64,000 nt of DNA, taken from Verrucomicrobiota bacterium (GTDB taxonomy: Bacteria; Verrucomicrobiota; Verrucomicrobiia; Chthoniobacterales; Terrimicrobiaceae). Positions within the stretch are counted from its first letter, which is position 1. Each line of letters begins with the position of its first letter. The stretch covers positions 1 to 64,000 of the forward strand of contig JAGWWS010000008.1 in assembly GCA_018970255.1 (NCBI GenBank), in the 5' to 3' direction. The notes under the pieces were generated by a model that saw only the letters and a list, made by a program, of their open reading frames with translations, was not told the origin of the DNA and did not search any database. Made by a program: the position numbers and the translations under genes. Below are positions 1 to 64,000 of this stretch, in pieces.

Positions 1-414
1 ATGGGTTCCATAGGGCAATTTCGATTCGCTTTCCATCAAGCAGAAGCTCTCGTTGGAATAAACGGTCCTCGAATTTGGAATTTCCCCCTTTCGTGATGTT
101 GGCAGCCAAAAGAAATCCGGGGCGTAGGCGCCGATGAGCTTTTGCAGTTGCACCTCCGTGATTCCTGCACCTACGACAAGCGGAACCGCCCCGCAGCACA
201 AAAATGCCAAATATCCTGTTAGTGAGTCTGAAGTGTTCTCACAAAAACAAAGCACCAACCGCCGCGACGCCGCCCGGAATTCCCCGGTAGCAGCCAGAAG
301 CGAAACATCGGTATATCGGTGCACCTCCTTGCCCCCACCAAGGAACAAAACCCGATCGCCATAGCCAGAAAGAATCTCGGCCAAAGGAAAATGCGTCTTT
401 GTTGCCAAACTCAT
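1..414 (-). CDS. AMP-binding (adenylate-forming) enzyme, N-terminal part only
   Basis: The open frame starts at ATG 414-412 and runs off the left edge of the window, giving 138 codons of an N-terminus. A hydrophobic stretch resembling 'GYLAFLCCGAVPLVVG' (about residues 68-83), followed by a segment with 'PDFFWLP', resembles the first subdomain of acyl-CoA synthetase / AMP-ligase enzymes, where crowded substrate-binding helices precede the AMP motif. The AMP-binding motif itself lies outside the window. It is downstream of wzt on the same strand (67 bp gap), so it probably belongs to the same surface-polysaccharide cluster. The family call is from pattern only. Confidence 0.55.
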   Translation of the reverse strand, partial: MSLATKTHFPLAEILSGYGDRVLFLGGGKEVHRYTDVSLLAATGEFRAASRRLVLCFCENTSDSLTGYLAFLCCGAVPLVVGAGITEVQLQKLIGAYAPDFFWLPTSRKGEIPNSRTVYSNESFCLMESESKLPYGTH

Positions 415-481
415 TTTAAGACCCCGCAAAACAAACTTTTCTGATTCCAAAAAGGATTTTTACGCATGAAATGTGACCAGC

Positions 482-1930
482 CTACGATTGGATCGCCTTC
501 CGATCCCAAGTCCAATTTAACTCCGGTCGAACGGGCCCCGGTTCCTTGCCGTGGTAGGATCCGATAGCACGGGGAGCAAGGTCTTTAACATCGATGGAAA
601 TGGAATCGGACTCCATGTGCACGACCTTATTGCCATTCTCGACCACCAAAATACGAACAGAGTAGCAAAGCTCGTTGAAAAGATTCGCGGGAATGCGGCA
701 AGTTAAACGATAATCGCCCACTTCCGGATACTCCGCCCAAACACAACCCGAAGTAAAGGCCACTTCTTCCTGCTCAGTCAAGAAATGCAGGGTAACATGG
801 ACTTGTGATTTTTGGAAGACCCGGCATTCGATTTCCACATTCACCGGTGTCTTTAAATCAAACAGGGAAGAATCTTGCCCATCCGTGCGGAGCGACACGG
901 CGCGGATCGATTTGATTTTTAGGACATCGCTACCGGGAGCTTCGTCCCAGCTTTCCCAAACCCTCTCGTGCGAGGTGGCTCCGCTTTTGGCGAGGTATTT
1001 TTGAACCGCCTCCACCGTGCCACCAGAGAAATCTACCCGCCCGTGTTGCATCACCACGCACCGGCTGCAGAGGGACTGCACCGCTGTCATATTATGACTG
1101 ACGAAGAGAATCGTGCGGCCATGGCCGGCGACATCCTTCATTTTGCCCAGGCATTTTTTTTGGAACTCCGCGTCGCCCACCGCCAAGACCTCGTCCACGA
1201 TCAAAATCTCCGGCTCCAAATGCGCCGCGACGGCGAACGCGAGCCTCACATACATCCCGGAGCTATACCGCTTCACCGGCGTGTCGATATACCGCGCACA
1301 CCCGGAAAACTCGACAATCTCATCAAACTTCCGCGCAATCTCGGCCTTCCGCATCCCCAAAATCGCCCCGTTGAGGAAAATGTTCTCGCGACCCGTCAAT
1401 TCCGGATGGAACCCCGTGCCAACCTCCAGCAATGAAGCAATCCTCCCCTTCACCTTGATCCGCCCCTCCGACTGCGTCGTCACCCGCGAAAGAATCTTGA
1501 GCAAAGTGGATTTGCCGGCCCCATTCCGCCCGATGATGCCGAGGACCTCCCCGCGCTTCACCTCAAACGAAACATCCTTGAGCGCATAGACCCAGTCCGA
1601 AGGCGCAGCCTTCGGAGTAACGAGTGGCGAGTAACTGGTGGCGGGTGCAGAAGCGCCTGTCGGCGCTGTAAGGGGTAACTGGTGGCGAGTGGCGGGTTCA
1701 GAGGCGGATTGGTTTTCACTCGCTACACGCAACTCGCTACTCGCTACAGCCTGCTTCGCAGGCTTCGTCCGATCATTCACCTCCCCGATTTTGAGATACG
1801 GATCCTCCTTCCCCCGAACCTTGTGCCACCACCGATTCACATCATGCGCCAGCGACCCCGTGCCGACTTCCCCCAAACGATACAACTTCGACACCCCCTC
1901 CACCCGAATCACAACATCCCGATCACTCAT
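482..1930 (-). CDS. wzt: Wzt-type ATPase of a polysaccharide/O-antigen ABC exporter (intact copy)
   Basis: ATP-hydrolysing subunit of an ABC-2 polysaccharide exporter at the inner membrane; its permease partner is encoded at 13347-14210. Visible motifs: Walker A GRNGAGKS (about 134-141), signature region YSSGM (222-226), Walker B ILIVDE (242-247) and H-loop VSHN (278-281). Residues ~320-482 form a Wzt-type C-terminal beta-sandwich that in this family recognises the glycan end. Odd feature: residues ~56-110, between the first strand block and the Walker A block, are a low-complexity Ala/Ser/Thr stretch encoded by simple repeats and absent from normal family members. The start overlaps the ORF6N stop by 4 nt. 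It is the only undamaged wzt in the window. Confidence 0.9.
   Translation of the reverse strand: MSDRDVVIRVEGVSKLYRLGEVGTGSLAHDVNRWWHKVRGKEDPYLKIGEVNDRTKPAKQAVASSELRVASENQSASEPATRHQLPLTAPTGASAPATSYSPLVTPKAAPSDWVYALKDVSFEVKRGEVLGIIGRNGAGKSTLLKILSRVTTQSEGRIKVKGRIASLLEVGTGFHPELTGRENIFLNGAILGMRKAEIARKFDEIVEFSGCARYIDTPVKRYSSGMYVRLAFAVAAHLEPEILIVDEVLAVGDAEFQKKCLGKMKDVAGHGRTILFVSHNMTAVQSLCSRCVVMQHGRVDFSGGTVEAVQKYLAKSGATSHERVWESWDEAPGSDVLKIKSIRAVSLRTDGQDSSLFDLKTPVNVEIECRVFQKSQVHVTLHFLTEQEEVAFTSGCVWAEYPEVGDYRLTCRIPANLFNELCYSVRILVVENGNKVVHMESDSISIDVKDLAPRAIGSYHGKEPGPVRPELNWTWDRKAIQS
1613..1760. repeat. simple-repeat insertion inside wzt
   Basis: Repeats of the kind 'gagtggcgagtaactggtgg' (1625-1700) and 'actcgctac' (about 1718-1746) fill the stretch that encodes the non-conserved linker of Wzt. 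The same 'gtggcgagtaactggt' text recurs at about 12540-12560, just upstream of a wzt 5' remnant. The insertion keeps the reading frame. Confidence 0.6.
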
Positions 1931-2469
1931 TTTCCGCGCTTAATGACATGTTTGAACTTGAGAACCGCAAAGTTCAACTCGATTGAAGTCTCGGTGTCGC
2001 TCGTGTGAAGTTCATCCTCGAACAGCTCAGAAACCAGTTCGCCGCTGCGTTGCAGCAACGGCTTTTGCGCAGCTTCTTCTTTTGTGGACGATAATGTCGT
2101 GATAGTTCGCGAAAGCTCGCGGATTTTTGCAAAGGTTTCGATGATCGTAAATGTCGCCTCTGTGGCTTGTGGACTCTTCAAAATCGTTGCCAGCATGTAG
2201 AGGCCTTTTTCAGGAAAGGCTGTAGGGGGTTTCACTTTGCCGCCCCGCTTTGAAGTCGAAAATTTCGACTTCAAACCAACCCACTCATCTTTTGATATTT
2301 GTATGAGGTATCCTTCGGGAAATTTCTCTGGATTGTTTTTAACAGCTTCGTTGATTCGTTTGGTTTCCACTCCATAGATCAACGCCACATCTTGATCCAA
2401 TAGCACTTTCTGACCTCGTATTTCCAAGATGCTTTCTTGGATTATTTTTACATCAAGTGGCTTATTCAT
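1927..2469 (-). CDS. ORF6N-domain protein (intact copy)
   Basis: A 180-residue protein. Residues ~10-100 match the ORF6N pattern ('IRGQKVLLDQDVALIYGVET', then 'NPEKFPEGYLIQIS', then 'FPEKGLYMLATILKS'). ORF6N is a DNA-binding domain common in phage and mobile-element proteins, related in use to KilA-N. The C-terminal part is helical and probably coiled. Its stop overlaps the wzt start by 4 nt, so the two are probably translated together. Two degraded relatives lie at 10632-10994 and 12164-12310. The cellular role is unknown. Confidence 0.8.
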   Translation of the reverse strand: MNKPLDVKIIQESILEIRGQKVLLDQDVALIYGVETKRINEAVKNNPEKFPEGYLIQISKDEWVGLKSKFSTSKRGGKVKPPTAFPEKGLYMLATILKSPQATEATFTIIETFAKIRELSRTITTLSSTKEEAAQKPLLQRSGELVSELFEDELHTSDTETSIELNFAVLKFKHVIKRGK

Positions 2470-2511
2470 ATTGCGATTGTTTTGATTTTTCCTGCTCCCC
2501 TACCCGCCCAT

Positions 2512-2750
2512 GCTGGCGATGAGGTGGGGCATGGCAAGGCGATAGAGCTTGTGACCCAGGCAAGGTTGGGAACCTGCGCGGGAATCGAGGTGCTGGGGTG
2601 CACCGAGAAAGACTGCCATTAGGCAGCTCCGAAGGAGGAGCAAGGCGGGAACCTTGTGAATCAAACTCCCGCGAAGGTAGCCCGCAGGCTGAGACGCCAA
2701 GGGCAAGGCGCGAATCAAACATTTTCAACGCGAATGACGGTGTCGGACAT
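2512..2750 (-). pseudogene. wzt 5' remnant (copy f) broken by repeat insertions
   Basis: From ATG 2750 the frame reads MSDTVIRVENV, the start of Wzt. It is then interrupted by about 170 bp containing two short palindromic elements (around 2609-2640 and 2671-2694) and picks up again near 2540 as a piece resembling KLYRL before losing homology. Copy a (12355-12523) carries a related insert at the same place. No functional product is expected. Confidence 0.7.
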
Positions 2751-2755
2751 GGTTG

Positions 2756-2795
2756 GAGGGTCGAGGGTCGAGGGTCGAGAGACGAGAGTCGAGCC
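2756..2795. repeat. heptamer simple repeat (cgagggt/cgagagt)
   Basis: About five tandem copies of a 7-bp unit immediately upstream of the start codon of wzt remnant f. The same unit occurs at the same position relative to remnant b (11133-11164). Confidence 0.75.
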
Positions 2796-2921
2796 CAGTG
2801 AAGTAGGTTTCACACTTCACGGGCCAGGGCTTCGAGGCAAAGCGCCGGAAGCGCAGTGGAGAGTTGCTGGTAACGAGTCATGCGTAATCAGCGACCAACC
2901 ATTCGAGCCAAAAGCATTGGT

Positions 2922-3284
2922 TTAAATTGGCAAAACTCGCACCTTGTTCTTGTTTGCCGCAAGTGTGACGATTGCACCTTTGAGTAATTCTCTTTGGAAT
3001 TGTTTCAGCAGTTGCAAAACTAATAATCCTATGATCTCTGGAGTCGGATCCTCCACTCGGGCTTGAATCACGCTGGGCCCATCGGATTTGGTTTGTGCAA
3101 GCAAAGTGCCGAAATCCAAATCATGCGTGAACACGATCCAGCCACGATCCAAAGCATACGAAAAAATCTCGGAATCTTCAGCATCGCACGCGCCGATCGT
3201 AGTCCAATGGATGGAATCCACCCCATGCCCCTCAAAGAAAATGACCCAATCTGGTGTCAAGCAGGCATCGACCAGGATTTTCAT
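2922..3284 (-). CDS. DUF5615 PIN-like protein, probable toxin
   Basis: A 120-residue protein with the early Asp (MKILVDACL) and the 'THDLDFG' segment typical of DUF5615, a PIN-like nuclease fold. Such proteins are usually paired with a DUF433 protein, as here: the upstream gene overlaps by 4 nt. By family analogy it would be a toxin RNase held in check by the DUF433 partner. Activity is not shown by the sequence alone. Confidence 0.8.
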   Translation of the reverse strand: MKILVDACLTPDWVIFFEGHGVDSIHWTTIGACDAEDSEIFSYALDRGWIVFTHDLDFGTLLAQTKSDGPSVIQARVEDPTPEIIGLLVLQLLKQFQRELLKGAIVTLAANKNKVRVLPI

Positions 3285-3502
3285 GCCGGCTGCAGCTCGG
3301 CATCGAACGCCTCAGACAGCCAACATGCATACGATAGAGCGGCAGAGATATCCTCGTTCTCCAAATACGGGTAAAGTTTCAAAATCTCCTCCCGGGATCG
3401 CCCAGCGGCCACAAGGCCGGCAATCGTTCCCACAGTAATGCGCATTCCTCGGATGCAAGGCTTCCCGCCCATAACCAGAGGGTTTCTTGTAATTCTTTCC
3501 AT
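3281..3502 (-). CDS. DUF433 protein, probable antitoxin
   Basis: A 73-residue protein with the DUF433 signature 'GGKPCIRGMRI' (about 12-22) followed by a helix-turn-helix-like region containing 'SREEILKLYPYL'. This family is the usual partner of DUF5615 proteins and probably binds both toxin and its own promoter. It overlaps the downstream DUF5615 gene by 4 nt. Upstream is A/T-rich spacer. Confidence 0.8.
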   Translation of the reverse strand: MERITRNPLVMGGKPCIRGMRITVGTIAGLVAAGRSREEILKLYPYLENEDISAALSYACWLSEAFDAELQPA

Positions 3503-3527
3503 AGTATTTTTTGTAGGTTTTTTAAAA

Positions 3528-3650
3528 TTAAAAACAAATCATTTTGCAAATTTTCCCCGTCGCCTGCACGATCTCCAGCACATCGGCTTCAGGAATCTTT
3601 CGTAAATCCTTCTTGGTGGATTTACGCCATGTGATCGTGAAGGATACCAT
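3528..3650 (-). pseudogene. truncated RelE/ParE-like toxin (40 residues)
   Basis: Starting at ATG 3650, inside the end of the antitoxin gene, a 40-codon frame reads 'FTITWRKSTKKDLRKIP', the N-terminal strand and helix of RelE-type mRNA interferases. It then ends at 3528 in A/T-rich sequence, less than half the usual ~85-95 residues. The catalytic C-terminal strands are missing, so the toxin should be inactive. The overlap with the antitoxin is normal for such operons. Confidence 0.65.
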
Positions 3651-3825
3651 CTTTTCGAAGATTCGCGAGAAATTCATTGTGAGGAATTAGAGGCTCATCA
3701 CGCCTCTCAGCCATAGTAGCCAAATCCTCTATGTCCTCCATGAATCGTATGTAGTCTTCCCAAGGCACGATGACCGCCGTTTTTTGCCCTTCTTCGTTCG
3801 TGAGATATTGCAGAGAACTACTCAT
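3622..3825 (-). CDS. type II antitoxin-like protein
   Basis: A 67-residue acidic protein ('EEGQKTAVIVPWEDYIRFMEDIEDLATMAERRDEP') with the shape of Phd/RelB-type antitoxins: an N-terminal DNA-binding strand-helix part and an acidic toxin-wrapping tail. Its partner toxin (3528-3650) is truncated, so it now stands as an orphan antitoxin. It may still repress its promoter or counter a relative elsewhere in the genome. Confidence 0.65.
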   Translation of the reverse strand: MSSSLQYLTNEEGQKTAVIVPWEDYIRFMEDIEDLATMAERRDEPLIPHNEFLANLRKDGILHDHMA

Positions 3826-3910
3826 ATTTTTTGTCTAAGCCGATTTTATTACCAAGTCAAGCTGTGACCCCGTCATCAGCTAAGCTCTATTCGCCATCCG
3901 CAATCGGCCA

Positions 3911-4594
3911 TCAGGCCCCTCCGCTATCCGTCCTCGGCCGCTGGGCGGCCCTCGCCTTGGGATTTTTTGAAATAGGGAGGCCACTGACTTGCGAGATTGG
4001 CAAGGTGATCAAATCGAAAGGAATTGGCGTTCCATCAACCAGAACAAAATTGGCGGGCCGGGCATCGAAAATGGCGACCTCCAATGATCGACCAACCCAT
4101 GCAAAGCGTTTTCCCGGAAGGGGAATGAATCCATATAGATTCATGAAATCCGCGATCTGTCTTTCATCTGGGAGTTCACCCAAGAGCGGCTCTTGGTGAA
4201 TGAGAATCGAAAAATCGCCGTTTGCCGTTTCCAAAATGCCGGAGACTTTTGTGATGGCTCCGAACAATTTGTTGTGGAGCGACCAGCGATCCAGAAAACG
4301 AACTGTTCTCCCAAAACTGCCGCCATAGGTTGCTTTTCGAACGAGCTGACATTTTGCATCGTTCCAAACAAGATGTTCGAGACCCCCGATGCGGGCCTCT
4401 GCTATCCAGAAGCTTTCGCGGTATCTTCTTCCGGCTCTCTCTGCCCATTCGAGCAGGGCTCCTCGTTGGGCGAGCATTTTTGAGCCTTTTCCACCTGCAT
4501 CCAAAATCGCTCGGATGTCATTGGCGGCTGTTTCCGGATCAATTCCAGTATTCCCTGCGGGCTCGATAAGATTTTTTCCATTTCCATGAATCAT
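3911..4594 (-). CDS. kinase-like protein of the polyvalent-protein type
   Basis: A 227-residue protein. The segment 'VAIFDARPANFVLVDGTPIPFDLI' (about 172-195) looks like the catalytic/metal region (D-x-x-x-x-N ... D) of the small kinase-like domain found in phage and conjugative-element polyvalent proteins. Upstream, 'GRRYRESFWIAEARIGGLEHLVW' and 'LLDRWSLHNKLFG'-like text fits the preceding lobe. It stands alone on the minus strand beside the 42-bp array. An origin in a mobile element is likely; substrate unknown. Confidence 0.5.
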   Translation of the reverse strand: MIHGNGKNLIEPAGNTGIDPETAANDIRAILDAGGKGSKMLAQRGALLEWAERAGRRYRESFWIAEARIGGLEHLVWNDAKCQLVRKATYGGSFGRTVRFLDRWSLHNKLFGAITKVSGILETANGDFSILIHQEPLLGELPDERQIADFMNLYGFIPLPGKRFAWVGRSLEVAIFDARPANFVLVDGTPIPFDLITLPISQVSGLPISKNPKARAAQRPRTDSGGA

Positions 4595-4771
4595 TTAGCT
4601 TTTGAGATTGGCAAAGTCAATGGGGCGCCTCGGGCGCTGTGGCGGACATTTGGAAGAAAATGCTGAAAAGCTGAAATTCTGAAAGGGGACCGGCCTTTGG
4701 CCGATGGCGGATAGCTGAGGACGGAGGGCGGAAAAAGAAAAAGGGCGCGGGGCAAGCATGAACCAGTGAAC

Positions 4772-5251
4772 TGGTGCTCCCTTTTTCGGAACTCGTGTTC
4801 GCTCGGAGCAAACCGCTGTTCTCTTTTTCAGAACTCATGTTCCCTCGGAGCAAACCGCTGTTCTCTTTTTCAGAACCCGTGTTCCCTCGGTGCGAACTGC
4901 TGTTCTCTTTTTCAGAACTCGTGTTCCCTCGGTGCGAACTGCTGTTCTCTTTTTCGGAACTCGTGTTCCCTCGGAGCAAGCCGCTGTTCTCTTTTTCAGA
5001 ACTCGTGTTCCCACGGAGTGAACTGCTGTTCTCTTTTTCTGAACTCATGTTCCCTCGGAGCGAACCGCCGTTCTCTTTTTCAGAACTCGTGTTCCCTCGG
5101 AGCGAACTAATGTTCTCTTTTTGAGAACTCGTGTTCCCTCGGAGCGAGCCGCTGTTCTCTTTTTCGGAACCCATGTTCCGTCGGAGCGAACTGATGTTGC
5201 CTTTTTCAGAACCCGTGTTCCCTCGGAGCAAACTGCTGTTCTCTTTTTGAG
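4772..5251. repeat. 42-bp tandem repeat array, about 11 copies
   Basis: Imperfect head-to-tail units of 42 bp with no spacers. Each carries the dyad 'gttctctttttcagaac' followed by 'tcgtgttccctcggagc'. Because 42 is a multiple of 3, several frames stay open on both strands (e.g. a 14-residue SSEKENSSSLRGNT-like repeat on the minus strand from a TTG near 5231, and RSKPLFSFSELVFP-like on the plus strand), so an open frame alone is not evidence of coding. It ends ~260 bp before the XRE gene. Confidence 0.9.
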
Positions 5252-5287
5252 ACGGCCGGGGCTGAAGTCGAAAAAAAGTGAAAAAAG

Positions 5288-5316
5288 TTGTTGCATGGGT
5301 GGCGGGCGATATTAGA
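5288..5316 (+). promoter_or_regulatory. possible sigma70-type promoter of the XRE-ImmA operon
   Basis: TTGTTG (5288-5293), a 17-bp spacer and ATTAGA (5311-5316) lie upstream of the XRE gene. The -10 match is weak. The following ~195 bp to the chosen ATG at 5511 would be the leader. Confidence 0.3.
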
Positions 5317-5510
5317 TTGCTCGCATGTTAGCGATCAATCCAATATACCGCAGCTTGTGGCCGGTCGGCCTGAGAGGCCCACAGAATGGGCTTGCCAGGG
5401 CGTTTCGGGTTGGCGGGGTCGTGGACATATCACAGATCGGCATGGTGGCGGGGCGGCATCATACGATTTTCAAATCCGCCCTTTTTATTACAGATCCAAA
5501 AAAGAACCCA

Positions 5511-5873
5511 ATGAGAAAAAACACACTCGGGGAATTCATTCGGCAACGCCGGGACGCGCTGGAAATGAGCCAGCGTGAATTGGCAAATTTGCTGAAATTG
5601 AAGGCCTCTTCGCATATCTGCGATGTGGAAAACGGCTACCGCCAACTGGGCGAGGAACACCTCCAAGCCTTGGCCGATGCCCTCCAAGTGAGTCTGGAAG
5701 AAATCCAAGCGCACGACCCGCGGGCTCCTCTCTCGGAAGCGAGGGAGCTCCTGGAGCAGAAACCGGAATACATCCATGCGTTGAACCGCGTGATGCGCCG
5801 GGCTCCGTTGCTCAGCCCGGAGGAATTGATTCGTCGCGTCGAACAACCATCCCACACCGAAAACCCACCATGA
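5511..5873 (+). CDS. XRE-family helix-turn-helix regulator
   Basis: From ATG 5511 the 120-residue product begins 'MRKNTLGEFIRQRRDALEMS', the start of a Cro/C1-type HTH (residues ~5-62). An upstream in-frame ATG at 5325 would add 62 residues unlike any part of this family, so the inner start is preferred. It overlaps the ImmA/IrrE-type gene by 4 nt; this pair is a common regulator-protease unit in mobile elements, in which the peptidase cleaves the repressor or acts as a toxin. It is oppositely oriented to the surrounding wzt remnants. Confidence 0.85.
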   Translation: MRKNTLGEFIRQRRDALEMSQRELANLLKLKASSHICDVENGYRQLGEEHLQALADALQVSLEEIQAHDPRAPLSEARELLEQKPEYIHALNRVMRRAPLLSPEELIRRVEQPSHTENPP

Positions 5874-6628
5874 GAAACTACACCATTCCAAACAGTGACC
5901 TCACCCACAGGGTGAACTATTCGCGCCGGGAGATCGAGCGCATGGCCTCGGACGAGCTGCGACAAGCGAAATGCCTGCCGGAGGAGCCGCAACCGATCGC
6001 TTGGGAAAAATACCTGCGGCGGGCCCACAACAATCTCCAGCCAAGGATCGAGGATCTGCCCGAGGGGGAACTCGGGCATGCGATCTTGGCCGATCCGTTC
6101 AACCCGCAGATCGTGATCGCGCGGGCTGTCTTCGAGGGCTCGATGGCGCGCTACCGGAGCACCTTGGCCCACGAGATCGGCCACTTGGTCCTGCACCGGC
6201 ATTTGTTTTTGGAGCGGGAGCTGCCGGCATACTTGGAAAAACGGCGCCGGGGCGGGCTTCAGCGGGGCTTTGCCTGCGGAGCGGCGGAGATCAATGAAAA
6301 CCCGAGGGCGCCGCTGCACAAGGACGACCCGCTTTTTCATTTGGAATTCCAGGCGAATGTTTTCATGTCGTGCGCCACGGTGCCGGAAAAACTCCTGCGC
6401 GTGCTGCTCGCGCCGCACATTCGCGCGCAGACCCAGCGTGGCGGCGGCAAAATCGAGGGTATCGACGATGCGGTCCGCCCGGCGTGCGTGGACCTGATCG
6501 CCTCGACTTTCGAGGTGAGCCGGACGCTGGCGGGCTACCGCTTGGAGGCCATTTTTCCCAAAAACACTTTCCCGAAAAGCCCCGTCCCAGCCAGCACAGG
6601 TGTGTTGGAAGCCGGATGGTTGTTTTGA
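5870..6628 (+). CDS. ImmA/IrrE-family metallopeptidase
   Basis: A 252-residue protein with the zinc motif HEIGH (about 101-105) and a downstream 'FHLEFQANVFMS' segment that supplies the third ligand in this family. IrrE/ImmA proteins cleave XRE-type repressors, and the directly overlapping upstream gene encodes one. It probably acts in the cytoplasm. The start is fixed by the ATGA overlap with the XRE stop. Confidence 0.88.
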   Translation: MRNYTIPNSDLTHRVNYSRREIERMASDELRQAKCLPEEPQPIAWEKYLRRAHNNLQPRIEDLPEGELGHAILADPFNPQIVIARAVFEGSMARYRSTLAHEIGHLVLHRHLFLERELPAYLEKRRRGGLQRGFACGAAEINENPRAPLHKDDPLFHLEFQANVFMSCATVPEKLLRVLLAPHIRAQTQRGGGKIEGIDDAVRPACVDLIASTFEVSRTLAGYRLEAIFPKNTFPKSPVPASTGVLEAGWLF

Positions 6629-6649
6629 GGGAATAACCACAAAAACCAT

Positions 6650-7135
6650 ATGTCTAAAACATATACAACGCCCACGCTGACAGATGCCCAGCGCGAGGAA
6701 GTGGCAACCGGCATCAAACAGGTCGAGAAATCCTTGCCGTTTGGCTTGGTTTCTCTGACGTCGATAGAAATCCAACGCCTCGCCAAAGCCGGTCCGCTCT
6801 CGGCCGACTTCGTGATGGCTGGATTGGAACTGGCCATTCGCAACCCCGAGTTGTTGACCGCAAACCGGACCGTGGTGGAATTGGAGAACCAAAAGGAGTT
6901 CATCCGAAATCTCGACAAGGTCAATGGCATGGTCAACGGACTCGCCGAGCGGCTCGATTCCACGCTGAAAGTGGCAAAATCCGATGCCTACCAAACCGCC
7001 TTGACGACCTACGCTTTGGCCAAGCGGAAGAAGGCCTCGGGGATTGTCGCCGACTACGATCGCATGGCCCAACGCTTTAAAAAGCAAGGGGCGCGCAAGA
7101 AAAACACCAAGTCGGAACCTCAAACCCTCGAATAA
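6650..7135 (+). CDS. conserved-looking protein of unknown function, third gene of the XRE-ImmA operon
   Basis: A 161-residue, mostly helical protein with no membrane segment. It has a central 'LPFGLVSLTSIEIQRLAKAG' block and a Lys/Arg-rich C-terminus ('KRKKASG...QGARKKNTK'). Only 21 bp separate it from the peptidase gene and a strong terminator follows, so it belongs to the operon. I do not recognise a characterised family. It could be the target or effector of the regulator-peptidase pair. Confidence 0.7.
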   Translation: MSKTYTTPTLTDAQREEVATGIKQVEKSLPFGLVSLTSIEIQRLAKAGPLSADFVMAGLELAIRNPELLTANRTVVELENQKEFIRNLDKVNGMVNGLAERLDSTLKVAKSDAYQTALTTYALAKRKKASGIVADYDRMAQRFKKQGARKKNTKSEPQTLE

Positions 7136-7180
7136 AACACTCGCGAGAGTGCCCTTCAACAAGGGATTCGAACTACTGCG

Positions 7181-7220
7181 GACGGTCGGGAACTGATCCT
7201 TCCCGGCCGTCTTTGTTTTT
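7181..7220 (+). terminator. rho-independent terminator of the XRE-ImmA operon
   Basis: A 12-bp stem (GACGGTCGGGAA / TTCCCGGCCGTC, one wobble) with an 8-nt loop, followed by TTTGTTTTT. Confidence 0.9.
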
Positions 7221-7510
7221 ACCTGCGCTAACCCCGACAGGAAATCTGACGCGATTTTTTTTGTTTCCAAGAAATTTTTTGGGATTTTTTTAAGGCGCGC
7301 CGGGGAGGGCGCGTGCCGGGGGACGGGATGGGTTGGAAGGCGGCGAGAGGCGATGCGGGATCGCCGTCATATTGTGACTGACAAAGAGAATCGTGCGGCC
7401 ATGGCCGGCGACATCCTTCATTTTGCCCAGGCATTTTTTTTGGAACTCCGCGTCGCCCACCGCCAAGACCTCGTCCACGATCAAAATTTGGTTTGCGCTT
7501 ATCCCAAGTC

Positions 7511-7545
7511 GCAAAGCCCTTCGGGCCTGCCTGCGGCAGCCTACC
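7511..7545. repeat. short palindromic element, copy 3 (variant)
   Basis: Contains the core CTGCCTGCGGCAG flanked by 'cccttcggg'; it lies within the insertion before Walker B of wzt copy e. Confidence 0.7.
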
Positions 7546-7652
7546 TCGGCGCGCCCGGCACCTCGGTTCAGGCTCCAAATGCGCCGCGACCGCGAACGCA
7601 AGCCTCACATACATCCCGGAGCTATACCGGTTGATTCGCTCGCTCCCGCTCA

Positions 7653-7682
7653 TCTCACCCTTCGGGCTGCCTGTGGCAGTCT
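7653..7682. repeat. short palindromic element, copy 1
   Basis: A 30-bp unit beginning TCTCACCCTTCGGG with core CTGCCTGTGGCAG. It lies inside wzt copy e and is repeated 49 bp further on (7702). Confidence 0.8.
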
Positions 7683-7701
7683 TTCTCCCGTTGGTCGATT
7701 G

Positions 7702-7731
7702 TCTCACCCTGCGGGCTGCCTGCGGCAGTCT
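7702..7731. repeat. short palindromic element, copy 2
   Basis: A 30-bp unit beginning TCTCACCCTGCGGG with core CTGCCTGCGGCAG; a direct repeat of the element at 7653. Confidence 0.8.
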
Positions 7732-8602
7732 TCCGAGCGGCTGCCCCGCCGCCTGGGTCACCGGCGTGTCGATATACCGCGCACACCCGGAAAACTCGAC
7801 AATCTCATCGAACTTCCGCGCAATCTCGGCCTTCCGCATCCCCAAAATCGCGCCGTTTAGGAAAATGTTCTCGCGCCCCGTCAATTCCGGATGGAACCCC
7901 GTGCCGACCTCCAGCAACGAAGCAATCCGCCCCTTCACCTTGATCTGCCCCGAACTCTGCGTTGTGACCCGCGAAAGAATCTTGAGCAAAGTCGATTTGC
8001 CCGCCCCATTCCGCCCGATGATGCCCAGAACCTCCCCCCTCTTCACCTCGAACGAAACATCCTTGAGCGCGTAGACCCAGTCCGAAGGCGCTTGCGCCTT
8101 CGGCGCGGAGTTATCAGATTTTTTACCGCAGATTTCGCTGATTTTCGCAGATTCGGAATTCAAACCATTTTGGCTCCCAGTAGCGCTGGGGGCATTCGCG
8201 GAGCGAATGGAGGCGGGTTTTTCGGAGTCCATCTGCAAGCCCGCTTGCGAGTGGCCCTCCAAAAACTCGCCAGAATCAGCCCGCTGATTCCCGCCCACGC
8301 CCCTCTCTGTGTGCTCTATGTCCTTTGACTCGGTCGCGCCCACTCCCTCGCCCTTCGGGCCAATCTGCGATTGCTCCATCTCGCATCTGCCCCGATGCTC
8401 GGTTGTGGTTAAACTTCTTTTCTTTGTGCCGCTAACGGACTTCGTCCGATCATTCACCTCCCCGATCTTCAGATACGGATCCTCCTTTCCTCGAACCTTA
8501 TGCCACCACCGATTCACATCATGCGCCAGCGAACCCGTCCCCACCTCGCCCAAACGATACAACTTCGACACCCCCTCCACCCGAATCACAACATCACTCA
8601 TG

Positions 8603-8896
8603 TTATTTCCTAAAAGTTCCAAAGCTGGGCTTGCGGGCGTTGTGCCGCACGACAAGGATTCGAATCGCATCTAATTTTATCCGGAACAGGAAATTGTATG
8701 GAAATCGATTAAGGTTCACCCGGCGAAACCCGCGTTTTTTTTCGCTGAACAGTTGCGGGGAATTGGCAGCGAGGCGCACACAGTTTCGAAACTCCTCGTA
8801 AAATTCGTCGGCAAGATTGGATCCAGCAACTTCCTCATAATACCTCATGATCAAATCCACTTCCGAGAACACTCTCGGATGAAAGACAATATTCAC
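8603..8896 (-). CDS. ParE/RelE-family toxin
   Basis: A 97-residue protein with the ParE pattern: '[18 protein letters not shown]' at the N-terminus, then '[26 protein letters not shown]' at the C-terminus. Members inhibit gyrase or cleave mRNA; which applies cannot be told here. It overlaps the upstream antitoxin gene by 4 nt, and its stop is 1 nt before the start of wzt copy e. Confidence 0.85.
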
Positions 8897-9117
8897 CGCG
8901 TCCTTCTGGCCGAAATTTTTTGGTCCATTTGCTCCAAGGTCACGCCCAACCCGGGATTGGTTTCCATTTCCAGATCGCGCTTTACGGCTTCGGAAATTCC
9001 TTCGTCCTCATCCAAAAAAAGAGGCGGCAGAGAGTGTAGCATGTGGAGCGCTAACTCCGCTCGCTGGGATTCCGGAAGCTCCAAGGCAAGTTTTTCTACG
9101 CTATCGAGGGTGGTCAT
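8893..9117 (-). CDS. addiction-module antitoxin of the ParE partner
   Basis: A 74-residue acidic protein ('LALELPESQRAELALHMLHSL'), typical of the small addiction-module antitoxins encoded just before ParE-like toxins. The 4-nt overlap and order antitoxin-toxin agree. The C-terminal 'DLEMETNPGLGVTLEQMDQKI' would wrap the toxin. Confidence 0.8.
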   Translation of the reverse strand: MTTLDSVEKLALELPESQRAELALHMLHSLPPLFLDEDEGISEAVKRDLEMETNPGLGVTLEQMDQKISARRTR

Positions 9118-9155
9118 GAATTTGAGATATTAAAGTTGATCAGTGATGGGTTCAA

Positions 9156-9232
9156 GTTCTCCCCGAGGAATCACTCTGCACGGGCGTGTCGATGAATTCC
9201 CGAATCTCGGCAAAGTCGATTTGATTCGCGCC
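9156..9232 (-). pseudogene. internal wzt remnant (copy d)
   Basis: About 20 codons read 'FAEIREFIDTPVQ', matching '[18 protein letters not shown]' of intact Wzt with an internal deletion. It is preceded by the motif gcgaatcaa that also marks element borders in the other copies. Confidence 0.55.
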
Positions 9233-9233
9233 T

Positions 9234-9428
9234 TCAGGCTGCGGCCAATACTTTCGAATCGATCAAATGGACCAGGGCATTCACCAATTGATTTTTTTGC
9301 TTCACGATGGATTGGCCGGGCTGGGCTTTTTTCTCCAAACAGATGCCCAGAGTTGGTTCACTCACGCGGATCAGTCGATTTCCCTCGGCTAAGCGGGTCA
9401 GTTCGATTTTCAGGTTTTCGATTTTCAT
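9234..9428 (-). CDS. small hypothetical protein (64 residues)
   Basis: Reads 'MKIENLKIELTRLAEGNRLI' and ends 'VNALVHLIDSKVLAAA'; amphipathic, no signal or membrane segment. An ATG 8 codons upstream exists (9452), but the inner start is favoured. No family recognised. It sits between a wzt remnant and the 98-residue gene and may be part of a small accessory cassette. Confidence 0.4.
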   Translation of the reverse strand: MKIENLKIELTRLAEGNRLIRVSEPTLGICLEKKAQPGQSIVKQKNQLVNALVHLIDSKVLAAA

Positions 9429-9492
9429 AAGTTTAAAATCCCATTTTTCCAATCCAACTCAACAAAATCTCTGGAGTCGGGTATCCATACTG

Positions 9493-9789
9493 CTAATAAG
9501 CCTCTTGGGGCAGTTTTTCGAATCCAGATTCATTCAACTCCATCACGGACTCCGGCGGTTCATCCAACGCAACGGCAAGAGACTCCAAAACTTCGTGATA
9601 AATCGAGATGCCAACCTCCCTCTCGTCCAAATCGCTGGAAATCTGAATCGTGATCCGCTTACCTTCAATAATAGCTTTCGCGAGCGCAGGTCTGCCGATC
9701 GGATCGAGCATTTTTCCCTCAATCCCGACAATCTCCGAAATGAAGTGCCCGGATGGAAAAGTGAGATTCGCAAAAGCCTCAAAGTTCAT
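9493..9789 (-). CDS. hypothetical protein with HEVLE motif (98 residues)
   Basis: A 98-residue acidic protein. 'VGISIYHEVLESLAVALDEPP' contains HExxE, reminiscent of but not matching the HExxH of small zinc peptidases, and is followed by 'ELNESGFEKLP'. Its ATG overlaps the stop of the 37-codon wzt-derived frame by 4 nt, suggesting translational coupling. Function unknown. Confidence 0.5.
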   Translation of the reverse strand: MNFEAFANLTFPSGHFISEIVGIEGKMLDPIGRPALAKAIIEGKRITIQISSDLDEREVGISIYHEVLESLAVALDEPPESVMELNESGFEKLPQEAY

Positions 9790-9899
9790 TTCGCGTCCTC
9801 CACCCGAATCACAAAAGCCCAGATACCCATAAAAATTTTCTTCAGCGGTGCGCTATTATCATCGGATACATTTTCAACGTGAATAACTACATCACTCAT
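9786..9899 (-). pseudogene. wzt 5' remnant (copy c), 37-codon frame
   Basis: ATG 9899 opens a frame reading MSDVVIHVENVS (the Wzt start), unrelated sequence, then 'FVIRVEDAK', a second match to the Wzt start. It ends in ATGA overlapping the next gene. It may now serve only as a coupled leader. Confidence 0.65.
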
Positions 9900-9933
9900 T
9901 TTTTGAAAAAACTCACTTCTGCAGGATTCCACA

Positions 9934-10164
9934 TCAAGCGTGAACCAGCTCGGCTTCGAGCGGTTGGCCGGGCTTCAATTGGCTAACGCCCTCTACTGCA
10001 AATCCTAAAATATTACCTTGCTCATCGACCCGCTCCATGAGGTTGATGTTTGGTGTTTCGCGAAAATATCCAGGGGCATCGGAAAAGCGAACCTCCAAGA
10101 AGTCGGCTTCCGCGTCGAACCAGATTTTTAGTTTTTCTGCAATAGGATTTTTCCTTGTTTGGGT
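9934..10164 (-). pseudogene. DUF2283-family remnant without a start codon
   Basis: The open frame contains 'KIWFDAEADFLEVRFSD' and 'MERVDEQGNILGFAVEGVSQL', matching the two halves of DUF2283, a small protein of unknown role often beside toxin genes. Between the upstream stop (10165-10167) and the domain there is no ATG, GTG or TTG, so the gene seems to have lost its 5' end, unless ATT is used. Confidence 0.6.
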
Positions 10165-10359
10165 TTATAAATTATCACAACCCGTTATCTTGCAGCGCTA
10201 TCCCAGAGTCGGCCATGATTACATTCGTAAGAATGACAGAATGTCCGCTGTTTGTCATTGAAGAACAATGTTTTTTCAAAGAAACGATTTTCCGCAGCCG
10301 CCAAGCCAGAACTAGCACTACTTTTAGTCGCTGCGGCATTTTTTATCAAAACCTAAATG
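10165..10359. other. intergenic, nothing recognised
   Basis: A 55-codon minus-strand frame from ATG at about 10339 is present but matches nothing known to me. No repeat or terminator seen. Confidence 0.4.
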
Positions 10360-10575
10360 TCATGCTCCCAGTGGCATATTTTCTCCGGGCACTGGAGTCC
10401 AGTGCACTTTCCGGTTCCACTCTTGGGCTTCTTCAGGGGTTAACTCCCTTCCTCCCATGGCTATGATCCATTGGTCGAGTTCTTCGACCGTGGGATTGGC
10501 CGCAAGCAGTGGAATGAAATTGGCGAGCGTGGACGAATTTCTAGTTGGCGAGGAAGTCTGCTTTGATTTGTTCAT
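10360..10575 (-). CDS. small hypothetical protein (71 residues)
   Basis: Reads '...NPTVEELDQWIIAMGGRELTPEEAQEWNRKVHW...'. Soluble and acidic, with the proportions of an antitoxin or small regulator. It overlaps the end of the preceding frame (10541). No family recognised. Confidence 0.45.
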   Translation of the reverse strand: MNKSKQTSSPTRNSSTLANFIPLLAANPTVEELDQWIIAMGGRELTPEEAQEWNRKVHWTPVPGENMPLGA

Positions 10576-10690
10576 GGTTGGATTGGAATGTCGAAATGGC
10601 GAGTGAGAAAACTTGCTTGGGACTCAAGTCATCATACCAGATTTTTTGGAGGAGTCCGCCTTTTTTTCCCAATATGTCCTGATGCGTGCA
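10541..10690 (-). pseudogene. 3' part of an unknown gene fused behind an ORF6N remnant
   Basis: A frame containing '[20 protein letters not shown]' ends at 10541 inside the start of the 71-residue gene, a normal two-gene overlap. Its 5' end is replaced by the ORF6N remnant, so only the C-terminal ~45 codons of the original gene are left. Confidence 0.45.
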
Positions 10691-10994
10691 CAGCACGCTC
10701 TGAATTGAGCACCGCTGCCAACATGACTGCTCCATGCTCGGTGAATGCAAAAGGGAGAGCTCGTCGTGCCCCGCCCCAACTTGAAATCACAGATTGTGAT
10801 TTCAAGTTTGCAGCCTCCTCGGCTGTAAGTTGAAACATGAACCTGCTCGGAAATCTTGCAGGGTTTCGTTTAACCGCTTGATTCAAAGCTCGTGTTTCAA
10901 CGCCGTAAATCTCGGCAAGGTCCGAAGCGAGCATAACCTTCTCACCTCGAATGAAGTGAATTCGGCTCTGGAGCAGTTGTATTCTTGCGAGATT
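10632..10994 (-). pseudogene. ORF6N gene remnant 1
   Basis: The frame reads '[20 protein letters not shown]', '[20 protein letters not shown]', then '[16 protein letters not shown]' and '[21 protein letters not shown]', the full ORF6N core. It has no ATG at the expected place (ATC where copy 2 has ATG, plus a 1-nt loss) and no C-terminal half after ~10690. Codons after that belong to other sequence. Confidence 0.75.
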
Positions 10995-11036
10995 TTAGTC
11001 AGAAAGTGGTTTGCATCATTTGCTTTATCAAAAGGG

Positions 11037-11126
11037 ATTCACATCAGGCGCGAGCGAACCGGTGCCGACCTCCCCGAGGCGATAGAATTTTGATACATTT
11101 TCAACGCGAATGACGGTGTCGGACAT
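11037..11126 (-). pseudogene. wzt 5' remnant (copy b)
   Basis: From ATG 11126: MSDTVIRVENVSKFYRLGEV and on to a residue run ending DVN, then a stop within two codons. Homology to Wzt ends exactly where ORF6N remnant 1 flank begins. The same break point after 'VN' occurs in copy a. Confidence 0.75.
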
Positions 11127-11132
11127 GATTGG

Positions 11133-11164
11133 AGAGTCGAGAGTCGAGAGTCGAGAGTCGAGGG
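11133..11164. repeat. heptamer simple repeat (gagtcga)
   Basis: Four-plus tandem copies of a 7-bp unit immediately upstream of wzt remnant b; the same unit occupies the same position beside remnant f. The remaining bases to 11273 hold nothing recognised. Confidence 0.75.
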
Positions 11165-11273
11165 CTGGCGGAAGATGTGTAGTCGAGTTGGCGAGTGAAA
11201 CGCTTCGGACTAGGTCAGGACGTGGGTAATACAGAGGATCCTGAAAGATTCGTCTGCAGCGCTTTGGAACTTT

Positions 11274-11708
11274 TTAAACCAAGGGGTTCCAGACTTTTTT
11301 GAAACCGAAGTCGCTAAAGTGCTTGATATTCACAGTTGCAAAGGATTCCACCCCATGCTGTCGCAGCGTCAACGCCAGGCGTGCATCAATGATATGTCGA
11401 TATCCGGCATTACTTTTGGAAACATACTCCCATAGCTTCTCGGAAACTGCAGGATCATAATCGATGCAACGCCAATCGGGGTTGGATTTCAGCGCGTGGC
11501 AGTATCCTGCCGCTTCGGCAGCGGTGTATGGCTTTTTGAAAACTGCGGGGTTGCGAAGCAAAATGAAAATCTCCACAAGGACCAATTCGCACACCACAAA
11601 TTCCTCGCCTTGGGTTTGCACACGATCAAAAAACGCTATTGCCTGATCATGCGAGCGGGAGTCCGGATCAGCAGCATAGATAAATAAATTGGTATCAGCT
11701 GTTAGCAT
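11274..11708 (-). CDS. PIN-domain toxin, VapC-like
   Basis: A 144-residue protein beginning 'MLTADTNLFIYAADPDSRSH', with the first PIN acidic residue at D5, an internal 'ELVLVEIF' Glu region, and late Asp in 'IIDARLALTLRQHG'. PIN toxins are RNases that cut tRNA or rRNA. The upstream RHH-type gene overlaps it by 14 nt. The module lies between internal and 5' wzt remnants. Confidence 0.85.
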   Translation of the reverse strand: MLTADTNLFIYAADPDSRSHDQAIAFFDRVQTQGEEFVVCELVLVEIFILLRNPAVFKKPYTAAEAAGYCHALKSNPDWRCIDYDPAVSEKLWEYVSKSNAGYRHIIDARLALTLRQHGVESFATVNIKHFSDFGFKKVWNPLV

Positions 11709-11964
11709 TTTCGGAATTCGTGAATCGCTCTTCTATGGCCAAGGATTCCGCAGGACTCTCGGAAATATCCTTCAAATGACCACCACTGCCTCGCAAAACG
11801 GGAAAAGACCAGGTCTCGGGCTTGGCGGGGGTGTTTGGAAAGGTGCTGGCATACGACTCCATCCCCCTGCGAACCAGTTCCGCAAAGGACCAATCTCTTT
11901 CATCGGCGATTCGCTTTAGGCGATGAAGCAAGGGTTCCGGCAGTTGAATTTGCGTTCTAATCAT
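11695..11964 (-). CDS. ribbon-helix-helix antitoxin of the VapC-like toxin
   Basis: An 89-residue protein. The N-terminus 'MIRTQIQLPEPLLHRLKRIA' is a ribbon-helix-helix DNA-binding strand and first helix, followed by 'ELVRRGME'. The C-terminal tail would bind the toxin. It overlaps the toxin gene by 14 nt. Confidence 0.8.
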   Translation of the reverse strand: MIRTQIQLPEPLLHRLKRIADERDWSFAELVRRGMESYASTFPNTPAKPETWSFPVLRGSGGHLKDISESPAESLAIEERFTNSENANS

Positions 11965-11999
11965 GACATCAATCTGTATTAGCCATCATCTTGATGTCA

Positions 12000-12163
12000 A
12001 GCTCTATTTTTTCTGCACGAGGCAGGCTTGGGATTTTTTTCCAAAATGTCCTTGGCGGCTTGGAAAACCTCATCCAAATCAAAACAATTGGAATTATCGC
12101 CGTTGCCACGGCGAAACCCAAGCGCACAGACATCCCGGAGCTATACAGGTTGATTCGCTCGCT
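12000..12163 (-). pseudogene. internal wzt remnant (signature to Walker B region)
   Basis: The frame fused to ORF6N remnant 2 continues '[20 protein letters not shown]', matching the Wzt signature region. A diverged, frameshifted Walker B stretch follows (nucleotides aligning to ILIVDEV...). The [11 protein letters not shown] junction is the same site at which copy e carries an insertion. Confidence 0.7.
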
Positions 12164-12310
12164 TGGAAATCTTGCAGGGTTTCGTTTAACCGCTTGATTT
12201 AAAGCTCGTGTTTCAACGCCGTAAATCTCGGCAAGGTCCGAAGCGAGCATAACCTTCTCACCTCATATGAAGTAAATTCGGCTCTGGAGCAGTTGTAATT
12301 CTTGCGACAT
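12164..12310 (-). pseudogene. ORF6N gene remnant 2 with in-frame stop
   Basis: ATG 12310 gives MSQELQLLQSRIYFI, then a TGA in place of the CGA seen in remnant 1, then '[20 protein letters not shown]'. It ends at 'ARFP' where the wzt piece begins. Its upstream flank (to ~12380) is nearly identical to that of remnant 1. Confidence 0.75.
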
Positions 12311-12354
12311 TTTAGTCAGAAAGTGGGTTGCAACATTTGCTTTATCAGAATGGA

Positions 12355-12523
12355 TTCACACCATGCGCCAGCGAACCCGTCCCCACCTTGCCGAGGCGAC
12401 AGGGTTTGTGACCCAGGCAGGAGGGAACCTGCGCGGGAGACTGCCGAAGGTAGCCTGTAGGGTGAGACGCCAAGGGCAAGACGCGAATCAAACATTTTCA
12501 ACGCGAATGACGGTGTCGGACAT
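12355..12523 (-). pseudogene. wzt 5' remnant (copy a) with palindromic element
   Basis: ATG 12523 opens MSDTVIRVENV. About 90 bp with a palindromic element (12438-12467) follow, then '[16 protein letters not shown]' and loss of homology. Of all remnants this is nearest to wzm, so it may mark the original position of wzt. Confidence 0.7.
12438..12467. repeat. short palindromic element, copy 4 (inverted)
   Basis: The complement of the 30-bp unit at 7653, with changes in the core (CTACCTTCGGCAG). It interrupts wzt remnant a. Confidence 0.7.
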
Positions 12524-12612
12524 GGTAAGTGACGAAGAAGTAACGGGTGGCGAGTAACTGGTAGAGGGTTTTGGAAAGGCAGGTAGGCGGGATATTCCAA
12601 CGAGAAACTTTT

Positions 12613-13131
12613 TTATTCAAGTCCGAGACTCTTAGCCCAATTCAACCATGTTTCTGCCAAGCCATGATGCTTTATAATTTCTGTGAATTTAGGCACTTGG
12701 AAATCTTTCAGGGAATAAAGATAGACCACACGAGCTCGGTCTTTGGGACGCCCCACTGTAAGTGCGATGGCCGCCAAGTATTCGGGTGTCATCACCCGAA
12801 TGGTATGTCCATCCCAATGCAAGATAACTGCGTTATTTACGGCCTCAGTCTCAAGCTCGTTAGAGGCCGCCAGAAACTGAACTGGCATGCCATGGATAAC
12901 AATGCCTTCTTCGTCAAACTCGGAGAAACCCAACTCGGAAAGCTTTTTGAAAATAGGCTCCAAGCTGACTAAAGACGAGCCTTCCGGAACATTTAAAAAG
13001 CAAAAAACATCGATGTCCCGGGTAGCAAGCGGTTCTCCATGAAAACCCGCCGCTGTCGCTCCGCCTATTGCGTATTTTACTACAACACCTCCCGCGAGAA
13101 GCTGTTCTAAAACATCACAAACCTTTTGCAT
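12613..13131 (-). CDS. nucleotidyltransferase-fold protein, possible toxin
   Basis: A 172-residue protein. 'AIGGATAAGFHGEPLATRDIDVF' (about 21-43) is a nucleotidyltransferase GG...DxD motif of the MNT/AbiEii-like class. The rest fits a small NTase with a C-terminal helical part. It overlaps the upstream 66-residue gene by 17 nt. Such pairs can be toxin-antitoxin or abortive-infection units; the target here is unknown. Confidence 0.7.
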   Translation of the reverse strand: MQKVCDVLEQLLAGGVVVKYAIGGATAAGFHGEPLATRDIDVFCFLNVPEGSSLVSLEPIFKKLSELGFSEFDEEGIVIHGMPVQFLAASNELETEAVNNAVILHWDGHTIRVMTPEYLAAIALTVGRPKDRARVVYLYSLKDFQVPKFTEIIKHHGLAETWLNWAKSLGLE

Positions 13132-13315
13132 GTCGCTTGATTTCCTCTAATTCCAATGTCTCTAAAATCGTTTGCCCCAAAAGTGCTACCTTTTCACCGA
13201 TGGGCAGATTTCTTTGTTTTTGCCTCCAATTTGTTTTTTCTCGCATCCACAAAATGCCTTCAGAATTCGATCGTGAGGAAGCTTCGAACTTTTGATCGTT
13301 GATTTTTTTCTCCAT
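13115..13315 (-). CDS. small partner of the nucleotidyltransferase (66 residues)
   Basis: From ATG 13315: basic and helical, with 'WMREKTNWRQKQRNLPIGEKVALLGQ'. Such short proteins often precede NTase-like genes, and the 17-nt overlap supports co-translation. A longer frame upstream overlaps wzm in the opposite sense of function and is not favoured. Likely antitoxin or accessory; inference only. Confidence 0.55.
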   Translation of the reverse strand: MEKKINDQKFEASSRSNSEGILWMREKTNWRQKQRNLPIGEKVALLGQTILETLELEEIKRHAKGL

Positions 13316-13346
13316 TGAAAATAAGACTCCGAGGCACTCGACCAAC

Positions 13347-14210
13347 CTACACAGTGTCCATGAAAGTCTTCTCGACGCGTTTGAACATGACGATGCCGAG
13401 GAACAGGAGGACGATAGTAACCGCGGCGGAAATTCCCAAGCCATCCCACGGAATGGAGCCACCGAGGTAGATGGCGCGGAAGGTCTCGATGACCGATGCC
13501 ATTGGGTTCAAATTCAGCAGGTGGGCGTATTTTTCCGGCACCATGCTGGCGGGGTAGATGACGGGTGTGGCATACATGGCGAGCTGGACCCCGAATGAAA
13601 CCAAGAATGTAAAATCACGGTATTTTGTTGTGAGGGAGGATATAATTATTCCCGCCCCAAGACCGAGCAGTGCCATGAGGCCGAGAAGAAGGGGTGTCAG
13701 AATGAAAACCAGAGGCCAGTTGGGAGAAATGGGAGCCCCTTTCCAGGCGAACCAGCCGAGGAAGGCGAAAAAGAGCAAAAACTGGATCGCGAATTGGATG
13801 AGGTTCGAGATGACAATCGAAAGCGGTGTCACCAATCGTGGAAAATAAACCTTTCCGAATATCCCTGCATTGGAGAGGAATGTGGATGATGTTTTTGTGA
13901 GACAGGTGGAAAAATAATTCCACGGCGTGATGCCGGCGAGGTAGAAGAGCATCGGAGGCAGGCCGTCGGTGGGGAGTTTGGCGAGACCGCTGAAAATCAC
14001 CGTGAACATGGCTGTGGTGAGCAGTGGTTGAATAAAAAACCAGAGCGGGCCAAGGATGGTTTGCTTGTAAACCGCCACGAAATCCCTGCGCACAAACATC
14101 CAGAGCAAATCCCGATACCGCCACACATCGCGCAATTCGAGGTCCCACCAACGCGTGTTGGGGTTCAGGACCATGTCCCAATTTTCGTTTTCGGCGGTTC
14201 CTGTGTTCAT
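13347..14210 (-). CDS. wzm: ABC-2 type permease of a polysaccharide exporter
   Basis: A 287-residue inner-membrane protein with six hydrophobic segments. The N-terminal 'ELRDVWRYRDLLWMFVRRDF' and 'YKQTILGPLWFFIQP' are hallmarks of Wzm/RfbD permeases exporting O-antigen or capsule chains. Partner ATPase: wzt at 482-1930, now displaced by the accessory island; in this family the two are normally adjacent. The GbsR-like regulator gene lies 2 nt upstream, so they probably share a transcript. Confidence 0.92.
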   Translation of the reverse strand: MNTGTAENENWDMVLNPNTRWWDLELRDVWRYRDLLWMFVRRDFVAVYKQTILGPLWFFIQPLLTTAMFTVIFSGLAKLPTDGLPPMLFYLAGITPWNYFSTCLTKTSSTFLSNAGIFGKVYFPRLVTPLSIVISNLIQFAIQFLLFFAFLGWFAWKGAPISPNWPLVFILTPLLLGLMALLGLGAGIIISSLTTKYRDFTFLVSFGVQLAMYATPVIYPASMVPEKYAHLLNLNPMASVIETFRAIYLGGSIPWDGLGISAAVTIVLLFLGIVMFKRVEKTFMDTV

Positions 14211-14212
14211 TG

Positions 14213-14830
14213 TTAGAATTTGCCGGCGAGGGTTTTGACGATTGGAAGGACCTTAGAAATAAATTGATACCATCCCCTCACCTGACCCAGCCTGCTTTGC
14301 TGGAAATGTTTATCGGGATTTTCGCCGTCGATGCTGCCTTCAAGTGCACGGAGGCGTTCTTGGCCGTTGTCGAGGTGGGGGTCGATCCGGTCGCGGAGGT
14401 AGCCGCTGGCGAGCTTGCGCAGGCTGGTCTCGGCGGTGAAATGCTCGCGCCGGACGCCGGGGACATAGACGGAGTTCACCGCTCCGAGGGATTTCAGCCA
14501 CCTGAGCCCTTCGCTGGCGGACCCTTTGCTGATGCGCAGGCGCTCGACGATGTCGTCGAGGGAGAGCGGTTCCGGCGTGCTGAAGAGAAGCCCGTAGATT
14601 TCGCCGATGGACTTGGGCAGCGAGAGCGCGGAGGCGGCGTTGATGAAGAGGGCGATCGATTCGCGCTGGAAGCCGTTCAGCTGCGGACCGGCGAGGTCGA
14701 CCTCGGCAAAGCCGGGCAGAAGGGACAAGCTGCCGCCCTTGGTAAGCACTTGAGGACTTACCTTCGAGGAGGTTGAAATGGCGTTTCCCACGGCGGCGAA
14801 AGTTGAGGGAACTTTGCGAAATTCCACCAA
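14213..14830 (-). CDS. GbsR/MarR-type winged-helix regulator
   Basis: A 205-residue protein. The winged helix spans roughly residues 60-130 ('ALSLPKSIGEIYGLLFSTPEPLSLDDIVERLRISKGSASEGLRWL'), followed by a helical dimerisation region. GbsR-like regulators bind DNA as dimers. Being directly in front of wzm, this one probably controls polysaccharide export. The start is taken as ATG 14830; inner starts are possible. Confidence 0.8.
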   Translation of the reverse strand: MVEFRKVPSTFAAVGNAISTSSKVSPQVLTKGGSLSLLPGFAEVDLAGPQLNGFQRESIALFINAASALSLPKSIGEIYGLLFSTPEPLSLDDIVERLRISKGSASEGLRWLKSLGAVNSVYVPGVRREHFTAETSLRKLASGYLRDRIDPHLDNGQERLRALEGSIDGENPDKHFQQSRLGQVRGWYQFISKVLPIVKTLAGKF

Positions 14831-14874
14831 TCACCAAGTCTGTTCAAGAAAAAATGAACAGTCTGAATAAAAAT

Positions 14875-16026
14875 TTAACCTCTCAATTCCTGATAGACCG
14901 CCCGCACCAGGGAGAGACACCTCTCCCCCGGCAGCACGCCCCCCTCCATGCGGTTCATCACATAGGCGAAGCCGATTTCATTCTGCGGATCGGCGAACAC
15001 CACGCTGCCCCCCGCGCCGGCATGACCAAAGGCTCCAGCCTCCGGACCAAAAGACTGCCGCAACTTGACTCCATCCCCATCGAGCGGATCCAGCGAAAAC
15101 CCGCAGGAGAAAGCCATCCGCCTCCGAAGCACCTTGTCAAACCCGTCCACGACTCGCTCCGCGATCCAACTCATCGCCTCACTCCCGAAGAACCGCCGAC
15201 CATTCCAGTCCCCACCCGCAGCCAGCATCGCATGGAATTCCGCCAAGGCCCTTGCCGTCCCGATCCCGCCCATCGCGGGCAGGCACGCCCCACGCACCTC
15301 CGCTTGGTTCATCGCGGAAATAGCGCCGAGGCCCTTGGGGCTTGAGAACGCCCGCCGGGCCAGCGAACCCGCATCCGCGAACGCGCGCAAAAACTCTTTG
15401 TCCTCCTCGCCACCCGCAGGTGCCTTTGGAGCGATCACATCGGCGATGCGAGATTGTTCCTCATCCGGAACTCCAATCCAAAAATCCAAACCCATCGGTC
15501 CCGCAAAAACCCGCCGCCAGTAGTCACCGAGCGGCTCCCCGCCCGACAACCTCCGGACCATCTCGTCCAAAAAAAATCCAAACACCCTCGGGCTGTATGC
15601 CGGCCCCTCGCCCACCGGAACCAGCGGCCTCTGGGACTCGATCGCCACCACCACCGCTTCGCGGTCCATCATTTCCGGCACAGGCCCGTCCAAGGCGCAA
15701 AGCCCCGCGCAATGCGACATCACTTGCCGGACCGTCACGCGATCTTTGCCAGCACCGGCAAATTCCGGCCACACATCCGCCACGCGCAAATCCGGTCCCA
15801 CCCCCCGCTCCTGCAGGGCATGCAGCAGGCAGGCTGAAGCCGGCGCCTTCGTGGCGGACCACACCAGCACCGGCGTATCGCGCCTCCACTCACGCTCCCC
15901 GGTGGCATCCGCAAATCCCCCGAAGAAATCTGCCAACTCCACCCCGCGGTGGAAAACGCAAACCGCCGCCCCCGCCTCCAGCCCTGCCGAAAAATTCGCG
16001 CCGAACGCCTCCCGCAGTGCCCTCAC
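14875..16026 (-). CDS. serine hydrolase, beta-lactamase class C / esterase type
   Basis: A 383-residue protein with the SxxK motif S57-A-T-K60 ('LVWSATKAPAS'), a Tyr-Ser pair in 'GPAYSPRVFGFFLDEM', and 'HAGAGG' in place of KTG, as in EstB-like carboxylesterases. No signal peptide is seen, so an intracellular esterase is more likely than an antibiotic-degrading enzyme. It overlaps the upstream TPR gene by 4 nt. Confidence 0.82.
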   Translation of the reverse strand: MRALREAFGANFSAGLEAGAAVCVFHRGVELADFFGGFADATGEREWRRDTPVLVWSATKAPASACLLHALQERGVGPDLRVADVWPEFAGAGKDRVTVRQVMSHCAGLCALDGPVPEMMDREAVVVAIESQRPLVPVGEGPAYSPRVFGFFLDEMVRRLSGGEPLGDYWRRVFAGPMGLDFWIGVPDEEQSRIADVIAPKAPAGGEEDKEFLRAFADAGSLARRAFSSPKGLGAISAMNQAEVRGACLPAMGGIGTARALAEFHAMLAAGGDWNGRRFFGSEAMSWIAERVVDGFDKVLRRRMAFSCGFSLDPLDGDGVKLRQSFGPEAGAFGHAGAGGSVVFADPQNEIGFAYVMNRMEGGVLPGERCLSLVRAVYQELRG

Positions 16027-16490
16027 AGCCTGTCGCGGATCACCGTCAAATCGGGGTCGAGCCTCGCGATCTCGCGGAACTTGTCGTCCATCACGAAGCT
16101 GGTCTTCACATAGTCCATCGCCGTGTCGAGGTCACCGAGCACCGCGCTGTAGCAGGCCAGGTTGTAGAAATAGGTCGCCTCCTCCTCGAGCGCCGCCGGT
16201 CCGCTCAGGAGCAGGTCCCTCGCCTCCGCGGTCTTCCCCCGCTCGTGCAGGCAAAACGCCCCGTGGATGTATCCTGCGATGTGCTCCGGATAAAGCTCGC
16301 GCAGCCTCGAGCACGCCGCCATGGCCTCGTCCCACCGCTGCGACCTCATCAAAATGAAAAGCCGCAGCTGCATTGCCTGCTCGCACTCGCGCTCCCCGCC
16401 CGGCAGCGAATCGAGCTCCGCCAGCGCATCACCCGGCATATCGAGTTCGATGTATCCCTGCGCCGCGGTCAGCGAGCGTTCCAATGACAT
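16023..16490 (-). CDS. TPR-like protein
   Basis: A 155-residue soluble protein with three or so tetratricopeptide-like helix pairs ('AQGYIELDMPGDALAELDSL', 'DEAMAACSRLRELYPEHIAG', 'YFYNLACYSAVLGDLDTAMD'). Such folds mediate protein-protein contacts. It is encoded directly before the serine hydrolase with a 4-nt overlap; divergent to argA. No specific role visible. Confidence 0.75.
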   Translation of the reverse strand: MSLERSLTAAQGYIELDMPGDALAELDSLPGGERECEQAMQLRLFILMRSQRWDEAMAACSRLRELYPEHIAGYIHGAFCLHERGKTAEARDLLLSGPAALEEEATYFYNLACYSAVLGDLDTAMDYVKTSFVMDDKFREIARLDPDLTVIRDRL

Positions 16491-16583
16491 GGCCGCAAGC
16501 TACCGCCCGCCCGCCGCCCGGATCAACCGCGATATTTTCCCTGTGTCCCCGCGCCTGCATCTGCTAATGCAGCGCCCGGCGAA

Positions 16584-17870
16584 ATGAACGTCTCCGACCT
16601 CCGCGAAATCCTCCAATATGTCCCCCTCTTCCGCGAACGCGCATTCGTCGTGGCTGTCGACGGCGAGGTGGCCGGCTCGGAAAATTTCCAAAACCTGCTG
16701 CTCGACCTCGCGGTGCTGCGCTCGCTGAGCATCAAGGTCGTCCTCGTCCACGGCGCAAGCCACCAGATCCAGCAACTCGCCCGCGAGCGGAAGGTCTCCA
16801 TCACGAACTCCGACGGCATCGGCATCACCGACATGCCGACCCTCCAAGTCAGCATCGACGCCGCCATCCGCCTCACGAACGAAATCATGGAGGGCCTCTC
16901 CTCCGTGGACCTCCGCGCCGCCTACATCAACGCCATCATCGCCCACCCGGCCGGCATCCTCGGCGGCGTGGACCAGCAATACACCGGCAAGGTCGAGCGC
17001 GTGGACACCAAGGCCCTCAAGCTCCTCCTCGACGAAGGCATCGTGCCGGTCGTCCCCCCGCTCGGCTTCGATGGCGAGGGCCGCACCTACCGCGTCAACT
17101 CCGACAGCACCGCGCAGGAGATCGCCGTCGAACTCGGCGCCACGAAAATCCTCTACCTCGCGCCGAACTCCGTTTTCTCCGCGCAACCCGCCATCCCACG
17201 CCAGCTCTCGATCTCCGAAGCCGAGGAACTCGTCAAAAAACGCAAGGCCGACCTGCCCCAGGGCATCCTCTCGAAACTCGACAACGCCGCGAAGGCCTGC
17301 CGCCAGGGCGTCGCCCGCGCCCATGTCCTCAACGGCGGCATGAACGAAGCGCTCCTCAGCGAAGTGTTCAGCCCCGAAGGCATCGGCACGATGGTTTACT
17401 CGAACGAATACCAGCAGATCCGCCGCATCTTCAAAAAGGATGTCCGCGCCGTCACCTCGCTCATCCGCCAATCGGTCCAGAACGAGGAACTCGTGCGCCG
17501 CACGCGCTCGGAAATCCTCGAGCGGCTGGGCGACTATTGGCTCCTCGAGATCGACCGCACGCCCGTGGCCTGCGTCGCGATGCACCTCTACCCGGAAGAG
17601 TCCGCCGCGGAACTCGCCTGCCTCCATGTCGGCAAGGCCCACGAAAACCAGGGCTACGGCCGCAAGCTCATGGCTTTCGTCGAGAACCTCGCCCGCGAGA
17701 AAAATGTGAAGAACCTCTTCGCCCTCTCCACGCAGGCCTACAGCTACCTCCAGCAAAAGGGCGGCTTCGCCACGGCGGACCCCTCCATCCTCCCTGCCGC
17801 CCGCCTCGCGAAATACGAAGAGAGCGCCCGCAACTCCGTCGTGCTCGTCAAATCGCTCCGCCCCGCCTGA
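16584..17870 (+). CDS. argA: amino-acid N-acetyltransferase (N-acetylglutamate synthase)
   Basis: A 428-residue cytoplasmic enzyme for the first step of arginine synthesis (glutamate plus acetyl-CoA). The amino-acid-kinase fold occupies ~1-290 ('KVVLVHGASHQIQQLARER', 'RVNSDSTAQEIAVELGATKI'). A GNAT acetyltransferase domain fills ~300-428 ('LHVGKAHENQGYGRKLMAFV' is the acetyl-CoA loop). This two-domain architecture and length fit classical ArgA. It stands alone among arginine genes here. Confidence 0.92.
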   Translation: MNVSDLREILQYVPLFRERAFVVAVDGEVAGSENFQNLLLDLAVLRSLSIKVVLVHGASHQIQQLARERKVSITNSDGIGITDMPTLQVSIDAAIRLTNEIMEGLSSVDLRAAYINAIIAHPAGILGGVDQQYTGKVERVDTKALKLLLDEGIVPVVPPLGFDGEGRTYRVNSDSTAQEIAVELGATKILYLAPNSVFSAQPAIPRQLSISEAEELVKKRKADLPQGILSKLDNAAKACRQGVARAHVLNGGMNEALLSEVFSPEGIGTMVYSNEYQQIRRIFKKDVRAVTSLIRQSVQNEELVRRTRSEILERLGDYWLLEIDRTPVACVAMHLYPEESAAELACLHVGKAHENQGYGRKLMAFVENLAREKNVKNLFALSTQAYSYLQQKGGFATADPSILPAARLAKYEESARNSVVLVKSLRPA

Positions 17871-17876
17871 TCCTCA

Positions 17877-19421
17877 ATGGAAGGCATCCACACGCACTTC
17901 CTGTGGATCGATTGGGCGGTCCTCTTCGCCTACCTCGCGCTCACCACCTGGATCGGCCACGCCCTCCGCGGCTCGCAGGCCACGATGAAGGATTTCTTCC
18001 TCGCCGGCCGCTCGCTCCCCTGGCCGGCCGTCACCGGCTCCATCGTCGCCACCGAAATCAGCGCCATCACTTTCGTCGGGGTCCCCGGCATGGTCTTCGC
18101 GGCGAACGGCGACTTCACCTACCTCCAATGGGGCGTCGGCTCCATCCTCGCCCGCGTCATCGTGGGCATCTGGTTCGTGAAGGTTTTCTACGAGCGCGGC
18201 ATTTTCAGCCCCTACGACTACATGCAGCAACGCCTCGGCCCCGGCGCGCGCACGCTCACCACCTGGCTCTTCTTCGTTAGCTCGGTCCTCGGGCAAAGCG
18301 TCCGCCTGCTTGTCACGGCGCTCATCCTCTGGACCGTCACCGGCCTCCCGTTCGAATGGTGCATCGCCATCATTGGCGTCTTCGCGGTCCTCTGGACCCT
18401 CATGGGCGGAATGACCACCGTCATCTGGACCGATGTGATCCAATTTTTCGTCTTCATCGGCGGCGGCGCGCTGGCACTCACCGTGATGGTTTTCCAAGTG
18501 GACGGCGGCTTCGCGGAAATCCTCCGCTCGGCCGGCGAGGCCGGAAAACTCCGGGTCCTCGACCTCTCCACGAACCCCAATGTCCAATTCACCCTGTGGG
18601 TCGGCCTCATCGCCATGCCGTTCCAGAACCTCGCCGCTTTCGGAACCGACCAACTCAACGCCCAGCGCATGTTCTGCTGCCGCTCCGCATCGGACGCCTC
18701 GAAAGCCATCATCGCCAGCAGCATTTCCCTCCTCGTCACCGTGCTCATGCTTTTCGTCGGGGCGGCCCTCTTCGCCTACTACGCCCAGCACCCGCCATCC
18801 CCCGCCGAAGCCGCGCAATTCGCGAAAGACCCAGACTCGGTCTTCCCCGTCTGGATCACCACCGTCCTGCCCCCCGGCCTCACCGGCCTCATCCTCGCGG
18901 GCGCCTTCGCCGCCGCCATCTCGAGCCTCGACTCCGCCCTCGCCGCCCTCGCGCAAACCACCCTCTCGCTTGTCCACGCCAAGGAGGGTATCGAAAACAC
19001 CGACCAGAAAAAACTCGTCCGCCAATCCCGCATCGCCGTCACCGCCTGGGGCGCCGCCCTCATCCTCGTGGCCATCGGCCTTCAAGCCGTCCGCGGCGAG
19101 ATCAACCTCCTCAGCCTCGCCTTCGGCATGGTCACCTACACCTACGGCCCGCTGCTCGGCGCATTCCTCCTCGCGCTCAGCCCCATCCAGCGGGACATCC
19201 GCGGCGTCCTCATCGGCTCCGCCATTTCCATCCTCCTCGTCCTTTTGGCCCGGCCGGACCTCTACAACATCCTCTCCGCACTCCACCTCATCACCCCCGA
19301 GCAAGCCCTCGCCTGGCGCCCGCAAGTCAACTTCGCCTGGCTCTACCCCGCCACCTGCCTCCTCACGCTCGGCTGCGGCATCCTCCTCGGTAAAAAAACC
19401 ACCCGTTCCGCTTCGGCCTGA
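17877..19421 (+). CDS. sodium:solute symporter (SSS family)
   Basis: A 514-residue inner-membrane protein with about 13 hydrophobic segments. Family signatures: 'KDFFLAGRSLPWPAVTGSIVATEISAITFVGVPG' near the N-terminus and 'LILAGAFAAAISSLDSALAALAQTT' in the middle, the conserved Na+-site region. It imports an unknown solute with sodium. It begins 6 bp after argA and so may share its transcript. Confidence 0.9.
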   Translation: MEGIHTHFLWIDWAVLFAYLALTTWIGHALRGSQATMKDFFLAGRSLPWPAVTGSIVATEISAITFVGVPGMVFAANGDFTYLQWGVGSILARVIVGIWFVKVFYERGIFSPYDYMQQRLGPGARTLTTWLFFVSSVLGQSVRLLVTALILWTVTGLPFEWCIAIIGVFAVLWTLMGGMTTVIWTDVIQFFVFIGGGALALTVMVFQVDGGFAEILRSAGEAGKLRVLDLSTNPNVQFTLWVGLIAMPFQNLAAFGTDQLNAQRMFCCRSASDASKAIIASSISLLVTVLMLFVGAALFAYYAQHPPSPAEAAQFAKDPDSVFPVWITTVLPPGLTGLILAGAFAAAISSLDSALAALAQTTLSLVHAKEGIENTDQKKLVRQSRIAVTAWGAALILVAIGLQAVRGEINLLSLAFGMVTYTYGPLLGAFLLALSPIQRDIRGVLIGSAISILLVLLARPDLYNILSALHLITPEQALAWRPQVNFAWLYPATCLLTLGCGILLGKKTTRSASA

Positions 19422-19490
19422 CCGAGCGGCAGTTCGACACCGCCAGAATTCATTTCGCGCCGCCCCGCGTTCGTGTTTACTCGAGCGCGT

Positions 19491-20405
19491 ATGGAGAATG
19501 TCATCATCGTCGGCACCGGCTGCGCCGGGCTCACGGCCGCCATTTACACCGCACGCGCCAACCTCTCGCCGCTCGTCCTCGAGGGGCGCCTGCCCGGCGG
19601 CCAGCTCACCACCACCACCGCCGTGGAAAATTTCCCGGGGTTCCCGGATGGGGTGGACGGCCCCGACCTCATCCAGCGCATGCACCAGCAGGCGGAAAAA
19701 TTCGGCGCGCGGTTCCAGTTCGGCACGGTGGAGGAATTCCAATCCGGCAAGCCGCACCGGCTCAAAGTGGACGGCGCTTGGCTCGAAACCAAGGCGCTCA
19801 TCATCGCGAGCGGCGCCTCGCCGCGCTACATCGGCATCGAGGGCGAATCGAAACTCATCGGCCACGGGCTCACTTCCTGCGCAACCTGCGACGGCGCATT
19901 CTACCGCGGCGTTCCCGTTTGCGTGGTCGGGGGCGGCGACTCCGCCTGCGAGGAGGCCACATTCCTCACCCGGTTCGCCAGCGAGGTTTACCTCATCCAC
20001 CGCCGCGACTCCCTGCGCGCCTCGAAAATCATGGCGGACCGCGCCCTCTCGAACCCGAAAATCAAACCGGTCTGGAATGCCACCGTCACCGGCTACCTCG
20101 TGGATGCCGCCGGCGAGGTCGAGGGCGTAAAACTCCGCAACACCAAGGACGGTTCCGAATCCGAACTCGCCCTCAAATGCGTCTTCGTCGCCATCGGGCA
20201 CGAGCCGAACACCGCCGCATTCCGCCAAGCGCTCGAAACCGATTCCAACGGCTACCTTGTCCAAAAAACCGGCACCCGCACGAATGTCGAAGGCGTCTTT
20301 GCCGCGGGCGATGTCGCCGACCATGTCTACCGCCAGGCGATCACCGCCGCCGGACAGGGATGCGCCGCCGCGATCGACGCCGAACGCTGGCTTGCCGATT
20401 CCTAA
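19491..20405 (+). CDS. trxB: thioredoxin reductase
   Basis: A 304-residue flavoenzyme passing electrons from NADPH to thioredoxin. The FAD motif VGTGCAG sits at the N-terminus, redox pair C130-A-T-C133 and NADPH motif GGGDSACEEA follow, and a second FAD block 'GVFAAGDVAD' is near the end. The start is set at ATG 19491 because the family begins right before the first beta strand; an in-frame ATG 6 codons upstream adds unrelated residues. Confidence 0.94.
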   Translation: MENVIIVGTGCAGLTAAIYTARANLSPLVLEGRLPGGQLTTTTAVENFPGFPDGVDGPDLIQRMHQQAEKFGARFQFGTVEEFQSGKPHRLKVDGAWLETKALIIASGASPRYIGIEGESKLIGHGLTSCATCDGAFYRGVPVCVVGGGDSACEEATFLTRFASEVYLIHRRDSLRASKIMADRALSNPKIKPVWNATVTGYLVDAAGEVEGVKLRNTKDGSESELALKCVFVAIGHEPNTAAFRQALETDSNGYLVQKTGTRTNVEGVFAAGDVADHVYRQAITAAGQGCAAAIDAERWLADS

Positions 20406-20417
20406 AACCCAACCCGT

Positions 20418-21614
20418 TTGCAAAAACCTGCACAGCGCCCGCTGGCGATTTGCGACCTGACGCAATTCTACTCGCCCGTCAGCGGCGGCATCCGCCGCTA
20501 CATCGAGCAAAAGAGCGCCTACCTCCGCCGCCAGCGCCCGGATTGCCGCCACATCATCATCGTCCCCGGCGAAAAAACCGAGGCCTTCGAGGACGGCCCC
20601 GTCCGGTTCCACACCATCGCCTCGCAACTCGTCTCGCGCACTTCGCGCTACCGCCTGCTGACGAAACTCCACATCGTCGAGGAAATCCTCGAGGCAGAGC
20701 GCCCGGACATCATCGAATCCGGCGACCCCTACCAGGTCGCATGGAAAGCCGTCGCCTCCGGCCGCGGGCTCGATATCCCGGTGGTCGGCTTTTACCACTC
20801 GCATTTTCCCGAGGCCGTCCTGCGCACCGTGGAAAAATTCGCCGGTCCGCTCGCCGTCGCGATTGTGACCGAGATTTGCAAAAAGTATGTCACCACGCTC
20901 TACAACCACTTCGAAGCCACATTCGTGCCGAGCCCGGTCCTTGCCCGCTTGCTGACTGGCTGGGGCGTGGAGAACACCCACACCGTCGACCTCGGCGTGG
21001 ACGATACGGTGTTCCGCCCCGACATCGACGACCGCGCCGCCACGCGCACCAAATTCGGCATCCCCGCCGGAGCGCCCCTCCTGCTCTATGTCGGCCGCCT
21101 CGCCCCGGAAAAAAATGTCCAAACGCTTTTCGACGCCTTCACGCTTTTGAAAAAAAATTCCCCCCTAGACTGGCAACTCCTCTGCCTCGGCGACGGCACC
21201 CGCCGCTCCGCTCTGCTGGAACTGAAGGGGGAAGCCAGCGGGGTCCACTGGATGCCGTTTTGTTCGAACCCCGCCGAACTTTCCGCCATTTACCGCAGCG
21301 CTGACCTTTTCGTGCACCCCAGCGTGCAGGAAACCTTCGGCCTCGTAACGCTCGAGAGCCAGGCGAGCGGCACGCCGGTGGTTGGAATCCGCGGAAGCTA
21401 CATGGACCGCATCATCTTCACCGATCAAACCCACTGGGCGACGGAAAACACCCCCGCCGCCCTCGCCGAAGCCATCCGCGCGAAATGCCAAACCGACCTC
21501 CGCGCCACCGGGCTCCAAGCCAGCGCCGAAGCCCGTTCGCGCTATTCCTGGAACACTGTTTTCTCGCGCCTCCTCGATGTTTACACCCGCGTCGTAGCGA
21601 ATTACGCGCCCTAA
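20418..21614 (+). CDS. glycosyltransferase, GT4 type
   Basis: A 398-residue cytosolic GT-B enzyme, probably using a nucleotide-sugar to extend a glycolipid or glycan. 'SPVSGGIRRYIEQK' near the N-terminus is the acceptor loop, 'LLYVGRLAPEKNVQTLFDAF' opens the donor domain, and 'HPSVQETFGLVTLESQASGTPVV' contains the EX7E pair. The only in-frame start near the domain is TTG 20418, 12 bp after trxB. Confidence 0.88.
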   Translation: MQKPAQRPLAICDLTQFYSPVSGGIRRYIEQKSAYLRRQRPDCRHIIIVPGEKTEAFEDGPVRFHTIASQLVSRTSRYRLLTKLHIVEEILEAERPDIIESGDPYQVAWKAVASGRGLDIPVVGFYHSHFPEAVLRTVEKFAGPLAVAIVTEICKKYVTTLYNHFEATFVPSPVLARLLTGWGVENTHTVDLGVDDTVFRPDIDDRAATRTKFGIPAGAPLLLYVGRLAPEKNVQTLFDAFTLLKKNSPLDWQLLCLGDGTRRSALLELKGEASGVHWMPFCSNPAELSAIYRSADLFVHPSVQETFGLVTLESQASGTPVVGIRGSYMDRIIFTDQTHWATENTPAALAEAIRAKCQTDLRATGLQASAEARSRYSWNTVFSRLLDVYTRVVANYAP

Positions 21615-21631
21615 CCTATTTCGGTGCGACC

Positions 21632-21712
21632 AGGAGGGTCCTGCTTGTCAGGACCGGGGCGGTTTGCGCAAGCACGACAATTCCGGCCCTGACAAGCAGA
21701 GCCCTCCTCGCA
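21632..21712. repeat. REP-like hairpin, two inverted copies (A and B)
   Basis: Copy A (plus) has stem GGTCCTG-CTTGT-CAGGACC at 21637-21655. Copy B (minus) has GGCTCTG-CTTGT-CAGGGCC at 21685-21703. The two also pair with each other into one long hairpin between convergent genes, so this probably works as a two-way terminator. Other copies at 39608, 61108 and 62374 show compensatory stem changes. Confidence 0.8.
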
Positions 21713-21722
21713 AGGCGGTATT

Positions 21723-22487
21723 TCACACCGAACGGAATGCGCCGCGCTGCGCTGTGGGGTCAGTTTCCTTGAGCCGATAGGGAATCCGTTTCGCCCAAAG
21801 CCGCAGGGCTTCCCAGTGGATGAGGAAAATCACCTTCAATGTTACGAAGGGATACTTCAACGCCATCCAAAGGGCATTCGCAGCAGTCAGTTCGAGGCGC
21901 TCGCCTGCGAGGGAACTCAACAAGACTTTTTCCCCGCCCCGATACTCGTCGATGGCAACGCGCAACTTCGCGCCGGGAATGCCGAACCGGAAATCGAACT
22001 CCAAATCCAAATCCGAAAACGGCGAGACATAGTAATCCTTCGGCAGCCTCGCGTGGAACCCGCCGCCATCCGCCACCGGCACCAGATACGGCTTCAGTTC
22101 CCCGAAGGTGTTTCCAACCTGGATGACCGAAACAAGCGGGCGTCCGGCGTCGTTGTAGCAGAAGAACACGGAAATCGGATTGAAGGTGTAGCCGAACAAG
22201 CGCGGGATCGTGAGCAGTTCGACCCGTGCCGGGCGTTCGCCGAATCCTTGGCTTTGAAGAAACGTTTCCAAATTCGCCCGGATGCCCCGCGAGTGGAATT
22301 GGAAGTAATCGCGGTCATCGAGCGAGAAGGCATTCGGCTCGTTCACCCCGAAAAACGGCACCGCCGCACGCACGGCGTCCAGCTCGTCGAGGTCGAGCAG
22401 GAACATGAAAATCCGGTAAACAAAGCCATGCCGCTTCGGCGAAAGCCGCTGGTGCATCACCACGCACTCGTGGATGCAGGAGTTCAC
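21723..22487 (-). CDS. DUF1365 protein
   Basis: 254 residues from GTG 22487, which overlaps the FAD oxidoreductase stop by 4 nt. Family hallmarks: 'MHQRLSPKRHGFVYRIFMFLLDLDEL' and 'LLTIPRLFGYTFNPISVFFCYN'. DUF1365 genes usually sit next to FAD-dependent amine-oxidase-like genes and a cyclopropane-fatty-acid-synthase-like methyltransferase, and are tied to membrane lipid modification. The methyltransferase is not in this window. Biochemical role unknown. Confidence 0.85.
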   Translation of the reverse strand: MNSCIHECVVMHQRLSPKRHGFVYRIFMFLLDLDELDAVRAAVPFFGVNEPNAFSLDDRDYFQFHSRGIRANLETFLQSQGFGERPARVELLTIPRLFGYTFNPISVFFCYNDAGRPLVSVIQVGNTFGELKPYLVPVADGGGFHARLPKDYYVSPFSDLDLEFDFRFGIPGAKLRVAIDEYRGGEKVLLSSLAGERLELTAANALWMALKYPFVTLKVIFLIHWEALRLWAKRIPYRLKETDPTAQRGAFRSV

Positions 22488-23755
22488 TGCCTCAAAATCG
22501 GGCGCATCACCGCGCCGAGGTCCACCGCCGAGGCATAGGCATCCTCGTGGAACCCATACCGGAAATAGCTCCCGCAAAAAAACACGCGCTGCGCCGCCGA
22601 GCGTGTGTTGAGCGATGGCAACCGCTCCTGTGCGCGCATCGCCCCGAGCGTGAAGACCGGATGCTCATAAACCGTCCGATACAAAACTTTCGCGGGGGCG
22701 ATGTCCGCGTCGGCATTGATGGAGACGAAGTAGTTCCGCTTTTTTGAAACCCCCTGCAGCGCGTTCATCCAATAGTGCGTTGTCGCCTGCGTCCCGCCGC
22801 CCTTCGCTTTTGAAACCCGATAGTTCCACGATGCCCAAGCAATTTTTCTGCGGGGCATCACCGATTCGTCCGTGTGCAGGACGGCGGTGTTGCGCTGATA
22901 AGGGAACGCGCCGAGCAACCCGCGTTGCTCCGGGTCGGCATCCGGCAGCATCGCCAATGCCTCGTCCGCGTGCGCAGCGATGACAACACGGTCGAAACGG
23001 AAGGTTCCCCCCGCCTCGGTGGCAACCTCAGCGCCTTCCGCACTACCGCGAACCGCCACGACTTTTTCCGGCAGGCGCACCGGGTCGAATTTCGAGAGCA
23101 ATTTGTCGCGGTAGGATTTCGAACCGCCGGAAACCGTAAACCACGGATGGTGTGTGGTCACACCGAGGAAGCCATGGTTTTGGAAAAAGCGGACGAGGCT
23201 CGCCGCCGGGAATTCCAAAATTTTTCCTGGCTCCGTGGACCAAACCGCCGAGCTCATCGGCACGAGATAGTGCTCGAGGAAATCCGCGCCGAGCCCGTGC
23301 CGGCGGGCGAATTCCGCCAAGGTGCAGTCGAGTTGCGAGGGGTCCGCCAGCGCGCGGCGCGCCACACGGAAGAATTTCAGGATTTGCCAAACGAGCCCGA
23401 GGAACCTCGGGTTCGCGATGTTCCGCCGCTGGGCGAACAGTTTTCCCAAGCCCATGCCGTTGTATTCCAGCCCGTCGGGCAGGTGCTGGACGCTGAAGGA
23501 CATCTCCGCCGGCTGTGTGTCCACGCCGAGTTCCGCAAAGAGCTTCACAAGGTTCGGGTAGGTCGCGTGGTTGAAAACGATGAAGCCGGTGTCGATGGGC
23601 ACCTCCACGCCATCCTCGTCCACCACCACCGTGTTCGTGTGCCCACCGGGGCGTTCGAGTTTTTCGAAGAGTGTGATTTCGGCGTGGTCGCGCAGTTGCC
23701 AAGCCGCACCCATGCCGGCAATCCCGCTGCCGACGATCGCAACGCGCTCCCTCAC
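22484..23755 (-). CDS. FAD-dependent amine-oxidase-like oxidoreductase
   Basis: 423 residues from GTG 23755 (GTGA overlap with the desaturase stop). FAD-binding 'VAIVGSGIAGMGAAWQLRD' is at residues ~3-21 and 'HTNTVVVDEDGVEVPIDTGF' follows; the C-terminus has 'RVFFCGSYFRYGFHEDAY', the second flavin contact. This is the subgroup found with DUF1365 and fatty-acid-modifying enzymes. Together with the upstream desaturase, it probably oxidises or desaturates membrane acyl chains. Confidence 0.87.
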   Translation of the reverse strand: MRERVAIVGSGIAGMGAAWQLRDHAEITLFEKLERPGGHTNTVVVDEDGVEVPIDTGFIVFNHATYPNLVKLFAELGVDTQPAEMSFSVQHLPDGLEYNGMGLGKLFAQRRNIANPRFLGLVWQILKFFRVARRALADPSQLDCTLAEFARRHGLGADFLEHYLVPMSSAVWSTEPGKILEFPAASLVRFFQNHGFLGVTTHHPWFTVSGGSKSYRDKLLSKFDPVRLPEKVVAVRGSAEGAEVATEAGGTFRFDRVVIAAHADEALAMLPDADPEQRGLLGAFPYQRNTAVLHTDESVMPRRKIAWASWNYRVSKAKGGGTQATTHYWMNALQGVSKKRNYFVSINADADIAPAKVLYRTVYEHPVFTLGAMRAQERLPSLNTRSAAQRVFFCGSYFRYGFHEDAYASAVDLGAVMRPILRQ

Positions 23756-24696
23756 CGCGCGGCGCCGCGTCCGTAAACCCGTGCCGGAACCGTTTTGATG
23801 TCCCAAACAACCCCCACAAGCCCGAGCAGGCGGATGAGGTAATACGAGATGTCGATTTCCCACCAATAGAACCCTTGGCGGGCGGAAGCCTGGTAGTGGT
23901 GGTGGTTGTTGTGCCAACCCTCGCCGAGCGTCACGAGCGCAAGCAGGAAGCTGTTGCGGCTCTCGTCTTCGTTGTCATAGCGCTTCGTGCCGAGCATGTG
24001 TGCGAGCGAGTTCACGGCGCAGGTGGCGTGAAAAAGCACCGTGGTGCTTATAAAAAATCCCCACACGACCATCTGCCATCCCGAGGTTCCGAGCCCAGGA
24101 GCGAACGCGCCGAGGGCTGCGCCGAATCCGTAGAGCAGCGCCAGCAGAAGCGCGGGGCCGATCACATCGAAGCGGTTCAGGAAAACCAGCTCCGGGTATT
24201 TCACCAAATCGCGCACGAGGCGGTAGTCGGTCGGGAAATTTTTGCTGCTGGTGAGCCAGCCAATGTGGGACCAAACGAAACCCTTCACGCCCGGCGAATG
24301 CACATCGTGCTCGTCGTCCGAGTGCGCATGGTGGTGGCGGTGGACGGCCGCCCACCAGAGCGGGCCGCGTTGCATCGCCGTGAGCCCCGCGAGGGCGAAG
24401 AAAAACTGCAGCGCCCGCGAAGTGTGGTAGGCACGGTGGCAAAAATACCGGTGGTAAAACGCCGTCACAAAAAACATCCGCGCGAGGTAAAGCGCCACCG
24501 CGGTCCAAACCGCCGCCCAACTCCACCCGACCCAAACGACCCCGATGCACCCGAGGTGCAGGAAAATAAACGGCACGGCGCGCTTCCACTCGAACCTCTC
24601 CGGCAATTCGCGAACCGCCTCGGCGCCGCCCGGGAAATGGTCGGAGTCGATCGCGTTTAAAAGCGGGCGGAAGATTTTCGCGAGGAATGGCACCAT
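23752..24696 (-). CDS. fatty acid desaturase (acyl-CoA / acyl-lipid type)
   Basis: A 314-residue membrane enzyme with three His boxes: HRYFCH (82-87), HRHHH (119-123) and HNNHHH (262-267). These bind the di-iron centre of delta-9-type desaturases. Four or five hydrophobic segments surround them. It introduces a double bond into a saturated chain using O2. First gene of a three-gene unit with 4-nt overlaps; parB ends 16 bp upstream of its start. Confidence 0.93.
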   Translation of the reverse strand: MVPFLAKIFRPLLNAIDSDHFPGGAEAVRELPERFEWKRAVPFIFLHLGCIGVVWVGWSWAAVWTAVALYLARMFFVTAFYHRYFCHRAYHTSRALQFFFALAGLTAMQRGPLWWAAVHRHHHAHSDDEHDVHSPGVKGFVWSHIGWLTSSKNFPTDYRLVRDLVKYPELVFLNRFDVIGPALLLALLYGFGAALGAFAPGLGTSGWQMVVWGFFISTTVLFHATCAVNSLAHMLGTKRYDNEDESRNSFLLALVTLGEGWHNNHHHYQASARQGFYWWEIDISYYLIRLLGLVGVVWDIKTVPARVYGRGAAR

Positions 24697-24711
24697 TGTG
24701 ATTTGGTGGAA

Positions 24712-25611
24712 TTAGACCGGCGCTTCCGTTCCGGATTCCACCATTCCCATCGTGGCGAGGATGCGGTTCAAGTCGTCGTCGCCGTAGTATTCGATTTGGA
24801 AATTCCCCTTCTTCTCGCCGTGGTGGAAGACCACTCGGGTCGCGAGGCGGTGGGTGAGTTGGTTTTGGATGTGCTGCAGGGCGGGCGGCAGTTCGCTCGG
24901 TGTCTTCCCGCGGGTCCGGCGCACACGGCCGCCGTCCTCGTGGAGCTTTGCGGCAAGCGCTTCCGCATCGCGCACCGTCAGCGAATCGCGCACGATTTTT
25001 TCCGCAACCAGGTCCTGCTCCTCCGTGTTTTTGAGCGAGAGGAGCACCTTCGCGTGGCCCACGGAAATGCGCCCGTGCTTGAGAAGGGACTTTGCGTTCT
25101 CCGAAAGGTCGAGGAGGCGCATCGAGTTCGCCACCGCCGCACGGCTCTTGCCGACTTTCCGGGAAATCTCCTCCTGGGTGAGGGCGAAATTTTTGCTGAG
25201 CTTGTCGTAGGCCACCGCTTCTTCCACGGGGTTCAGCCCCTCGCGCTGCAGGTTCTCGACCAGCGCCAGTTCCAGCACATCCTGGTCGCTCGCCTCGCGC
25301 ACGATGACCGGGACTTCCTGCAATCCCAGTTCCCTCGCGGCCCGCCAGCGCCTTTCACCGGCGATGAGTTCGTATCCGCCGGCCCCCAGCCTGACGATCA
25401 GCGGCTGGATGATTCCGCGCTCGCGGATGCTTTCGACCAATTCCGCCAATTGCTCCGCCGGAAACTCCACGCGCGGCTGCAACGGGCTCGGCGCAACCAA
25501 CCCGACGCCCACATTCTGCACGGTCTCGCCCCTCTCGGGCAGTGGTTCGGGGTTGCCGACGCGGTTTCCGATCAACGCGCCCAGCCCCCTTCCCAGCGGT
25601 AACTTTGACAT
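24712..25611 (-). CDS. parB: chromosome-partitioning protein ParB
   Basis: A 299-residue DNA- and CTP-binding clamp. The N-terminal 'LGRGLGALIG' and box I/II 'PLQPRVEFPAEQLAELVESI' / 'GGYELIAGERRWRAARELGL' are present, then the HTH 'LTQEEISRKVGKSRAAVANSMRLL' that recognises parS. It normally follows parA, which is not seen here; the gene opens divergently from the lipoate-ligase-like gene. Confidence 0.95.
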   Translation of the reverse strand: MSKLPLGRGLGALIGNRVGNPEPLPERGETVQNVGVGLVAPSPLQPRVEFPAEQLAELVESIRERGIIQPLIVRLGAGGYELIAGERRWRAARELGLQEVPVIVREASDQDVLELALVENLQREGLNPVEEAVAYDKLSKNFALTQEEISRKVGKSRAAVANSMRLLDLSENAKSLLKHGRISVGHAKVLLSLKNTEEQDLVAEKIVRDSLTVRDAEALAAKLHEDGGRVRRTRGKTPSELPPALQHIQNQLTHRLATRVVFHHGEKKGNFQIEYYGDDDLNRILATMGMVESGTEAPV

Positions 25612-25663
25612 AGGGCGCGAACCTAAACACGATGCCCCCCGCCGACAAGCAGAAGCACCTTAC

Positions 25664-26317
25664 ATGGAAAAACCCATCTCCGAATTGCTCCTCTGGCGGG
25701 ACGCCGCAATCCGCACACCCGCCGGGCACATGGCCTGCGACGAAGCCCTCCTCGGCGCCGCCCCCTTGCCCATCCTGCGGCTCTACCATTGGAAAAAAAA
25801 CGCCGCTACTTTCGGCTACGCCCAACGATTTGCCGAGGTTCAAAAAACCACCGGAACGCTCCCGCTCGCGCGCCGTTGGACGGGTGGGGGAATCGTCTTC
25901 CACGGCTCCGACCTCACGGTCGCCCTTGCGATTCCAGCCGGGAAAACGCCAGCCCAACCCTCGCAGCTCTACGAAAAAATCCATGGGGCCATCCTCGCCG
26001 CCTTGCGCCAAACCGAACCCGCGGCCCGCCTGGCGAAGCGGGAAGAATCCATCGAGGGCCCCGCCTGCTTCACCGCACCGGTCGCCCACGACATCCTCTC
26101 CGGCGGGACAAAATTGCTCGGCGGCGCCATCCGCCGCACCCGCTCTGGGACGCTCTACCAAGGCTCCCTGCAAAACGCCTCCATCCCCGAAGAAGCCCTC
26201 GCCGCCGCGCTCGCGGAGCGAGTTTCGCCAATGGGCGATTTCGCGGAAATCGAGGCGCGCGCTTCGAAGCTCGAGTCAGAAAAGTATTCCGCCCAAAGCT
26301 GGTTGGAACTCAGATAA
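25664..26317 (+). CDS. lipoate/biotin protein ligase-like protein
   Basis: 217 residues from ATG 25664. The LplA/LipB fold shows 'RRWTGGGIVFHGSDLTVALAIP' (the RRxTGGG donor loop) and 'DILSGGTKLLGGAIRRTRSGTLYQGSL', with the conserved Lys after GGT. It would attach lipoate or octanoate to dehydrogenase E2 or GcvH lysines. It is shorter than E. coli LplA because the accessory C-terminal domain is missing. Exact donor not deducible. Confidence 0.82.
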   Translation: MEKPISELLLWRDAAIRTPAGHMACDEALLGAAPLPILRLYHWKKNAATFGYAQRFAEVQKTTGTLPLARRWTGGGIVFHGSDLTVALAIPAGKTPAQPSQLYEKIHGAILAALRQTEPAARLAKREESIEGPACFTAPVAHDILSGGTKLLGGAIRRTRSGTLYQGSLQNASIPEEALAAALAERVSPMGDFAEIEARASKLESEKYSAQSWLELR

Positions 26318-26406
26318 AAATTCAGGGGCATTTTTAAAAGACGCCTCACAGAACCCGCTTTCACCTTGATTTTTTGCAAGAACAGGCGAAACCGCTTCAT
26401 CCTCAA

Positions 26407-27162
26407 ATGCCGCGAATCCTCTCGGTTCTCCTCCCCCTCTTACTGACTGCGTGCCAGACCGCTAAAAAGTCCCCTCCCCCTGACATTCCCGCTTCCATCC
26501 CTGCCACCGACATCGAGAAAATTTCAGCCGCACTGAAAGAAGCCCCCTCTTCGCTGGCCGTATTCCAAACCGAACTCGCCGCCACTCCCCTCGACCCCAA
26601 GCGCTCCGTTGTGATTGTGGACCTCGACCGCCAGCGCTCCTACATCTACTCCGCCAGCGAACTCGTAGCAGCCACAAGGATTGCAAGCGGCAAAGCCGGC
26701 TTTCGCACGCCCACCGGCGATTACAAAATCGGCCAGAAAAACCCCGGCCACGCATCGAACCTCTACGGCAAGCTCGTCGATACTCAAACCGGCCAGGAGC
26801 AACCCGGCGAGTTCGACACCCGCTCCGGCGCGGTCCCCGAGGGGATGGAATTCCGCGGCGCGCCGATGCGCCACTTCATGCGCTTCCACACGCTCGACGG
26901 AAAAGCGACCGCCGTAGGATTTCACCAAGGCCATGTCCCCACCCGCCCCGCCTCCCACGGCTGCATCCGCCTTCCGGCAAAAGCCGCGCGCGCCCTCTAC
27001 AAAATCATTCCACCCGGCACTCCGGTCATGGTTTACGGCGTTCAGCACGGCCGCCCGGCCCGCCCGCTTCCCGAAGAAACGCTGGAGACAAAGAAAGAAT
27101 CCACGAAAAAACCAAAGCCCGCCACGAAGCGGAAAAAATCCTCGAGCCACCTTCGCAACTAA
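26407..27162 (+). CDS. L,D-transpeptidase lipoprotein (YkuD fold)
   Basis: 251 residues from ATG 26407. A lipoprotein signal ends in LLLTAC with Cys16 as the lipid anchor. The YkuD domain includes 'FHQGH...' and the catalytic 'ASHGCIRLP' with its Cys and His. Such enzymes cross-link peptidoglycan stems or attach proteins to them in the periplasm. The C-terminus is Lys-rich and may bind peptidoglycan. An ATG 11 codons upstream would disturb the signal peptide. Confidence 0.9.
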   Translation: MPRILSVLLPLLLTACQTAKKSPPPDIPASIPATDIEKISAALKEAPSSLAVFQTELAATPLDPKRSVVIVDLDRQRSYIYSASELVAATRIASGKAGFRTPTGDYKIGQKNPGHASNLYGKLVDTQTGQEQPGEFDTRSGAVPEGMEFRGAPMRHFMRFHTLDGKATAVGFHQGHVPTRPASHGCIRLPAKAARALYKIIPPGTPVMVYGVQHGRPARPLPEETLETKKESTKKPKPATKRKKSSSHLRN

Positions 27163-27252
27163 GCCGCACTCGCCCTCGCAGACCCACATTTCTCCTTGCC
27201 TCGCACTCAGCCTTGGTGTTCAAACCGCCCCCTCTCACAAAGGATGAACGGC

Positions 27253-27483
27253 ATGAATGACGGCTACGGGAATGGATCGGACAAGGTTTTGGCCTCGGAG
27301 AAAATTGTCTCCGGCAGGAAGATTTTCTTTCTCGATTACAAGGAAAACAGCCGCGGTCGCGTGCTGAAGATCACGGAGGATGTCGGCGGCCGCCGCGACA
27401 CCATCATGGTCCCCGACGAGGCCCTCGACGATTTCGCCGACGCCCTCGAGCGCATTTTGAATTCCGACTCCGCCTCGGAGTAG
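27253..27483 (+). CDS. PUR-alpha-like nucleic-acid-binding protein (DUF3276)
   Basis: 76 residues from ATG 27253, chosen because AAAGG lies 9 bp upstream; ATG 27244 is too close to it. 'EKIVSGRKIFFLDYKENSRGRVLKITE' and 'TIMVPDEALDDFADALERIL' make one PUR repeat, a strand-rich single-stranded DNA/RNA binding unit known from Bacteroidetes and spirochaetes. Probably a dimer in the cytoplasm. Confidence 0.85.
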   Translation: MNDGYGNGSDKVLASEKIVSGRKIFFLDYKENSRGRVLKITEDVGGRRDTIMVPDEALDDFADALERILNSDSASE

Positions 27484-27557
27484 CGCGCACGAAACTCCAT
27501 CCTTTCCCGCCAACGGCGAAACGGCTAGCCAATCCGGCGGCCAACCAAGGGAACCAA

Positions 27558-28286
27558 ATGCCAAAGGACCGCATCCGCCTCGACGCGCTCGACCAAAACA
27601 AGTCCATCACGCAGGAAGACTACAAATCCGGCGTCAAAAAACTCCAACTCGAGCTCCTCGGCATGCAGCTCGAGTTGCTGGAGAAAAAAATCCCCGTCGT
27701 TATCGTAATCGAAGGCCCCGATGCCGCGGGCAAGGGCGGCGCCATCAAACGCCTCACTGAGAACCTCGACCCCCGCATCCTCCGCGTCTACTCGATCAAC
27801 AAGCCCACCCCCGAGGAACTCGCCCGCCACTACATGTGGCGCTTCTGGACCAAACTCCCGCCCCGCGGCGAAATCGCAGTCTACGACCGCTCCTGGTATG
27901 GCCGCGTCCTCGTCGAACGCGTCGAGGGCTTCTGCACCGAAGCCGAGTGGAAACGAGCCTACGCCGAAATCAACGAATTCGAACGCCTGCTCGTCGACGA
28001 CGGCACCATCCTCGTCAAACTCTGGCTCCACATCACGAAGGACGAGCAACTCGCCCGCTTCAAGCGCCGCGAGGCCGACCCCTACAAACACTGGAAAATC
28101 GGCGAGGAGGACTGGCGCAACCGCAAGCGCTGGGACGAGCACATCGAAGCCGCTGAGGACATGTTTGAAAAAACCGGCACCGACACCGCGCCATGGAATG
28201 TCATTCCCGCGAACTTCAAATGGTATGCCCGGATCAAAACCCTCAAGGTCGTCATCCGCGCCGTCTCGAAAGCCCTCGGCAAATAG
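27558..28286 (+). CDS. ppk2: polyphosphate kinase 2 family protein
   Basis: A 242-residue single-domain PPK2. Walker A 'GPDAAGKGG' is at 53-61, the lid-region text 'PPRGEIAVYDRSWYGRVLVERVEGF' and 'KHWKIGEEDWRNRKRWDEH' are conserved. It transfers phosphate between polyphosphate and nucleotides; class I/III versus II cannot be assigned by eye. A separate PPK1 is encoded at 47680-49767. Confidence 0.9.
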   Translation: MPKDRIRLDALDQNKSITQEDYKSGVKKLQLELLGMQLELLEKKIPVVIVIEGPDAAGKGGAIKRLTENLDPRILRVYSINKPTPEELARHYMWRFWTKLPPRGEIAVYDRSWYGRVLVERVEGFCTEAEWKRAYAEINEFERLLVDDGTILVKLWLHITKDEQLARFKRREADPYKHWKIGEEDWRNRKRWDEHIEAAEDMFEKTGTDTAPWNVIPANFKWYARIKTLKVVIRAVSKALGK

Positions 28287-28332
28287 CCCCCACCTTGCCT
28301 GCCCCCCTCCCCGCGCTTACCCTGCGCGCCCG

Positions 28333-29427
28333 ATGCCGATTGTAAAAACCGCCGCCGCATTCGTGCTGCTCGCCGCCCTGTGCGCGCCGCCGGCCATCGC
28401 ATCCGAAAAAAAATCCCCTCCCCCTCCCGCCAAATCCCGCGTCTACGAATCCTACGAAGCCACCGCCCTCCTCCCGGACCGCAGGCCCAACCCCCGCATC
28501 GTCCGCCGCATGGTGGACCGCCTCGTCTGCGCCGCCACCGGAAAACCCGACCCCGCCAGCGCATGGCGCTCCCTCGTCAAACCCGCCGACCGCGTTGGCA
28601 TCAAGGTCGCCGCATCGCCCGGCCCCATCGGCGGCACCCGCCCCGCCGTCGCCGAAGCCGTCGCGCAAAGCCTCGCCGCTGCAGGCATCCCGCAATCCAA
28701 CATCATTGTCTGGGACCGCAACCTCGACGACCTCCTCTCCGCCGGATACCGCAAAGACAGCCCCCACTACCGCCTGCGCTGGACGGACTCCGAAACCGGC
28801 TACGACAAAAACGCCATCCTCACCGCCCCCGTCATCGGCCGCCTCATCTGGGGCGACAAAACCTTCGGCAAAAAGGAAGGCACCCGCATGGTCGACATCC
28901 TCACCACCGGCGAACAACTCAGCAGCACCAGCCACTTTGCGAAAATCCTCAGCAAGGAAGTCACGAAAGTCGTCAACATCCCCTCCCTCTGCGACAGCTT
29001 CCTCACCGGCGTCAACGGCGCCCTCGCGAACATGGCCATTTCCAATATCGACAATTGGCGCCGCTTCGCCGGCCCGCCCGACTTCGGCGACCCCTACCTG
29101 GCGGAAATCTACGCGGACCAAACCATCCACGGCAAAGTCGTCCTCACCATCCTCGACGCCCTCACGATGCAATACGCCGGCGGCCCGTTGCCGAACCCGA
29201 ACTATACCGCCGACCAACTCACGCTCTACGCGAGCCTCGACCCCGTCGCCATCGACGCCACCGCCGTCACGCTCCTCGACCCCATGCGCAAAGCCTCCAA
29301 GCTCCCGCTCCTGGAAAAATCCACCCGCTGGCTCGCGAGCGCCGAAACCCTCGGCCTCGGCAAACACCGCCCCGAAGACATCGAACTCCTCTCCGTCGCC
29401 ACTCCCCAGCCGTCACCTCGCCCGTAG
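28333..29427 (+). CDS. DUF362 protein, exported
   Basis: 364 residues from ATG 28333, with an N-terminal signal (TAAAFVLLAALCAPPAIA). The DUF362 core includes 'VGIKVAASPGPIGGTRPAVAEAV' and 'VVNIPSLCDSFLTGVNGALANMA'. DUF362 proteins are often beside iron-sulfur or extracytoplasmic redox functions, but their chemistry is unknown. No ferredoxin cysteines are attached here. Confidence 0.78.
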   Translation: MPIVKTAAAFVLLAALCAPPAIASEKKSPPPPAKSRVYESYEATALLPDRRPNPRIVRRMVDRLVCAATGKPDPASAWRSLVKPADRVGIKVAASPGPIGGTRPAVAEAVAQSLAAAGIPQSNIIVWDRNLDDLLSAGYRKDSPHYRLRWTDSETGYDKNAILTAPVIGRLIWGDKTFGKKEGTRMVDILTTGEQLSSTSHFAKILSKEVTKVVNIPSLCDSFLTGVNGALANMAISNIDNWRRFAGPPDFGDPYLAEIYADQTIHGKVVLTILDALTMQYAGGPLPNPNYTADQLTLYASLDPVAIDATAVTLLDPMRKASKLPLLEKSTRWLASAETLGLGKHRPEDIELLSVATPQPSPRP

Positions 29428-29474
29428 GCACGCTTGCTGACAAACCCAGCACCGGCCGCTATACACCAAAAGCA

Positions 29475-31163
29475 ATGCAATCCGCCGCCGTGCGCTTCTC
29501 CGCTTGGGGAGCCGTTGTTTCCATCATCCTTGCCATCGCGGCTTACTTCGCGGCGCTCGGGAGCGACCATGCAGCGACGAACGGCGATGAACTGCTCTAC
29601 GCCCAAATCGCCCGCGTTACGGCCGAGTCCGGCGCGCTGCTCCCGCTGCAAACCGCCATCGAGTTCCATCGCAATACCAAACCGCCCGCACTCTTTTGGC
29701 AGGGAATCCTCACGACGGACTGGGCGAAAAACTGGAGCCTCTGGGAACTCCGGTGGCCGAATGTCGCTTACTCCTTTGGCATCGCGGCGATGGTGTTCCT
29801 CCTCGCGCGGAAGCTCTCGGGCCACGCATCCACAGGCCTCCTCGCCGCCCTCGCCTACCTCGCTTTTTTCGGCACTTACCGCTACGGGCGCGTTTTCCTG
29901 ACCTCCGCGCCGGAGACTTTCTGGCTCTTCGCACCATTTTTTATCCTGCTCTGCTTTGTAAAAAACCAACCCGGCATCAGTTGGCTGCAAGCCCTCGCCT
30001 TTGGGCTGATGTTCGGCGCGGCGCTTCTCTACAAGTCCTTCGCCCTCGTCCTTCCCGCCACCGCAGGCCTTGCATGGTGGGGACTACACCAACGCGGATA
30101 CCGCTTCGGCGAATGGCTCCGCCGTGATGTCCCGCGCGTCGCCCTTTCGGGCATTGTCGCGCTCGGCGTGTTTTCGCTTTGGTTCATCCTCGATCCCGAA
30201 CGGGAACTTCTATTCCGCGATTTTGTGCTCAAGGAGAATGTCGGGAAATTCAACACCGGCGGGCAAAACTACTTCCTCAATCTCCTATGGGGGCAATCGA
30301 GCATCTGGCGGAATGTCGCCGCCATTCCCATCAATGCCGGGCTGCTCGCCCTGACTACGATCGCCCTTTTTGTCATCGCTTGGATCAAGCGCCGCGAGAC
30401 CACCGAACCCGAACGCCTGCTCTGGATTTGGATCGCCACCGTCTTCCTCGCCTTCACGCTCCCGAACCAGCGCGACGAACGCTATCTCCTCCCCGCCATG
30501 CCGGCCGTGGCGGTCCTCCTCGCCCTGCACTGGACGCAAATCCCGCGCTGGATTTTTTGCATCACGCTGCTTGCCGTTGCGGTGATCGCGCTCGGCATGG
30601 TCCTTGGCGGCGCGCTGCTGACAACCACCGCCGGCCTCGGCACGCTGTATCCGTGGTATGCATGGCTGCTCCTCAGTGCGGTGATGGGTTTCGCAGCCGT
30701 CGGTTTTTTCCGCAAAAACCTCACGCACACACTGGCGGTCCCAGCCATCCTTTCGCTCTACCTCGGCTATGCCGCATTCCTCATACCATTCGACGGACCG
30801 CTCGGTGAATTCGACGGAAAAGCCGCCGCGTTCGCGAAAGGCAAAACCATCCCCGCGCCCATCAATTTCAATGCGCGCGAGGAAATCTACCAATTCATGC
30901 TCCCCGGCACTCAACTCGCGCCCTACCACACGAACAACAAGATCCCGGTCGATAAACTGGCCGAGTCGGGAGTGTTTATTGCAACGGTGAGCCTCGATGA
31001 CGATTCCATCGAATCGAACCCGCGTTTCCGCATCGTCGGGACCCGGCTGCAGATCATCGACCGCTTCAACAACACCGAAACAATCGACATGCTGACCGGA
31101 AATGTGGCGCGCAACCTTTTCAAAAAGGACCTGCTCGTCGAAGTCCTGCCCGCCGCCCAATGA
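29475..31163 (+). CDS. GT39/ArnT-like membrane glycosyltransferase, paralogue 1
   Basis: 562 residues with about 11 hydrophobic segments. The early acidic pair in 'DHAATNGDELLYAQIARVT' is where this family binds the polyprenyl-sugar donor, and 'DERYLLPAMPAVAVLLALH' is the conserved central loop. A soluble periplasmic tail follows (~460-562). It would transfer a sugar from a lipid carrier to lipid A, protein or glycan. The next gene is a close paralogue overlapping by 4 nt. Confidence 0.82.
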   Translation: MQSAAVRFSAWGAVVSIILAIAAYFAALGSDHAATNGDELLYAQIARVTAESGALLPLQTAIEFHRNTKPPALFWQGILTTDWAKNWSLWELRWPNVAYSFGIAAMVFLLARKLSGHASTGLLAALAYLAFFGTYRYGRVFLTSAPETFWLFAPFFILLCFVKNQPGISWLQALAFGLMFGAALLYKSFALVLPATAGLAWWGLHQRGYRFGEWLRRDVPRVALSGIVALGVFSLWFILDPERELLFRDFVLKENVGKFNTGGQNYFLNLLWGQSSIWRNVAAIPINAGLLALTTIALFVIAWIKRRETTEPERLLWIWIATVFLAFTLPNQRDERYLLPAMPAVAVLLALHWTQIPRWIFCITLLAVAVIALGMVLGGALLTTTAGLGTLYPWYAWLLLSAVMGFAAVGFFRKNLTHTLAVPAILSLYLGYAAFLIPFDGPLGEFDGKAAAFAKGKTIPAPINFNAREEIYQFMLPGTQLAPYHTNNKIPVDKLAESGVFIATVSLDDDSIESNPRFRIVGTRLQIIDRFNNTETIDMLTGNVARNLFKKDLLVEVLPAAQ

Positions 31164-32818
31164 ACTCGAAAATCTTCCCTTGGCTCGCACTCGCACTGGG
31201 CGTCTTTGTTTACCTCTACAATCTCGGGAGCGACCACGCGGCAACCAATCCCGACGAGCACCTCTACATTCAAATCACCCGCATGACCGCCGAGGGCGGC
31301 GAGTGGTTGCCACTGAAAAATCTGACCGCCGCAGAGCGCAACACCAAACCCCCCGCGCTCTTCTGGCAGGGCATCGTCGCCACGGACTGGGGCCGCCACT
31401 GGGAACTCTGGCGCGTCCGCCTTCCCGTTGCAGCCTACACGCTCGCGACGGCGTTGATGGTCCTGCTTCTCGCCCGCCGCCTCTCGGGTTCCACCGCCAC
31501 GGGCGTTCTGGCCGCGCTCGCATTCCTCGCCTTTTTCAGCACCTACCGCTACGGGCGCGTGGCACTGACATCCGCGCCGGAGACATTCTGGTTTTTCCTG
31601 CCCCTCACGATCCTGCTCTGGCGCGGACCGCGGCCGGGCGATCCCCCGTGGCCACTGGCTCTGGCATTCGGGCTCATGGTCGGCATCGGTCTCCTCTACA
31701 AATCCTTCGCTCTAGTGATCCCCTTCTGCGCCGGACTGGCGTGGTGGACGCTGCACACCCGCGGCTACAAAATCGCGCCGTGGCTGCGCGGCGATTTCCT
31801 CAAAATCGGCGCCCTCGGCACCATTGCGGTCGGGGGCTTTTGCCTGTGGTTCGCCTTCGACCCGGATCCCGCAAGCATTTGGCGAGATTTCGTCATTAAG
31901 GAGAATGTCGGGAAATTTGATCCGAAAGGAGAGAGCTACATCACGAAATTCTTTTTCGGCAGCCACAGCGTGTGGCGCATCCTCCTCGGCTACCCGTTCA
32001 ATGCCGGACTGCTCGCGCTGGCGGCGGGGGCGTTTTTCGTCATCACTTTCCGCCAACGGAAAGACCTCTCTCTCGCGGAAAATCTCCTTTGGATTTGGAT
32101 CCTCACGAACCTGATCGTCTTCACCTTCCCCGATGCGCGGCGCGACGAACGCTACCTCCTCCCAGCCATGCCCGCCATCGCCGTCCTGATGGCGCTCCGC
32201 TGGCAATCCATCCCGCGCTGGACGCTGGCCATCCCCCTCGTTGTGGTGGCGGCGGCTTCGCTTGTTTTCATCGCGGGAATGTTTGTCCTTGAAAACGAAC
32301 TCGGCGCCTCGGGACTCTATCCCTGGTATGCGGTTCCGTTTCTCGCGGGAACCGCCGCCTTTGCAATCGCCGGGTTGAAACCCGAGTGGACCCGCAGCGC
32401 CATTTGCCCGGCGGTCTTCCTGCTGTATCTGGGCTACGCGGTTTTCCTGAAACCCTTCGACGGTGCGCTGGGCGAGTATTCGGCATCGGCTGTCGAGGCG
32501 GTCCGCGGAAAAACCGTGATGCTTCCATCGGTCTACGGGGCGCACGACGAGGTTTACCGCTTCATGCTGCCGGGCGCGGATGTGAAGTTGGTGAAGGCAA
32601 AAACCCTCAAGGAACCCGCGCAGTTCTGCATCCAAAGCATCCCCGCCCGCGACGCAAAAAATCCTTCCGCCCCCGGCACCCGCATCCTCGGGACGCGCCT
32701 GAACCTCAACGACCGCTTCACCCGTGAGGAAACCCAGGAAATCCTGCGCGGCGACCTTACGGGGCAGTTGTTCCGCGTGGATTTGCTGGTCGAGGATTCC
32801 GCGAGCGCCAAGCCATAG
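31160..32818 (+). CDS. GT39/ArnT-like membrane glycosyltransferase, paralogue 2
   Basis: 552 residues, similar to the preceding protein throughout ('SDHAATNPDEHLYIQITRMT', 'NTKPPALFWQGI', 'DERYLLPAMPAIAVLMAL'). It probably arose by tandem duplication and is translationally coupled (ATGA). The 3' end overlaps the convergent membrane-protein gene by 62 bp. Different acceptor or donor specificity is possible. Confidence 0.82.
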   Translation: MNSKIFPWLALALGVFVYLYNLGSDHAATNPDEHLYIQITRMTAEGGEWLPLKNLTAAERNTKPPALFWQGIVATDWGRHWELWRVRLPVAAYTLATALMVLLLARRLSGSTATGVLAALAFLAFFSTYRYGRVALTSAPETFWFFLPLTILLWRGPRPGDPPWPLALAFGLMVGIGLLYKSFALVIPFCAGLAWWTLHTRGYKIAPWLRGDFLKIGALGTIAVGGFCLWFAFDPDPASIWRDFVIKENVGKFDPKGESYITKFFFGSHSVWRILLGYPFNAGLLALAAGAFFVITFRQRKDLSLAENLLWIWILTNLIVFTFPDARRDERYLLPAMPAIAVLMALRWQSIPRWTLAIPLVVVAAASLVFIAGMFVLENELGASGLYPWYAVPFLAGTAAFAIAGLKPEWTRSAICPAVFLLYLGYAVFLKPFDGALGEYSASAVEAVRGKTVMLPSVYGAHDEVYRFMLPGADVKLVKAKTLKEPAQFCIQSIPARDAKNPSAPGTRILGTRLNLNDRFTREETQEILRGDLTGQLFRVDLLVEDSASAKP

Positions 32819-33356
32819 CGATCAAGGCGACGAGCGACACCGCGCCGAAAAGCGGATCGAGGACGTAATCCCAAAAGTTCGTGGATTCCTGGAAACCCGC
32901 GAGGTAGCCGAGGCCCGCGAGAAGGAGCAAATAACCGAAGCGGTTGCCTAACCACAGCAGGACCGCCGAAGCGACGCCCACTCCCGCGAACAAGGCAATC
33001 GATACCGAGTGGAACAGCCACGGCCAACCGAGCGAGTAGGTGTCGAACGCACCGAGCCCGAGCGCGGATGGATAAAGCATCAGGCTGGCGGCTGCTCCGA
33101 AAATCCAAGCGGCTTTCCAGTCAGCAGGGCGGAAAACCGATTTGTTGCATGCCCGCCCGAGAATCGCAGCCAAAAGCAATCCCACCATCGGAATGCTGGC
33201 ATTTGGCGCAAGGCTCTTGATCCAAAATCCAAGCCAAGGAATAAAAACAAAAGCCGCGCCCGCGGCGGTGGAAACTCCCAGCCCCAAAAGCCCGCGCACC
33301 GGCAGCACCCGCTGGAAAAACCAAACGACAAGGAGGAAGACGGTGAGCGTGCTCAT
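32757..33356 (-). CDS. integral membrane protein of unknown function
   Basis: 199 residues with about six hydrophobic segments ('STLTVFLLVVWFF', 'FIPWLGFWIKSLAP', 'GYLLLLAGLGYLAGF'). It starts at ATG 33356 overlapping the sialidase stop by 4 nt and ends inside the convergent glycosyltransferase gene. Possibly a transporter or anchor for the adjacent secreted glycosidases; no family recognised. Confidence 0.65.
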   Translation of the reverse strand: MSTLTVFLLVVWFFQRVLPVRGLLGLGVSTAAGAAFVFIPWLGFWIKSLAPNASIPMVGLLLAAILGRACNKSVFRPADWKAAWIFGAAASLMLYPSALGLGAFDTYSLGWPWLFHSVSIALFAGVGVASAVLLWLGNRFGYLLLLAGLGYLAGFQESTNFWDYVLDPLFGAVSLVALIAMAWRSRNPRPANPRGTTAP

Positions 33357-34516
33357 TGCAGCACCTCCTGCTCCTTGAGCCACGCGGTGTTGAACTCCAC
33401 ATAAACAATCTGGGTTTGCCGCGCGGAGTAGAGCATGCGGACCGTTCCATCCGGGTCGCACACCATCGAGGGATAGGAAAATTCGAACCCCGGTTCCTCC
33501 TCGAGCGTTGCGACGCGTTTCCAAGTTTTCCCGCCGTCGCCGGACACTGCGAGGCGCAAGTTCTCGCGCTTGCCGGTGGAGCGGTCGTTGTAGGCGGCAA
33601 GGATCGAACCATCGGGAAGCCTGGCGCCGCAAATGCCCGAATCCTTGTTCGGCAGTTCGGTCGCCTGCGGCGGCGTCCATGTCCGCCCGGCATCGGCCGT
33701 CGAGGAAATCGACATGAATTGCGCCGGCCGGAAATCGCGCATCAGGCACACCGCATCCGTTCGGGAAAGCGGCACCAACGCCGCCTGCATCACCGAAACC
33801 CCGCCCGCCACGCGCGAAACTGCAAAGTCATATCCCCCACCCCGCGGCAGGAGCCAAAGCACCTCGGGGAACTTTCCGAGGAATTCCTCGTAGACCGGAA
33901 CCGCCCAGCCGCCGCCGGCGAGCGGCGAAGCCGGATTGCGCGGAAGCGCACTGAGATTGGCGAGCGGGTTCATCGTCAGGTTCTGCGCGCGGCTCCATGT
34001 CATTCCCGCGTCGTCCGACCAGGCAATGTTCATGGAACTCCCCGACCACCGCCCGGCCGCGACGGTGACGAACAAAAGCCCGAGCCGGTTGCCATCCGCG
34101 AGCAGGAGCGCATTCCCGACCGAAATCACATTGCGGCCGAGGTCCGCCATCGCTTTCTCCCGATTGAAAATCGCGCGCGGCGCCTGCCAGTTCCCAGCCG
34201 CATCGGTGGATGCCAGGTAAACCGCCACATCCGGCGCACACTCGCCCGAGCCCGCATACCACGCCGCAAACATTCGCCCGTCCTCCATCCGAACCAGCGA
34301 GGCGGAGTGCGATTTTTTGTGCGGGCTGAAAGGGTTCACCACCGTCTTTTTGAAAAACGCTGGCTCACCGCTTTCGCCAGCCGATGGCGCGGTCACTTCG
34401 AACCCCGGGAAAGCCGACTTCGCCATTTCCCGCGCGTTCCACCACGGCAGCAGGCCTGCAGCCAGCGCGGCAAGGCACAGGGCGATCCGGATGGCGGGCG
34501 GGCGCTGGCGCGGCAT
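33353..34516 (-). CDS. sialidase/neuraminidase-family protein (BNR repeats)
   Basis: 387 residues with an N-terminal hydrophobic signal (about 8-24). Several Asp boxes are visible: 'SDDAGMTW', 'TADAGRTW', 'SGDGGKTW'. 'KKSHSASLVRMEDGRMFAAWYAG' resembles the family's Arg/Glu entry. It probably removes sialic-acid-like or related sugars outside the cytoplasm. True sialidase activity cannot be asserted; many relatives act on other glycans. Followed by the membrane-protein gene, preceded by a GH1 gene. Confidence 0.8.
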   Translation of the reverse strand: MPRQRPPAIRIALCLAALAAGLLPWWNAREMAKSAFPGFEVTAPSAGESGEPAFFKKTVVNPFSPHKKSHSASLVRMEDGRMFAAWYAGSGECAPDVAVYLASTDAAGNWQAPRAIFNREKAMADLGRNVISVGNALLLADGNRLGLLFVTVAAGRWSGSSMNIAWSDDAGMTWSRAQNLTMNPLANLSALPRNPASPLAGGGWAVPVYEEFLGKFPEVLWLLPRGGGYDFAVSRVAGGVSVMQAALVPLSRTDAVCLMRDFRPAQFMSISSTADAGRTWTPPQATELPNKDSGICGARLPDGSILAAYNDRSTGKRENLRLAVSGDGGKTWKRVATLEEEPGFEFSYPSMVCDPDGTVRMLYSARQTQIVYVEFNTAWLKEQEVLQ

Positions 34517-34527
34517 CGGGGCGGCGG

Positions 34528-35904
34528 TCAGTTGAAATCACCCGATGGCTGCAGCTTTGCCACCGAGCCGACCGTTTTGTTCGACTTCAGGGTGTCGCGG
34601 TAGAAACCGAACGACGGCTTCGGCACGCGGTCGAAAGTTTGCGGGTCCATTTTGGAGAGCCCGAAAAGCGCCCCGTAGCCGTAATGCCACTCGTAGTTGT
34701 CCGCGAGCGACCAGCTGAAATACCCGCGCACGTCGTAGCCGTCGCGGATGGCTCGCCCGATTGCGGCGAGGTGGTTTTGCATATACCAAATGCGCTTCGG
34801 GTCCTTGGGGGTGGCGATCCCGTTTTCGGTGACCATCATCGGCTTGCCATAGCGGTCGCCCACGCGCCGGATTTCGTTGTAGAGGCCGTTCGGGTCGATG
34901 CGCCAGCCCATCATCGTGTAGTTGTGCCCGCGCCTCCACGCCTCGCTGAGGAACGAGGTCGGGCTCGCGACCTGCGAGTAATAGTAGTTGATCCCGATGA
35001 TGTCGCAGACATCCCAAACGCGGTCGAGGTGGTCGATATTCCCGTGGATCATCGTGTTGTAGAACAGCCCGCCGGGGTCGAGGACCGACTTCTTCCACCA
35101 GGGCAACGCCTCGACCGAAACGACCTTGGCGGACGGCTTGGTTTTTTTGATGCGCGCCGCGGCATCGCGGAACATCGCCGTGCTCGAGTCGATCGCTTTC
35201 CAGTATGTGCCCATCGCGAGCACCATCGCCGGCGGCCATTGGCCCGCGATGTAGGCAGTGGTGATCTGGCCATTCGGCTCGTTCTGCGGCGCGAAATAAT
35301 TCACATACGGCGCGAACCGCGGCAGGACCTTGTCGAGATAGGCGAGCCAACGCGTGTGGACGCCGGGGTGCAGCCAGTTCGAGAGCTTCGGGTTTTTCTT
35401 GTCGTAGAGCCAATCGGGGAAAGTGAAGTGCCACAGGCAAACGACGGGCTCGATGCCCGCGCGCTTCAGGCGCCGCGCCATGGAAACATAGCGGTCGATT
35501 GCCTCCTCGTTCCACTCGCCCATGCGCGGCTCGATGCGCGCCCACTCGAGGCTGAACCGGTAGTGCGTCGCGCCGGATTTTTTCAGCGCTTCGAGGTCTT
35601 TTTCAAAATGCGTCCACGAGTAGAGGGCGTTGCCTTTTTGCGGCGCCTTGCCCTGCGCGACCGAGATGTCCCAATCGGTGGAAAAATAGTCCGCATCGCC
35701 GGGCTCCACAGCGGGGTCCTCGTATTGGTAGCTCGAAGTGGAGAAACCCCACGCAAACGGCGCGTCCATTTTCGGGAGCGGGCGGGGCGGCCGGGGCAGC
35801 GGCCCCGTGGTGTCGCGCCCAAGCGGGTTCAGGCCGGCGCAACCAGTGAGCCCCATGGAAAAAAGGACCGCGGCGAGAGCGGAAAGTGCGGGCATGTTCT
35901 TCAT
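34528..35904 (-). CDS. glycoside hydrolase family 1 lipoprotein (beta-glycosidase)
   Basis: 458 residues with a lipoprotein signal ending at GLTGC (Cys ~22). GH1 catalytic pair: acid/base Glu in 'FAPQNEPNG' and nucleophile Glu in 'MVTENGIATP', with 'YRFSLEWARIEP' of the barrel. It hydrolyses beta-linked glucosides or galactosides at the membrane surface. Length matches GH1. It sits 11 bp upstream of the sialidase gene, suggesting joint degradation of a host or algal glycan (inference). Confidence 0.9.
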   Translation of the reverse strand: MKNMPALSALAAVLFSMGLTGCAGLNPLGRDTTGPLPRPPRPLPKMDAPFAWGFSTSSYQYEDPAVEPGDADYFSTDWDISVAQGKAPQKGNALYSWTHFEKDLEALKKSGATHYRFSLEWARIEPRMGEWNEEAIDRYVSMARRLKRAGIEPVVCLWHFTFPDWLYDKKNPKLSNWLHPGVHTRWLAYLDKVLPRFAPYVNYFAPQNEPNGQITTAYIAGQWPPAMVLAMGTYWKAIDSSTAMFRDAAARIKKTKPSAKVVSVEALPWWKKSVLDPGGLFYNTMIHGNIDHLDRVWDVCDIIGINYYYSQVASPTSFLSEAWRRGHNYTMMGWRIDPNGLYNEIRRVGDRYGKPMMVTENGIATPKDPKRIWYMQNHLAAIGRAIRDGYDVRGYFSWSLADNYEWHYGYGALFGLSKMDPQTFDRVPKPSFGFYRDTLKSNKTVGSVAKLQPSGDFN

Positions 35905-36001
35905 GGCTCCGCATCATTCCAGCGCGGCGCGGCGGCGAAAGACTTTTTTCGGATGCGGTTCCGGCTCGAAATGCGGCGCCGAAGACGCTTTGCTCGGCGC
36001 C

Positions 36002-36757
36002 GTGAAACTCCTCTCATGGAATGTCAACGGAGTGCGCTCGATCCTCGGCAAGGGCTTCGGCGACTACCTCGCCCGCGAGGAACCCGATGTGCTCTGCATC
36101 CAGGAGACCAAGGCGCGGCGCGAACAGGTCGAACACGATTTCCAGGGCTGGCATGTTTTTTGGAACGCTGCCCAGCGCCCCGGCTACTCGGGAACGGCGG
36201 TCCTCTCGCGCAAAAAACCGCTGTCGGTCGAAAACGGGATCGGCCGCCCCGAGCATGACACCGAGGGCCGCGTCATCACCGCGGAATTCCCGGATTTTTT
36301 CCTCGTCAATGTCTACACGCCGAATTCCCAGCGCGAACTGACGCGGCTCGACTACCGCACGCGCGGTTGGACGCCTGCGTTCATCGACCACCTCGTTCGC
36401 TTGAAAAAGCGCAAGCCGGTCGTTTTTTGCGGCGACATGAATGTGGCCCACCGCGAGATCGACCTCGCCCGGCCAAAGGAAAACACCCGCAATGCCGGCT
36501 TCACGGCGGAAGAACGCGAAGCCTTCGACCGCATCCTCGGGGCGGGGTTCGTGGACAGCTTCCGCGAGTTCGAGCCCGGCGGCGGGCACTACACCTGGTG
36601 GAGCTACCAAAACGGCGCGCGCGAACGGAACATCGGGTGGCGGATCGACTACTTCTGCGTCTCGGCGGAACTCGCGCCAGCCATGCAGTCGGCTTGCATC
36701 CAACCGCTTGTCATGGGCAGCGACCACTGCCCCGTCGGGCTCGCGCTGGATGTTTGA
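36002..36757 (+). CDS. xth: exodeoxyribonuclease III
   Basis: 251 residues from GTG 36002 (VKLLSWNVNGVRS...), where the fold begins. Motifs: 'CIQETKA', 'NVYTPNSQRE', 'CGDMNVAHREIDL' and C-terminal 'GSDHCPVGLAL'. An AP endonuclease / 3'-5' exonuclease of base-excision repair. Longer in-frame extensions upstream overlap the GH1 gene region and are unlike the family. Confidence 0.92.
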   Translation: MKLLSWNVNGVRSILGKGFGDYLAREEPDVLCIQETKARREQVEHDFQGWHVFWNAAQRPGYSGTAVLSRKKPLSVENGIGRPEHDTEGRVITAEFPDFFLVNVYTPNSQRELTRLDYRTRGWTPAFIDHLVRLKKRKPVVFCGDMNVAHREIDLARPKENTRNAGFTAEEREAFDRILGAGFVDSFREFEPGGGHYTWWSYQNGARERNIGWRIDYFCVSAELAPAMQSACIQPLVMGSDHCPVGLALDV

Positions 36758-36827
36758 GGCGCGGCGCAAGAATCTTTGAACGCCCAACCCCGCCGTGGGG
36801 TCTAACCCTCCAGTTGAGACAACAACT

Positions 36828-36893
36828 CAGGCCACCGCAGCCCGGTTTTTCTTGTTTTTTCCGGGCTAAAAAGCGGTGGCCTGATGTTTTTCC
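36828..36893 (+). terminator. two-stem hairpin terminator after xth
   Basis: Outer 11-bp stem CAGGCCACCGC (36828-36838) / GCGGTGGCCTG (36873-36883) encloses an inner stem AGCCCGG / CCGGGCT, and is followed by a T-rich run. It separates xth from phoB. Confidence 0.7.
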
Positions 36894-36953
36894 GCGTTTT
36901 TGTCACTTTTCACCGCTTGCCGGCGCGGCGGGTGCTCGGGTAGGACGGCGCCA

Positions 36954-37652
36954 ATGGAAAAAACCGTGCTCCTGGTCGAGGATGAACCGGATGTGGTGGA
37001 CCTGCTCCGCTTCCACCTGCGGCGCGCGCGGTTCAAGGTTTTGGTCGCCACGACCGGCGCCGAGGGTCTCGCCAGCATCCGCTCCGAACGGCCGGACCTT
37101 GTCATCCTCGACATCATGTTGCCGGGAATGAGCGGCATCGAGGTCTGCCGCGCCCTCCGCACCGACCCGCAAACCGCCACGATCCCCGTCTTGATGCTCA
37201 CGGCCAAAGGCGAGGCCGCCGACCGCGTGAAAGGCCTCGAAACCGGTGCCGACGACTATGTGACGAAGCCGTTCAGCCCGAAAGAAGTCGTCCTCCGCGC
37301 GCAGGGCCTGCTCCGCCGCCAGCAATCCGCCTCCGAGCAAGCCGCGCTGGTGGATTTCGACGGGATTTCGTTGGATAAAGACAACCTCGTCGCGCGCGTC
37401 GACGGGGAAAGAATGGAACTCACGACCACCGAATTCCGCCTGCTCACCGCTTTCATCAACAACCGCTCGAAAACGCTGACCCGCGACATGCTCCTGCGCG
37501 ATGTTTGGGGCTATGCAAGTTCGGCGGACAGCCGCACGGTGGACACCCACATGCGCCGCCTCCGCGAAAAACTCGGCAGCCACGCCCACCGCCTGGAAAC
37601 CATCCGCGGCGAAGGCTACCGCCTCAAACCCAAGCCCGGGGGCCCGGAGTGA
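36954..37652 (+). CDS. phoB: PhoB-type response regulator
   Basis: 232 residues. The receiver domain starts 'VLLVEDEPDVVDLL', phospho-Asp in 'LVILDIMLPGMSG', and Lys in 'YVTKPFSP'. An OmpR/PhoB winged helix fills ~135-228 ('LTTTEFRLLTAFINN', 'RTVDTHMRRLREKL'). It pairs with the overlapping PhoR-type kinase. A role in phosphate limitation is inferred from overall likeness; no pst genes are in the window. Confidence 0.87.
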   Translation: MEKTVLLVEDEPDVVDLLRFHLRRARFKVLVATTGAEGLASIRSERPDLVILDIMLPGMSGIEVCRALRTDPQTATIPVLMLTAKGEAADRVKGLETGADDYVTKPFSPKEVVLRAQGLLRRQQSASEQAALVDFDGISLDKDNLVARVDGERMELTTTEFRLLTAFINNRSKTLTRDMLLRDVWGYASSADSRTVDTHMRRLREKLGSHAHRLETIRGEGYRLKPKPGGPE

Positions 37653-38944
37653 TCTGGCTGGCATTGCCGGTCGCCGTCGCCGTCGCGCTCGGCACCGCAT
37701 TCCTCATTCTTCGCGTCGCCAAAGGCTGGCGGGTGCTTCGCGGGGATTTGCGGCGGCTTGCCTGCGGCGATATCGCCATCGCGGAAAGCCAGCCCGATTC
37801 GTGGCCGTTTGCCAAAACCCGCGCCGACCTCCTCCGCATCGCAGGCCACCTGCGCCAGCTCGACCGCCAGGTTGCGGACGAGGGACTCAGCCTCCGCACC
37901 ATCCTCTCGAGCATGAAGGAGGGCATCCTCATCGTGAACCGCGAGCGCCGCATCACGCTGGTGAACGACGCCCTTTGCTCCCAATTCCCCGAAATCAAAT
38001 CCCCCCTCGGCCGGCCGGTGCTCGAAGTCTTCCGACGCCACGAACTGGAGCAGGCGGCATCGGCGGTCCTCGATGGCGGCCGCATCCGCCGCCTCGAAAT
38101 GTCATTCCCCCAACCCGCCCCCGCCCTGCCCCGGCAGTTCGATGTCCATGTCGCCCCGCTCCTCGTCTCGCCCGGCAGCCCGGCTCAGGCTGTGCTCGCG
38201 GTTTTCCAGGATGTCACCGAAGTCCGGACCCTCGAAGCCGCCCGGCGGGAGTTTGTGGCGAATGTCTCCCACGAATTCCGCACGCCGCTCACCATCATCA
38301 ACGGCTATGTCGAAACGCTGCTCGACGGCACCGATGACGACCCCGCGATGGTCGGACTTTCGCTCCAGGCGATCCACCGCAATGTCCAGCGCCTCGCCCT
38401 GCTCATCGACGACCTGCTCACGATTTCCAGTTTCGAAGGGCGCGCCCGCCTCCTCGAGTGCCGCAAAACCGACCTCCAGCGCACCTTTGAATCCGTCGTG
38501 GAAAACTTCCGCCCCGATATCGAAAGCCGCTCGGCGTTGGTCGAGGTCGATTGGAATCCCGGGGTCCGCCACGCCGAAGCCGACCAGCGCCGCATGGAAC
38601 AAGTCTTCTCGAACCTCCTCGAAAACGCCCTGCGCTATGTCGAAACGGGCGAGCCCCGGATCTCGGTCCAAGCCGAACCCGACGGCGACGGGCTCCTCTT
38701 TTCCATCTCCGACAACGGTCCCGGCATCCCCTACGAGGACCAAGCCCACATCTTCGAGCGCTTCTACCGCGTGCGCAAAGACCGCGCGCGCGACGCTGGC
38801 GGCACCGGGCTCGGGCTCTCCATTGTGAAAAACATCGTGCTCGCCCACGGCGGCACCGTCCTCCTCGAAAGCACCCCCGGCAACGGCGCCACCTTCCGCA
38901 TCCGCATGCCCATCCGCCAAAAAACCGGACCCACCGGAAAATAA
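37649..38944 (+). CDS. phoR: PhoR-type sensor histidine kinase
   Basis: 431 residues from GTG 37649 overlapping phoB by 4 nt. One N-terminal membrane segment (~2-20), a PAS-like domain (~85-200: 'ILSSMKEGILIVNRERRITLVND'), HisKA with the phospho-His in 'FVANVSHEFRTPLTIINGY', and HATPase ('VFSNLLENALRYV', 'GGTGLGLSIVKNIV'). No periplasmic sensor domain, as in PhoR. Confidence 0.88.
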   Translation: MIWLALPVAVAVALGTAFLILRVAKGWRVLRGDLRRLACGDIAIAESQPDSWPFAKTRADLLRIAGHLRQLDRQVADEGLSLRTILSSMKEGILIVNRERRITLVNDALCSQFPEIKSPLGRPVLEVFRRHELEQAASAVLDGGRIRRLEMSFPQPAPALPRQFDVHVAPLLVSPGSPAQAVLAVFQDVTEVRTLEAARREFVANVSHEFRTPLTIINGYVETLLDGTDDDPAMVGLSLQAIHRNVQRLALLIDDLLTISSFEGRARLLECRKTDLQRTFESVVENFRPDIESRSALVEVDWNPGVRHAEADQRRMEQVFSNLLENALRYVETGEPRISVQAEPDGDGLLFSISDNGPGIPYEDQAHIFERFYRVRKDRARDAGGTGLGLSIVKNIVLAHGGTVLLESTPGNGATFRIRMPIRQKTGPTGK

Positions 38945-38988
38945 CTCCGCAACTTTCCCCGCCTGCCGGTGTTTCACCCCTTGCAACC

Positions 38989-39597
38989 ATGAAAACACAA
39001 ATCGCCATCATCACGCTCGCCGCCGCCTGCGGGCTCGCCACGCCAGCCAGCGCACAGGAAACCAACGCCCCCGCCCCTGCGGAAAAAAGCAGCAAGCCGA
39101 AAGGCTGGCGCGGGTTCGAAGACAAGCTCCCCGAGGAAATGCGCGAGCGCTTCCGCGAGGCGCGCGAAGCCGCGCTCCAGGACCCGAAGCTCCAAGCCCT
39201 CAAGGAAAAAGCCGACGCCGCTTCGAAGGAATTCCGCGAAGCCATGCGCGAAGCCATGGCGGCGAAGGACCCCGAACTCGCCGCACTAGTGAAGGAGAAA
39301 GTCGACGAGTGGAAAAAACAGCGCGGCCAGGACGGCAAAGGCTCGCCGTTTAAAAACCTCGCCCCCGAAGACCGCGACCGCCTGAAAACCGCCCGCCAAA
39401 TTGCCCAGCAAGCCCCCGGTGTCCAATCGGCAAAGGACGCGCTGAAAACCGCCACCACCCCCGAGGAGCGCCAAGCCGCCGCGGAAAACCTCCGCAAAGC
39501 CATGCGCTCCGCCATGCTCGCCGCAGACCCCTCGCTCGCCGACCTCCTCGAAAAACTCCCGCCCGGACCGCCTCCCGGGGGACCCGAACCGGAATAA
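38989..39597 (+). CDS. secreted helical protein of unknown function
   Basis: 202 residues with a signal peptide (TLAAACGLATPASAQ). Charged helical, Ala/Glu/Lys/Arg-rich repeats ('REAREAALQDPKLQALKEKADAAS') resemble periplasmic chaperone-like helices, and the tail is Pro/Gly-rich. Encoded 45 bp after phoR. No family recognised. Confidence 0.7.
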   Translation: MKTQIAIITLAAACGLATPASAQETNAPAPAEKSSKPKGWRGFEDKLPEEMRERFREAREAALQDPKLQALKEKADAASKEFREAMREAMAAKDPELAALVKEKVDEWKKQRGQDGKGSPFKNLAPEDRDRLKTARQIAQQAPGVQSAKDALKTATTPEERQAAAENLRKAMRSAMLAADPSLADLLEKLPPGPPPGGPEPE

Positions 39598-39607
39598 ACC
39601 TCCATCA

Positions 39608-39660
39608 CCGCCTTGCGAGGAGGGCGCTGCTTGTCAGCGCCGGAACGGTTCCCGCAAACA
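39608..39660 (+). repeat. REP-like hairpin, copy C
   Basis: Stem GGCGCTG-CTTGT-CAGCGCC at 39623-39641 in the 'gcgaggagggcgctgcttgt' context shared with copies A, B, D and E. It lies between convergent genes. Confidence 0.8.
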
Positions 39661-39692
39661 CGCCGACTCGGCGTTGACCAAACCCCGCCTTT

Positions 39693-39899
39693 TTACTTCC
39701 CCGAAGGCGCAGGTTCCTCGCGCACAACGACCGCCTTCACCGTTTTCTTTTTGGCGAATGGATTGATGAACTTAGGCTTCAACATCCGCGTGTAGGGTCC
39801 CTCCACCTCGGTGGTGGTGTAAAGGTCGCGGCGGTTTTCCAGCGTGGTGCAGGAGCAAAGCGCCAGCGCGCCGAGGAGAAGGAGATGGGCGGGTTTCAT
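39693..39899 (-). CDS. small lipoprotein (68 residues)
   Basis: The N-terminus 'MKPAHLLLLGALALCSC' is a lipoprotein signal with Cys15 or Cys17 as the anchor. The mature part is basic ('PKFINPFAKKKTVKAVVVREE'). Unknown function; a plausible short gene ending in the spacer that carries REP copy C. Confidence 0.55.
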   Translation of the reverse strand: MKPAHLLLLGALALCSCTTLENRRDLYTTTEVEGPYTRMLKPKFINPFAKKKTVKAVVVREEPAPSGK

Positions 39900-39996
39900 C
39901 GCGCGTAGTAGGCACGCCGCGGCTTCGGGGTGTCAAGGTTGCTGTTCGGGATTGCCCGCCGCCCACGGGAGGCTAAACGGAACCCCTCGCACCCGC

Positions 39997-42327
39997 ATGG
40001 AAATCACGGAAAAACTCCTCGTCTCCCTCGGCGGTTGGTCGGTCATGAAGGAAGCGCGCGCCCTGCGCGATGCGGGCTCGGTGCGCGAGGCAACCTACGA
40101 CCCCCCGGTGCTGCGCGGGCGCGTCGTCTCGGGCGACAAGGAAATGCCAGCCGGATTGCGGCTGAAAAACCCGGTCGATATCGAAAACCTCTGCCCCTGC
40201 CGCGACTCGCGGGTCCGGGGAATCATCTGCGCACATTCCGTGGCGGTGGGACTTCAATTCCTCTCGCCCCATGTTCCGAAAACCAAATCGCAAACAGCGC
40301 CTGCCTCCCCTGCCGCTGCCGGCGCGGAAGAAACCACCGAGCAACCCCGCGTTTGCTTGTCAATCGAGGGCTCGCTGAACCACCTCGAAGGGAAAATCGA
40401 TTTTGAATACCAGCGCCCGGGAATCCGCAACCACACAGCCGAGGCGCTCGCCTTGCTCGAACTCCAGCAAATGGGATTCGAAGACGACGAGGGGCGCCCC
40501 GTCCTCCGCGGCGAAAATGCCATCGTTTCCTTCTTCGCCTCCGGTCTGCCGAAATTGAAAACCAAGTGGACCGTCACCGAAGGCGAGCGATTCACCCATG
40601 TGACGGGCGGCATCGAGCGCTTCGAGCCGTCGTTCGTGGTGAAGGACCGCGGCGACGGTTGGCTCGATTTCCATGTCCACTTCACCGCGGGCGGAAAAGC
40701 GGTCCTTTCCGGCGACGACCTCCAGCGCCTTCTGCGCAGCGGGAACCCGAAGCTCAAACTCACCGACGGGCGCATCGCCGTCCCCGATGGCGAACTCATG
40801 GACGACATCGAGCAAGTCCTGCGCGACTGCGACCCCCAGCGCGCAGGGCAAGCCTACCGCATCCGCAAAACCCACGAAGGCTACCTCGCCGCAAGCATCT
40901 CAGGCTGGAAACGCGAACCCCATTCCGAGCCACCGCCAACCGAAATCCCGCTCGGTCCCCTCGCCAACCAACTCCGCCCCTACCAAATCGAAGGCGCCTC
41001 CTGGCTGCTCGGGCGCACGAAGCGCGGCGAGTTCGGATTGCTGGCGGACGAGATGGGGCTTGGAAAAACCGTCCAAACCCTCGCCATGTTCGAGGCGCTG
41101 CCGGGTCCGCATCTGGTCGTCTGCCCGTCGTCGCTCGTCTGGAATTGGCGCAGCGAGGCGGCGAGGTTTTGCCCGCAGTTGAAAGTCCTGCAACTCGACG
41201 GACCCGACCGCGCCAAGCGCTTTGGGGAAATTCCATCCCACGACCTCGCAATCACCAGCTACGCGCTCCTGCGGCGGGACATCGATTTCCTCCGCACCGT
41301 GAAATTTGCAGCGGTGGTCCTCGACGAGGCGCAACACATCAAAAACCCGACCAGCCAAAACGCGCAGGCGGCTTGCGCCTTGCAGGCGGACGCCCGCTTC
41401 ATCCTCACCGGAACGCCGCTCGAAAACTCCCTGCGCGACTTGTGGTCCCTCTTCGCATTCCTCTGCCCCGGCTACCTCGGAACGAAAAAGGATTTCGAGG
41501 AGCGCTACGAAAAACCGCTCCTCGCCGGCGCCCGCGCTTCGACCTGGTCGCGCCTCCTCCGCCGCGTGAAGCCATGGATGCTCCGCCGCACGAAAGCTGA
41601 AATCCTCTCCGAGCTTCCACCCAAGATTGAGCAAACCGTCGAGGTCGAACTCACACCCGACCAGAAGGCTGCTTATACGGAACTGCAAGTCGCCGCCCGC
41701 GCCGAGGTGGACCGCATGAAAGACAACAGCGGCGCAGCAAGGATGCGCGTGCTCACGGCGTTGTTGCGGCTTCGCCAGGCAAGCTGCGATGTGCGGCTCC
41801 TCGGGGGTCAATCCGAACGCCCTTCGGGAAAAATCGAGGCGCTCATGGAATTGCTCGGTGAGGCGGTGGATGGCGGGCACCGCGTGCTGGTGTTCAGCCA
41901 ATTCACGGCAATGCTCGACCTCATCGCGCCCGAGTTGGACGCGGCGGGAATCGCCTGGTGCCGCCTGGATGGTTCGACCAAAGACCGCGCCGCCGTTGTC
42001 TCGAGATTCCAATCCGACGAATCGATTCCGGTTTTCCTCATCAGCCTCAAGGCGGGAGGGGCGGGACTGAACCTGACCGGCGCCGATACCGTCATCCACT
42101 TCGACCCTTGGTGGAATCCCGCCGCCGAGGCGCAGGCAACCGACCGCGCCCACCGGATTGGTCAAAAAAGCGTGGTGACTTCCATCAAACTCGTCACCCG
42201 CGACACGGTGGAGCAACGCGTGCTCGAAATGCAGGCGCGCAAGCGGGAGCTGGTCGCAGGGCTTTTTGAATCCGAGGGACTGCAATCCCCGCTCGACGCG
42301 GCGGAGTTGGGCGAATTGATCGGTTAA
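39997..42327 (+). CDS. SNF2-family helicase with SWIM zinc finger
   Basis: 776 residues from ATG 39997. The SWIM zinc finger 'ENLCPCRDSRVRGIICAHSVAVG' is at ~64-86, a bacterial SNF2-associated region follows, and then the ATPase: 'LLADEMGLGKTVQTLAMFEAL' (motif I), 'VVLDEAQHIKN' (II), 'RFILTGTPLENSL' (III), 'RVLVFSQFTAML' and 'DRAHRIGQKSVVTSIKLV' (VI). A DNA translocase acting on chromosome proteins or repair; target unknown. Convergent with der, the stops overlapping by 4 nt. Confidence 0.92.
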   Translation: MEITEKLLVSLGGWSVMKEARALRDAGSVREATYDPPVLRGRVVSGDKEMPAGLRLKNPVDIENLCPCRDSRVRGIICAHSVAVGLQFLSPHVPKTKSQTAPASPAAAGAEETTEQPRVCLSIEGSLNHLEGKIDFEYQRPGIRNHTAEALALLELQQMGFEDDEGRPVLRGENAIVSFFASGLPKLKTKWTVTEGERFTHVTGGIERFEPSFVVKDRGDGWLDFHVHFTAGGKAVLSGDDLQRLLRSGNPKLKLTDGRIAVPDGELMDDIEQVLRDCDPQRAGQAYRIRKTHEGYLAASISGWKREPHSEPPPTEIPLGPLANQLRPYQIEGASWLLGRTKRGEFGLLADEMGLGKTVQTLAMFEALPGPHLVVCPSSLVWNWRSEAARFCPQLKVLQLDGPDRAKRFGEIPSHDLAITSYALLRRDIDFLRTVKFAAVVLDEAQHIKNPTSQNAQAACALQADARFILTGTPLENSLRDLWSLFAFLCPGYLGTKKDFEERYEKPLLAGARASTWSRLLRRVKPWMLRRTKAEILSELPPKIEQTVEVELTPDQKAAYTELQVAARAEVDRMKDNSGAARMRVLTALLRLRQASCDVRLLGGQSERPSGKIEALMELLGEAVDGGHRVLVFSQFTAMLDLIAPELDAAGIAWCRLDGSTKDRAAVVSRFQSDESIPVFLISLKAGGAGLNLTGADTVIHFDPWWNPAAEAQATDRAHRIGQKSVVTSIKLVTRDTVEQRVLEMQARKRELVAGLFESEGLQSPLDAAELGELIG

Positions 42328-43691
42328 ACCCCGTGTTCCGCCGTGGCGCCTTCGCGTCCGCGCAGCCGCACCGTGATGGGCAGACCGGGAAACTCCCACT
42401 CGTCGCGGATGCGGGCGGCGAGGTAATTCAGGTATGCCTCGGGCAGGAGGCTGGGATTGTTCACAAAGAGGACAAACAACGGACAGGGAATCGCCGTTCG
42501 CTCGGGCGTATTTGCCTGCGTGGCGTAAAGGAGCTTGAAGCGCCTGTTCGATCGGGTCGGCGGCGGCTGGCGCTCCATGGCAGCCCGCAGGACTCGGTTC
42601 AACTCGCCCGTCCCGGCGCGGCGCGTGGAATGTTGGCGGACTTTTTCCACCGTGGTGAACAGGCGGCGGATGTTCTCGCCGGTGAGTGCAGACAGGACGA
42701 CCACCGGCGCGTAATCGAGGAAGAAGAGTTCGTCGCGGACGCGCTGGACATGCTCGCGCAGTTCCTCGGGGTCGGTGCGCTTGCCGCCGGCGATGAGGTC
42801 CCATTTGTTCAGGACGACGACCGCGGGTTTGCGGGCTTTTTGGATGAGACCGGCAATTTTTTTGTCCTGCGAGGTCACGCCGGTCGAAGCGTCGATGACG
42901 AGGATGTTGAGGTCCACCCGCTGGATGGTTTTTTCCGAACGCATCACGCTGAAGACTTCGACCGAGGTGTTGTGCTTCGAGCGGTGGCGGATTCCGGCGG
43001 TGTCGCAGAGAATGTAATTTTTCCCCTCGCGCTCGGCGGCGACATCCACAGTGTCGCGCGTGGTGCCGGGGATTTCGCTCACCGTGGTGCGGCGGTCGCC
43101 GAGGATGGCATTCACGAGCGAGGATTTTCCAACATTCGGGCGACCCACGAGCGCGAGCTTGGGCGGGAGTTCCGGTTCATCGGAATCGACCACTCCGACC
43201 TCGGGCAGAACTTCCTCGATGCCCTCGATCAGGTCGCCAATTCCCCGTCCGTGCGCGGCACTGACGGTGAGCGTGCGGTCGAATCCCAGCGCGGCAAAAT
43301 CGTAGGCGCGGGACTCGTGGGTTTCGGTATCGACCTTGTTGACGACAAGGATGACGGGCTTCGAACAACCGCGAATCGTCCGCGCGAGTTCCTCATCGAG
43401 CGGCGTGGAGCCGTCGATGGAATCGACCACGAGCAAAATGGCATCGGCACTCTCCATCGCCACAAACGCCCCCTCGCGCGTGGACTCCGCGAAATCGGGG
43501 TCGGGCTCGGAGCCAATGCCGCCGGTATCGATGATTTCGAAGGGATGCCGTCCCAGTTTGCAGAAGGAAACAATGCGGTCGCGCGTGACGCCGGGCTGGT
43601 CGTGCACGATGGAAATGCGGCGCCCGGCGAGGCGGTTGAAGAGGGCGGACTTCCCGACATTCGGGCGTCCGACGATGGCGACACTTCTCAT
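42324..43691 (-). CDS. der: ribosome biogenesis GTPase Der (EngA)
   Basis: 455 residues with two G domains, each with GRPNVGKS (near residues 9 and ~185), 'DTGGIG' and 'DTAGIR' switch regions, and 'NKVD' / 'NKWD' specificity motifs. A KH-like C-terminal domain binds the 50S subunit. Essential for 50S maturation. Start ATG 43691 lies 1 nt after the pgsA stop. The C-terminus shows 'NNPSLLPEAYLNYL', in place of the usual N(K/R)-P-...-Y-R-Y-L. Confidence 0.95.
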   Translation of the reverse strand: MRSVAIVGRPNVGKSALFNRLAGRRISIVHDQPGVTRDRIVSFCKLGRHPFEIIDTGGIGSEPDPDFAESTREGAFVAMESADAILLVVDSIDGSTPLDEELARTIRGCSKPVILVVNKVDTETHESRAYDFAALGFDRTLTVSAAHGRGIGDLIEGIEEVLPEVGVVDSDEPELPPKLALVGRPNVGKSSLVNAILGDRRTTVSEIPGTTRDTVDVAAEREGKNYILCDTAGIRHRSKHNTSVEVFSVMRSEKTIQRVDLNILVIDASTGVTSQDKKIAGLIQKARKPAVVVLNKWDLIAGGKRTDPEELREHVQRVRDELFFLDYAPVVVLSALTGENIRRLFTTVEKVRQHSTRRAGTGELNRVLRAAMERQPPPTRSNRRFKLLYATQANTPERTAIPCPLFVLFVNNPSLLPEAYLNYLAARIRDEWEFPGLPITVRLRGREGATAEHGV

Positions 43692-43692
43692 T

Positions 43693-44262
43693 TTAGACGG
43701 GGTGGCTGTGGGCGCGGAGCTGTCCGATGCCGCGGGCGATGTAATCCACGCCGCTCGCCAGCGTAAAGAATCCGGCGAGGTAAACGCCCCAGACATGGTG
43801 CGGGATTTGGAGCATGAGCCAGGCGATTGCCACCATTTGCGCGGCGGTGGCGGCTTTGCCAATCCATGTGGGCTTCACTTCGAGGCTGTGGTTGAGGAAA
43901 TACAAAACACCGCAGCCGCAGAGGATGACCGCATCGCGGGCGATGACGAGCACGGGAAACCAGAGCGGGAATTCCTCGTTCCAGTTGCTGAGGCTGAGCG
44001 TGATGATGGCGGTGATGAGGAGCCCCTTGTCGGCGATGGGGTCGAGCACGGCACCGAGTTTGGTGCGTTGGTTCCAATGCCGCGCGATGTAGCCGTCGAT
44101 GCCGTCCGTGGCGGCGGCAAGGACGAAGACGCCAATCGCCGCGAGGCGCATCCACTCGGCAGCGGCACCGGCTTCCACGCTGCTGCCGTAGTAAACGCAA
44201 AACAGCACGAAAACCGGGATCAGCAGGATGCGGAAAATCGTGATTTGGTTGGCGAAGGTCAT
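43693..44262 (-). CDS. pgsA: CDP-diacylglycerol-glycerol-3-phosphate 3-phosphatidyltransferase
   Basis: 189 residues, four to six membrane segments. The CDP-alcohol phosphotransferase motif 'DGIDGYIARHWNQRTKLGAVLDPIADK' splits into DGxxGxxAR and GxxxDxxxD elements. Makes phosphatidylglycerol phosphate at the inner membrane, the first committed step to PG and cardiolipin. Same strand as der and kdsD. Confidence 0.9.
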   Translation of the reverse strand: MTFANQITIFRILLIPVFVLFCVYYGSSVEAGAAAEWMRLAAIGVFVLAAATDGIDGYIARHWNQRTKLGAVLDPIADKGLLITAIITLSLSNWNEEFPLWFPVLVIARDAVILCGCGVLYFLNHSLEVKPTWIGKAATAAQMVAIAWLMLQIPHHVWGVYLAGFFTLASGVDYIARGIGQLRAHSHPV

Positions 44263-44280
44263 TGGCGCGGCGGCGGTGCC

Positions 44281-45252
44281 TCAGAGGATTTTGAGGCGGG
44301 TGAGGTCCTGCGAATCGACCACGCCGACCGGGCGCCCGGCATCGTCCACGACCACAAGGTCGTCGATGCGGTGGTGTTCCAAAACCTGCAGCACCTCGGC
44401 GGCGAGGCGTCCGGCTGGAATGGTGATGGGGCGCAATGTCATGAAATCGCCGACGGGCATTCCGCCGATATTCGGATTCTCGGGGAAATGGCGGGCGAAG
44501 TCGCCGTGGGTAAAGACCCCCGCGAGGGTGCCGTCGGGATGCGTCACCACCGCCGCACCGGCTCGGTGCGAGGTCATTTGCCGGATCGCGTCGAGAACGC
44601 TGGATTGTGGCTGGATGATTGCGAGCGAATCGAGCGGACGCATGATTTGCTCCACACGGAGAAGGAGCGAACGCCCGAGCCGACCACCTGGGTGGAACTT
44701 TGCGAAATCCTCTTTGCGGAAGCCGCGGCTTTCTAGGAGCACCATGGCAAGCGCATCGCCGAGGACGAGCATGGCGGTAGTGCTCGAGGTTGGAGCGAGG
44801 TTCAGAGGACAGGCTTCCTGGGAAATGGAAACATCGAGAACAACCGTCGCTGCCTTTGCCAAAATGGAATCCGGTGAGCCTGTGATGGCGACGATGGGAA
44901 CCGCCATACGCGCGAGGGCGGGAAGGACAGCCACGAGTTCATCAGTCTCCCCGCTGTAGCTCAACGCGAGGGCGACATCGCCTTCCGAGACGACACCGAG
45001 GTCACCATGGAGCGCGTTGCCGGAATGCAGCACCACTGCCGTGGCACCCGTGCTGGTCAGGGTCGCGGCGATTTTTTCCCCGATGTGCCCGGATTTGCCG
45101 ACACCGAGGACGACGATTTTGTTCCGCCGCTCGAGGGCATCGCGGAACAGATTGACGGCTTGCACGAAGCGCCCGTCGAGCCGCTCGGCGGCTGCGGCGG
45201 CTTCCGCCAATTCAATCTGGAAAACGCGGCGGGCTTTTTCCAAGTAGTCCAT
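44281..45252 (-). CDS. kdsD: arabinose-5-phosphate isomerase (Kdo pathway)
   Basis: 323 residues. An SIS sugar-isomerase domain occupies ~30-180 ('VVLGVGKSGHIGEKIAATLTSTG', 'LSYSGETDEL', 'FHPGGRLGR' at its end) followed by two CBS domains (~205-323). Converts ribulose-5-P to arabinose-5-P, the precursor used by KdsA (52979-53800) in the same gene run. Confidence 0.93.
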   Translation of the reverse strand: MDYLEKARRVFQIELAEAAAAAERLDGRFVQAVNLFRDALERRNKIVVLGVGKSGHIGEKIAATLTSTGATAVVLHSGNALHGDLGVVSEGDVALALSYSGETDELVAVLPALARMAVPIVAITGSPDSILAKAATVVLDVSISQEACPLNLAPTSSTTAMLVLGDALAMVLLESRGFRKEDFAKFHPGGRLGRSLLLRVEQIMRPLDSLAIIQPQSSVLDAIRQMTSHRAGAAVVTHPDGTLAGVFTHGDFARHFPENPNIGGMPVGDFMTLRPITIPAGRLAAEVLQVLEHHRIDDLVVVDDAGRPVGVVDSQDLTRLKIL

Positions 45253-45292
45253 CCCCGCATCATGTGGAACCGCGGGGTCGGGCGCAAGCGGC

Positions 45293-46552
45293 TTACCAAC
45301 CGCGCCGCTCGAAGGCGTCGAGGTAGAGTGTGAGCGGGTCCTTCTTTGGCGGGATGGAAAGTTCGCGCGTTTGCTCGAGGAGCGGGTCCACGGATTCGTT
45401 CACTTGCGTGGCTTCGAACCAGTTCAGGTAATCCGCCGTCTGGCGGTCGCGCTCGACGAGGAGCGAGCGGACAGCGGTGTTTTCCTCGAGGCGCTTGGCG
45501 ACTTTCGCCTTGGGCTTTCTGGCGAGCAGCGCCGCGATTTGGCGGTATTCGGAAACAACAGGGCGCAAGAGCGGGTGGCTGCGGAATTCCAAGCCGAGGA
45601 GTTCGATTTCAATTTGGCGCATGGCGTGCGGACCGCCCCGCTCGCGTGCGCGAGCTGGAAGCGACTCGGCAATGGGCGGGTCGTCGGAGGCTTTTGAATC
45701 GCCAAGGGCTTTCGCTAGCGATTCTTCGGTGGCTTGGACGGAGAGGGAGGAAAGTTTTGGCGGCATCGAGGCTCGGGCGATTTCGAGGGTCCACAACCGT
45801 GCGAGCAGACCGTCCTCTCCTTTCAGGTCGGGGAAGGCTTCGAGGATGGAAGCCAAGTCGGAATCCGGGAACGACGGCGAGACGATCCACCCGGCGATTT
45901 TTTCGCGGGAGCCGTCCTGCTTTGAAAGCGCGCGGAGCAGTGCCGCCGCCTGGACCCGGTAGAGAAGGAGAGTCGTCGCATCCATGCGCGAGGTTTTCTC
46001 CGAGAGGAAGCGGGGAAGTTCGGGGGGATTTTTGTTTCCAAGAATGGCGGCATCGACTCCGGGCGGCAGGGTGCCATTTCTGTCGCGGACGAATTCCGCG
46101 AGCCCCTCGACAAACCACTCGGGCGGCTGGGGGAAGGCTTTTCCGGCACGCGGCGGTTTTTCCGCAAGCATGGCTTGAAGGAGGAGCGCACGGGCGACTT
46201 CGGTTTCAAAAATCCCGCCGGAACCCCCGCTGCCTTGGACATCGACTTGGACCTTGAACCCGCCGCCATCGGTTTCGAAAACGCGCGCCACGGCAGAAGG
46301 ACTGCCGGTCGCCGAGGAATCGATGGTTTGGATGATGACCGGCTTGGCTTTCGAGGACTCGATGCCGGTGAGTCGTGTGAACCCTTGCTGAACCGCTTCC
46401 GCGCGCCGGACGAGGCTGCGGGCTTGCGAGCGGTTTTGCGAGTAGGCAAGGAATCCATCGCCTTGGACGGCATTTTTCGGTGCGGTCCCCCACCCCGTCG
46501 CGGCAAATCCGACCGCGAGCGCGGCAATCAGCGCGAGGCGCCTACCGACCAT
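45293..46552 (-). CDS. secreted protein of unknown function, peptidase-like segment
   Basis: 419 residues from ATG 46552, signal peptide 'ALIAALAVGFAATGWGTA'. A central 'PEWFVEGLAEFVRDRNG' resembles the W-x-x-EG-x-AE region of gluzincin-type peptidases, but no HExxH is seen, so catalysis is doubtful. Overlaps the upstream zinc-ribbon gene by 25 nt. No other family recognised. Confidence 0.7.
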   Translation of the reverse strand: MVGRRLALIAALAVGFAATGWGTAPKNAVQGDGFLAYSQNRSQARSLVRRAEAVQQGFTRLTGIESSKAKPVIIQTIDSSATGSPSAVARVFETDGGGFKVQVDVQGSGGSGGIFETEVARALLLQAMLAEKPPRAGKAFPQPPEWFVEGLAEFVRDRNGTLPPGVDAAILGNKNPPELPRFLSEKTSRMDATTLLLYRVQAAALLRALSKQDGSREKIAGWIVSPSFPDSDLASILEAFPDLKGEDGLLARLWTLEIARASMPPKLSSLSVQATEESLAKALGDSKASDDPPIAESLPARARERGGPHAMRQIEIELLGLEFRSHPLLRPVVSEYRQIAALLARKPKAKVAKRLEENTAVRSLLVERDRQTADYLNWFEATQVNESVDPLLEQTRELSIPPKKDPLTLYLDAFERRGW

Positions 46553-47292
46553 TTCACGACGATTTTTGACGGGGAGATTTCCGCGGAACTGGCGGTGGAT
46601 GTGATGTCGAAAAAATCCATGAGGGCGACGGCGCAAGGCTGGAAGACCGGCATCACCAATGGTGCCAGCGCGGGATAAATCGGAAGGTCTCCAATCCACA
46701 CCCCGACGGGCTTCAAGGCGAGTCCATCGGCGGTTTTCTCGGGCGCGAGGCGCAGGCGGAAGAAGAGGTCGCGGTCGAACAGGCGGAGCTGCATCGTGAA
46801 ATCCGCGCTGCCATTGCCGAATCGGACGAAGGCGCGCTCGAACGAGGCATTGATGCCAAGGCTGTTTTGGACAGGTTGCAATTTGATGTTCGCGGCGAGG
46901 AAACGGTTCACCGCCGATTCGTTCGTGCTCCAGGCGCCGGGGTTGCTGGCGGCTGCATCGCGCAGATAGGCGGCAAGGGCATTGTCCGCCGCCGCGTCCG
47001 GTGCGGGCGTGGCGGGGATGTCTTTCAGCGGTTGGATGGCGAGCCAGACCGCGATGCCAAAAGCGGGAAGCAAAACGAATATGATGAGGTTCGGAACGAA
47101 CAAGCGGCGCTTGGCTTTCGGGAGAGCACCCGGAGTCGATTTTTTGAAAACGCTCACGCTGGGTGCGGCAGCGCCGGCTGACGGGACCCGCAGGGCGGTG
47201 CCTTTGACGGGTTCGGGAAGGCGCTGACCGCAGTTGAGGCAGACGACACGCGTGTCGTCATTCTCCGTGCTGCAAGCCGCGCAGACCCTCAT
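46528..47292 (-). CDS. zinc-ribbon membrane protein
   Basis: 254 residues from ATG 47292. An N-terminal zinc ribbon has CxxC pairs ('CAACSTEN...VCLNCGQRLP'), a single membrane segment is at ~66-85 ('LIIFVLLPAFGIAVWLAI'), and the rest is an extracytoplasmic beta-rich domain. Overlaps FmdB-like upstream (4 nt) and the secreted-protein gene downstream. Function unknown; it may act with that protein in the envelope. Confidence 0.7.
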   Translation of the reverse strand: MRVCAACSTENDDTRVVCLNCGQRLPEPVKGTALRVPSAGAAAPSVSVFKKSTPGALPKAKRRLFVPNLIIFVLLPAFGIAVWLAIQPLKDIPATPAPDAAADNALAAYLRDAAASNPGAWSTNESAVNRFLAANIKLQPVQNSLGINASFERAFVRFGNGSADFTMQLRLFDRDLFFRLRLAPEKTADGLALKPVGVWIGDLPIYPALAPLVMPVFQPCAVALMDFFDITSTASSAEISPSKIVVKWSVGASR

Positions 47293-47636
47293 GAACCGGA
47301 TGCCGGCTTCGACTCGGCTTTGGGAGCGGGCGCCGGTGCTGGCGTGGCGGGCTTCGACTCGGTTTTCGGCGCTTCTGTTTTTGCTCCGCCGCCGTCGCCC
47401 GAATCCTTTTTGGCAGCCTGCTTGTAGCCCTCGCTGCGGTAATCGGTGATGTAGAAGCCGGAGCCTTTGAAAATCAGGCCGGCGCCGGTGCCGAGCAGGC
47501 GGCGGACTTTGCCCTTGCCCCAGGATTCCATGCGGCAGGACGCCTCGGGGCAGGTCTCGAACGCCTTGTCCTTCATCGACTGGAAGGCTTCGAACTGCGC
47601 GCCGCACTTTTCGCACTCGTAATCGTAGTTTGGCAT
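47289..47636 (-). CDS. FmdB-family zinc-ribbon protein
   Basis: 115 residues from ATG 47636. 'MPNYDYECEKCGAQFEAFQSM' with CxxC, then 'CPEASCRMESWGKGKVRRLLGTGAGLIFKGSGFYITDY' is the complete FmdB core. The tail is an Ala/Pro/Lys low-complexity stretch. A small regulatory-type zinc protein; specific role unknown. Confidence 0.88.
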   Translation of the reverse strand: MPNYDYECEKCGAQFEAFQSMKDKAFETCPEASCRMESWGKGKVRRLLGTGAGLIFKGSGFYITDYRSEGYKQAAKKDSGDGGGAKTEAPKTESKPATPAPAPAPKAESKPASGS

Positions 47637-47679
47637 GGCGCGGAAGCTAACAATCCGCCCGCCGGACTGCAACCACAGG

Positions 47680-49767
47680 TCAGGCGGCGCGAGCCTTGCG
47701 GCGGCGCTGGGCATCGGCGAGGAACTCCGCCTGCGCGTCGAACGCGGGCTCTTTCGCGGAACGCTCGCGGAATTTGTAGGTGCCATCGGGCTGCATGACT
47801 TGCGCCTTCACATTGTCGCGCCAGAACCACTCGAGGATTTCCTGCACATGGGCGACCATGCCCGGCGCGGTGATGGGGAAAACGGTTTCGACACGGCGGA
47901 ACAAATTCCGCGGCATCCAATCCGCGCTGCCCAGGTAAATGCGGGGTTGCCCGCCATTTTCAAAACGGAAAATCCGGCTGTGCTCGAGGAACCGCCCGAC
48001 GATGCTGCGGACTTCGATGTTTTCGCTCACGCCGGGGATGCCGACGCGAATCGCGCACATGCCGCGGACAAGCAGGCGAATCGGCACGCCGGCAGCCGAG
48101 GCGCGGTAGAGGGCTTCGATGATGCCTTCCTCGACGAGGGAATTCACTTTCGCGTAGATGCCGCACGGGCGTCCCGCCCAGGCGTGGCCGATTTCGTTTT
48201 CGATGAGTTCCTGGAATCCCTCGTGCAACGCCCATGGCGCGACCATGAGTTCCTTCATCGCGGGGAAACGCGAGACGCCGGTGAGGCAATTGAAGGTTTC
48301 GGCGAGTTCGGTGGTCAACTCCTCGCGGGCGGTGAGCAGGCTGAGGTCGGTGTAGATTTTCGCCGTCGATGGGTGGTAGTTGCCGGTGCCGAGGTGGGCG
48401 TAACGGCGGATGCGGTCGCCCTCGCTGCGGATGATGAGCATCGCCTTCGCGTGGGTTTTGAGACCCGTGACGCCGTAAACAACATCGACGCCCGCCTCGC
48501 GCATGACGCGCGCCCAGTGGATGTTAGCGGCTTCGTCGAACCGCGCCTTCAGCTCGATCACGGCAGTGACTTGCTTGCCGTTCAACGCCGCGGAAATCAA
48601 CGACTGGACAATCGGGGAGTCCGAACTCGTGCGGTAGAGCGTTTGTTTGATCGCGAGCACATGCGGGTCTTCGGCAGCCTGCGCGAGGAAATCCACGACC
48701 GTCTGGAAGCTGTCGTAGGGATGGTGCAGCAGGATGTCGCCCTTGCGCACATGGTAGAAAATGTCGGTCTCCGTCTCGAGCGAGACGACCGTGCAGGGGG
48801 TGAAGCGCTTGTAGCGCAGCTCGGGGCGGTCGATTTGCATCGCGAGCGGCATGAGGCGCGAGAAATTCAGGGGACCGTCGATGCGGTAGACATCCTCCTC
48901 CTCGAGGTTGAAGATTTCGAGGAGCCGCTCCTGCACATGCGCGGGGCAGTCTTTTTTCACTTCGAGGCGCACGGCGGCGCCGCGCTTCACCTTCCGCAAT
49001 TCCTCCTCGATCGCGTGGAGCAGGTTGCTCGCCTCCTCCTCGTCGACATAGAGGTTGCTGTTGCGCGTGACGCGGAAGAGGTGCGCGCCCTTGACCTTCA
49101 CCCCGCGGAAGAGCGTCTGCACATGCTCCTGGATGATGTTTCCGAGGAAGACATAGTCGTCGCCGCCGGTCTTCGAGGAAAACGGCACAAGCCGCGGCAG
49201 GATGCGCGGGGCTTGGACAACTGCGATGTCGGTGCCGATGCCATCGCCTTCAAGCTCGACGATGACATTCAGGCTTTTGTTGAGGAGCTGCGGAAACGGG
49301 TGCGAGGGGTCGACCGCAAGCGGCGTGAGGACGGGATAAACGGTCTCGAGGAAAAATTTCTCAAAATGCGCTCGCTCTGCGGCGGGAACATCCGGGTAGT
49401 TGTGGAAGCGGATGCGCTGCGCCTGGAGTTCGGGCGCAATCGATTCGCGCCAACAGCGGTATTGGTCCTCCACCATGCGGCGGACGCGCGTGCTGATCTG
49501 CGCGAGCGTTTCCGAGGCGGAGAGCCCGTCGGGACCGGTCTCCGGGGAATTCGTCTGGTGCTGCTGCTTCAAGCCCGCGACACGGACCTCGAAAAATTCA
49601 TCGAGGTTCGAACTGACGATGCAGAGGAACTTCAACCGCTCGAGCACGGGATTCGACTGGTCGATCGCCTGGTCCAGCACGCGCTGGTTGAACTCGAGCC
49701 AACCCAGCTCGCGGTTGATGAAGTGCGAACGGTCCGAAAAATCCACGCCCCAATCCAGATGACCCAC
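47680..49767 (-). CDS. ppk1: polyphosphate kinase 1
   Basis: 695 residues. The N-terminal domain begins 'FINRELGWLEFNQRVLDQA'. 'DPHVLAIKQTLYRTSSDSPIV' (substrate lysine/arginine region) and 'YAHLGTGNYHPSTAKIYTDLSLLT' with the phospho-acceptor His region follow, plus two PLD-like C-terminal domains. Polymerises ATP gamma-phosphate into polyphosphate at the membrane. It lies 40 bp downstream of ptsH. Confidence 0.95.
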   Translation of the reverse strand: MGHLDWGVDFSDRSHFINRELGWLEFNQRVLDQAIDQSNPVLERLKFLCIVSSNLDEFFEVRVAGLKQQHQTNSPETGPDGLSASETLAQISTRVRRMVEDQYRCWRESIAPELQAQRIRFHNYPDVPAAERAHFEKFFLETVYPVLTPLAVDPSHPFPQLLNKSLNVIVELEGDGIGTDIAVVQAPRILPRLVPFSSKTGGDDYVFLGNIIQEHVQTLFRGVKVKGAHLFRVTRNSNLYVDEEEASNLLHAIEEELRKVKRGAAVRLEVKKDCPAHVQERLLEIFNLEEEDVYRIDGPLNFSRLMPLAMQIDRPELRYKRFTPCTVVSLETETDIFYHVRKGDILLHHPYDSFQTVVDFLAQAAEDPHVLAIKQTLYRTSSDSPIVQSLISAALNGKQVTAVIELKARFDEAANIHWARVMREAGVDVVYGVTGLKTHAKAMLIIRSEGDRIRRYAHLGTGNYHPSTAKIYTDLSLLTAREELTTELAETFNCLTGVSRFPAMKELMVAPWALHEGFQELIENEIGHAWAGRPCGIYAKVNSLVEEGIIEALYRASAAGVPIRLLVRGMCAIRVGIPGVSENIEVRSIVGRFLEHSRIFRFENGGQPRIYLGSADWMPRNLFRRVETVFPITAPGMVAHVQEILEWFWRDNVKAQVMQPDGTYKFRERSAKEPAFDAQAEFLADAQRRRKARAA

Positions 49768-49807
49768 CCGCGCGGGTCAAGGGCGGATTTGAAAAGGAAC
49801 CGGCGGT

Positions 49808-50116
49808 TTATTCCTCGCCGAAGCGGGTTTCGACGAGGCTCTTGATTTCCGCGACCGCCTTGTCGGCATCGGGACCCTCGGCATGGATGCTGAGCTTCGA
49901 GCCCTTGCCGGCGGCGAGCATCATGAGCCCCATGATGCTTTTGCCATTCACGCGTTCGCCGTCCTTTTCCACCCAGACCTCCGCGCGGTAGCGGCTGGAG
50001 ATTTTAACAAACATGGCGGCGGGGCGGGCGTGGAGCCCGTTGCGGTTTTCCACAGTGACATCGACCGAGCAGCGCTGCGGGTCCCCGTCTGTTTTTTTCT
50101 TTGTGAGGATGCCCAT
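49808..50116 (-). CDS. ptsH: HPr-like phosphocarrier protein
   Basis: 102 residues. H29 in 'GLHARPAAMF' corresponds to His15 of standard HPr and S60 in 'NGKSIMGLMML' to Ser46, so there is a 14-residue N-terminal extension. Presence of both sites fits control by HPr kinase encoded 3 bp upstream. No EI or EII genes are seen, so it probably works in regulation (as NPr-like) more than in sugar uptake. Confidence 0.92.
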   Translation of the reverse strand: MGILTKKKTDGDPQRCSVDVTVENRNGLHARPAAMFVKISSRYRAEVWVEKDGERVNGKSIMGLMMLAAGKGSKLSIHAEGPDADKAVAEIKSLVETRFGEE

Positions 50117-50119
50117 CGT

Positions 50120-51097
50120 TTATCCGCCCCGGCGTTCGCTGATCATGTGGAGAAGCTTTTGGTTGAATTCCTGCGCGCTGTTTTCGCCCATGTCCTTGAG
50201 TTTTTGGTCGAGCGCCGCGACTTCGACGAGCCTCGCAATGTCCCTTCCCGTCCGCACGGGAAGCGTGACGTGGGGGACCTTGATCCCGAGGATTTCGTAG
50301 GTTTCGCGGTCGAGGCCGATCCTATCCACATCCTCGACCTCGTGCCAATCCTTCAATGTGACGACGAAATCGAGGCGCTTTTGCGGGGTCACGGCGCCGG
50401 CGCCGAAGATGGAGGCGATGTTGATGATGCCGATGCCGCGCACCTCCATGTGGTAGCGCGAGAGGCTGTCGGACATTCCCAGCAATTCCGCGCCCTCGAC
50501 CGAGCGGAAGCGGGTGATGTCATCGCTCACGAGGCTGTATCCGCGCTCGATGAGGCCGAGGACGCACTCGCTTTTCCCGATGCCGCTTGCGCCGCGGATG
50601 AGCGTGCCGACCCCGAGGATGCTCACCATGCTGCCGTGCTCGGTGGTGGACGGCGCGAAGTCCGTCTCGAGCAGGATGGTCGCGGCGTTGATGAATTTCA
50701 TCGTGATCATGTTCGTCCGCAGGACGGGGGTCTCGAACTCCGCGGCGGCATCGAGGATCACGGTGGGCACAGGTGCATTCCGCGCAACGACGAGGCAAGG
50801 CATGTTGCGGGTGAAGAGGGCGCGGATGCGCTCCCGTGCGGTCGCCGGGGCGAGGCTTTTCAAATAGCTCAACTCCGCGGAGCCCATGACCTGGATGCGT
50901 TTCACGGCGAAGTAGCTGAAAAATCCGCTGAGCGCCAAGCCGGGGCGGTTGATGGTGGGTTCGCGGATGAGGCGGTTCAGCCCGCGCGAGCTGCCTTCGA
51001 GCCGGAGGCCGAGTTTTTCGGCGTGGTTCGCGTAGAAGTGCCCGACCGTGATGTGCTGGACGCGTTTCTGGGTGCTGGAGGTGGAATTCGACTTCAA
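50120..51097 (-). CDS. hprK: HPr kinase/phosphorylase
   Basis: 325 residues. The C-terminal kinase domain has Walker A 'GASGIGKS' (169-176) and the family signature 'SRYHMEVRGIGIINIASIFG'. It phosphorylates and dephosphorylates HPr on the regulatory Ser. Located between lptB and ptsH; a similar lpt-rpoN-ptsN-hprK block exists in many Proteobacteria, here without rpoN, hpf and ptsN. Confidence 0.94.
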   Translation of the reverse strand: MKSNSTSSTQKRVQHITVGHFYANHAEKLGLRLEGSSRGLNRLIREPTINRPGLALSGFFSYFAVKRIQVMGSAELSYLKSLAPATARERIRALFTRNMPCLVVARNAPVPTVILDAAAEFETPVLRTNMITMKFINAATILLETDFAPSTTEHGSMVSILGVGTLIRGASGIGKSECVLGLIERGYSLVSDDITRFRSVEGAELLGMSDSLSRYHMEVRGIGIINIASIFGAGAVTPQKRLDFVVTLKDWHEVEDVDRIGLDRETYEILGIKVPHVTLPVRTGRDIARLVEVAALDQKLKDMGENSAQEFNQKLLHMISERRGG

Positions 51098-51173
51098 AAC
51101 TTGCCGGGGTGGATATGTAGAAAAGGAACGAAAGCCGGGCGGCGCGCAACCCCGAATTTCCGGGCGCGCTTTT

Positions 51174-51919
<746 letters not shown>

Positions 51920-51923
<4 letters not shown>

Positions 51924-52504
51924 GGTCTCGCGCCGGTATCGGAAATGACAGTTTTGCTGCCGCCAGTGGTTCGAGATTGGCCATCCGCGCGGAGTGTCAT
52001 GACGGTCGAGGCCTCAGTGGCGACCTGGTTGTTGATTCCTTGGCGAATCGACGGCCAACCGCGCAGCACGACTTCGCCCTCGGCGGGATTGTAGACGACA
52101 TGCTCGGCACGACCGATGGCGCGCTCGTCCTTGCTATCGGGGTCGGTTTTTTCCTGCATGATCACCACCTTCCCACGGGCTTCAGCGGTTTCGATACCCT
52201 TGCGATCCGCACGCAATTTCACAGTGAGTGTGTCGCATTTGAGAGTGAATTGAGGATCCTTGACCACGACCGTTCCTGAGAACTGGGCGATGTTTTTGTC
52301 GGTGTCGAATGAAGCCTCTCTCTGGGCACTGATTTCTGTCAGCGCTCCCGCTGGACGATCGGATGCCAGCGGAGAAAACATTCCTAAAGCACCGCCTTTT
52401 CCTGCGGGTGCGGCCAACGATCCCTCGTCGCGTTCCTGAGAGAAAGAGCAGGGAGCGAGCGCGATTGTAACAGCAGTGAAAAGAAAGAGTTGAATTTTGG
52501 TCAT
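51920..52504 (-). CDS. lptA: LptA/OstA-like periplasmic LPS transport protein
   Basis: 194 residues with a signal peptide (FLFTAVTIALAPCSFS). OstA-like domain: 'SFDTDKNIAQFSGTVVVKDPQFTLKCDTLTVKL' and 'ARGKVVIMQ', a beta-jellyroll that bridges inner and outer membrane. Overlaps lptC and lptB by 4 nt each. Has more sequence between signal and domain than E. coli LptA. Confidence 0.88.
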
Positions 52505-52995
52505 TCGAAAGCCTGATCTGTGGAGACAACCATTTTGATATTCCCAAGCAATTTCCCGTTGCGGGTGTTGGTATCAAAATGGAGTTGATCCGCGCTGACG
52601 CTAAGGTCCTCCCGGCGGATCGAAGCCGTGTTGTCGCCAGCGATCACCTTGGTGTCGAGGTTGAAAACGGAACGCGGCATTTCAACCAAAACCTTTTTAC
52701 CGTCCTCATCTACGGCCTCCAGTTTAAGTCCCTCGATATCGATTGTATTCTCACCGGACCGCTTTGCGGACGAGGCCTCGAAAACCATCAAAAGTTTTCC
52801 CTCTTCATCGTAATGCGGAACTTTGATGCCGGTGACCGGCATTCCTTCAGGAACGGGAAGTTCAAACGCACCAACCTTTGGAACTGGCGTTGGGGAAGGA
52901 GAAGGATCTGGCACTGCCTGCGGGCTGTCCTGTCGCGCCCAAACCGCGGGCACAGCCAAGAGAAGAATGAGACAAAACTTAGGCAACGGCATCAC
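52501..52995 (-). CDS. lptC: LptC-like LPS export protein
   Basis: 164 residues with an N-terminal hydrophobic stretch ([12 protein letters not shown]) and a Pro/Ser linker. The domain reads '[25 protein letters not shown]...' and later '[27 protein letters not shown]', a short OstA-type jellyroll as in LptC. It overlaps kdsA by 17 nt and lptA by 4 nt. Assigned partly from context. Confidence 0.75.
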
Positions 52996-53800
52996 GGATG
53001 GCTTTCAACTGCCGAATGAGCGCTGGCAGATCGCGCAGGGGAATTTGATTCGGACCATCGGACAGCGCCTTGGCCGGATTCTCGTGGGTCTCGAGGAAAA
53101 TCCCGTCGCAGCCAGCGGCAACTGCGCATCGAGCCAGGACCGGGGCCAGCGCGCCATCTCCTCCCGTCGAAGCCCCATCCCCACCGGGGCGCTGAACCGA
53201 GTGCGTCGCATCGAAAACCACCGGACAACCCAGCGACCGCATCCACGGAATGGAACGCATGTCGGCAACGAGGTTGTTGTATCCAAAAGTTGTCCCACGC
53301 TCCGTAAAGAGGAATTTTTTGCAACCGGCGGATTCCAATTTGGCCGCAACATTACGCATGTCCCACGGGGCCAAAAACTGACCCTTTTTCACATTCACGA
53401 CCCGTCCAGTTTGTGCGGCGGCAACGATAAGATCCGTCTGGCGGCAAAGGAATGCCGGGATTTGTAGAATGTCCACAAACGGAGCTGCAATCGCAGCTTC
53501 CTCGGGCGAGTGGATATCGGTTGTCACCGGGCCCCCGATCGCAGACCCAATCTCAGCAAGTAGTTCACAACCGTCGCGCACTGAGGTTCCTCGGAAAGAC
53601 TTCAAGGAGGTCCGGTTCGCTTTGTCATAGGACGCCTTGAAAACAAATCCGACGCCCTCGCTGTCGCAAATCAATTTGATTTTTTTGGCCATCCGACGCG
53701 TGAAGGCGGGTGACTCGATCACGCACGGTCCCAAGATGAAAAGAAGCTCGCGGCCGCCGATGGGCAAATTCCCGATTTTGAAAACCGCTCGTTGGGCCAT
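52979..53800 (-). CDS. kdsA: 3-deoxy-8-phosphooctulonate synthase
   Basis: 273 residues, a TIM-barrel DAHP/KDOPS enzyme. '[20 protein letters not shown]' and '[21 protein letters not shown]' form the PEP site; '[15 protein letters not shown]' and '[14 protein letters not shown]' the arabinose-5-P side. Asn in 'VNVKKGQF' marks the metal-independent type. It makes Kdo-8-P for LPS from the product of KdsD. Confidence 0.95.
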
Positions 53801-53851
53801 TTCTAAAATGCTACCCGCGCGAGCGCCCCATCGGCAAAGCTTTTCCCTTTT

Positions 53852-54841
53852 TCAGACGGCCACCTCGCTTTGAGCCAGATACTCCGCTGCGATCTGAACC
53901 AAGGTTTCGAGCGAAGTGGCGTGTTGCATTTTTTCCCGGAGCCGCGCGCCGCCTGGGAATCCTCGTGTGTAAGCCATGAGCCGGGAGCGCATGGATTTCA
54001 CCGCCAATTCCTCGCGCCCGTCCCACCATTCGATTTCCCTCCGGACATGCTCGAGAATGAAATTCCACTTCTCCTCGAGACTCACTTCGGCGGGAGCATC
54101 CCCATCGCCAAAAGCCGCCCGGAGTTCGGTGAAAATCCACGGATGCGCCATGGCCCGCCGACCGATCATCAGCCCCGCCACACCCGATTCGCGCACTCGC
54201 CGCAAAGCGGATTCCGCGGAATCGATATCGCCGTTTCCAATCACAGGAACTCGAACAGCCGAGACCACCTCGGCGATCACCCGCCAGTCCGCCAAGCCAG
54301 TGTATCCTTGTTCCTTGGTCCGCCCGTGCACGGCGATGCGCGAAATCCCCTCGCCTTCCAAAATCCGCGCTGTTTCCACGGCATTGACGGAACGCGAGTC
54401 CCAACCAATCCGGATCTTCGCTGTCACCGGCAAATCACCCGCCGCGCGCACGACCGCATTTGCGACGCTGCGCAAAAGCGGACAATCTTTAAGCAAAGCG
54501 GAGCCCCCGTTCTTGGCGACCACCTTGTTTACCGGGCAGCCAAAGTTCAAATCGATGAAATCCGGCGACACCCACTCGCGAACGGCTTGAACGGCCATCG
54601 CCAAGCGCTCCGGCTCCGCACCGAAAAGCTGCACACCGACCGGCCTCTCCTCCGGTTCGAATTCCAGATACCGCCGCGTGCGTTCGTTGCGGTGCAGGAT
54701 GCCCTCGGCGGAAACAAACTCCGTTGTCAGCACATCCGCGCCGAGTTTTTTGCAGAGTCTCCGAAAAACCGTATTCGTTACCCCCGCCATCGGCGCCAAA
54801 AAAAGCAACGGCCGCGTTTTTTCCGGCGCCGGCACGTTCAT
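53852..54841 (-). CDS. dusB: tRNA-dihydrouridine synthase
   Basis: 329 residues. FMN TIM barrel: 'LFLAPMAGVTNTVFRRLCKKLGADVLTTEFVSA', the 'DLNFGCPVNKVVAKNGGSALL' region with the catalytic Cys, 'VTAKIRIGWDS', 'HGRTKEQGYTG' and 'PVIGNGDI'. Reduces uridine in the tRNA D-loop. The DusB subgroup is the likely one from overall pattern. Confidence 0.9.
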   Translation of the reverse strand: MNVPAPEKTRPLLFLAPMAGVTNTVFRRLCKKLGADVLTTEFVSAEGILHRNERTRRYLEFEPEERPVGVQLFGAEPERLAMAVQAVREWVSPDFIDLNFGCPVNKVVAKNGGSALLKDCPLLRSVANAVVRAAGDLPVTAKIRIGWDSRSVNAVETARILEGEGISRIAVHGRTKEQGYTGLADWRVIAEVVSAVRVPVIGNGDIDSAESALRRVRESGVAGLMIGRRAMAHPWIFTELRAAFGDGDAPAEVSLEEKWNFILEHVRREIEWWDGREELAVKSMRSRLMAYTRGFPGGARLREKMQHATSLETLVQIAAEYLAQSEVAV

Positions 54842-54844
54842 GAA

Positions 54845-55336
54845 TCAGGCCGCCGGGGCCAGCAGAGCAGAGACCTCGCGCTGCACCTCGGGAATTTGTT
54901 CAAGGCTCAGCCGGGGATTTGAAACCACCAGCGTCTCACCCGTGCCGATATGCTCGTAAACCAGGACCGATTCATCCGAACTCTCCATCGGACGCAGAAG
55001 ACGTTTCCGCTCCAGCATCAAAGCGAGAATGTAACAGGCGTTGCGATGCGAAGGATCATTCGAAGCCAAGAGATGGCGGAGTAACCCCTCCGCACTATCA
55101 CGCGGCAACGGCTCGGGTGGCGGCGGCGCGGGCGGCTCGTATTTAGAGCGCCAAAAAGAAAAAGGCTGGATGTTGTCATTCCTCTCGCGCCAGGCTTCCT
55201 CGCAGAGATCCTCGCGCCGGAAGCCCTCTCCCTCCCGCACGAGCATCGTGTAAAAAAACTCCCCGTCATGGAACTCCCTGCCCGTGCGACTGCACTGGCG
55301 GGACCGCGATTTGATATCCCAATCGGCCTGCATCAT
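54845..55336 (-). CDS. conserved hypothetical protein (163 residues)
   Basis: From the tandem ATG at 55336; 'ADWDIKSRSRQCSRTGREFHDGEFFYTML' at the N-terminus looks like a short Cys-containing processing domain, and the C-terminal half contains 'HRNACYILALMLERKRLL' and 'ETLVVSNPRLSLEQIPEVQREV'. This resembles uncharacterised proteins of Verrucomicrobia/Planctomycetes. Its start overlaps the LptF/G-like gene by 4 nt. Confidence 0.7.
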   Translation of the reverse strand: MMQADWDIKSRSRQCSRTGREFHDGEFFYTMLVREGEGFRREDLCEEAWRERNDNIQPFSFWRSKYEPPAPPPPEPLPRDSAEGLLRHLLASNDPSHRNACYILALMLERKRLLRPMESSDESVLVYEHIGTGETLVVSNPRLSLEQIPEVQREVSALLAPAA

Positions 55337-56463
55337 GAAATTCCTGGAAGCCTGAACCGCGGAAGGTCGCGATTCGTCGATCTCAGCCACAGCAGATACA
55401 AGCCAGCCGCAAAAAAAACGATGAGCGGCGCCCATGCGGCAACGAATGGCGAAACCCTTCCTGCATTGCCGAAGGCGATGAACAGGTGGCTCGAAAAAAC
55501 CAAAAGAAAGAACAGAGCAATCGCCAGCGCGACTCCGCCAAGAACGCCGCGGCGCGAATAAACAATCCCGCAAGGCGCCGCCACAAAAACGACAAAGAAA
55601 CAAACCGCTGGCACCGCCCATCGGTATTGCAAATGCGTCCGGTAGGGAGCCAGACGCTTCTCGGGAAAATCCGAATTGAATTTGAGATACTCCTGAAGCT
55701 CCGGCACGGAGAGGAAGTCCGGCTTCATCCTCGAACTCGCCAAGCGCCAAGGCGTCTCCGACCAACCATCGATCACGATGGAATCCTTCAACTCGATGAT
55801 TGCCGGCCCGCCCTCAGGATCCGGCGACGAATGTCGCGCATCACGCAAAATCCACCGCGCTTGATAGGGATCGAACTCCGCACGCCGTGCATGCCATTGC
55901 TCCAAAACTTCTCCGGCCGCGTTCTGCTGAATGATCTGAACATTATCGATCAGCCCCCCGCCGGCCGGCATCGAGCCCGCAAACCAAGTCCGAAAGTCCT
56001 CGCGGTTCCTGAACAAATGCGCACTGAGCACTCTCTGGCGCTTCACCCCGTCCTTGATCGCGGAGACATATTCCTTCTTCACGCCCGAGGCCCGCGGCGC
56101 GGACTCGTAGTTGAAAAAAGCCATCACCAAACTCAGCACAACGCCGGCCCCCAAAAGCGGCGTGATGATTCGAAGAACACTCCTCCCCGCCCCCAACATC
56201 GAGATAATCTCGTTCGAACGCGACATCGCCGCCAGCGAGTAAAGCAGCGCCAGCAATGTCGCGAGCGGGATCGAGATCACGACGATCTCCGGAAGCTGCG
56301 AACCATAATACTCCAGAAGCTGCCCCGCTGTTGCCCGGCCCTTCACGAAATCCGGCAAGTGCTCCGAAAGATCAAAAACCAGCCACACGCCGTTGAAACA
56401 AAAAAAACAGTATAGGAACGGCACGGAAAACTTCCGCAAAACATAGCGGTCGAGAATGGTCAT
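55333..56463 (-). CDS. LptF/LptG-family LPS export permease
   Basis: 376 residues, six hydrophobic segments (three N-terminal, three C-terminal) with a periplasmic jellyroll between. 'ILDRYVLRKFSVPFLYCFFCF' and 'LALLYSLAAMSRSNEIISMLGAGRS' are characteristic. One such permease is present; LptBFG needs two, so the partner gene is elsewhere. First gene of the minus-strand LPS run. Confidence 0.9.
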   Translation of the reverse strand: MTILDRYVLRKFSVPFLYCFFCFNGVWLVFDLSEHLPDFVKGRATAGQLLEYYGSQLPEIVVISIPLATLLALLYSLAAMSRSNEIISMLGAGRSVLRIITPLLGAGVVLSLVMAFFNYESAPRASGVKKEYVSAIKDGVKRQRVLSAHLFRNREDFRTWFAGSMPAGGGLIDNVQIIQQNAAGEVLEQWHARRAEFDPYQARWILRDARHSSPDPEGGPAIIELKDSIVIDGWSETPWRLASSRMKPDFLSVPELQEYLKFNSDFPEKRLAPYRTHLQYRWAVPAVCFFVVFVAAPCGIVYSRRGVLGGVALAIALFFLLVFSSHLFIAFGNAGRVSPFVAAWAPLIVFFAAGLYLLWLRSTNRDLPRFRLPGIS

Positions 56464-56571
56464 TTCGGAAGCGCGAATTAACTACCCCCAAGCCCCCAAA
56501 CCGTCAACGCCCACACCGAAGTTGAAATTGACGCCGCCGCAAATCCGGATATGACTTTTGGACTTCTTAAA

Positions 56572-56645
56572 GCAGCCGTAGCTCAATTGGATAGAGCATC
56601 TGACTACGGATCAGAAGGTTATAGGTTCGAGTCCTATCGGCTGCG
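56572..56645 (+). tRNA. tRNA-Arg (anticodon ACG)
   Basis: Full cloverleaf: acceptor GCAGCCG/CGGCTGC, D arm GCTC/GAGC, anticodon stem TCTGA/TCAGA with loop CTACGGA, T arm ATAGG/CCTAT with TTCGAGT. 74 nt including the discriminator G; CCA is not encoded. Confidence 0.98.
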
Positions 56646-56684
56646 CTTGACCCCTTTCCGCTTTCCGCCCCCGGAAATGCGCCA

Positions 56685-57752
56685 ATGTCGAGCAGAATGG
56701 AAGTCACCGACTCATCTCAGGCCGTGGAAAATCTCACCCGCTCCGTCGCCGAAGCCGCCCCCCTCACCCGCGAGCAAATCGAAGCCGCCTGCGCGCAGCT
56801 CCTCGACGAAACCATCCCCATCGAAGACCGCGCCGCCTTCCTTGATGCCCTCCACACGCGCGGCGAGACGCCGGAAGAAATCGCCGCCTTCGTGGAAATC
56901 CTCCTCAGCCGCGCCAATGTCCCGCCGGTCCTGGGCGAAGGCTGCATCGATGTTTGCGGCACCGGCGGCGACCACGCCGGGTTCTTCAACATTTCCACCA
57001 CCGCCATGTTCATCGCCGCAGGCGCCGGCGCGCGCGTCCTCAAGCACGGCAACCGCGGCATCACCTCGAAATCCGGCGGCGCCGATGTGCTCGAAGCCCT
57101 CGGCATCCGCATCGACATCCCCTTCGAAAAAATCCCCGCTGCGCTCGAAGCCGCCGGCTGCTGTTTCCTCTTCGCACCCGCATGCCACCCGGCCTTCAAG
57201 GCCGTCGTCCCCGTGCGCAAGCTCCTCGCATCCCGCGGCCGCGCCAGCATCTTCAACATCCTCGGCCCGCTCCTGAACCCCTGCCGCCCGTCGTTCCAGC
57301 TCGCTGGCGTCTTCGATCCCAGGTTCGCCCCCACCTACGCCACCGCCTTCGAAAAACTCGGCCGCCGCCGCGCCTGGGCCGTCCACGGCACGGGACCCGG
57401 CGGAATGCGCCTCGACGAAGTTTCGCCCCTTGGAAAAACCCTCGTCGAGGCCGTGGAAAACGGCGCGCGCTCGTCGTTCGAAATCCACCCCGCCGAATTC
57501 GGCATCGGCCCCATCGAACCCGCCGAACTCCTCGGCGGCGATGCCTCCGAAAACGCCGCCATCCTCCGCGGCATCCTGGATGGCACCGACCGGGGCCCCC
57601 GGCGCCCCACCGCCCAGCTGAACGCCGCAGCCGCCCTCGCCGCCGCCGGAACCGCCCCCACCCTCGAAGCCGCTTGGAAACTCGCCGGCGAGTCCATCGA
57701 CAGCGGCCGGGCCGCCCTCGCCCTCGCGCACCTCCGCGAAGCCACCCAATAA
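56685..57752 (+). CDS. trpD: anthranilate phosphoribosyltransferase
   Basis: 355 residues. 'CGTGGDHAGFFNISTTAMFIAAGAG' binds PRPP, 'KHGNRGITSKSGGADVLEALG' and 'FNILGPLLNPCRPSFQLAGVFD' complete the site. Second step of the tryptophan branch. No other trp gene adjacent. It begins 40 bp after tRNA-Arg. Confidence 0.95.
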   Translation: MSSRMEVTDSSQAVENLTRSVAEAAPLTREQIEAACAQLLDETIPIEDRAAFLDALHTRGETPEEIAAFVEILLSRANVPPVLGEGCIDVCGTGGDHAGFFNISTTAMFIAAGAGARVLKHGNRGITSKSGGADVLEALGIRIDIPFEKIPAALEAAGCCFLFAPACHPAFKAVVPVRKLLASRGRASIFNILGPLLNPCRPSFQLAGVFDPRFAPTYATAFEKLGRRRAWAVHGTGPGGMRLDEVSPLGKTLVEAVENGARSSFEIHPAEFGIGPIEPAELLGGDASENAAILRGILDGTDRGPRRPTAQLNAAAALAAAGTAPTLEAAWKLAGESIDSGRAALALAHLREATQ

Positions 57753-57795
57753 ATTTCGTGCATTCCCCCGCCCCCGGGCCGAAGAATCCCGCCAA

Positions 57796-58293
57796 ATGAA
57801 GACCACCGCCATCCTCGCCGCCGCAGCCGCATTGTTCCTCGCCTCCTGCGCCACCACCACCCCGCCCCAAGCCCCGCAAAACATCCTCGCCCAGCTCTCC
57901 GCCCGCGGCGTCCCCGCCACCACCGTGAAGCGCATCGACCGCGGCCGCGTGCTCGACTTCAGCGACATCCTCGCCCTCGCGAAAGCCGGCGTTTCGGACA
58001 AAGCCATCGTCGCCTACATCAAGAGCACCCGCGCCCAATATACGCCCACCACCGCCCAGCTCGAGCAACTCTCCGATTCCGGCGCCGGCCCCGCCCTCGT
58101 GAACTACCTCGGCCAAGCCTCCGGCTACTACGAAGCCACCCGCGCCGGCCAGCTCGGCGGGCCGAAATACCCGCCCAACCCCTGGCTCGACAGCCCCTAT
58201 TACACAGACCCCATGTTCTGGGGCGCCGCACCCTTCCCCTACGCCTTCCCCGGCGAGTGGGCCGACCCCGGCTTCGTGTTCGACACGCTCTGA
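57796..58293 (+). CDS. lipoprotein of unknown function
   Basis: 165 residues. Lipobox LASC at ~15-18. A helical region 'ISDILALAKAGVSDKAIVAYI'-like (residues ~50-80) is followed by a Pro/Tyr-rich tail. Encoded 43 bp after trpD. No specific family recognised. Confidence 0.75.
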   Translation: MKTTAILAAAAALFLASCATTTPPQAPQNILAQLSARGVPATTVKRIDRGRVLDFSDILALAKAGVSDKAIVAYIKSTRAQYTPTTAQLEQLSDSGAGPALVNYLGQASGYYEATRAGQLGGPKYPPNPWLDSPYYTDPMFWGAAPFPYAFPGEWADPGFVFDTL

Positions 58294-58331
58294 CACTTGC
58301 GCCCGGCACCCGCCCGCGCATTTTCGAAAGC

Positions 58332-58691
58332 ATGGACGCCGTCCAATACCGCATCGGCAACGAAAAGCTCATCCGCGTTCTCGACGCCGCCAGCCGCCGC
58401 CTCCGCTCCCTCCTGGAAAAACAAGGCCGCCCCTCCGGCGCACTCCGCGTGGCCGTGATTGGCGGAGGCTGCTCGGGCCTCCAATACAAAATGGACCTCG
58501 TCGACGGCCCCGCCCACCGCGACATCCTCGTCGAATCGAACTGCGTCCGCGTCGTCGTCGACCCGAAGAGCGCCCTGTTCGTCAGCGGCTCCGAACTCGA
58601 TTTCAGCGACGACCTCCAGAAAGGCGGTTTCAAAGTCACGAACCCGAACGCCGTCGCGCACTGCTCCTGCGGCGAAAGCTTCTCCGCGTGA
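58332..58691 (+). CDS. A-type Fe-S carrier (HesB/IscA family)
   Basis: 119 residues from ATG 58332. The conserved cysteines appear in 'IGGGCSGLQYKM' and C-terminal 'HCSCGESFS', the CxnCxC pattern of A-type carriers. Passes clusters to client proteins. Overlaps the J-domain gene by 4 nt, a typical Isc arrangement. Confidence 0.92.
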   Translation: MDAVQYRIGNEKLIRVLDAASRRLRSLLEKQGRPSGALRVAVIGGGCSGLQYKMDLVDGPAHRDILVESNCVRVVVDPKSALFVSGSELDFSDDLQKGGFKVTNPNAVAHCSCGESFSA

Positions 58692-59227
58692 CCGACCACT
58701 TCGCCGCCCTCGGCCTCCCCCGCCGCGCCTGGCTCGACCCCGAAGACATCAAATCCCGCCACCACGCCCTCATCGCGGCCGGCCACCCCGACAAGCCCAC
58801 CGGCGACGCCGCCCTCGCCGCCTCGCTCAACACCGCCCGCGCCACCCTCGAGAACCCCGCCTCGCGCCTCCGCCACCTCCTCGAACTCGAAGCCCCCGGC
58901 TTCGTTCCCCAAAAAAAACACGAACCCGACTGGGCCGTCTTCGCCCGTTTGTCCGACGCCGCCCGCGCCGCCGCCGAACCCAAAAACCCACCCCCCGCCT
59001 CCCCCCTCGCCCGCGCCCTGCACCTCGACAAAACCCGAAAGCTCGCCGCCGAACTCGATTCCCTCGCCACCCTCCTCGCCGCGAAAACCGCCGAACTCGA
59101 AGCCCTCACCCGCTCGGCCCCGCCCCCGTCCGTCGACCCCGCCCCCGCCGCCCTCCTCGCGGAAGCCTGGTCCTTCCACCTCAAATCCCTCGCCACGCTC
59201 CGGCAATCCCGGGAACGGACCCAGTGA
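58688..59227 (+). CDS. hscB: HscB-like J-domain co-chaperone
   Basis: 179 residues from GTG 58688. The J domain 'HFAALGLPRRAWLDPEDIKSRHHALIAAGHPDKPTGD' holds HPD, followed by a helical C-terminal part that in HscB binds the Fe-S scaffold. Pairing with an IscA-like gene supports the call. No scaffold IscU, HscA or IscS gene is in view. Confidence 0.82.
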   Translation: MTDHFAALGLPRRAWLDPEDIKSRHHALIAAGHPDKPTGDAALAASLNTARATLENPASRLRHLLELEAPGFVPQKKHEPDWAVFARLSDAARAAAEPKNPPPASPLARALHLDKTRKLAAELDSLATLLAAKTAELEALTRSAPPPSVDPAPAALLAEAWSFHLKSLATLRQSRERTQ

Positions 59228-59293
59228 ACCCGGGCGGTTTTTCCGCTCGCAAAACATCCGGTCCGGAAAACAAAATCCGTCCATCCACGGGCC

Positions 59294-61054
59294 ATGGAAA
59301 AACGGAGCAGAAAGCCATCGAAGCCACGCCAGCCGAAGCGGACAGCCCGGCGGCCCCGCCAGCCCGCTTCACAGGTCCTTTCGGAAATCGACGCTATTTC
59401 GCGCCTGCACCGCCTGGGAATGCTCTGCACACAGAAGGCCACGCTCCACGAAGTGGTGGCGGAAATCCTGGACGCCGCGCTGGACATCACCGGTGCGGAT
59501 TTCGGGAATATCCAACTTCTCGACCCCGCCACAGGTTGCCTGAAGATCGCGGTCCAGCGCGGCTTCGCGCAGTGGTGGGTGGACTTTTGGGACAATGTCC
59601 CCGAAGGCAAAGGCGCTTGCGGGACAGCCCTCCGGCGCAGGAGGCGCATCATCATCGAAGATGTCGAGCGCAGCGGGATTTTCCGCGGCACACCCGGCCT
59701 TGATGTCCTCCGCAGGTCCGGGGTCCGCGCCGTGCAATCCACCCCGCTCGCCAGCCGCTCCGGGAAATTGCTCGGCATGTTTTCCACCCACTACAAAGAG
59801 CCCCACCGCCCCGGTCCGCACACCCTCGAGTGGCTCGACCTCCTCGCCCGCCAGGCAGCCGACCTCATCGGGCAACGCCAATCCCAAGCCGAATTGGCCG
59901 AGCGCTCCCGCGAACTCGCCCGCCTCGCCTCCGAAGTCTCCATGGCCGAGCACCGGGAACGGCGCCGCATCGCAGACCACCTCCACGACAACCTCCAGCA
60001 GTGGCTCGTCGGCGCCCGCATGCAGGCACAGGCCGCCTCCCGCTCCACCCCCGCCAAAGCCCGCAGCATCCTCGCCACCCTCGACGGAACCCTCAAGCAA
60101 GCCATCGACGCCACGCGAAACCTCTCCCGCGAACTCGCCCCGCCCGTCGCCACGAAAGGCAACCTCCCCGAAACCCTCCAATGGCTCGCGCAGGAATTCC
60201 AGCGCCAGCACCTCCTCGAAGCCACGGTCGAAACGCACGGGGATTTCGCCAATGTCCCCGAGCCCCAGTGCATCCTCGCATACACCGCCGCCCGCGAGCT
60301 GCTGCTGAACACCGTGAAACACTCCGGTTCCGGCACCGCCCGGCTGGAACTCACCCGCACCGCCGAGGGTCTCTTGCTGAAGGTCGGCGACCCCGGCCGC
60401 GGCTATGACCCGAAATCCATCGTCGCGAAAAAAGCCCACGGCCTCGGCCTCTTGGGCATTCGCGAGCGCGCCGCCTCCATGGGCGGCCGGCTCTCCGTGG
60501 AATCCACCCCCGGTCGCGGCACCACCTCCACTTTGGCCCTCCCGCTCGCCGCCGCATCCCCCGCCGCCGCCACGCCACATTCCAACTGCAAAGCCTGCAA
60601 CCCGAGAACCCGCCCCGCCCGGAAGAGACCCCAGCCGCTCACCCGCCGCCGCACCCGCATCGTCTTCGCCGATGACCACCGCATCGTCCGCGAATCCCTC
60701 ATCGCCCTCATCAAAAACGAACCCGGCATCGAAGTCGTCGGCCAATGCGAAAACGGAAGCGAGGCCGTGGACCTCGCCGGGAAACTCCAACCCGATGTCG
60801 TCATCATGGACGGGAACATGCCCGTCATGGACGGCATCGAAGCCACGCGCTCGATCAAATCCCGCTGGCCCTCGATCCGCATCATCGGCCTCTCGATGAT
60901 GGAAGAAAGCGAGGGCGGCGAAAAAATGCGCGCCGCCGGGGCGGACGAATTCGTCCCGAAATCCGGTCCCCCCGAAAAACTCCTCGCCGCCATCCAGCGC
61001 ACCATCCGCCCGCGCTCGGGGGGGGGGGGCGAAAAAACCACGCAAATAGCTTAG
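59294..61054 (+). CDS. GAF-domain histidine kinase fused to a receiver domain
   Basis: 586 residues, no membrane segment. A GAF domain (~45-190), HisKA_3-type dimerisation helix with the phospho-His in 'RRIADHLHDNLQQWLVGAR', HATPase ('ELLLNTVKHSGSG', 'GLGLLGIRERAASMGG'), then a NarL-type receiver (~455-575; phospho-Asp in 'VVIMDGNMPVMDG') with no DNA-binding helix-turn-helix. A run of 12 G (61018-61029) falls near the end of the gene. Confidence 0.88.
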   Translation: MEKRSRKPSKPRQPKRTARRPRQPASQVLSEIDAISRLHRLGMLCTQKATLHEVVAEILDAALDITGADFGNIQLLDPATGCLKIAVQRGFAQWWVDFWDNVPEGKGACGTALRRRRRIIIEDVERSGIFRGTPGLDVLRRSGVRAVQSTPLASRSGKLLGMFSTHYKEPHRPGPHTLEWLDLLARQAADLIGQRQSQAELAERSRELARLASEVSMAEHRERRRIADHLHDNLQQWLVGARMQAQAASRSTPAKARSILATLDGTLKQAIDATRNLSRELAPPVATKGNLPETLQWLAQEFQRQHLLEATVETHGDFANVPEPQCILAYTAARELLLNTVKHSGSGTARLELTRTAEGLLLKVGDPGRGYDPKSIVAKKAHGLGLLGIRERAASMGGRLSVESTPGRGTTSTLALPLAAASPAAATPHSNCKACNPRTRPARKRPQPLTRRRTRIVFADDHRIVRESLIALIKNEPGIEVVGQCENGSEAVDLAGKLQPDVVIMDGNMPVMDGIEATRSIKSRWPSIRIIGLSMMEESEGGEKMRAAGADEFVPKSGPPEKLLAAIQRTIRPRSGGGGEKTTQIA

Positions 61055-61435
61055 CTTTAATTTTTTCGATTTCCTGCTGAGTTGCATATCCCAGCAGTCC
61101 GGCCCCACCGCCTCGCGAGGAGGGCGCTGCTTGTCAGCGCCGCACCGGTCCGTTTGCAAAAACTCGCCGCTCCACAAAATCAATCGACAATACAAATCGG
61201 TGTAAAAATGTGCCATAAGGCCTCAAAATAAATTCTCCAGAAATGCGACATTTTTGCGTCCTTTTGTCGCTTATAAAAAATCCTTCGAACCACCCGTTTT
61301 TTACATCCCACTTCACAAATGATTCTTACAAATCATCACAACCCCCACCACTCCCCGGCACGCCGCAAGCTAATTAGGAATGCAAAGGCGAAAGCCAAAC
61401 AACAACCAACTAAAACCAACAAAAAATCCAAAACT
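61055..61435. other. 380-bp spacer with REP copy D and A-rich leader
   Basis: The left part holds REP-like copy D. The right part, up to the hsp20 start, is A/T-rich with an A-rich leader ('aaaaccaacaaaaaatcc') and no clear Shine-Dalgarno. No CIRCE or sigma32-like element is evident. A frame from 61319 adds 39 odd residues to Hsp20 and is not favoured. Confidence 0.5.
61108..61160 (+). repeat. REP-like hairpin, copy D
   Basis: Stem GGCGCTG-CTTGT-CAGCGCC at 61123-61141, with flanks shared with copy C. Confidence 0.8.
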
Positions 61436-61885
61436 ATGAAACTCATCACCTACAATCCCGCATCGGAACTCGCCACTTGGAGCCCCTTCCAACGCCTCTC
61501 GCCTTGGAGAGACTTCCTCGAGTCCGCATTTGAACTCGCAGGCACCGAGTCCCGCCAGTGGGCGCCGGCCCTCGATGTCCGCGAGGACGACGTGAACATC
61601 ACGGTGGAACTCGAACTCGCCGGAATGAGAAAAGAGGACTTCGACATCTCGCTCGAAGACGACACCCTCACCCTCTCCGGGCGCCGCGAGTCGAAAGCCG
61701 CCGACCGCCAGTCTGAGAGCTTCCGCTCCGAGCGTTTCTCAGACTCCTTCAGCCGCTCGGTGACGCTCCCGTGCGCCGTCCAAGCCGACAAAACCTCGGC
61801 CGCCTACAAAGACGGCATCCTCACCGTCACCCTGCCGAAAGCCGAACAGGCCCGCCCGCGCAAAATCGACATCAACCTGAACTGA
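61436..61885 (+). CDS. small heat-shock protein, Hsp20 family (1)
   Basis: 149 residues from ATG 61436. Alpha-crystallin domain from ~40 ('PALDVREDDVNITVELELAGMRKEDFDISLEDDTLTLSG') to the 'AAYKDGILTVTLPKAE' strand, and a C-terminal IDI motif. ATP-independent chaperone, cytoplasmic oligomer. Followed 18 bp on by a second member. Confidence 0.93.
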   Translation: MKLITYNPASELATWSPFQRLSPWRDFLESAFELAGTESRQWAPALDVREDDVNITVELELAGMRKEDFDISLEDDTLTLSGRRESKAADRQSESFRSERFSDSFSRSVTLPCAVQADKTSAAYKDGILTVTLPKAEQARPRKIDINLN

Positions 61886-61903
61886 AAGAAAGGAACCAAA
61901 GCC

Positions 61904-62272
61904 ATGCCACAAGAACTCGCAGAAACCGAAAACTCCAACGCCACCCGCGTGGATTATTCCACGCCGCCGGTCAACCTCCGGCACGAATCCGACGCCTATG
62001 TCCTCGAAGTGGACATGCCAGGCGTGCCGAAAAACGGGGTCGAAATCGTCTTTGACGACGGCAAGCTCACGCTCACCGGCCACCGCGCGAAGCCCGCCGG
62101 CGCCGCCCGCCTGGTCCACTCCGAATCAAGCGCGCGCGACTACCGCCGGGTTTTCACGCTCGACCCCGCCATCGACCCGAACCGCATCGAAGCCTCGATG
62201 GACCAAGGGCTCCTCACTCTGCGCCTCCAAAAAACCGAGGCCGCAAAACCCCGGCGCATATCGGTCAACTGA
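61904..62272 (+). CDS. small heat-shock protein, Hsp20 family (2)
   Basis: 122 residues. Compact alpha-crystallin domain ('YVLEVDMPGVPKNGVEIVFDDGKLTLTG', 'ASMDQGLLTLRLQKTE', ending RRISV). Shorter arms than the first Hsp20; the two probably form mixed oligomers. A terminator follows. Confidence 0.92.
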   Translation: MPQELAETENSNATRVDYSTPPVNLRHESDAYVLEVDMPGVPKNGVEIVFDDGKLTLTGHRAKPAGAARLVHSESSARDYRRVFTLDPAIDPNRIEASMDQGLLTLRLQKTEAAKPRRISVN

Positions 62273-62292
62273 CCGCCGCTCCGGAAAAACCA

Positions 62293-62334
62293 CGGCGCAT
62301 GGCACCGAAAGGCACCATGCGCCGTTTCTTTTTT
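62293..62334 (+). terminator. rho-independent terminator of the hsp20 operon
   Basis: 10-bp stem CGGCGCATGG / CCATGCGCCG followed by TTTCTTTTTT. Confidence 0.93.
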
Positions 62335-62373
62335 GCCCGCGCCAGTCTTGGCGGATTTTCGTTCAGACCGAAT

Positions 62374-62414
62374 AGGAGGGCGCTGCTTGTCAGCGCCGGA
62401 ACGGCTCGCGCACC
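62374..62414 (+). repeat. REP-like hairpin, copy E
   Basis: Stem GGCGCTG-CTTGT-CAGCGCC at 62379-62397 between convergent genes. Confidence 0.8.
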
Positions 62415-62427
62415 AAAATCGGGGCAG

Positions 62428-62463
62428 AAAAAAGCGCGGCCCCCGTTTTCGCGGGGGCCGCGC
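62428..62463 (-). terminator. rho-independent terminator of the Cys-rich gene
   Basis: 12-bp stem GCGCGGCCCCCG / CGGGGGCCGCGC with a 6-nt loop; on the minus strand it is followed by a T6 run. Confidence 0.9.
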
Positions 62464-62482
62464 CGTTCCAATCATCCGGCGG

Positions 62483-62635
62483 CTACTTGTTGCAGTTCGC
62501 GCACTCGGAGCACTTGCCCTTGCAGCAAGTCGCGCAATCCTTGTCCTTACAGCACTCCGGGCAGCTGGTGCCCTTGGCTTGCAGGCCGGAAAGCGAGACC
62601 ACCGCAATGGCAACCGCGGCAAGAATCGTCTTCAT
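62483..62635 (-). CDS. small secreted Cys-rich protein (50 residues)
   Basis: From ATG 62635: a signal peptide 'LAAVAIAVVSLSGLQA', then about 28 residues with nine Cys arranged in CxxCC and CC pairs ('CPECCKDKDCATCCKGKCSEC'). Metal binding, metallothionein-like but exported, is the natural guess. It has its own strong terminator. Confidence 0.8.
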   Translation of the reverse strand: MKTILAAVAIAVVSLSGLQAKGTSCPECCKDKDCATCCKGKCSECANCNK

Positions 62636-62702
62636 AAATTTTCCTTTCGTTCGAATTGGAGAAAAGTTCCGCCCGGCGGAAAAGCCGGGCCCTACACCGC
62701 AA

Positions 62703-63050
62703 TCAAACCCCTGCCCGAGGTGGCGGATGCGGCGGGCGATCGGCACGCAAAGCCCGCACCTCGTCGAAAACTTCCCACGAAAACCTGTCAGCGGAAGTCA
62801 CGCACCCCGCCTCATGCTCTAAAATCGCACTGACTGTTTTGCCGCATTGCGGCGCCGGGCAAGCCGCACATCCGCAACTCGCCGGCACCCCGCTCTGGGG
62901 ATTCACTCCATCATCCGCGGCACAGCAACAGCCGGACCCAACCGAAACGGCAAAAGCATTCGAAAGCATCGAAACCTCCCCGCCCGTGGCAAAAAGTCCG
63001 AGGCAACCCAGTGCCACGATGGAAGCCATTATGCGGAGCAAAACCTTCAC
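62703..63050 (-). CDS. exported Cys-rich protein (115 residues)
   Basis: A hydrophobic N-terminal signal (ASIVALGCLGLFATGG) then 'GSGCCCAADDGV' and 'PASCGCAACPAPQCGKTV'. At least ten Cys. The start may be ATG 63050 or 63029. It lies directly upstream of the other Cys-rich gene with a short spacer, so they may be co-expressed. Unknown family. Confidence 0.6.
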   Translation of the reverse strand: MKVLLRIMASIVALGCLGLFATGGEVSMLSNAFAVSVGSGCCCAADDGVNPQSGVPASCGCAACPAPQCGKTVSAILEHEAGCVTSADRFSWEVFDEVRALRADRPPHPPPRAGV

Positions 63051-63095
63051 AAATTCAAACTACCACGAGGCACGAGCAAAGCAATCGCCCCACCA

Positions 63096-63740
63096 TCAAG
63101 GCGACAGCCGAACCCGGCGCCAACCGTCGCCCTCCCTGCGATAAAGAAACCGGTCGTGCAACCGGTCATGACCACCTTGCCAGAATTCCATCGAATCCGG
63201 CACCACGCGGTATCCGCCCCAGAAATCCGGCTTCGGGATTTCCCCTTCCCCAAATTCCGCCTCCAACTCCGCCAACCGCCGCAACAAAACCTCCCTCGAT
63301 TGAATCTCCGCACTCTGCTCGGAAACCCAGGCCCCGAGACGACTCCCGCGCGGCCGGCTGCGGAAATACTCCTCGGACTCTTCCGCCGAAACACGCTCCA
63401 CGGCCCCCTCGATCTCAACCTGCCTTTCCAAATCCACCCACGGAAAAAGAAGCGCCGCCCGCGGGTTTTCGGCAAGCTGCCTCCCTTTGCGGCTCCCGTG
63501 GTTTGTGTAAAAAACGAAACCCCGGTCATCGAAACCCTTCAGCAAAACCGTCCGGCACGAAACCCTCCCGCCAGCCTCAGCCGTCCCGAGCACCATGGCA
63601 TTCGGCTCACGGATACCGGACGCCATGGCCTCGTCGAACCACACTCGGAATTGCCCGAAAGGGTCCGCCAGCATGGCCGCCTCATCGAGCGGTTCGCGCC
63701 CATAATCCACCCGCAAGTCAGCCACCCGCTCGGCGCTCAC
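63096..63740 (-). CDS. pdxH: pyridoxamine 5'-phosphate oxidase
   Basis: 214 residues from GTG 63740 (GTGA overlap with the upstream gene). 'AMVLGTAEAGGRVSCRTVLLKGFDDRGFVFYTNHGSRKG' is the FMN-binding barrel start, 'SRLGAWVSEQSAEI' and C-terminal 'HDRFLYRREGDGWRRVRLSP' fit PdxH. Makes pyridoxal phosphate. Confidence 0.92.
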   Translation of the reverse strand: MSAERVADLRVDYGREPLDEAAMLADPFGQFRVWFDEAMASGIREPNAMVLGTAEAGGRVSCRTVLLKGFDDRGFVFYTNHGSRKGRQLAENPRAALLFPWVDLERQVEIEGAVERVSAEESEEYFRSRPRGSRLGAWVSEQSAEIQSREVLLRRLAELEAEFGEGEIPKPDFWGGYRVVPDSMEFWQGGHDRLHDRFLYRREGDGWRRVRLSP

Positions 63741-64000
63741 GCCGCCCCCTCCCGCAAAGCCTCCGCCAACCGGCGCAAATACGCGTAGGAGTAAATGCCC
63801 GTCGAATGCCCGTCCCCCCACTTCGGCTGGATCGCATAGCCGCCGACCGTCTGCCAGCCCGCAAGGTCGAACGAGCGCGCCGAATATTCATTCTTCGGCC
63901 GCGCCACATTCCCCATCACATCGGGCTCGCCGCCGCAAGCCGCACACGGGCACTGCCTGCGCAGGAACTCGAGCGGAAAAAACGACTCTGCCCCGTCGGT
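63737..64000 (-). CDS. DUF971 protein, N-terminus beyond the window
   Basis: 88 codons from the right edge to the stop at 63737. 'FPLEFLRRQCPCAACGGEP' and 'IQPKWGDGHSTGIYSYAYLRRL' match DUF971, the small N-terminal-type domain of gamma-butyrobetaine hydroxylases, here apparently standalone. It overlaps pdxH by 4 nt. The true start is not in view. Confidence 0.85.
   Translation of the reverse strand, partial: TDGAESFFPLEFLRRQCPCAACGGEPDVMGNVARPKNEYSARSFDLAGWQTVGGYAIQPKWGDGHSTGIYSYAYLRRLAEALREGAA

What the first reader, a model, noticed from the sequence alone, without database searches (positions are those of the whole stretch)
482..14210. Toxin-antitoxin cassettes seem to have inserted repeatedly at the 5' end of wzt, regenerating that end each time
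wzm (13347) and intact wzt (482-1930) should be adjacent but are 11.4 kb apart. In between, six sequences start with the Wzt N-terminus (starts 12523, 11126, 9899, 8601, 2750 and the functional 1930). Each lies just downstream of a different small accessory gene: NTase pair, VapBC, DUF2283 remnant, ParE module, DUF433/DUF5615, ORF6N. This looks like serial insertion into the same gene with a fresh 5' end carried by or created with each insert, as islands do at tRNA 3' ends, but in a protein gene and with toxin-type cargo. What is seen: the order and the homology. Mechanism is inference; no integrase or transposase is visible.
Basis: partly seen in the sequence, partly recalled or inferred. Interest (0 to 1): 0.85.

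Follow-up and report, generated by a model that had tools for sequence, protein, structure and literature searches.

The report
Toxin-antitoxin pile-up inside glycan-export operon
In an uncultured bacterium and its relatives, toxin-antitoxin genes have piled up between two neighbouring sugar-export genes, with broken starts of the second gene left among them, as if newcomers had used that gene as a landing strip.

Summary
A seventh remnant sits at 9820-9797. By tool kinship and a record title, the genome is near Terrimicrobiaceae (Verrucomicrobiota). Same-genus genomes have similar arrays: five type-A starts in G010, two each in G011 and G012, and a separate wzt lineage in G003. Of 75 other named loci kept (a capped list), one has a second start.

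Of 33 modules examined, 22 have a wzt start just downstream. Upstream pieces vary: wzt ending at codon 24 to 276, or a wzm 3' end. wzt starts form two classes that differ 42% over the first 19 codons but 13-18% afterwards, and both occur in one genome. The ORF6N module still carries the 3' end of a foreign wzm, joined into an old wzt start.

Best reading: repeated one-sided capture of wzm-TA-wzt DNA, anchored by homology in wzt and joined illegitimately at the other end, like Vibrio immunity-gene arrays with reversed polarity. A tRNA-type site-specific island is not supported. Duplication plus deletion remains a serious rival.

The parts
13347..14210 (-). wzm (type A), permease of glycan ABC exporter
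   Evidence: 82-88% identical in G003, G009, G010, G015
12613..13312 (-).
   Evidence: wzm-module-wzt start shared with G010 and G003; no credible HMM or PDB match
12353..12523 (-). wzt start copy C1: codons 1-11, inserted repeat, codons 18-32 (class II)
12077..12301 (-). ORF6N fragment joined to internal wzt piece (codons 212-244)
11274..11964 (-). Module 2: RHH-like antitoxin (sub-cut-off) + VapC-type PIN toxin
   Evidence: TIGR00028 1.9e-24, PF01850 1.6e-6, PF01402 0.0025
11031..11126 (-). wzt start copy C2: codons 1-32 (class II), joined to ORF6N leader
   Evidence: same codon-32 joint in C1 and G012, read by eye
10632..10982 (-). Module 3: truncated ORF6N gene
   Evidence: PF10543 1.5e-28; 169-aa relative in G012
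9934..10575 (-). Module 3b: small ORF plus DUF2283-like remnant
   Evidence: DUF2283 E 0.083 only; 93% DNA match to G015 over 128 bp
9864..9899 (-). wzt start copy C3: 12 codons
9234..9820 (-). wzt remnant VIRVED (9820-9797) fused to two small ORFs (9493-9789, 9234-9452)
   Evidence: 91% DNA match to G011 L047 8283-8868
9161..9220 (-). internal wztC piece at left end of ParE module; joint with the 9234 ORF at CGCGA
8603..9117 (-). Module 4: addiction antitoxin (weak match) + ParE-like toxin
   Evidence: PF09720 0.0071, sub-cut-off; PDB ParE2 3.5e-4; 94-95% DNA match to two G010 copies
7359..8601 (-). wzt copy C4 (class I start): near-full ABC domain, inserts, frame break, match ends at codon 284
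3911..4594 (-). Kinase-PolyVal-like ORF, array module shared with G012 and G011
   Evidence: PF18762 2.7e-4, sub-cut-off; 88% DNA match to G012
2922..3825 (-). Module 5: RelB-like antitoxin, DUF433 + DUF5615 pair
   Evidence: PF18506 2.5e-6, PF04255 4.2e-25, PF18480 7.7e-21
2549..2750 (-). wzt start copy C5: codons 1-11 (class II) plus inserted repeats up to KLYR
2499..2548 (-). 3' end of a wzmC gene (RLAMPHLIASMGG-stop) joined into C5; the two parents share CCGCCTCG there
   Evidence: 88% to G010 wzmC 3' end; 0 of 1000 mononucleotide shuffles
1927..2469 (-). Module 6: 180-aa ORF6N gene, stop overlaps wzt ATG
   Evidence: PF10543 4.4e-29; PADLOC PDC-S05 2.6e-76
482..1930 (-). intact wzt (class I start; repeat-built linker, codons 57-110)

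Best explanation
The wzm-wzt gap is an acceptor site built by repeated one-sided DNA capture. Shown: in this genus TA or small accessory genes lie between wzm and wzt at several loci, and many modules are followed by wzt starts, which fall into two main sequence classes. Inferred: a linear fragment from a relative, carrying [wzm 3' end or older wzt debris]-TA-[wzt 5' end and body], recombines by homology within the conserved wzt body, while its other end is joined illegitimately, often inside the resident wzt start. The exporter ATPase gene stays whole with a new 5' end, a TA module is added upstream, and the old 5' end is stranded further upstream. Serial events leave a fossil series. Stranded wzt copies decay by deletion and repeat insertion, while TA modules may persist because losing a TA locus is costly. 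This is homology-facilitated illegitimate recombination (HFIR), the process proposed for Vibrio effector-immunity arrays.
For: (1) Asymmetric boundaries in 33 modules from 7 genomes: with wzt-start queries 23 of 33 had a start within 300 bp downstream (22 without one weak match); with full-length queries 20 had a wzt piece on the right, its best match beginning at codon 18 or earlier in 18 of 20; on the left 21 of 33 had a wzt or wzm piece within 260 bp, matches ending at codons 24, 28, 32, 32, 37, 41, 88, 183, 197, 211 (x3), 244, 259, 276 (each query's own numbering) or being a wzm 3' end (6). (2) Mosaic wzt starts: class I vs II identity 57.6% over columns 1-57, then 86.9% and 81.8%; breakpoint test reached by at most 19 of 2000 shuffles in 13 of 15 pairs; class I branch supported 100/100. 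(3) Both classes occur in the window, G010 and G012, and same-genome different-class pairs are no closer than cross-genome ones. (4) The ORF6N module carries a wzmC 3' end joined into stranded start C5, where both parents share CCGCCTCG. (5) Presence/absence: the 9234 ORF is followed by a wzt start in G011 but by wztC piece-ParE-wzt in the window, with CGCGA shared by both parents at the joint. (6) Family outgroups G017 and G020 have wzm and wzt adjacent (22-24 bp).
Against: 10 of 33 modules have no wzt start downstream (11 without the weak match) and 12 of 33 no wzt or wzm piece upstream. FitAB-type VapBC and a VapB tail plus leader occur with the same limits in front of different wzt lineages, so some TA units moved without a wzt end. 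The class I 5' block (57 columns, 98.1% within class) sits behind three different toxins, which one-sided capture alone does not predict. The wzmC-C5 joint could equally be a deletion inside an older array. Two microhomologies are too few to test. At least one G010 unit is a plain duplication (97%). In the G011 comparison the old start was replaced, not stranded. Two of 15 class I-II pairs failed the breakpoint test (137 and 224 of 2000). The 33 modules came from loci chosen for having wzt or wzm. ComEC is in 16 of 16 genus genomes but also in 10 of 14 control genomes, so it says little about competence. No strain-level before/after pair was available.
Confidence: 0.5

Rival explanations
1. 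Old duplications plus deletions: whole wzm-TA-wzt sets of several lineages were placed side by side by ordinary transfer or unequal exchange, and deletions then cut the wzt copies, leaving starts next to TA genes that resist loss.
For: G010 carries wzmC-VapBC-wztC, wzmA-NTase-wztA and another wzmA within about 22 kb; unit [wztC piece-UnsAT-ParE-wzt start] occurs twice in G010 at 97%; C4 and a G010 copy keep much of the ABC domain; in G003:C41 a wzt start is joined directly to codons near 170.
Against: Same-genome copies of different class are not close relatives, so not simple tandem copying here; many stranded copies are cut near their start; outgroups have single adjacent pairs.
Confidence: 0.3
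2. A site-specific or targeted mobile unit inserts TA modules at the wzt start and regenerates it.
For: Start-proximal right ends in 18 of 20; the class I block is nearly identical behind ParE and two ORF6N genes.
Against: Left ends share no site; no integrase among 20 scanned ORFs; window 1-14300 has no megablast match in plasmids or phages, and the two start patterns are absent from viral contigs; transposase-like genes in the G010 array, recognised by eye, look secondary.
Confidence: 0.08
3. TA genes alone are inserted illegitimately into the wzm-wzt gap; selection for translation of wzt keeps joints at the start codon; wzt starts multiply later by recombination.
For: FitAB VapBC shared by G003 and G009 from 38 bp upstream to 3 bp past its stop codon, in front of different wzt lineages; ATGA overlaps.
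Against: Does not by itself explain stranded starts of two classes in one array, or the wzmC 3' end in front of ORF6N.
Confidence: 0.12

Closest known systems
Orphan immunity-gene arrays of Vibrio cholerae T6SS clusters (Kirchberger et al. 2017, PMC5361080; passages seen)
   Same: One conserved anchor, serial additions, displaced remnants kept, heterogeneous modules, copies in one genome not each other's closest kin; HFIR proposed there too
   Different: Here the anchor is an exporter ATPase gene, the cargo is TA modules, and the stranded pieces are 5' ends upstream of the anchor rather than 3' pieces downstream
Rhs orphan tips / C-terminal displacement (mentioned in the PMC5361080 passages; otherwise recalled)
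   Same: Homologous core with displaced fragments piling up
   Different: Opposite polarity; the displaced part is a 5' end and the cargo is not part of the anchor protein
HFIR in transformable bacteria and E. coli conjugation (abstract start of PMC3240628; older work cited in the passages)
   Same: One homologous end, one illegitimate end
   Different: Known from experiments on single events; here inferred from a natural series
TA-rich genomic islands and island insertion at tRNA 3' ends (recalled)
   Same: TA cargo, host gene end restored
   Different: No integrase seen, no matching left and right sites

Membership tests
HFIR-built arrays | one end of each added piece homologous to the anchor gene | tested here: met
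   wzt start on the right in 22-23 of 33 modules; mosaic breakpoint near codons 17-19; not seen for the rest
HFIR-built arrays | other end non-homologous and variable in position | tested here: met
   left pieces end at many codons or in wzm 3' ends
HFIR-built arrays | short microhomology at the illegitimate joint | tested here: inconclusive
   8 nt and 5 nt at two joints with both parents known; no statistics possible
HFIR-built arrays | copies within one genome not each other's closest relatives | tested here: met
   for different classes; exceptions: the four same-genome same-class pairs (mean 91.0%), among them the G010 ParE units
HFIR-built arrays | DNA uptake in the host | tested here: inconclusive
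   ComEC family in 16 of 16 genomes but also 10 of 14 controls
Site-specific genomic island | integrase or recombinase in the element | tested here: not met
   none among 20 window ORFs scanned
Site-specific genomic island | same attachment sequence at both ends | tested here: not met
   left ends differ
Tandem duplication array | copies in one genome most alike | tested here: not met
   between classes 76% both within and between genomes; met for the G010 ParE pair (97%)
Integron cassette array | attC sites and IntI | not tested
   no attC search run
Type II TA modules | paired antitoxin-toxin genes of known families | tested here: met
   VapC with RHH-like partner in the window; FitAB and Phd-PIN pairs and a PemK toxin in relatives, besides AbiEi/AbiEii and a HEPN-MNT pair of other TA types; toxicity not testable here; not met for the 12613 gene

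The most novel reading that the evidence does not exclude
The first 50-60 bp of wzt act as a true recombination hub: an unknown system joins TA modules at the wzt start codon of glycan-export operons, so the class I block is nearly identical behind three different toxins while the wzt body behind it diverges.
Probability: 0.08. Interest if true: 0.85.

Novelty: new variant of a known kind. Interest (0 to 1): 0.55.

Why it matters
The array is a readable record of successive gene captures at a surface-glycan exporter, possibly a phage-receptor locus, in bacteria with little genetics. It suggests how TA genes can accumulate in chromosomes without an integrase, by travelling with a conserved neighbour gene. 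Strain-level sampling within this genus could test this directly.

Tried and rejected
tRNA-type site-specific insertion: rejected for lack of a shared left site and of an integrase among the scanned ORFs. Mobile vehicle: window 1-14300 has no megablast match in plasmids or phages, and the two wzt-start patterns have none in viral contigs. Assembly artefact: unlikely, because joints recur in separate genomes, though contigs of G009, G010 and G015 end inside wzt or a wzt start. A universal wzm-wzt oddity: not supported. One search kept the best 80 of 196 candidates (79 loci); four are same-genus contigs by length; among the other 75 (genus not checked one by one), 70 had a wzm hit upstream, 46 of these with a gap of 200 bp or less, and 1 of 75 had a second wzt start, at 63%. 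Gap genes in 15 of these loci were looked at; three look by eye like four-helix-bundle genes and several like sugar-modifying genes (labels recalled, not scanned). The repeat in wzt leaders was first thought genome-wide; one form is nearly confined to the arrays.

Literature: searches showed no account of TA arrays at wzm-wzt in their listings; no paper in the library holds both 'homology-facilitated illegitimate recombination' and 'toxin-antitoxin'. Passages were seen from PMC5361080, PMC3493377 and PMC12457778; other papers only as listings and abstract starts.

Rows dropped: the tree left out 2 of 14 wzt starts (C1 and G012_KinPV, split by inserts); the breakpoint test used 10 of 14 rows; C3, C5, G003 and G015 starts were too short for the 14-row alignment. 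In one search the W_RelB match (30%, E 0.019) is disregarded, leaving 22 of 33.
Full report
What is there. The window is contig C48 of a 2.56-Mb genome. Reading the minus strand, wzm (13347-14210) is followed by 11.4 kb of small genes and wzt debris before the intact wzt (482-1930). There is also a seventh remnant at 9820-9797, whose G011 counterpart still reads MSDRDVVIRVGDTK. Debris is not limited to 5' ends: internal wzt pieces lie at 12175-12077 and 9220-9161, and the copy at 8601 runs to codon 284.

Cargo. HMM-supported window genes are a VapC-type PIN toxin with an RHH-like partner, a RelB-like gene plus DUF433-DUF5615 and two ORF6N genes, one truncated. The 180-aa ORF6N also fits the PADLOC candidate PDC-S05 at 2.6e-76. 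The ParE-like toxin has PDB support (ParE2, 3.5e-4) and its partner a weak antitoxin match. In relatives the same kind of interval holds FitA-PIN, Phd-PIN, PIN_3, PemK, AbiEi-AbiEii, a HEPN-MNT pair, DUF4258-DUF2283 and a DUF6036 gene.

Recurrence. Searches show five type-A wzt starts in G010, and two matches each in G011 and G012, with shorter remnants besides. In G003 a different wzt lineage (B) has stranded starts cut at codons 24 and 28. In G024, another genus of the family, a start cut at codon 37 precedes a small gene pair whose second protein is DUF5615-like (E 0.0092, sub-cut-off). Of 17 wzm places in 11 genus genomes, one was not read and one lies at its contig end; of the other 15, 11 have small accessory genes beside wzm and four (G004, G005, G006, G007:C176) have none that I recognised (several labels by eye). 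Outgroups G017 and G020 have wzm and wzt adjacent. Among 75 other named loci of a capped list, 46 of the 70 with a wzm hit have gaps of at most 200 bp, and 1 of 75 has a second start.

Boundaries. For 33 modules in seven genomes (chosen because wzt or wzm was near, so the fractions are not base rates), start queries found a wzt start within 300 bp downstream in 23, one of them weak. With full-length queries the right flank had a wzt piece in 20, the best match beginning at codon 18 or earlier in 18. Left flanks had a wzt or wzm piece in 21, at widely different codons or as wzm 3' ends.

Mosaic starts. Fourteen starts were aligned. Class I (ATGAGTGATCGGGATG...) and class II (ATGTCCGACACCGTC...) agree at only 57.6% over columns 1-57 but at 86.9% and 81.8% in the next two blocks. 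Within class I the first 57 columns agree at 98.1% and the rest at 91.0% and 86.0%; within class II the first 36 columns agree at 95.6% and the later blocks at 84.7% and 80.4%. In 13 of 15 class I-II pairs the breakpoint test was reached by at most 19 of 2000 shuffles, with the break at columns 48-60; the other two gave 137 and 224 of 2000. The class I branch has 100/100 support. Same-genome different-class pairs average 76.1% (14 pairs) and different-genome different-class pairs 76.6% (45), so copies of different class did not arise by recent copying in place; the four same-genome same-class pairs average 91.0%, and 28 different-genome same-class pairs 87.5%.

Two joints with both parents known. 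First, window 2499-2548 is the 3' end of a wzmC gene (0 of 1000 shuffles), joined into stranded start C5 where both parents read CCGCCTCG (the window itself has two changes there); ORF6N and the intact wzt follow. That is the anatomy expected if a wzmC-ORF6N-wzt fragment was captured with wzt as the homologous anchor. Second, the 9234 ORF runs into a class II start in G011 but into wztC piece-antitoxin-ParE-wzt in the window, with CGCGA shared by both parents. Here the old start was replaced rather than stranded.

Results against. FitAB VapBC has the same limits in G003 and G009 in front of different wzt lineages. A VapB tail plus leader ends at the start codon of wztA in G011 and of wztC in G010 (twice) and G012. 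The class I block stands behind three different toxins. One G010 unit is a duplication. So TA-only joints and ordinary duplication also took part, and each observed joint could be a later deletion. The confidence in one-sided capture is therefore moderate.

Comparison with known systems. Vibrio T6SS immunity arrays were explained by the same process with an upstream anchor and displaced 3' pieces (PMC5361080, passages). Here the polarity is reversed and the anchor is an exporter ATPase gene. I found no report of TA arrays at wzm-wzt in the listings. I rate it a new variant of a known kind.

Noticed in passing
7500-7760 and 12408-12468; L048 about 2920-3140; L046 about 8385-8520: A palindromic REP-like element (core GGGCTGCCTGCGGCAGTCT) or its relatives sit inside wzt copies, in G012 and G010 inside the Walker A region. 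With up to 2 mismatches the core has 9 hits in G000, 9 in G010, 5 in G003 and none in G005, G017 or G020.
   Followed up: partly
12539-12556, 1616-1633 and G000:C67:4296-4313: A short repeat of wzt leaders and the wzt linker (CACTCGCCACYCGTTACT, 1 mismatch) has 3 hits in this genome: two in the array and one at the junction of two genes that look by eye like pseB and pseC; all 5 hits in G010 and the one in G003 are in arrays.
   Followed up: partly
1601-1762: The intact wzt has a linker (codons 57-110) built of simple repeats that differs among the copies and genomes read; in G003 it is a long run of ATRHSPL units.
   Followed up: partly
4723-5336: Tandem array with a 42-bp period, at least ten copies, inside the region.
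   Followed up: no
5325-7135: Three plus-strand genes (HTH, M78 peptidase with a weak CapP match, unknown) lie against the direction of the array.
   Followed up: no
1927-2469: The ORF6N protein matches PADLOC candidate defence family PDC-S05 over its full length, E 2.6e-76.
   Followed up: no
L045 6245-7431, 10941-12107, 13594-14892: Transposase-like genes (IS3-like, another IS family, IS630-like; recognised by eye) interrupt the G010 array, apparently later; the last stretch is also in L046 at 98.8%.
   Followed up: no
1-482: The contig begins 482 bp beyond the end of the intact wzt, so what lies downstream of the exporter genes cannot be seen.
   Followed up: no

Follow-up and report, generated by a model that had tools for sequence, protein, structure and literature searches.

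What is the 42-bp tandem array that stands beside an operon for an XRE-type regulator and an ImmA-type metallopeptidase, in a stretch of 64,000 nucleotides (the window) from a Verrucomicrobiota bacterium of the family Terrimicrobiaceae? A first-pass annotation of the DNA had suggested that the array might bind the regulator, act as a transcription roadblock, be a recombination hot spot or encode a repeat protein. Our analysis indicates that it is probably one member of a family of tandem palindromic repeats that does not code for protein, is restricted to one genus and expands in recombination-prone accessory islets.

Anatomy of the array

The array is real. Tandem Repeats Finder (TRF) places it at 4768-5252 with a period of 42 bp, 11.5 copies (11 units had been counted before), 86% matches, no indels and a score of 704. 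It is the sole 42-bp array that TRF found in the window, and its last half-unit ends at about 5253. Its parts are the following.

4768 to 5253, plus strand: tandem array, 42-bp period, 11.5 copies or 23 half-units of 21 bp
4776 to 4796, plus strand: first A-type half-unit, degenerate, GCTCCCTTTTTCGGAACTCGT
4797 to 4838, plus strand: first complete 42-bp unit, B half GTTCGCTCGGAGCAAAC plus CGCT, A half GTTCTCTTTTTCAGAAC plus TCAT
5217 to 5253, plus strand: last unit, truncated, ending GTTCTCTTTTTGAGAC

When the sequence is written in 21-bp steps, the 42-mer resolves into a dimer of two diverged 21-bp half-units. Each half-unit consists of a 17-bp quasi-palindrome, GT(T)-N11-(A)AC, and a 4-bp linker; the linkers alternate between YGCT and TCGT, and the consensus is GTTCCCTCGGAGCGAAC plus YGCT for the B half-unit and GTTCTCTTTTTCAGAAC plus TCGT for the A half-unit. 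The linkers are themselves the centres of AAC-N4-GTT dyads. With this build of quasi-palindrome plus linker, RAC-N4-GTY dyads thus recur every 21 bp, that is, every two helical turns and on one face of the DNA. GTTCT-N7-AGAAC, which the first-pass annotation had assigned to every unit, has an exact match in no more than 6 of the 12 A-type half-units (4818, 4860, 4902, 4986, 5070 and 5112). A second dyad per 42-bp unit, GTTC-N9-GAAC around TCGGA, had been missed; the true sub-period is therefore 21 bp, which gives the 23 half-units.

Genome-wide, the pattern GAACN4GTTCN9GAACN4GTTC has 10 forward matches, all within the window array, and the reversed control pattern has none. Taken together with the TRF score and with folding z-scores of -5.6 (plus strand) and -5.0 (minus strand) against shuffles, these matches exclude a chance origin of the array. 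Elsewhere in the window there are a 239-bp direct duplication of ORF6N-like sequence (10845-11082 and 12161-12399, 92% identical) and short 7-bp tandem repeats at 2756-2793 and 11132-11162 (GAGGGTC, GAGAGTC).

Coding and RNA readings

The array had been described as open on both strands. We found all three plus-strand frames to be interrupted; of the minus-strand frames, one has a stop in the consensus unit, one has three stops and one is open throughout. One open reading frame spans the array:

4617 to 5231, minus strand: 204-aa ORF through the array with a TTG start inside it, judged spurious (no Pfam match, no synonymous excess)

This ORF is what speaks for a protein of 14-residue repeats. 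However, in its frame 8 differences are synonymous (10.5 expected) and 24 non-synonymous (20.4 expected), so synonymous differences are not in excess and the frame bears no sign of purifying selection. Indeed, differences between units show a clear synonymous excess in no frame of the window array. Pfam is silent on the ORF and its start codon falls within the repeats. With neither a coding signature nor a domain to support it, a repeat protein is extremely unlikely.

The folding z-scores would also suit a function of the repeats at the RNA level, with hairpins that terminate or impede transcription or make the mRNA more stable. However, the two strands fold equally well, as expected of any palindrome array, and covariation is weak: there are few paired changes, and by most measures they do not exceed those of shuffled sequences. 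Terminator-like hits number 3 against 2.4 expected, and an Rfam search gave no match. We therefore regard a role in RNA as very unlikely.

The neighbouring XRE-ImmA operon

ImmR-ImmA and DdrO-IrrE are pairs of a repressor and a protease, and the operon next to the array is like them by domain content. The relevant features are:

5315 to 5340, no strand: dyad GATTGCTCGC-N6-GCGATCAATC, some 170 bp before XRE, by inference a better candidate for the operator
5511 to 5873, plus strand: XRE-type regulator (HTH_3, Pfam)
5870 to 6628, plus strand: ImmA/IrrE-type metallopeptidase (Peptidase_M78, Pfam)
6650 to 7135, plus strand: 161-aa protein, third gene of the operon, no Pfam domain

The distance from the array to the XRE start at 5511 is 257 bp, in agreement with the earlier figure of about 260 bp. 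This position, adjacent to and upstream of XRE, would suit a set of operator sites, or of decoy sites, for the XRE repressor, with ImmA inactivating the repressor by cleavage. The best evidence for such a role comes from a related genome, G007 (G, C and L numbers are our labels for genomes, contigs and loci), in which a two-unit and a 13-unit array share a contig with an XRE-ImmA operon of 50% identity, upstream of it and oriented relative to it as in the window; a chance position of these arrays within 2-3 kb of the operon is not very likely. However, in G007 the short array lies about 0.9 kb and the long array about 1.9 kb from the XRE start, and six array-bearing genomes (G003, G004, G006, G010, G012 and G014) have no detectable ImmA homologue. 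Moreover, both XRE promoter regions that we checked possess dyads of their own: one comparable to the dyad at 5315-5340 lies upstream of the G007 XRE, and GCATGNNAGCGA is common to both upstream regions. Both loci are also toxin-antitoxin-rich islets, where many things co-occur. Given these islets, the six genomes without detectable ImmA and the upstream dyads sharing GCATGNNAGCGA, we place the likely operator at 5315-5340, and binding of XRE to the array, as operator or decoy, appears improbable.

Five genomes have an ImmA homologue. Repeats lie near the homologous operon of G007, none lies near the G002 and G020 homologues by a genome-wide search, and in G001 the contig starts immediately ahead of ImmA. 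Across the genus, the array is not tied to the XRE-ImmA operon. No XRE-ImmA homologue was found in the named genome collection. A gene similar to that for the 161-aa protein follows ImmA in G007, and by eye a protein near an array in G006 resembles it too (loci besides the window: L096, 3283-3768; L107, 4412-4900).

Spread of the repeat family and likeness to known repeats

A search with the two-linked-dyad pattern found only one array in the genome of the window. Relatives were searched by DNA searches and with a covariance model built from 27 units, which revealed related arrays or remnants of 1-13 units in 7 of the 15 other genomes of the genus (the six named above and G007), at 1 to 4 loci per genome. 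The four other genera of the family gave no convincing match, the single weak hit, in G020, lying in coding-like sequence. Among 84,980 species genomes, the exact pattern forms arrays only in the Terrimicrobiaceae MAG M30B24, and three other single matches were taken as chance. Viral contigs held no match to the exact pattern, and plasmid and phage collections no match to the repeat. The family is apparently undescribed, non-coding and confined to one genus. It falls into two subfamilies: the window array and G003:C120 have TTTTT/TCGGA halves, and the other large arrays have AAATC/TCGGA halves with the linkers exchanged.

Further tandem repeats were noticed at these loci. At L019 (M30B24), an unrelated 21-bp array of TCCTCGTTCAGAGCTCCGTCG (3825-4132, 14.7 copies) lies next to the 42-bp array, and a 177-bp repeat occupies 424-1785 (7.7 copies, 94% matches). 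L016 likewise has a second, unrelated 21-bp array of the TCCTCGTTCAGAGCTCCGTCG type at about 1895-2060.

Extragenic palindromes of the REP/BIME/REPIN kind comprise GTAG and CGTC superfamilies (PMC3733652, PMC2817692, PMC3116915), and GTAG REPs have been reported in Verrucomicrobia, in Opitutus terrae (PMC3733652). Our family resembles them in being short, palindromic, extragenic, dispersed and sometimes clustered, but differs in its strict 21/42-bp head-to-tail tandem arrangement and its few loci per genome. The terminal GTAG/CGTC tag is absent, the half-units having TCGT/YGCT linkers and GTT...AAC arms instead, and the copy number is low, with one array in the window's own genome and 1-4 loci in relatives. 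Genes for Y1_Tnp tyrosine transposases occur in 15 of 16 genomes, and no significant repeat match was found within about 1.5 kb of 30 of these genes. As the repeats lack the tags, the copy number and a place beside tyrosine transposases, we rejected their assignment to the REP/RAYT system.

Bacterial minisatellites, or VNTRs, consist of head-to-tail units in variable number. The present family is like them in its tandem units and in the differing unit number at homologous places, here in the genomes of different species, but its unit combines two quasi-palindromes and has a conserved dyad core, and the family recurs at several loci and in several species. Iteron and partition-site arrays of plasmids have repeats of dyad character spaced by about 21 bp; our family shares the spacing and the dyads but not a replication or partition gene or a plasmid context. 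A plasmid iteron was rejected, with no plasmid match and no replication-initiator Pfam domain in 10 flanking proteins scanned, as was a CRISPR array, since the units abut without spacers and no CRISPR feature was present. A LexA box (GAAC-N4-GTTC) was dropped, since other arrays do not conserve its outer G and C. We class the repeats as a new family within a known kind, that of extragenic palindromic repeats both tandem and dispersed.

Unit variation, amplification and insertion

Units within the window array have a similarity of 0.87, against 0.58-0.65 to units of the other large arrays. Those other arrays show 0.88-0.97 within and 0.86-0.90 between arrays, so that homogenisation is clear only for the window array, units elsewhere being hardly more alike within arrays than between them. 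Across the family, 80 of 87 junctions retain the RAC-N4-GTY core, and the spacing of 21 bp does not vary; the end bases GT and AC are almost invariant (GT-N13-AC in 86 of 92 half-units) and the central bases vary. Such conservation of core and spacing is stricter than neutral drift of a repeat needs, although recent amplification may account for it.

The pattern of free central bases between conserved, evenly spaced ends would also be expected of phased binding sites, two helical turns apart, for a putative dimeric DNA-binding protein, comparable to iterons or partition sites and serving DNA organisation, segregation or the movement of neighbouring cassettes. However, the repeats are patchy in the genus, plasmid and phage collections are without a match, in G004 the repeat sits on a 1.0-Mb contig, and no partner gene recurs beside the arrays. 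Binding sites are thus a rather unlikely explanation of the family, but its constant spacing and conserved core are consistent with a putative binding protein and leave room for one.

Unit number differs at homologous places. Elements with a common 3' flank have one unit in G006:C2 and in G010:C41, and about 8 and about 11 units at two G004 loci, one of which has an IS beside the array. Between genomes of different species, the number of units at homologous elements thus ranges from 1 to about 11. Arrays of the family also lie in strain-variable insertions. At a DUF1844 locus examined in 15 genomes, extra DNA with repeats is present only in G007 and G003, and in most genomes the neighbouring gene follows closely; at a TMEM14-like locus, extra DNA is present in G007 and G003 and absent from G002, G015, G012 and G004. 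At both of these loci the array lies within an insertion absent from related genomes. Of the four original suggestions, a recombination hot spot is the best supported, by the differences in unit number, the insertions at variable loci and the duplicated gene segments that flank the window array; recombination itself is deduced here from sequence comparison rather than from reads or breakpoints.

Genes around the arrays

On its other side, the window array is followed by these features:

3911 to 4594, minus strand: Kinase-PolyVal-like protein, below the Pfam cut-off
2922 to 3502, minus strand: DUF433/DUF5615 (PIN-like) pair of toxin-antitoxin type (Pfam); in G007 a pair of the same families lies between arrays

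The array and the XRE-ImmA operon lie between two direct partial copies of a gene for an ABC-transporter ATP-binding protein (482-1930 and 7228-8670, minus strand), which share blocks of 62-334 bp at 93-98% identity. The second copy is broken up by short inserts. Array neighbours in relatives include PIN toxins, AbiEi, DUF433/DUF5615, a PDDEXK_2 nuclease (PD-(D/E)XK), an AAA_14/DUF4143 ATPase and a DDE transposase, as well as AraC, sulfatase and CobW genes; no single partner gene recurs. Of 15 array loci, about 7 have a toxin-antitoxin, nuclease or IS gene nearby, compared with 2 of the 15 control sites (BrnT, Transposase_31). The enrichment is suggestive only, because the gene classes were set by eye after looking. 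A leader shared upstream of some elements in G007, G003, G014 and G010, as part of a larger mobile element, was considered and dropped; it is not seen in the window.

At several loci, a single gene or a gene pair stands between elements. Elements in the same orientation enclose a nuclease gene (G014:C24), the DUF433/DUF5615 pair (G007:C147) and ATPase genes (G007:C339 and G010:C41). This arrangement, and the fact that 5 of 16 genomes (G001, G006, G009, G010 and G014; L193-L201) have integron-integrase homologues scoring above the NCBIfam cut-off, would fit attC-like sites at which an integron mobilises cassettes of one gene each. However, no repeat occurs in the sequence around six integrase loci, and the orientation of element relative to gene is not constant. 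RYYYAAC/GTTRRRY boxes were not found either, although this crude scan is a weak test, since it found none beside the integrases and so had no working positive control. We hold attC-like sites to be highly improbable. In G006, pyrH and frr are close to the integrase gene, and no cassettes could be recognised there.

The direct orientation of bracketing elements also allows a more specific form of the binding-site idea, in which the RAC-N4-GTY repeats would be helically phased sites for a putative genus-specific protein that moves or organises small accessory cassettes (toxin-antitoxin pairs, Rpn-like nucleases, ATPases), with the tandem palindromes as their boundaries. We offer this as a speculation that is very unlikely to hold.

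Origin and meaning of the repeats

For the preferred reading, a repeat family expanding in accessory islets, we propose the following course. The starting point would have been a 21-bp segment made up of the quasi-palindrome GT(T)-N11-(A)AC and its 4-bp linker. This segment would have been duplicated and have diverged into the 42-bp dimer, which would then have been amplified in tandem. Slippage or unequal recombination, favoured by hairpins, may alter the number of units. The repeats would persist as stretches of homology in islets of toxin-antitoxin, nuclease and ATPase genes, and would not serve as operators of the XRE-ImmA operon.

These results add an apparently undescribed palindromic repeat family to a poorly studied verrucomicrobial family. 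They also caution that an array of dyads beside an XRE gene should not be read as an operator by default. In these genomes, the repeats mark variable insertion sites with toxin-antitoxin and nuclease genes.
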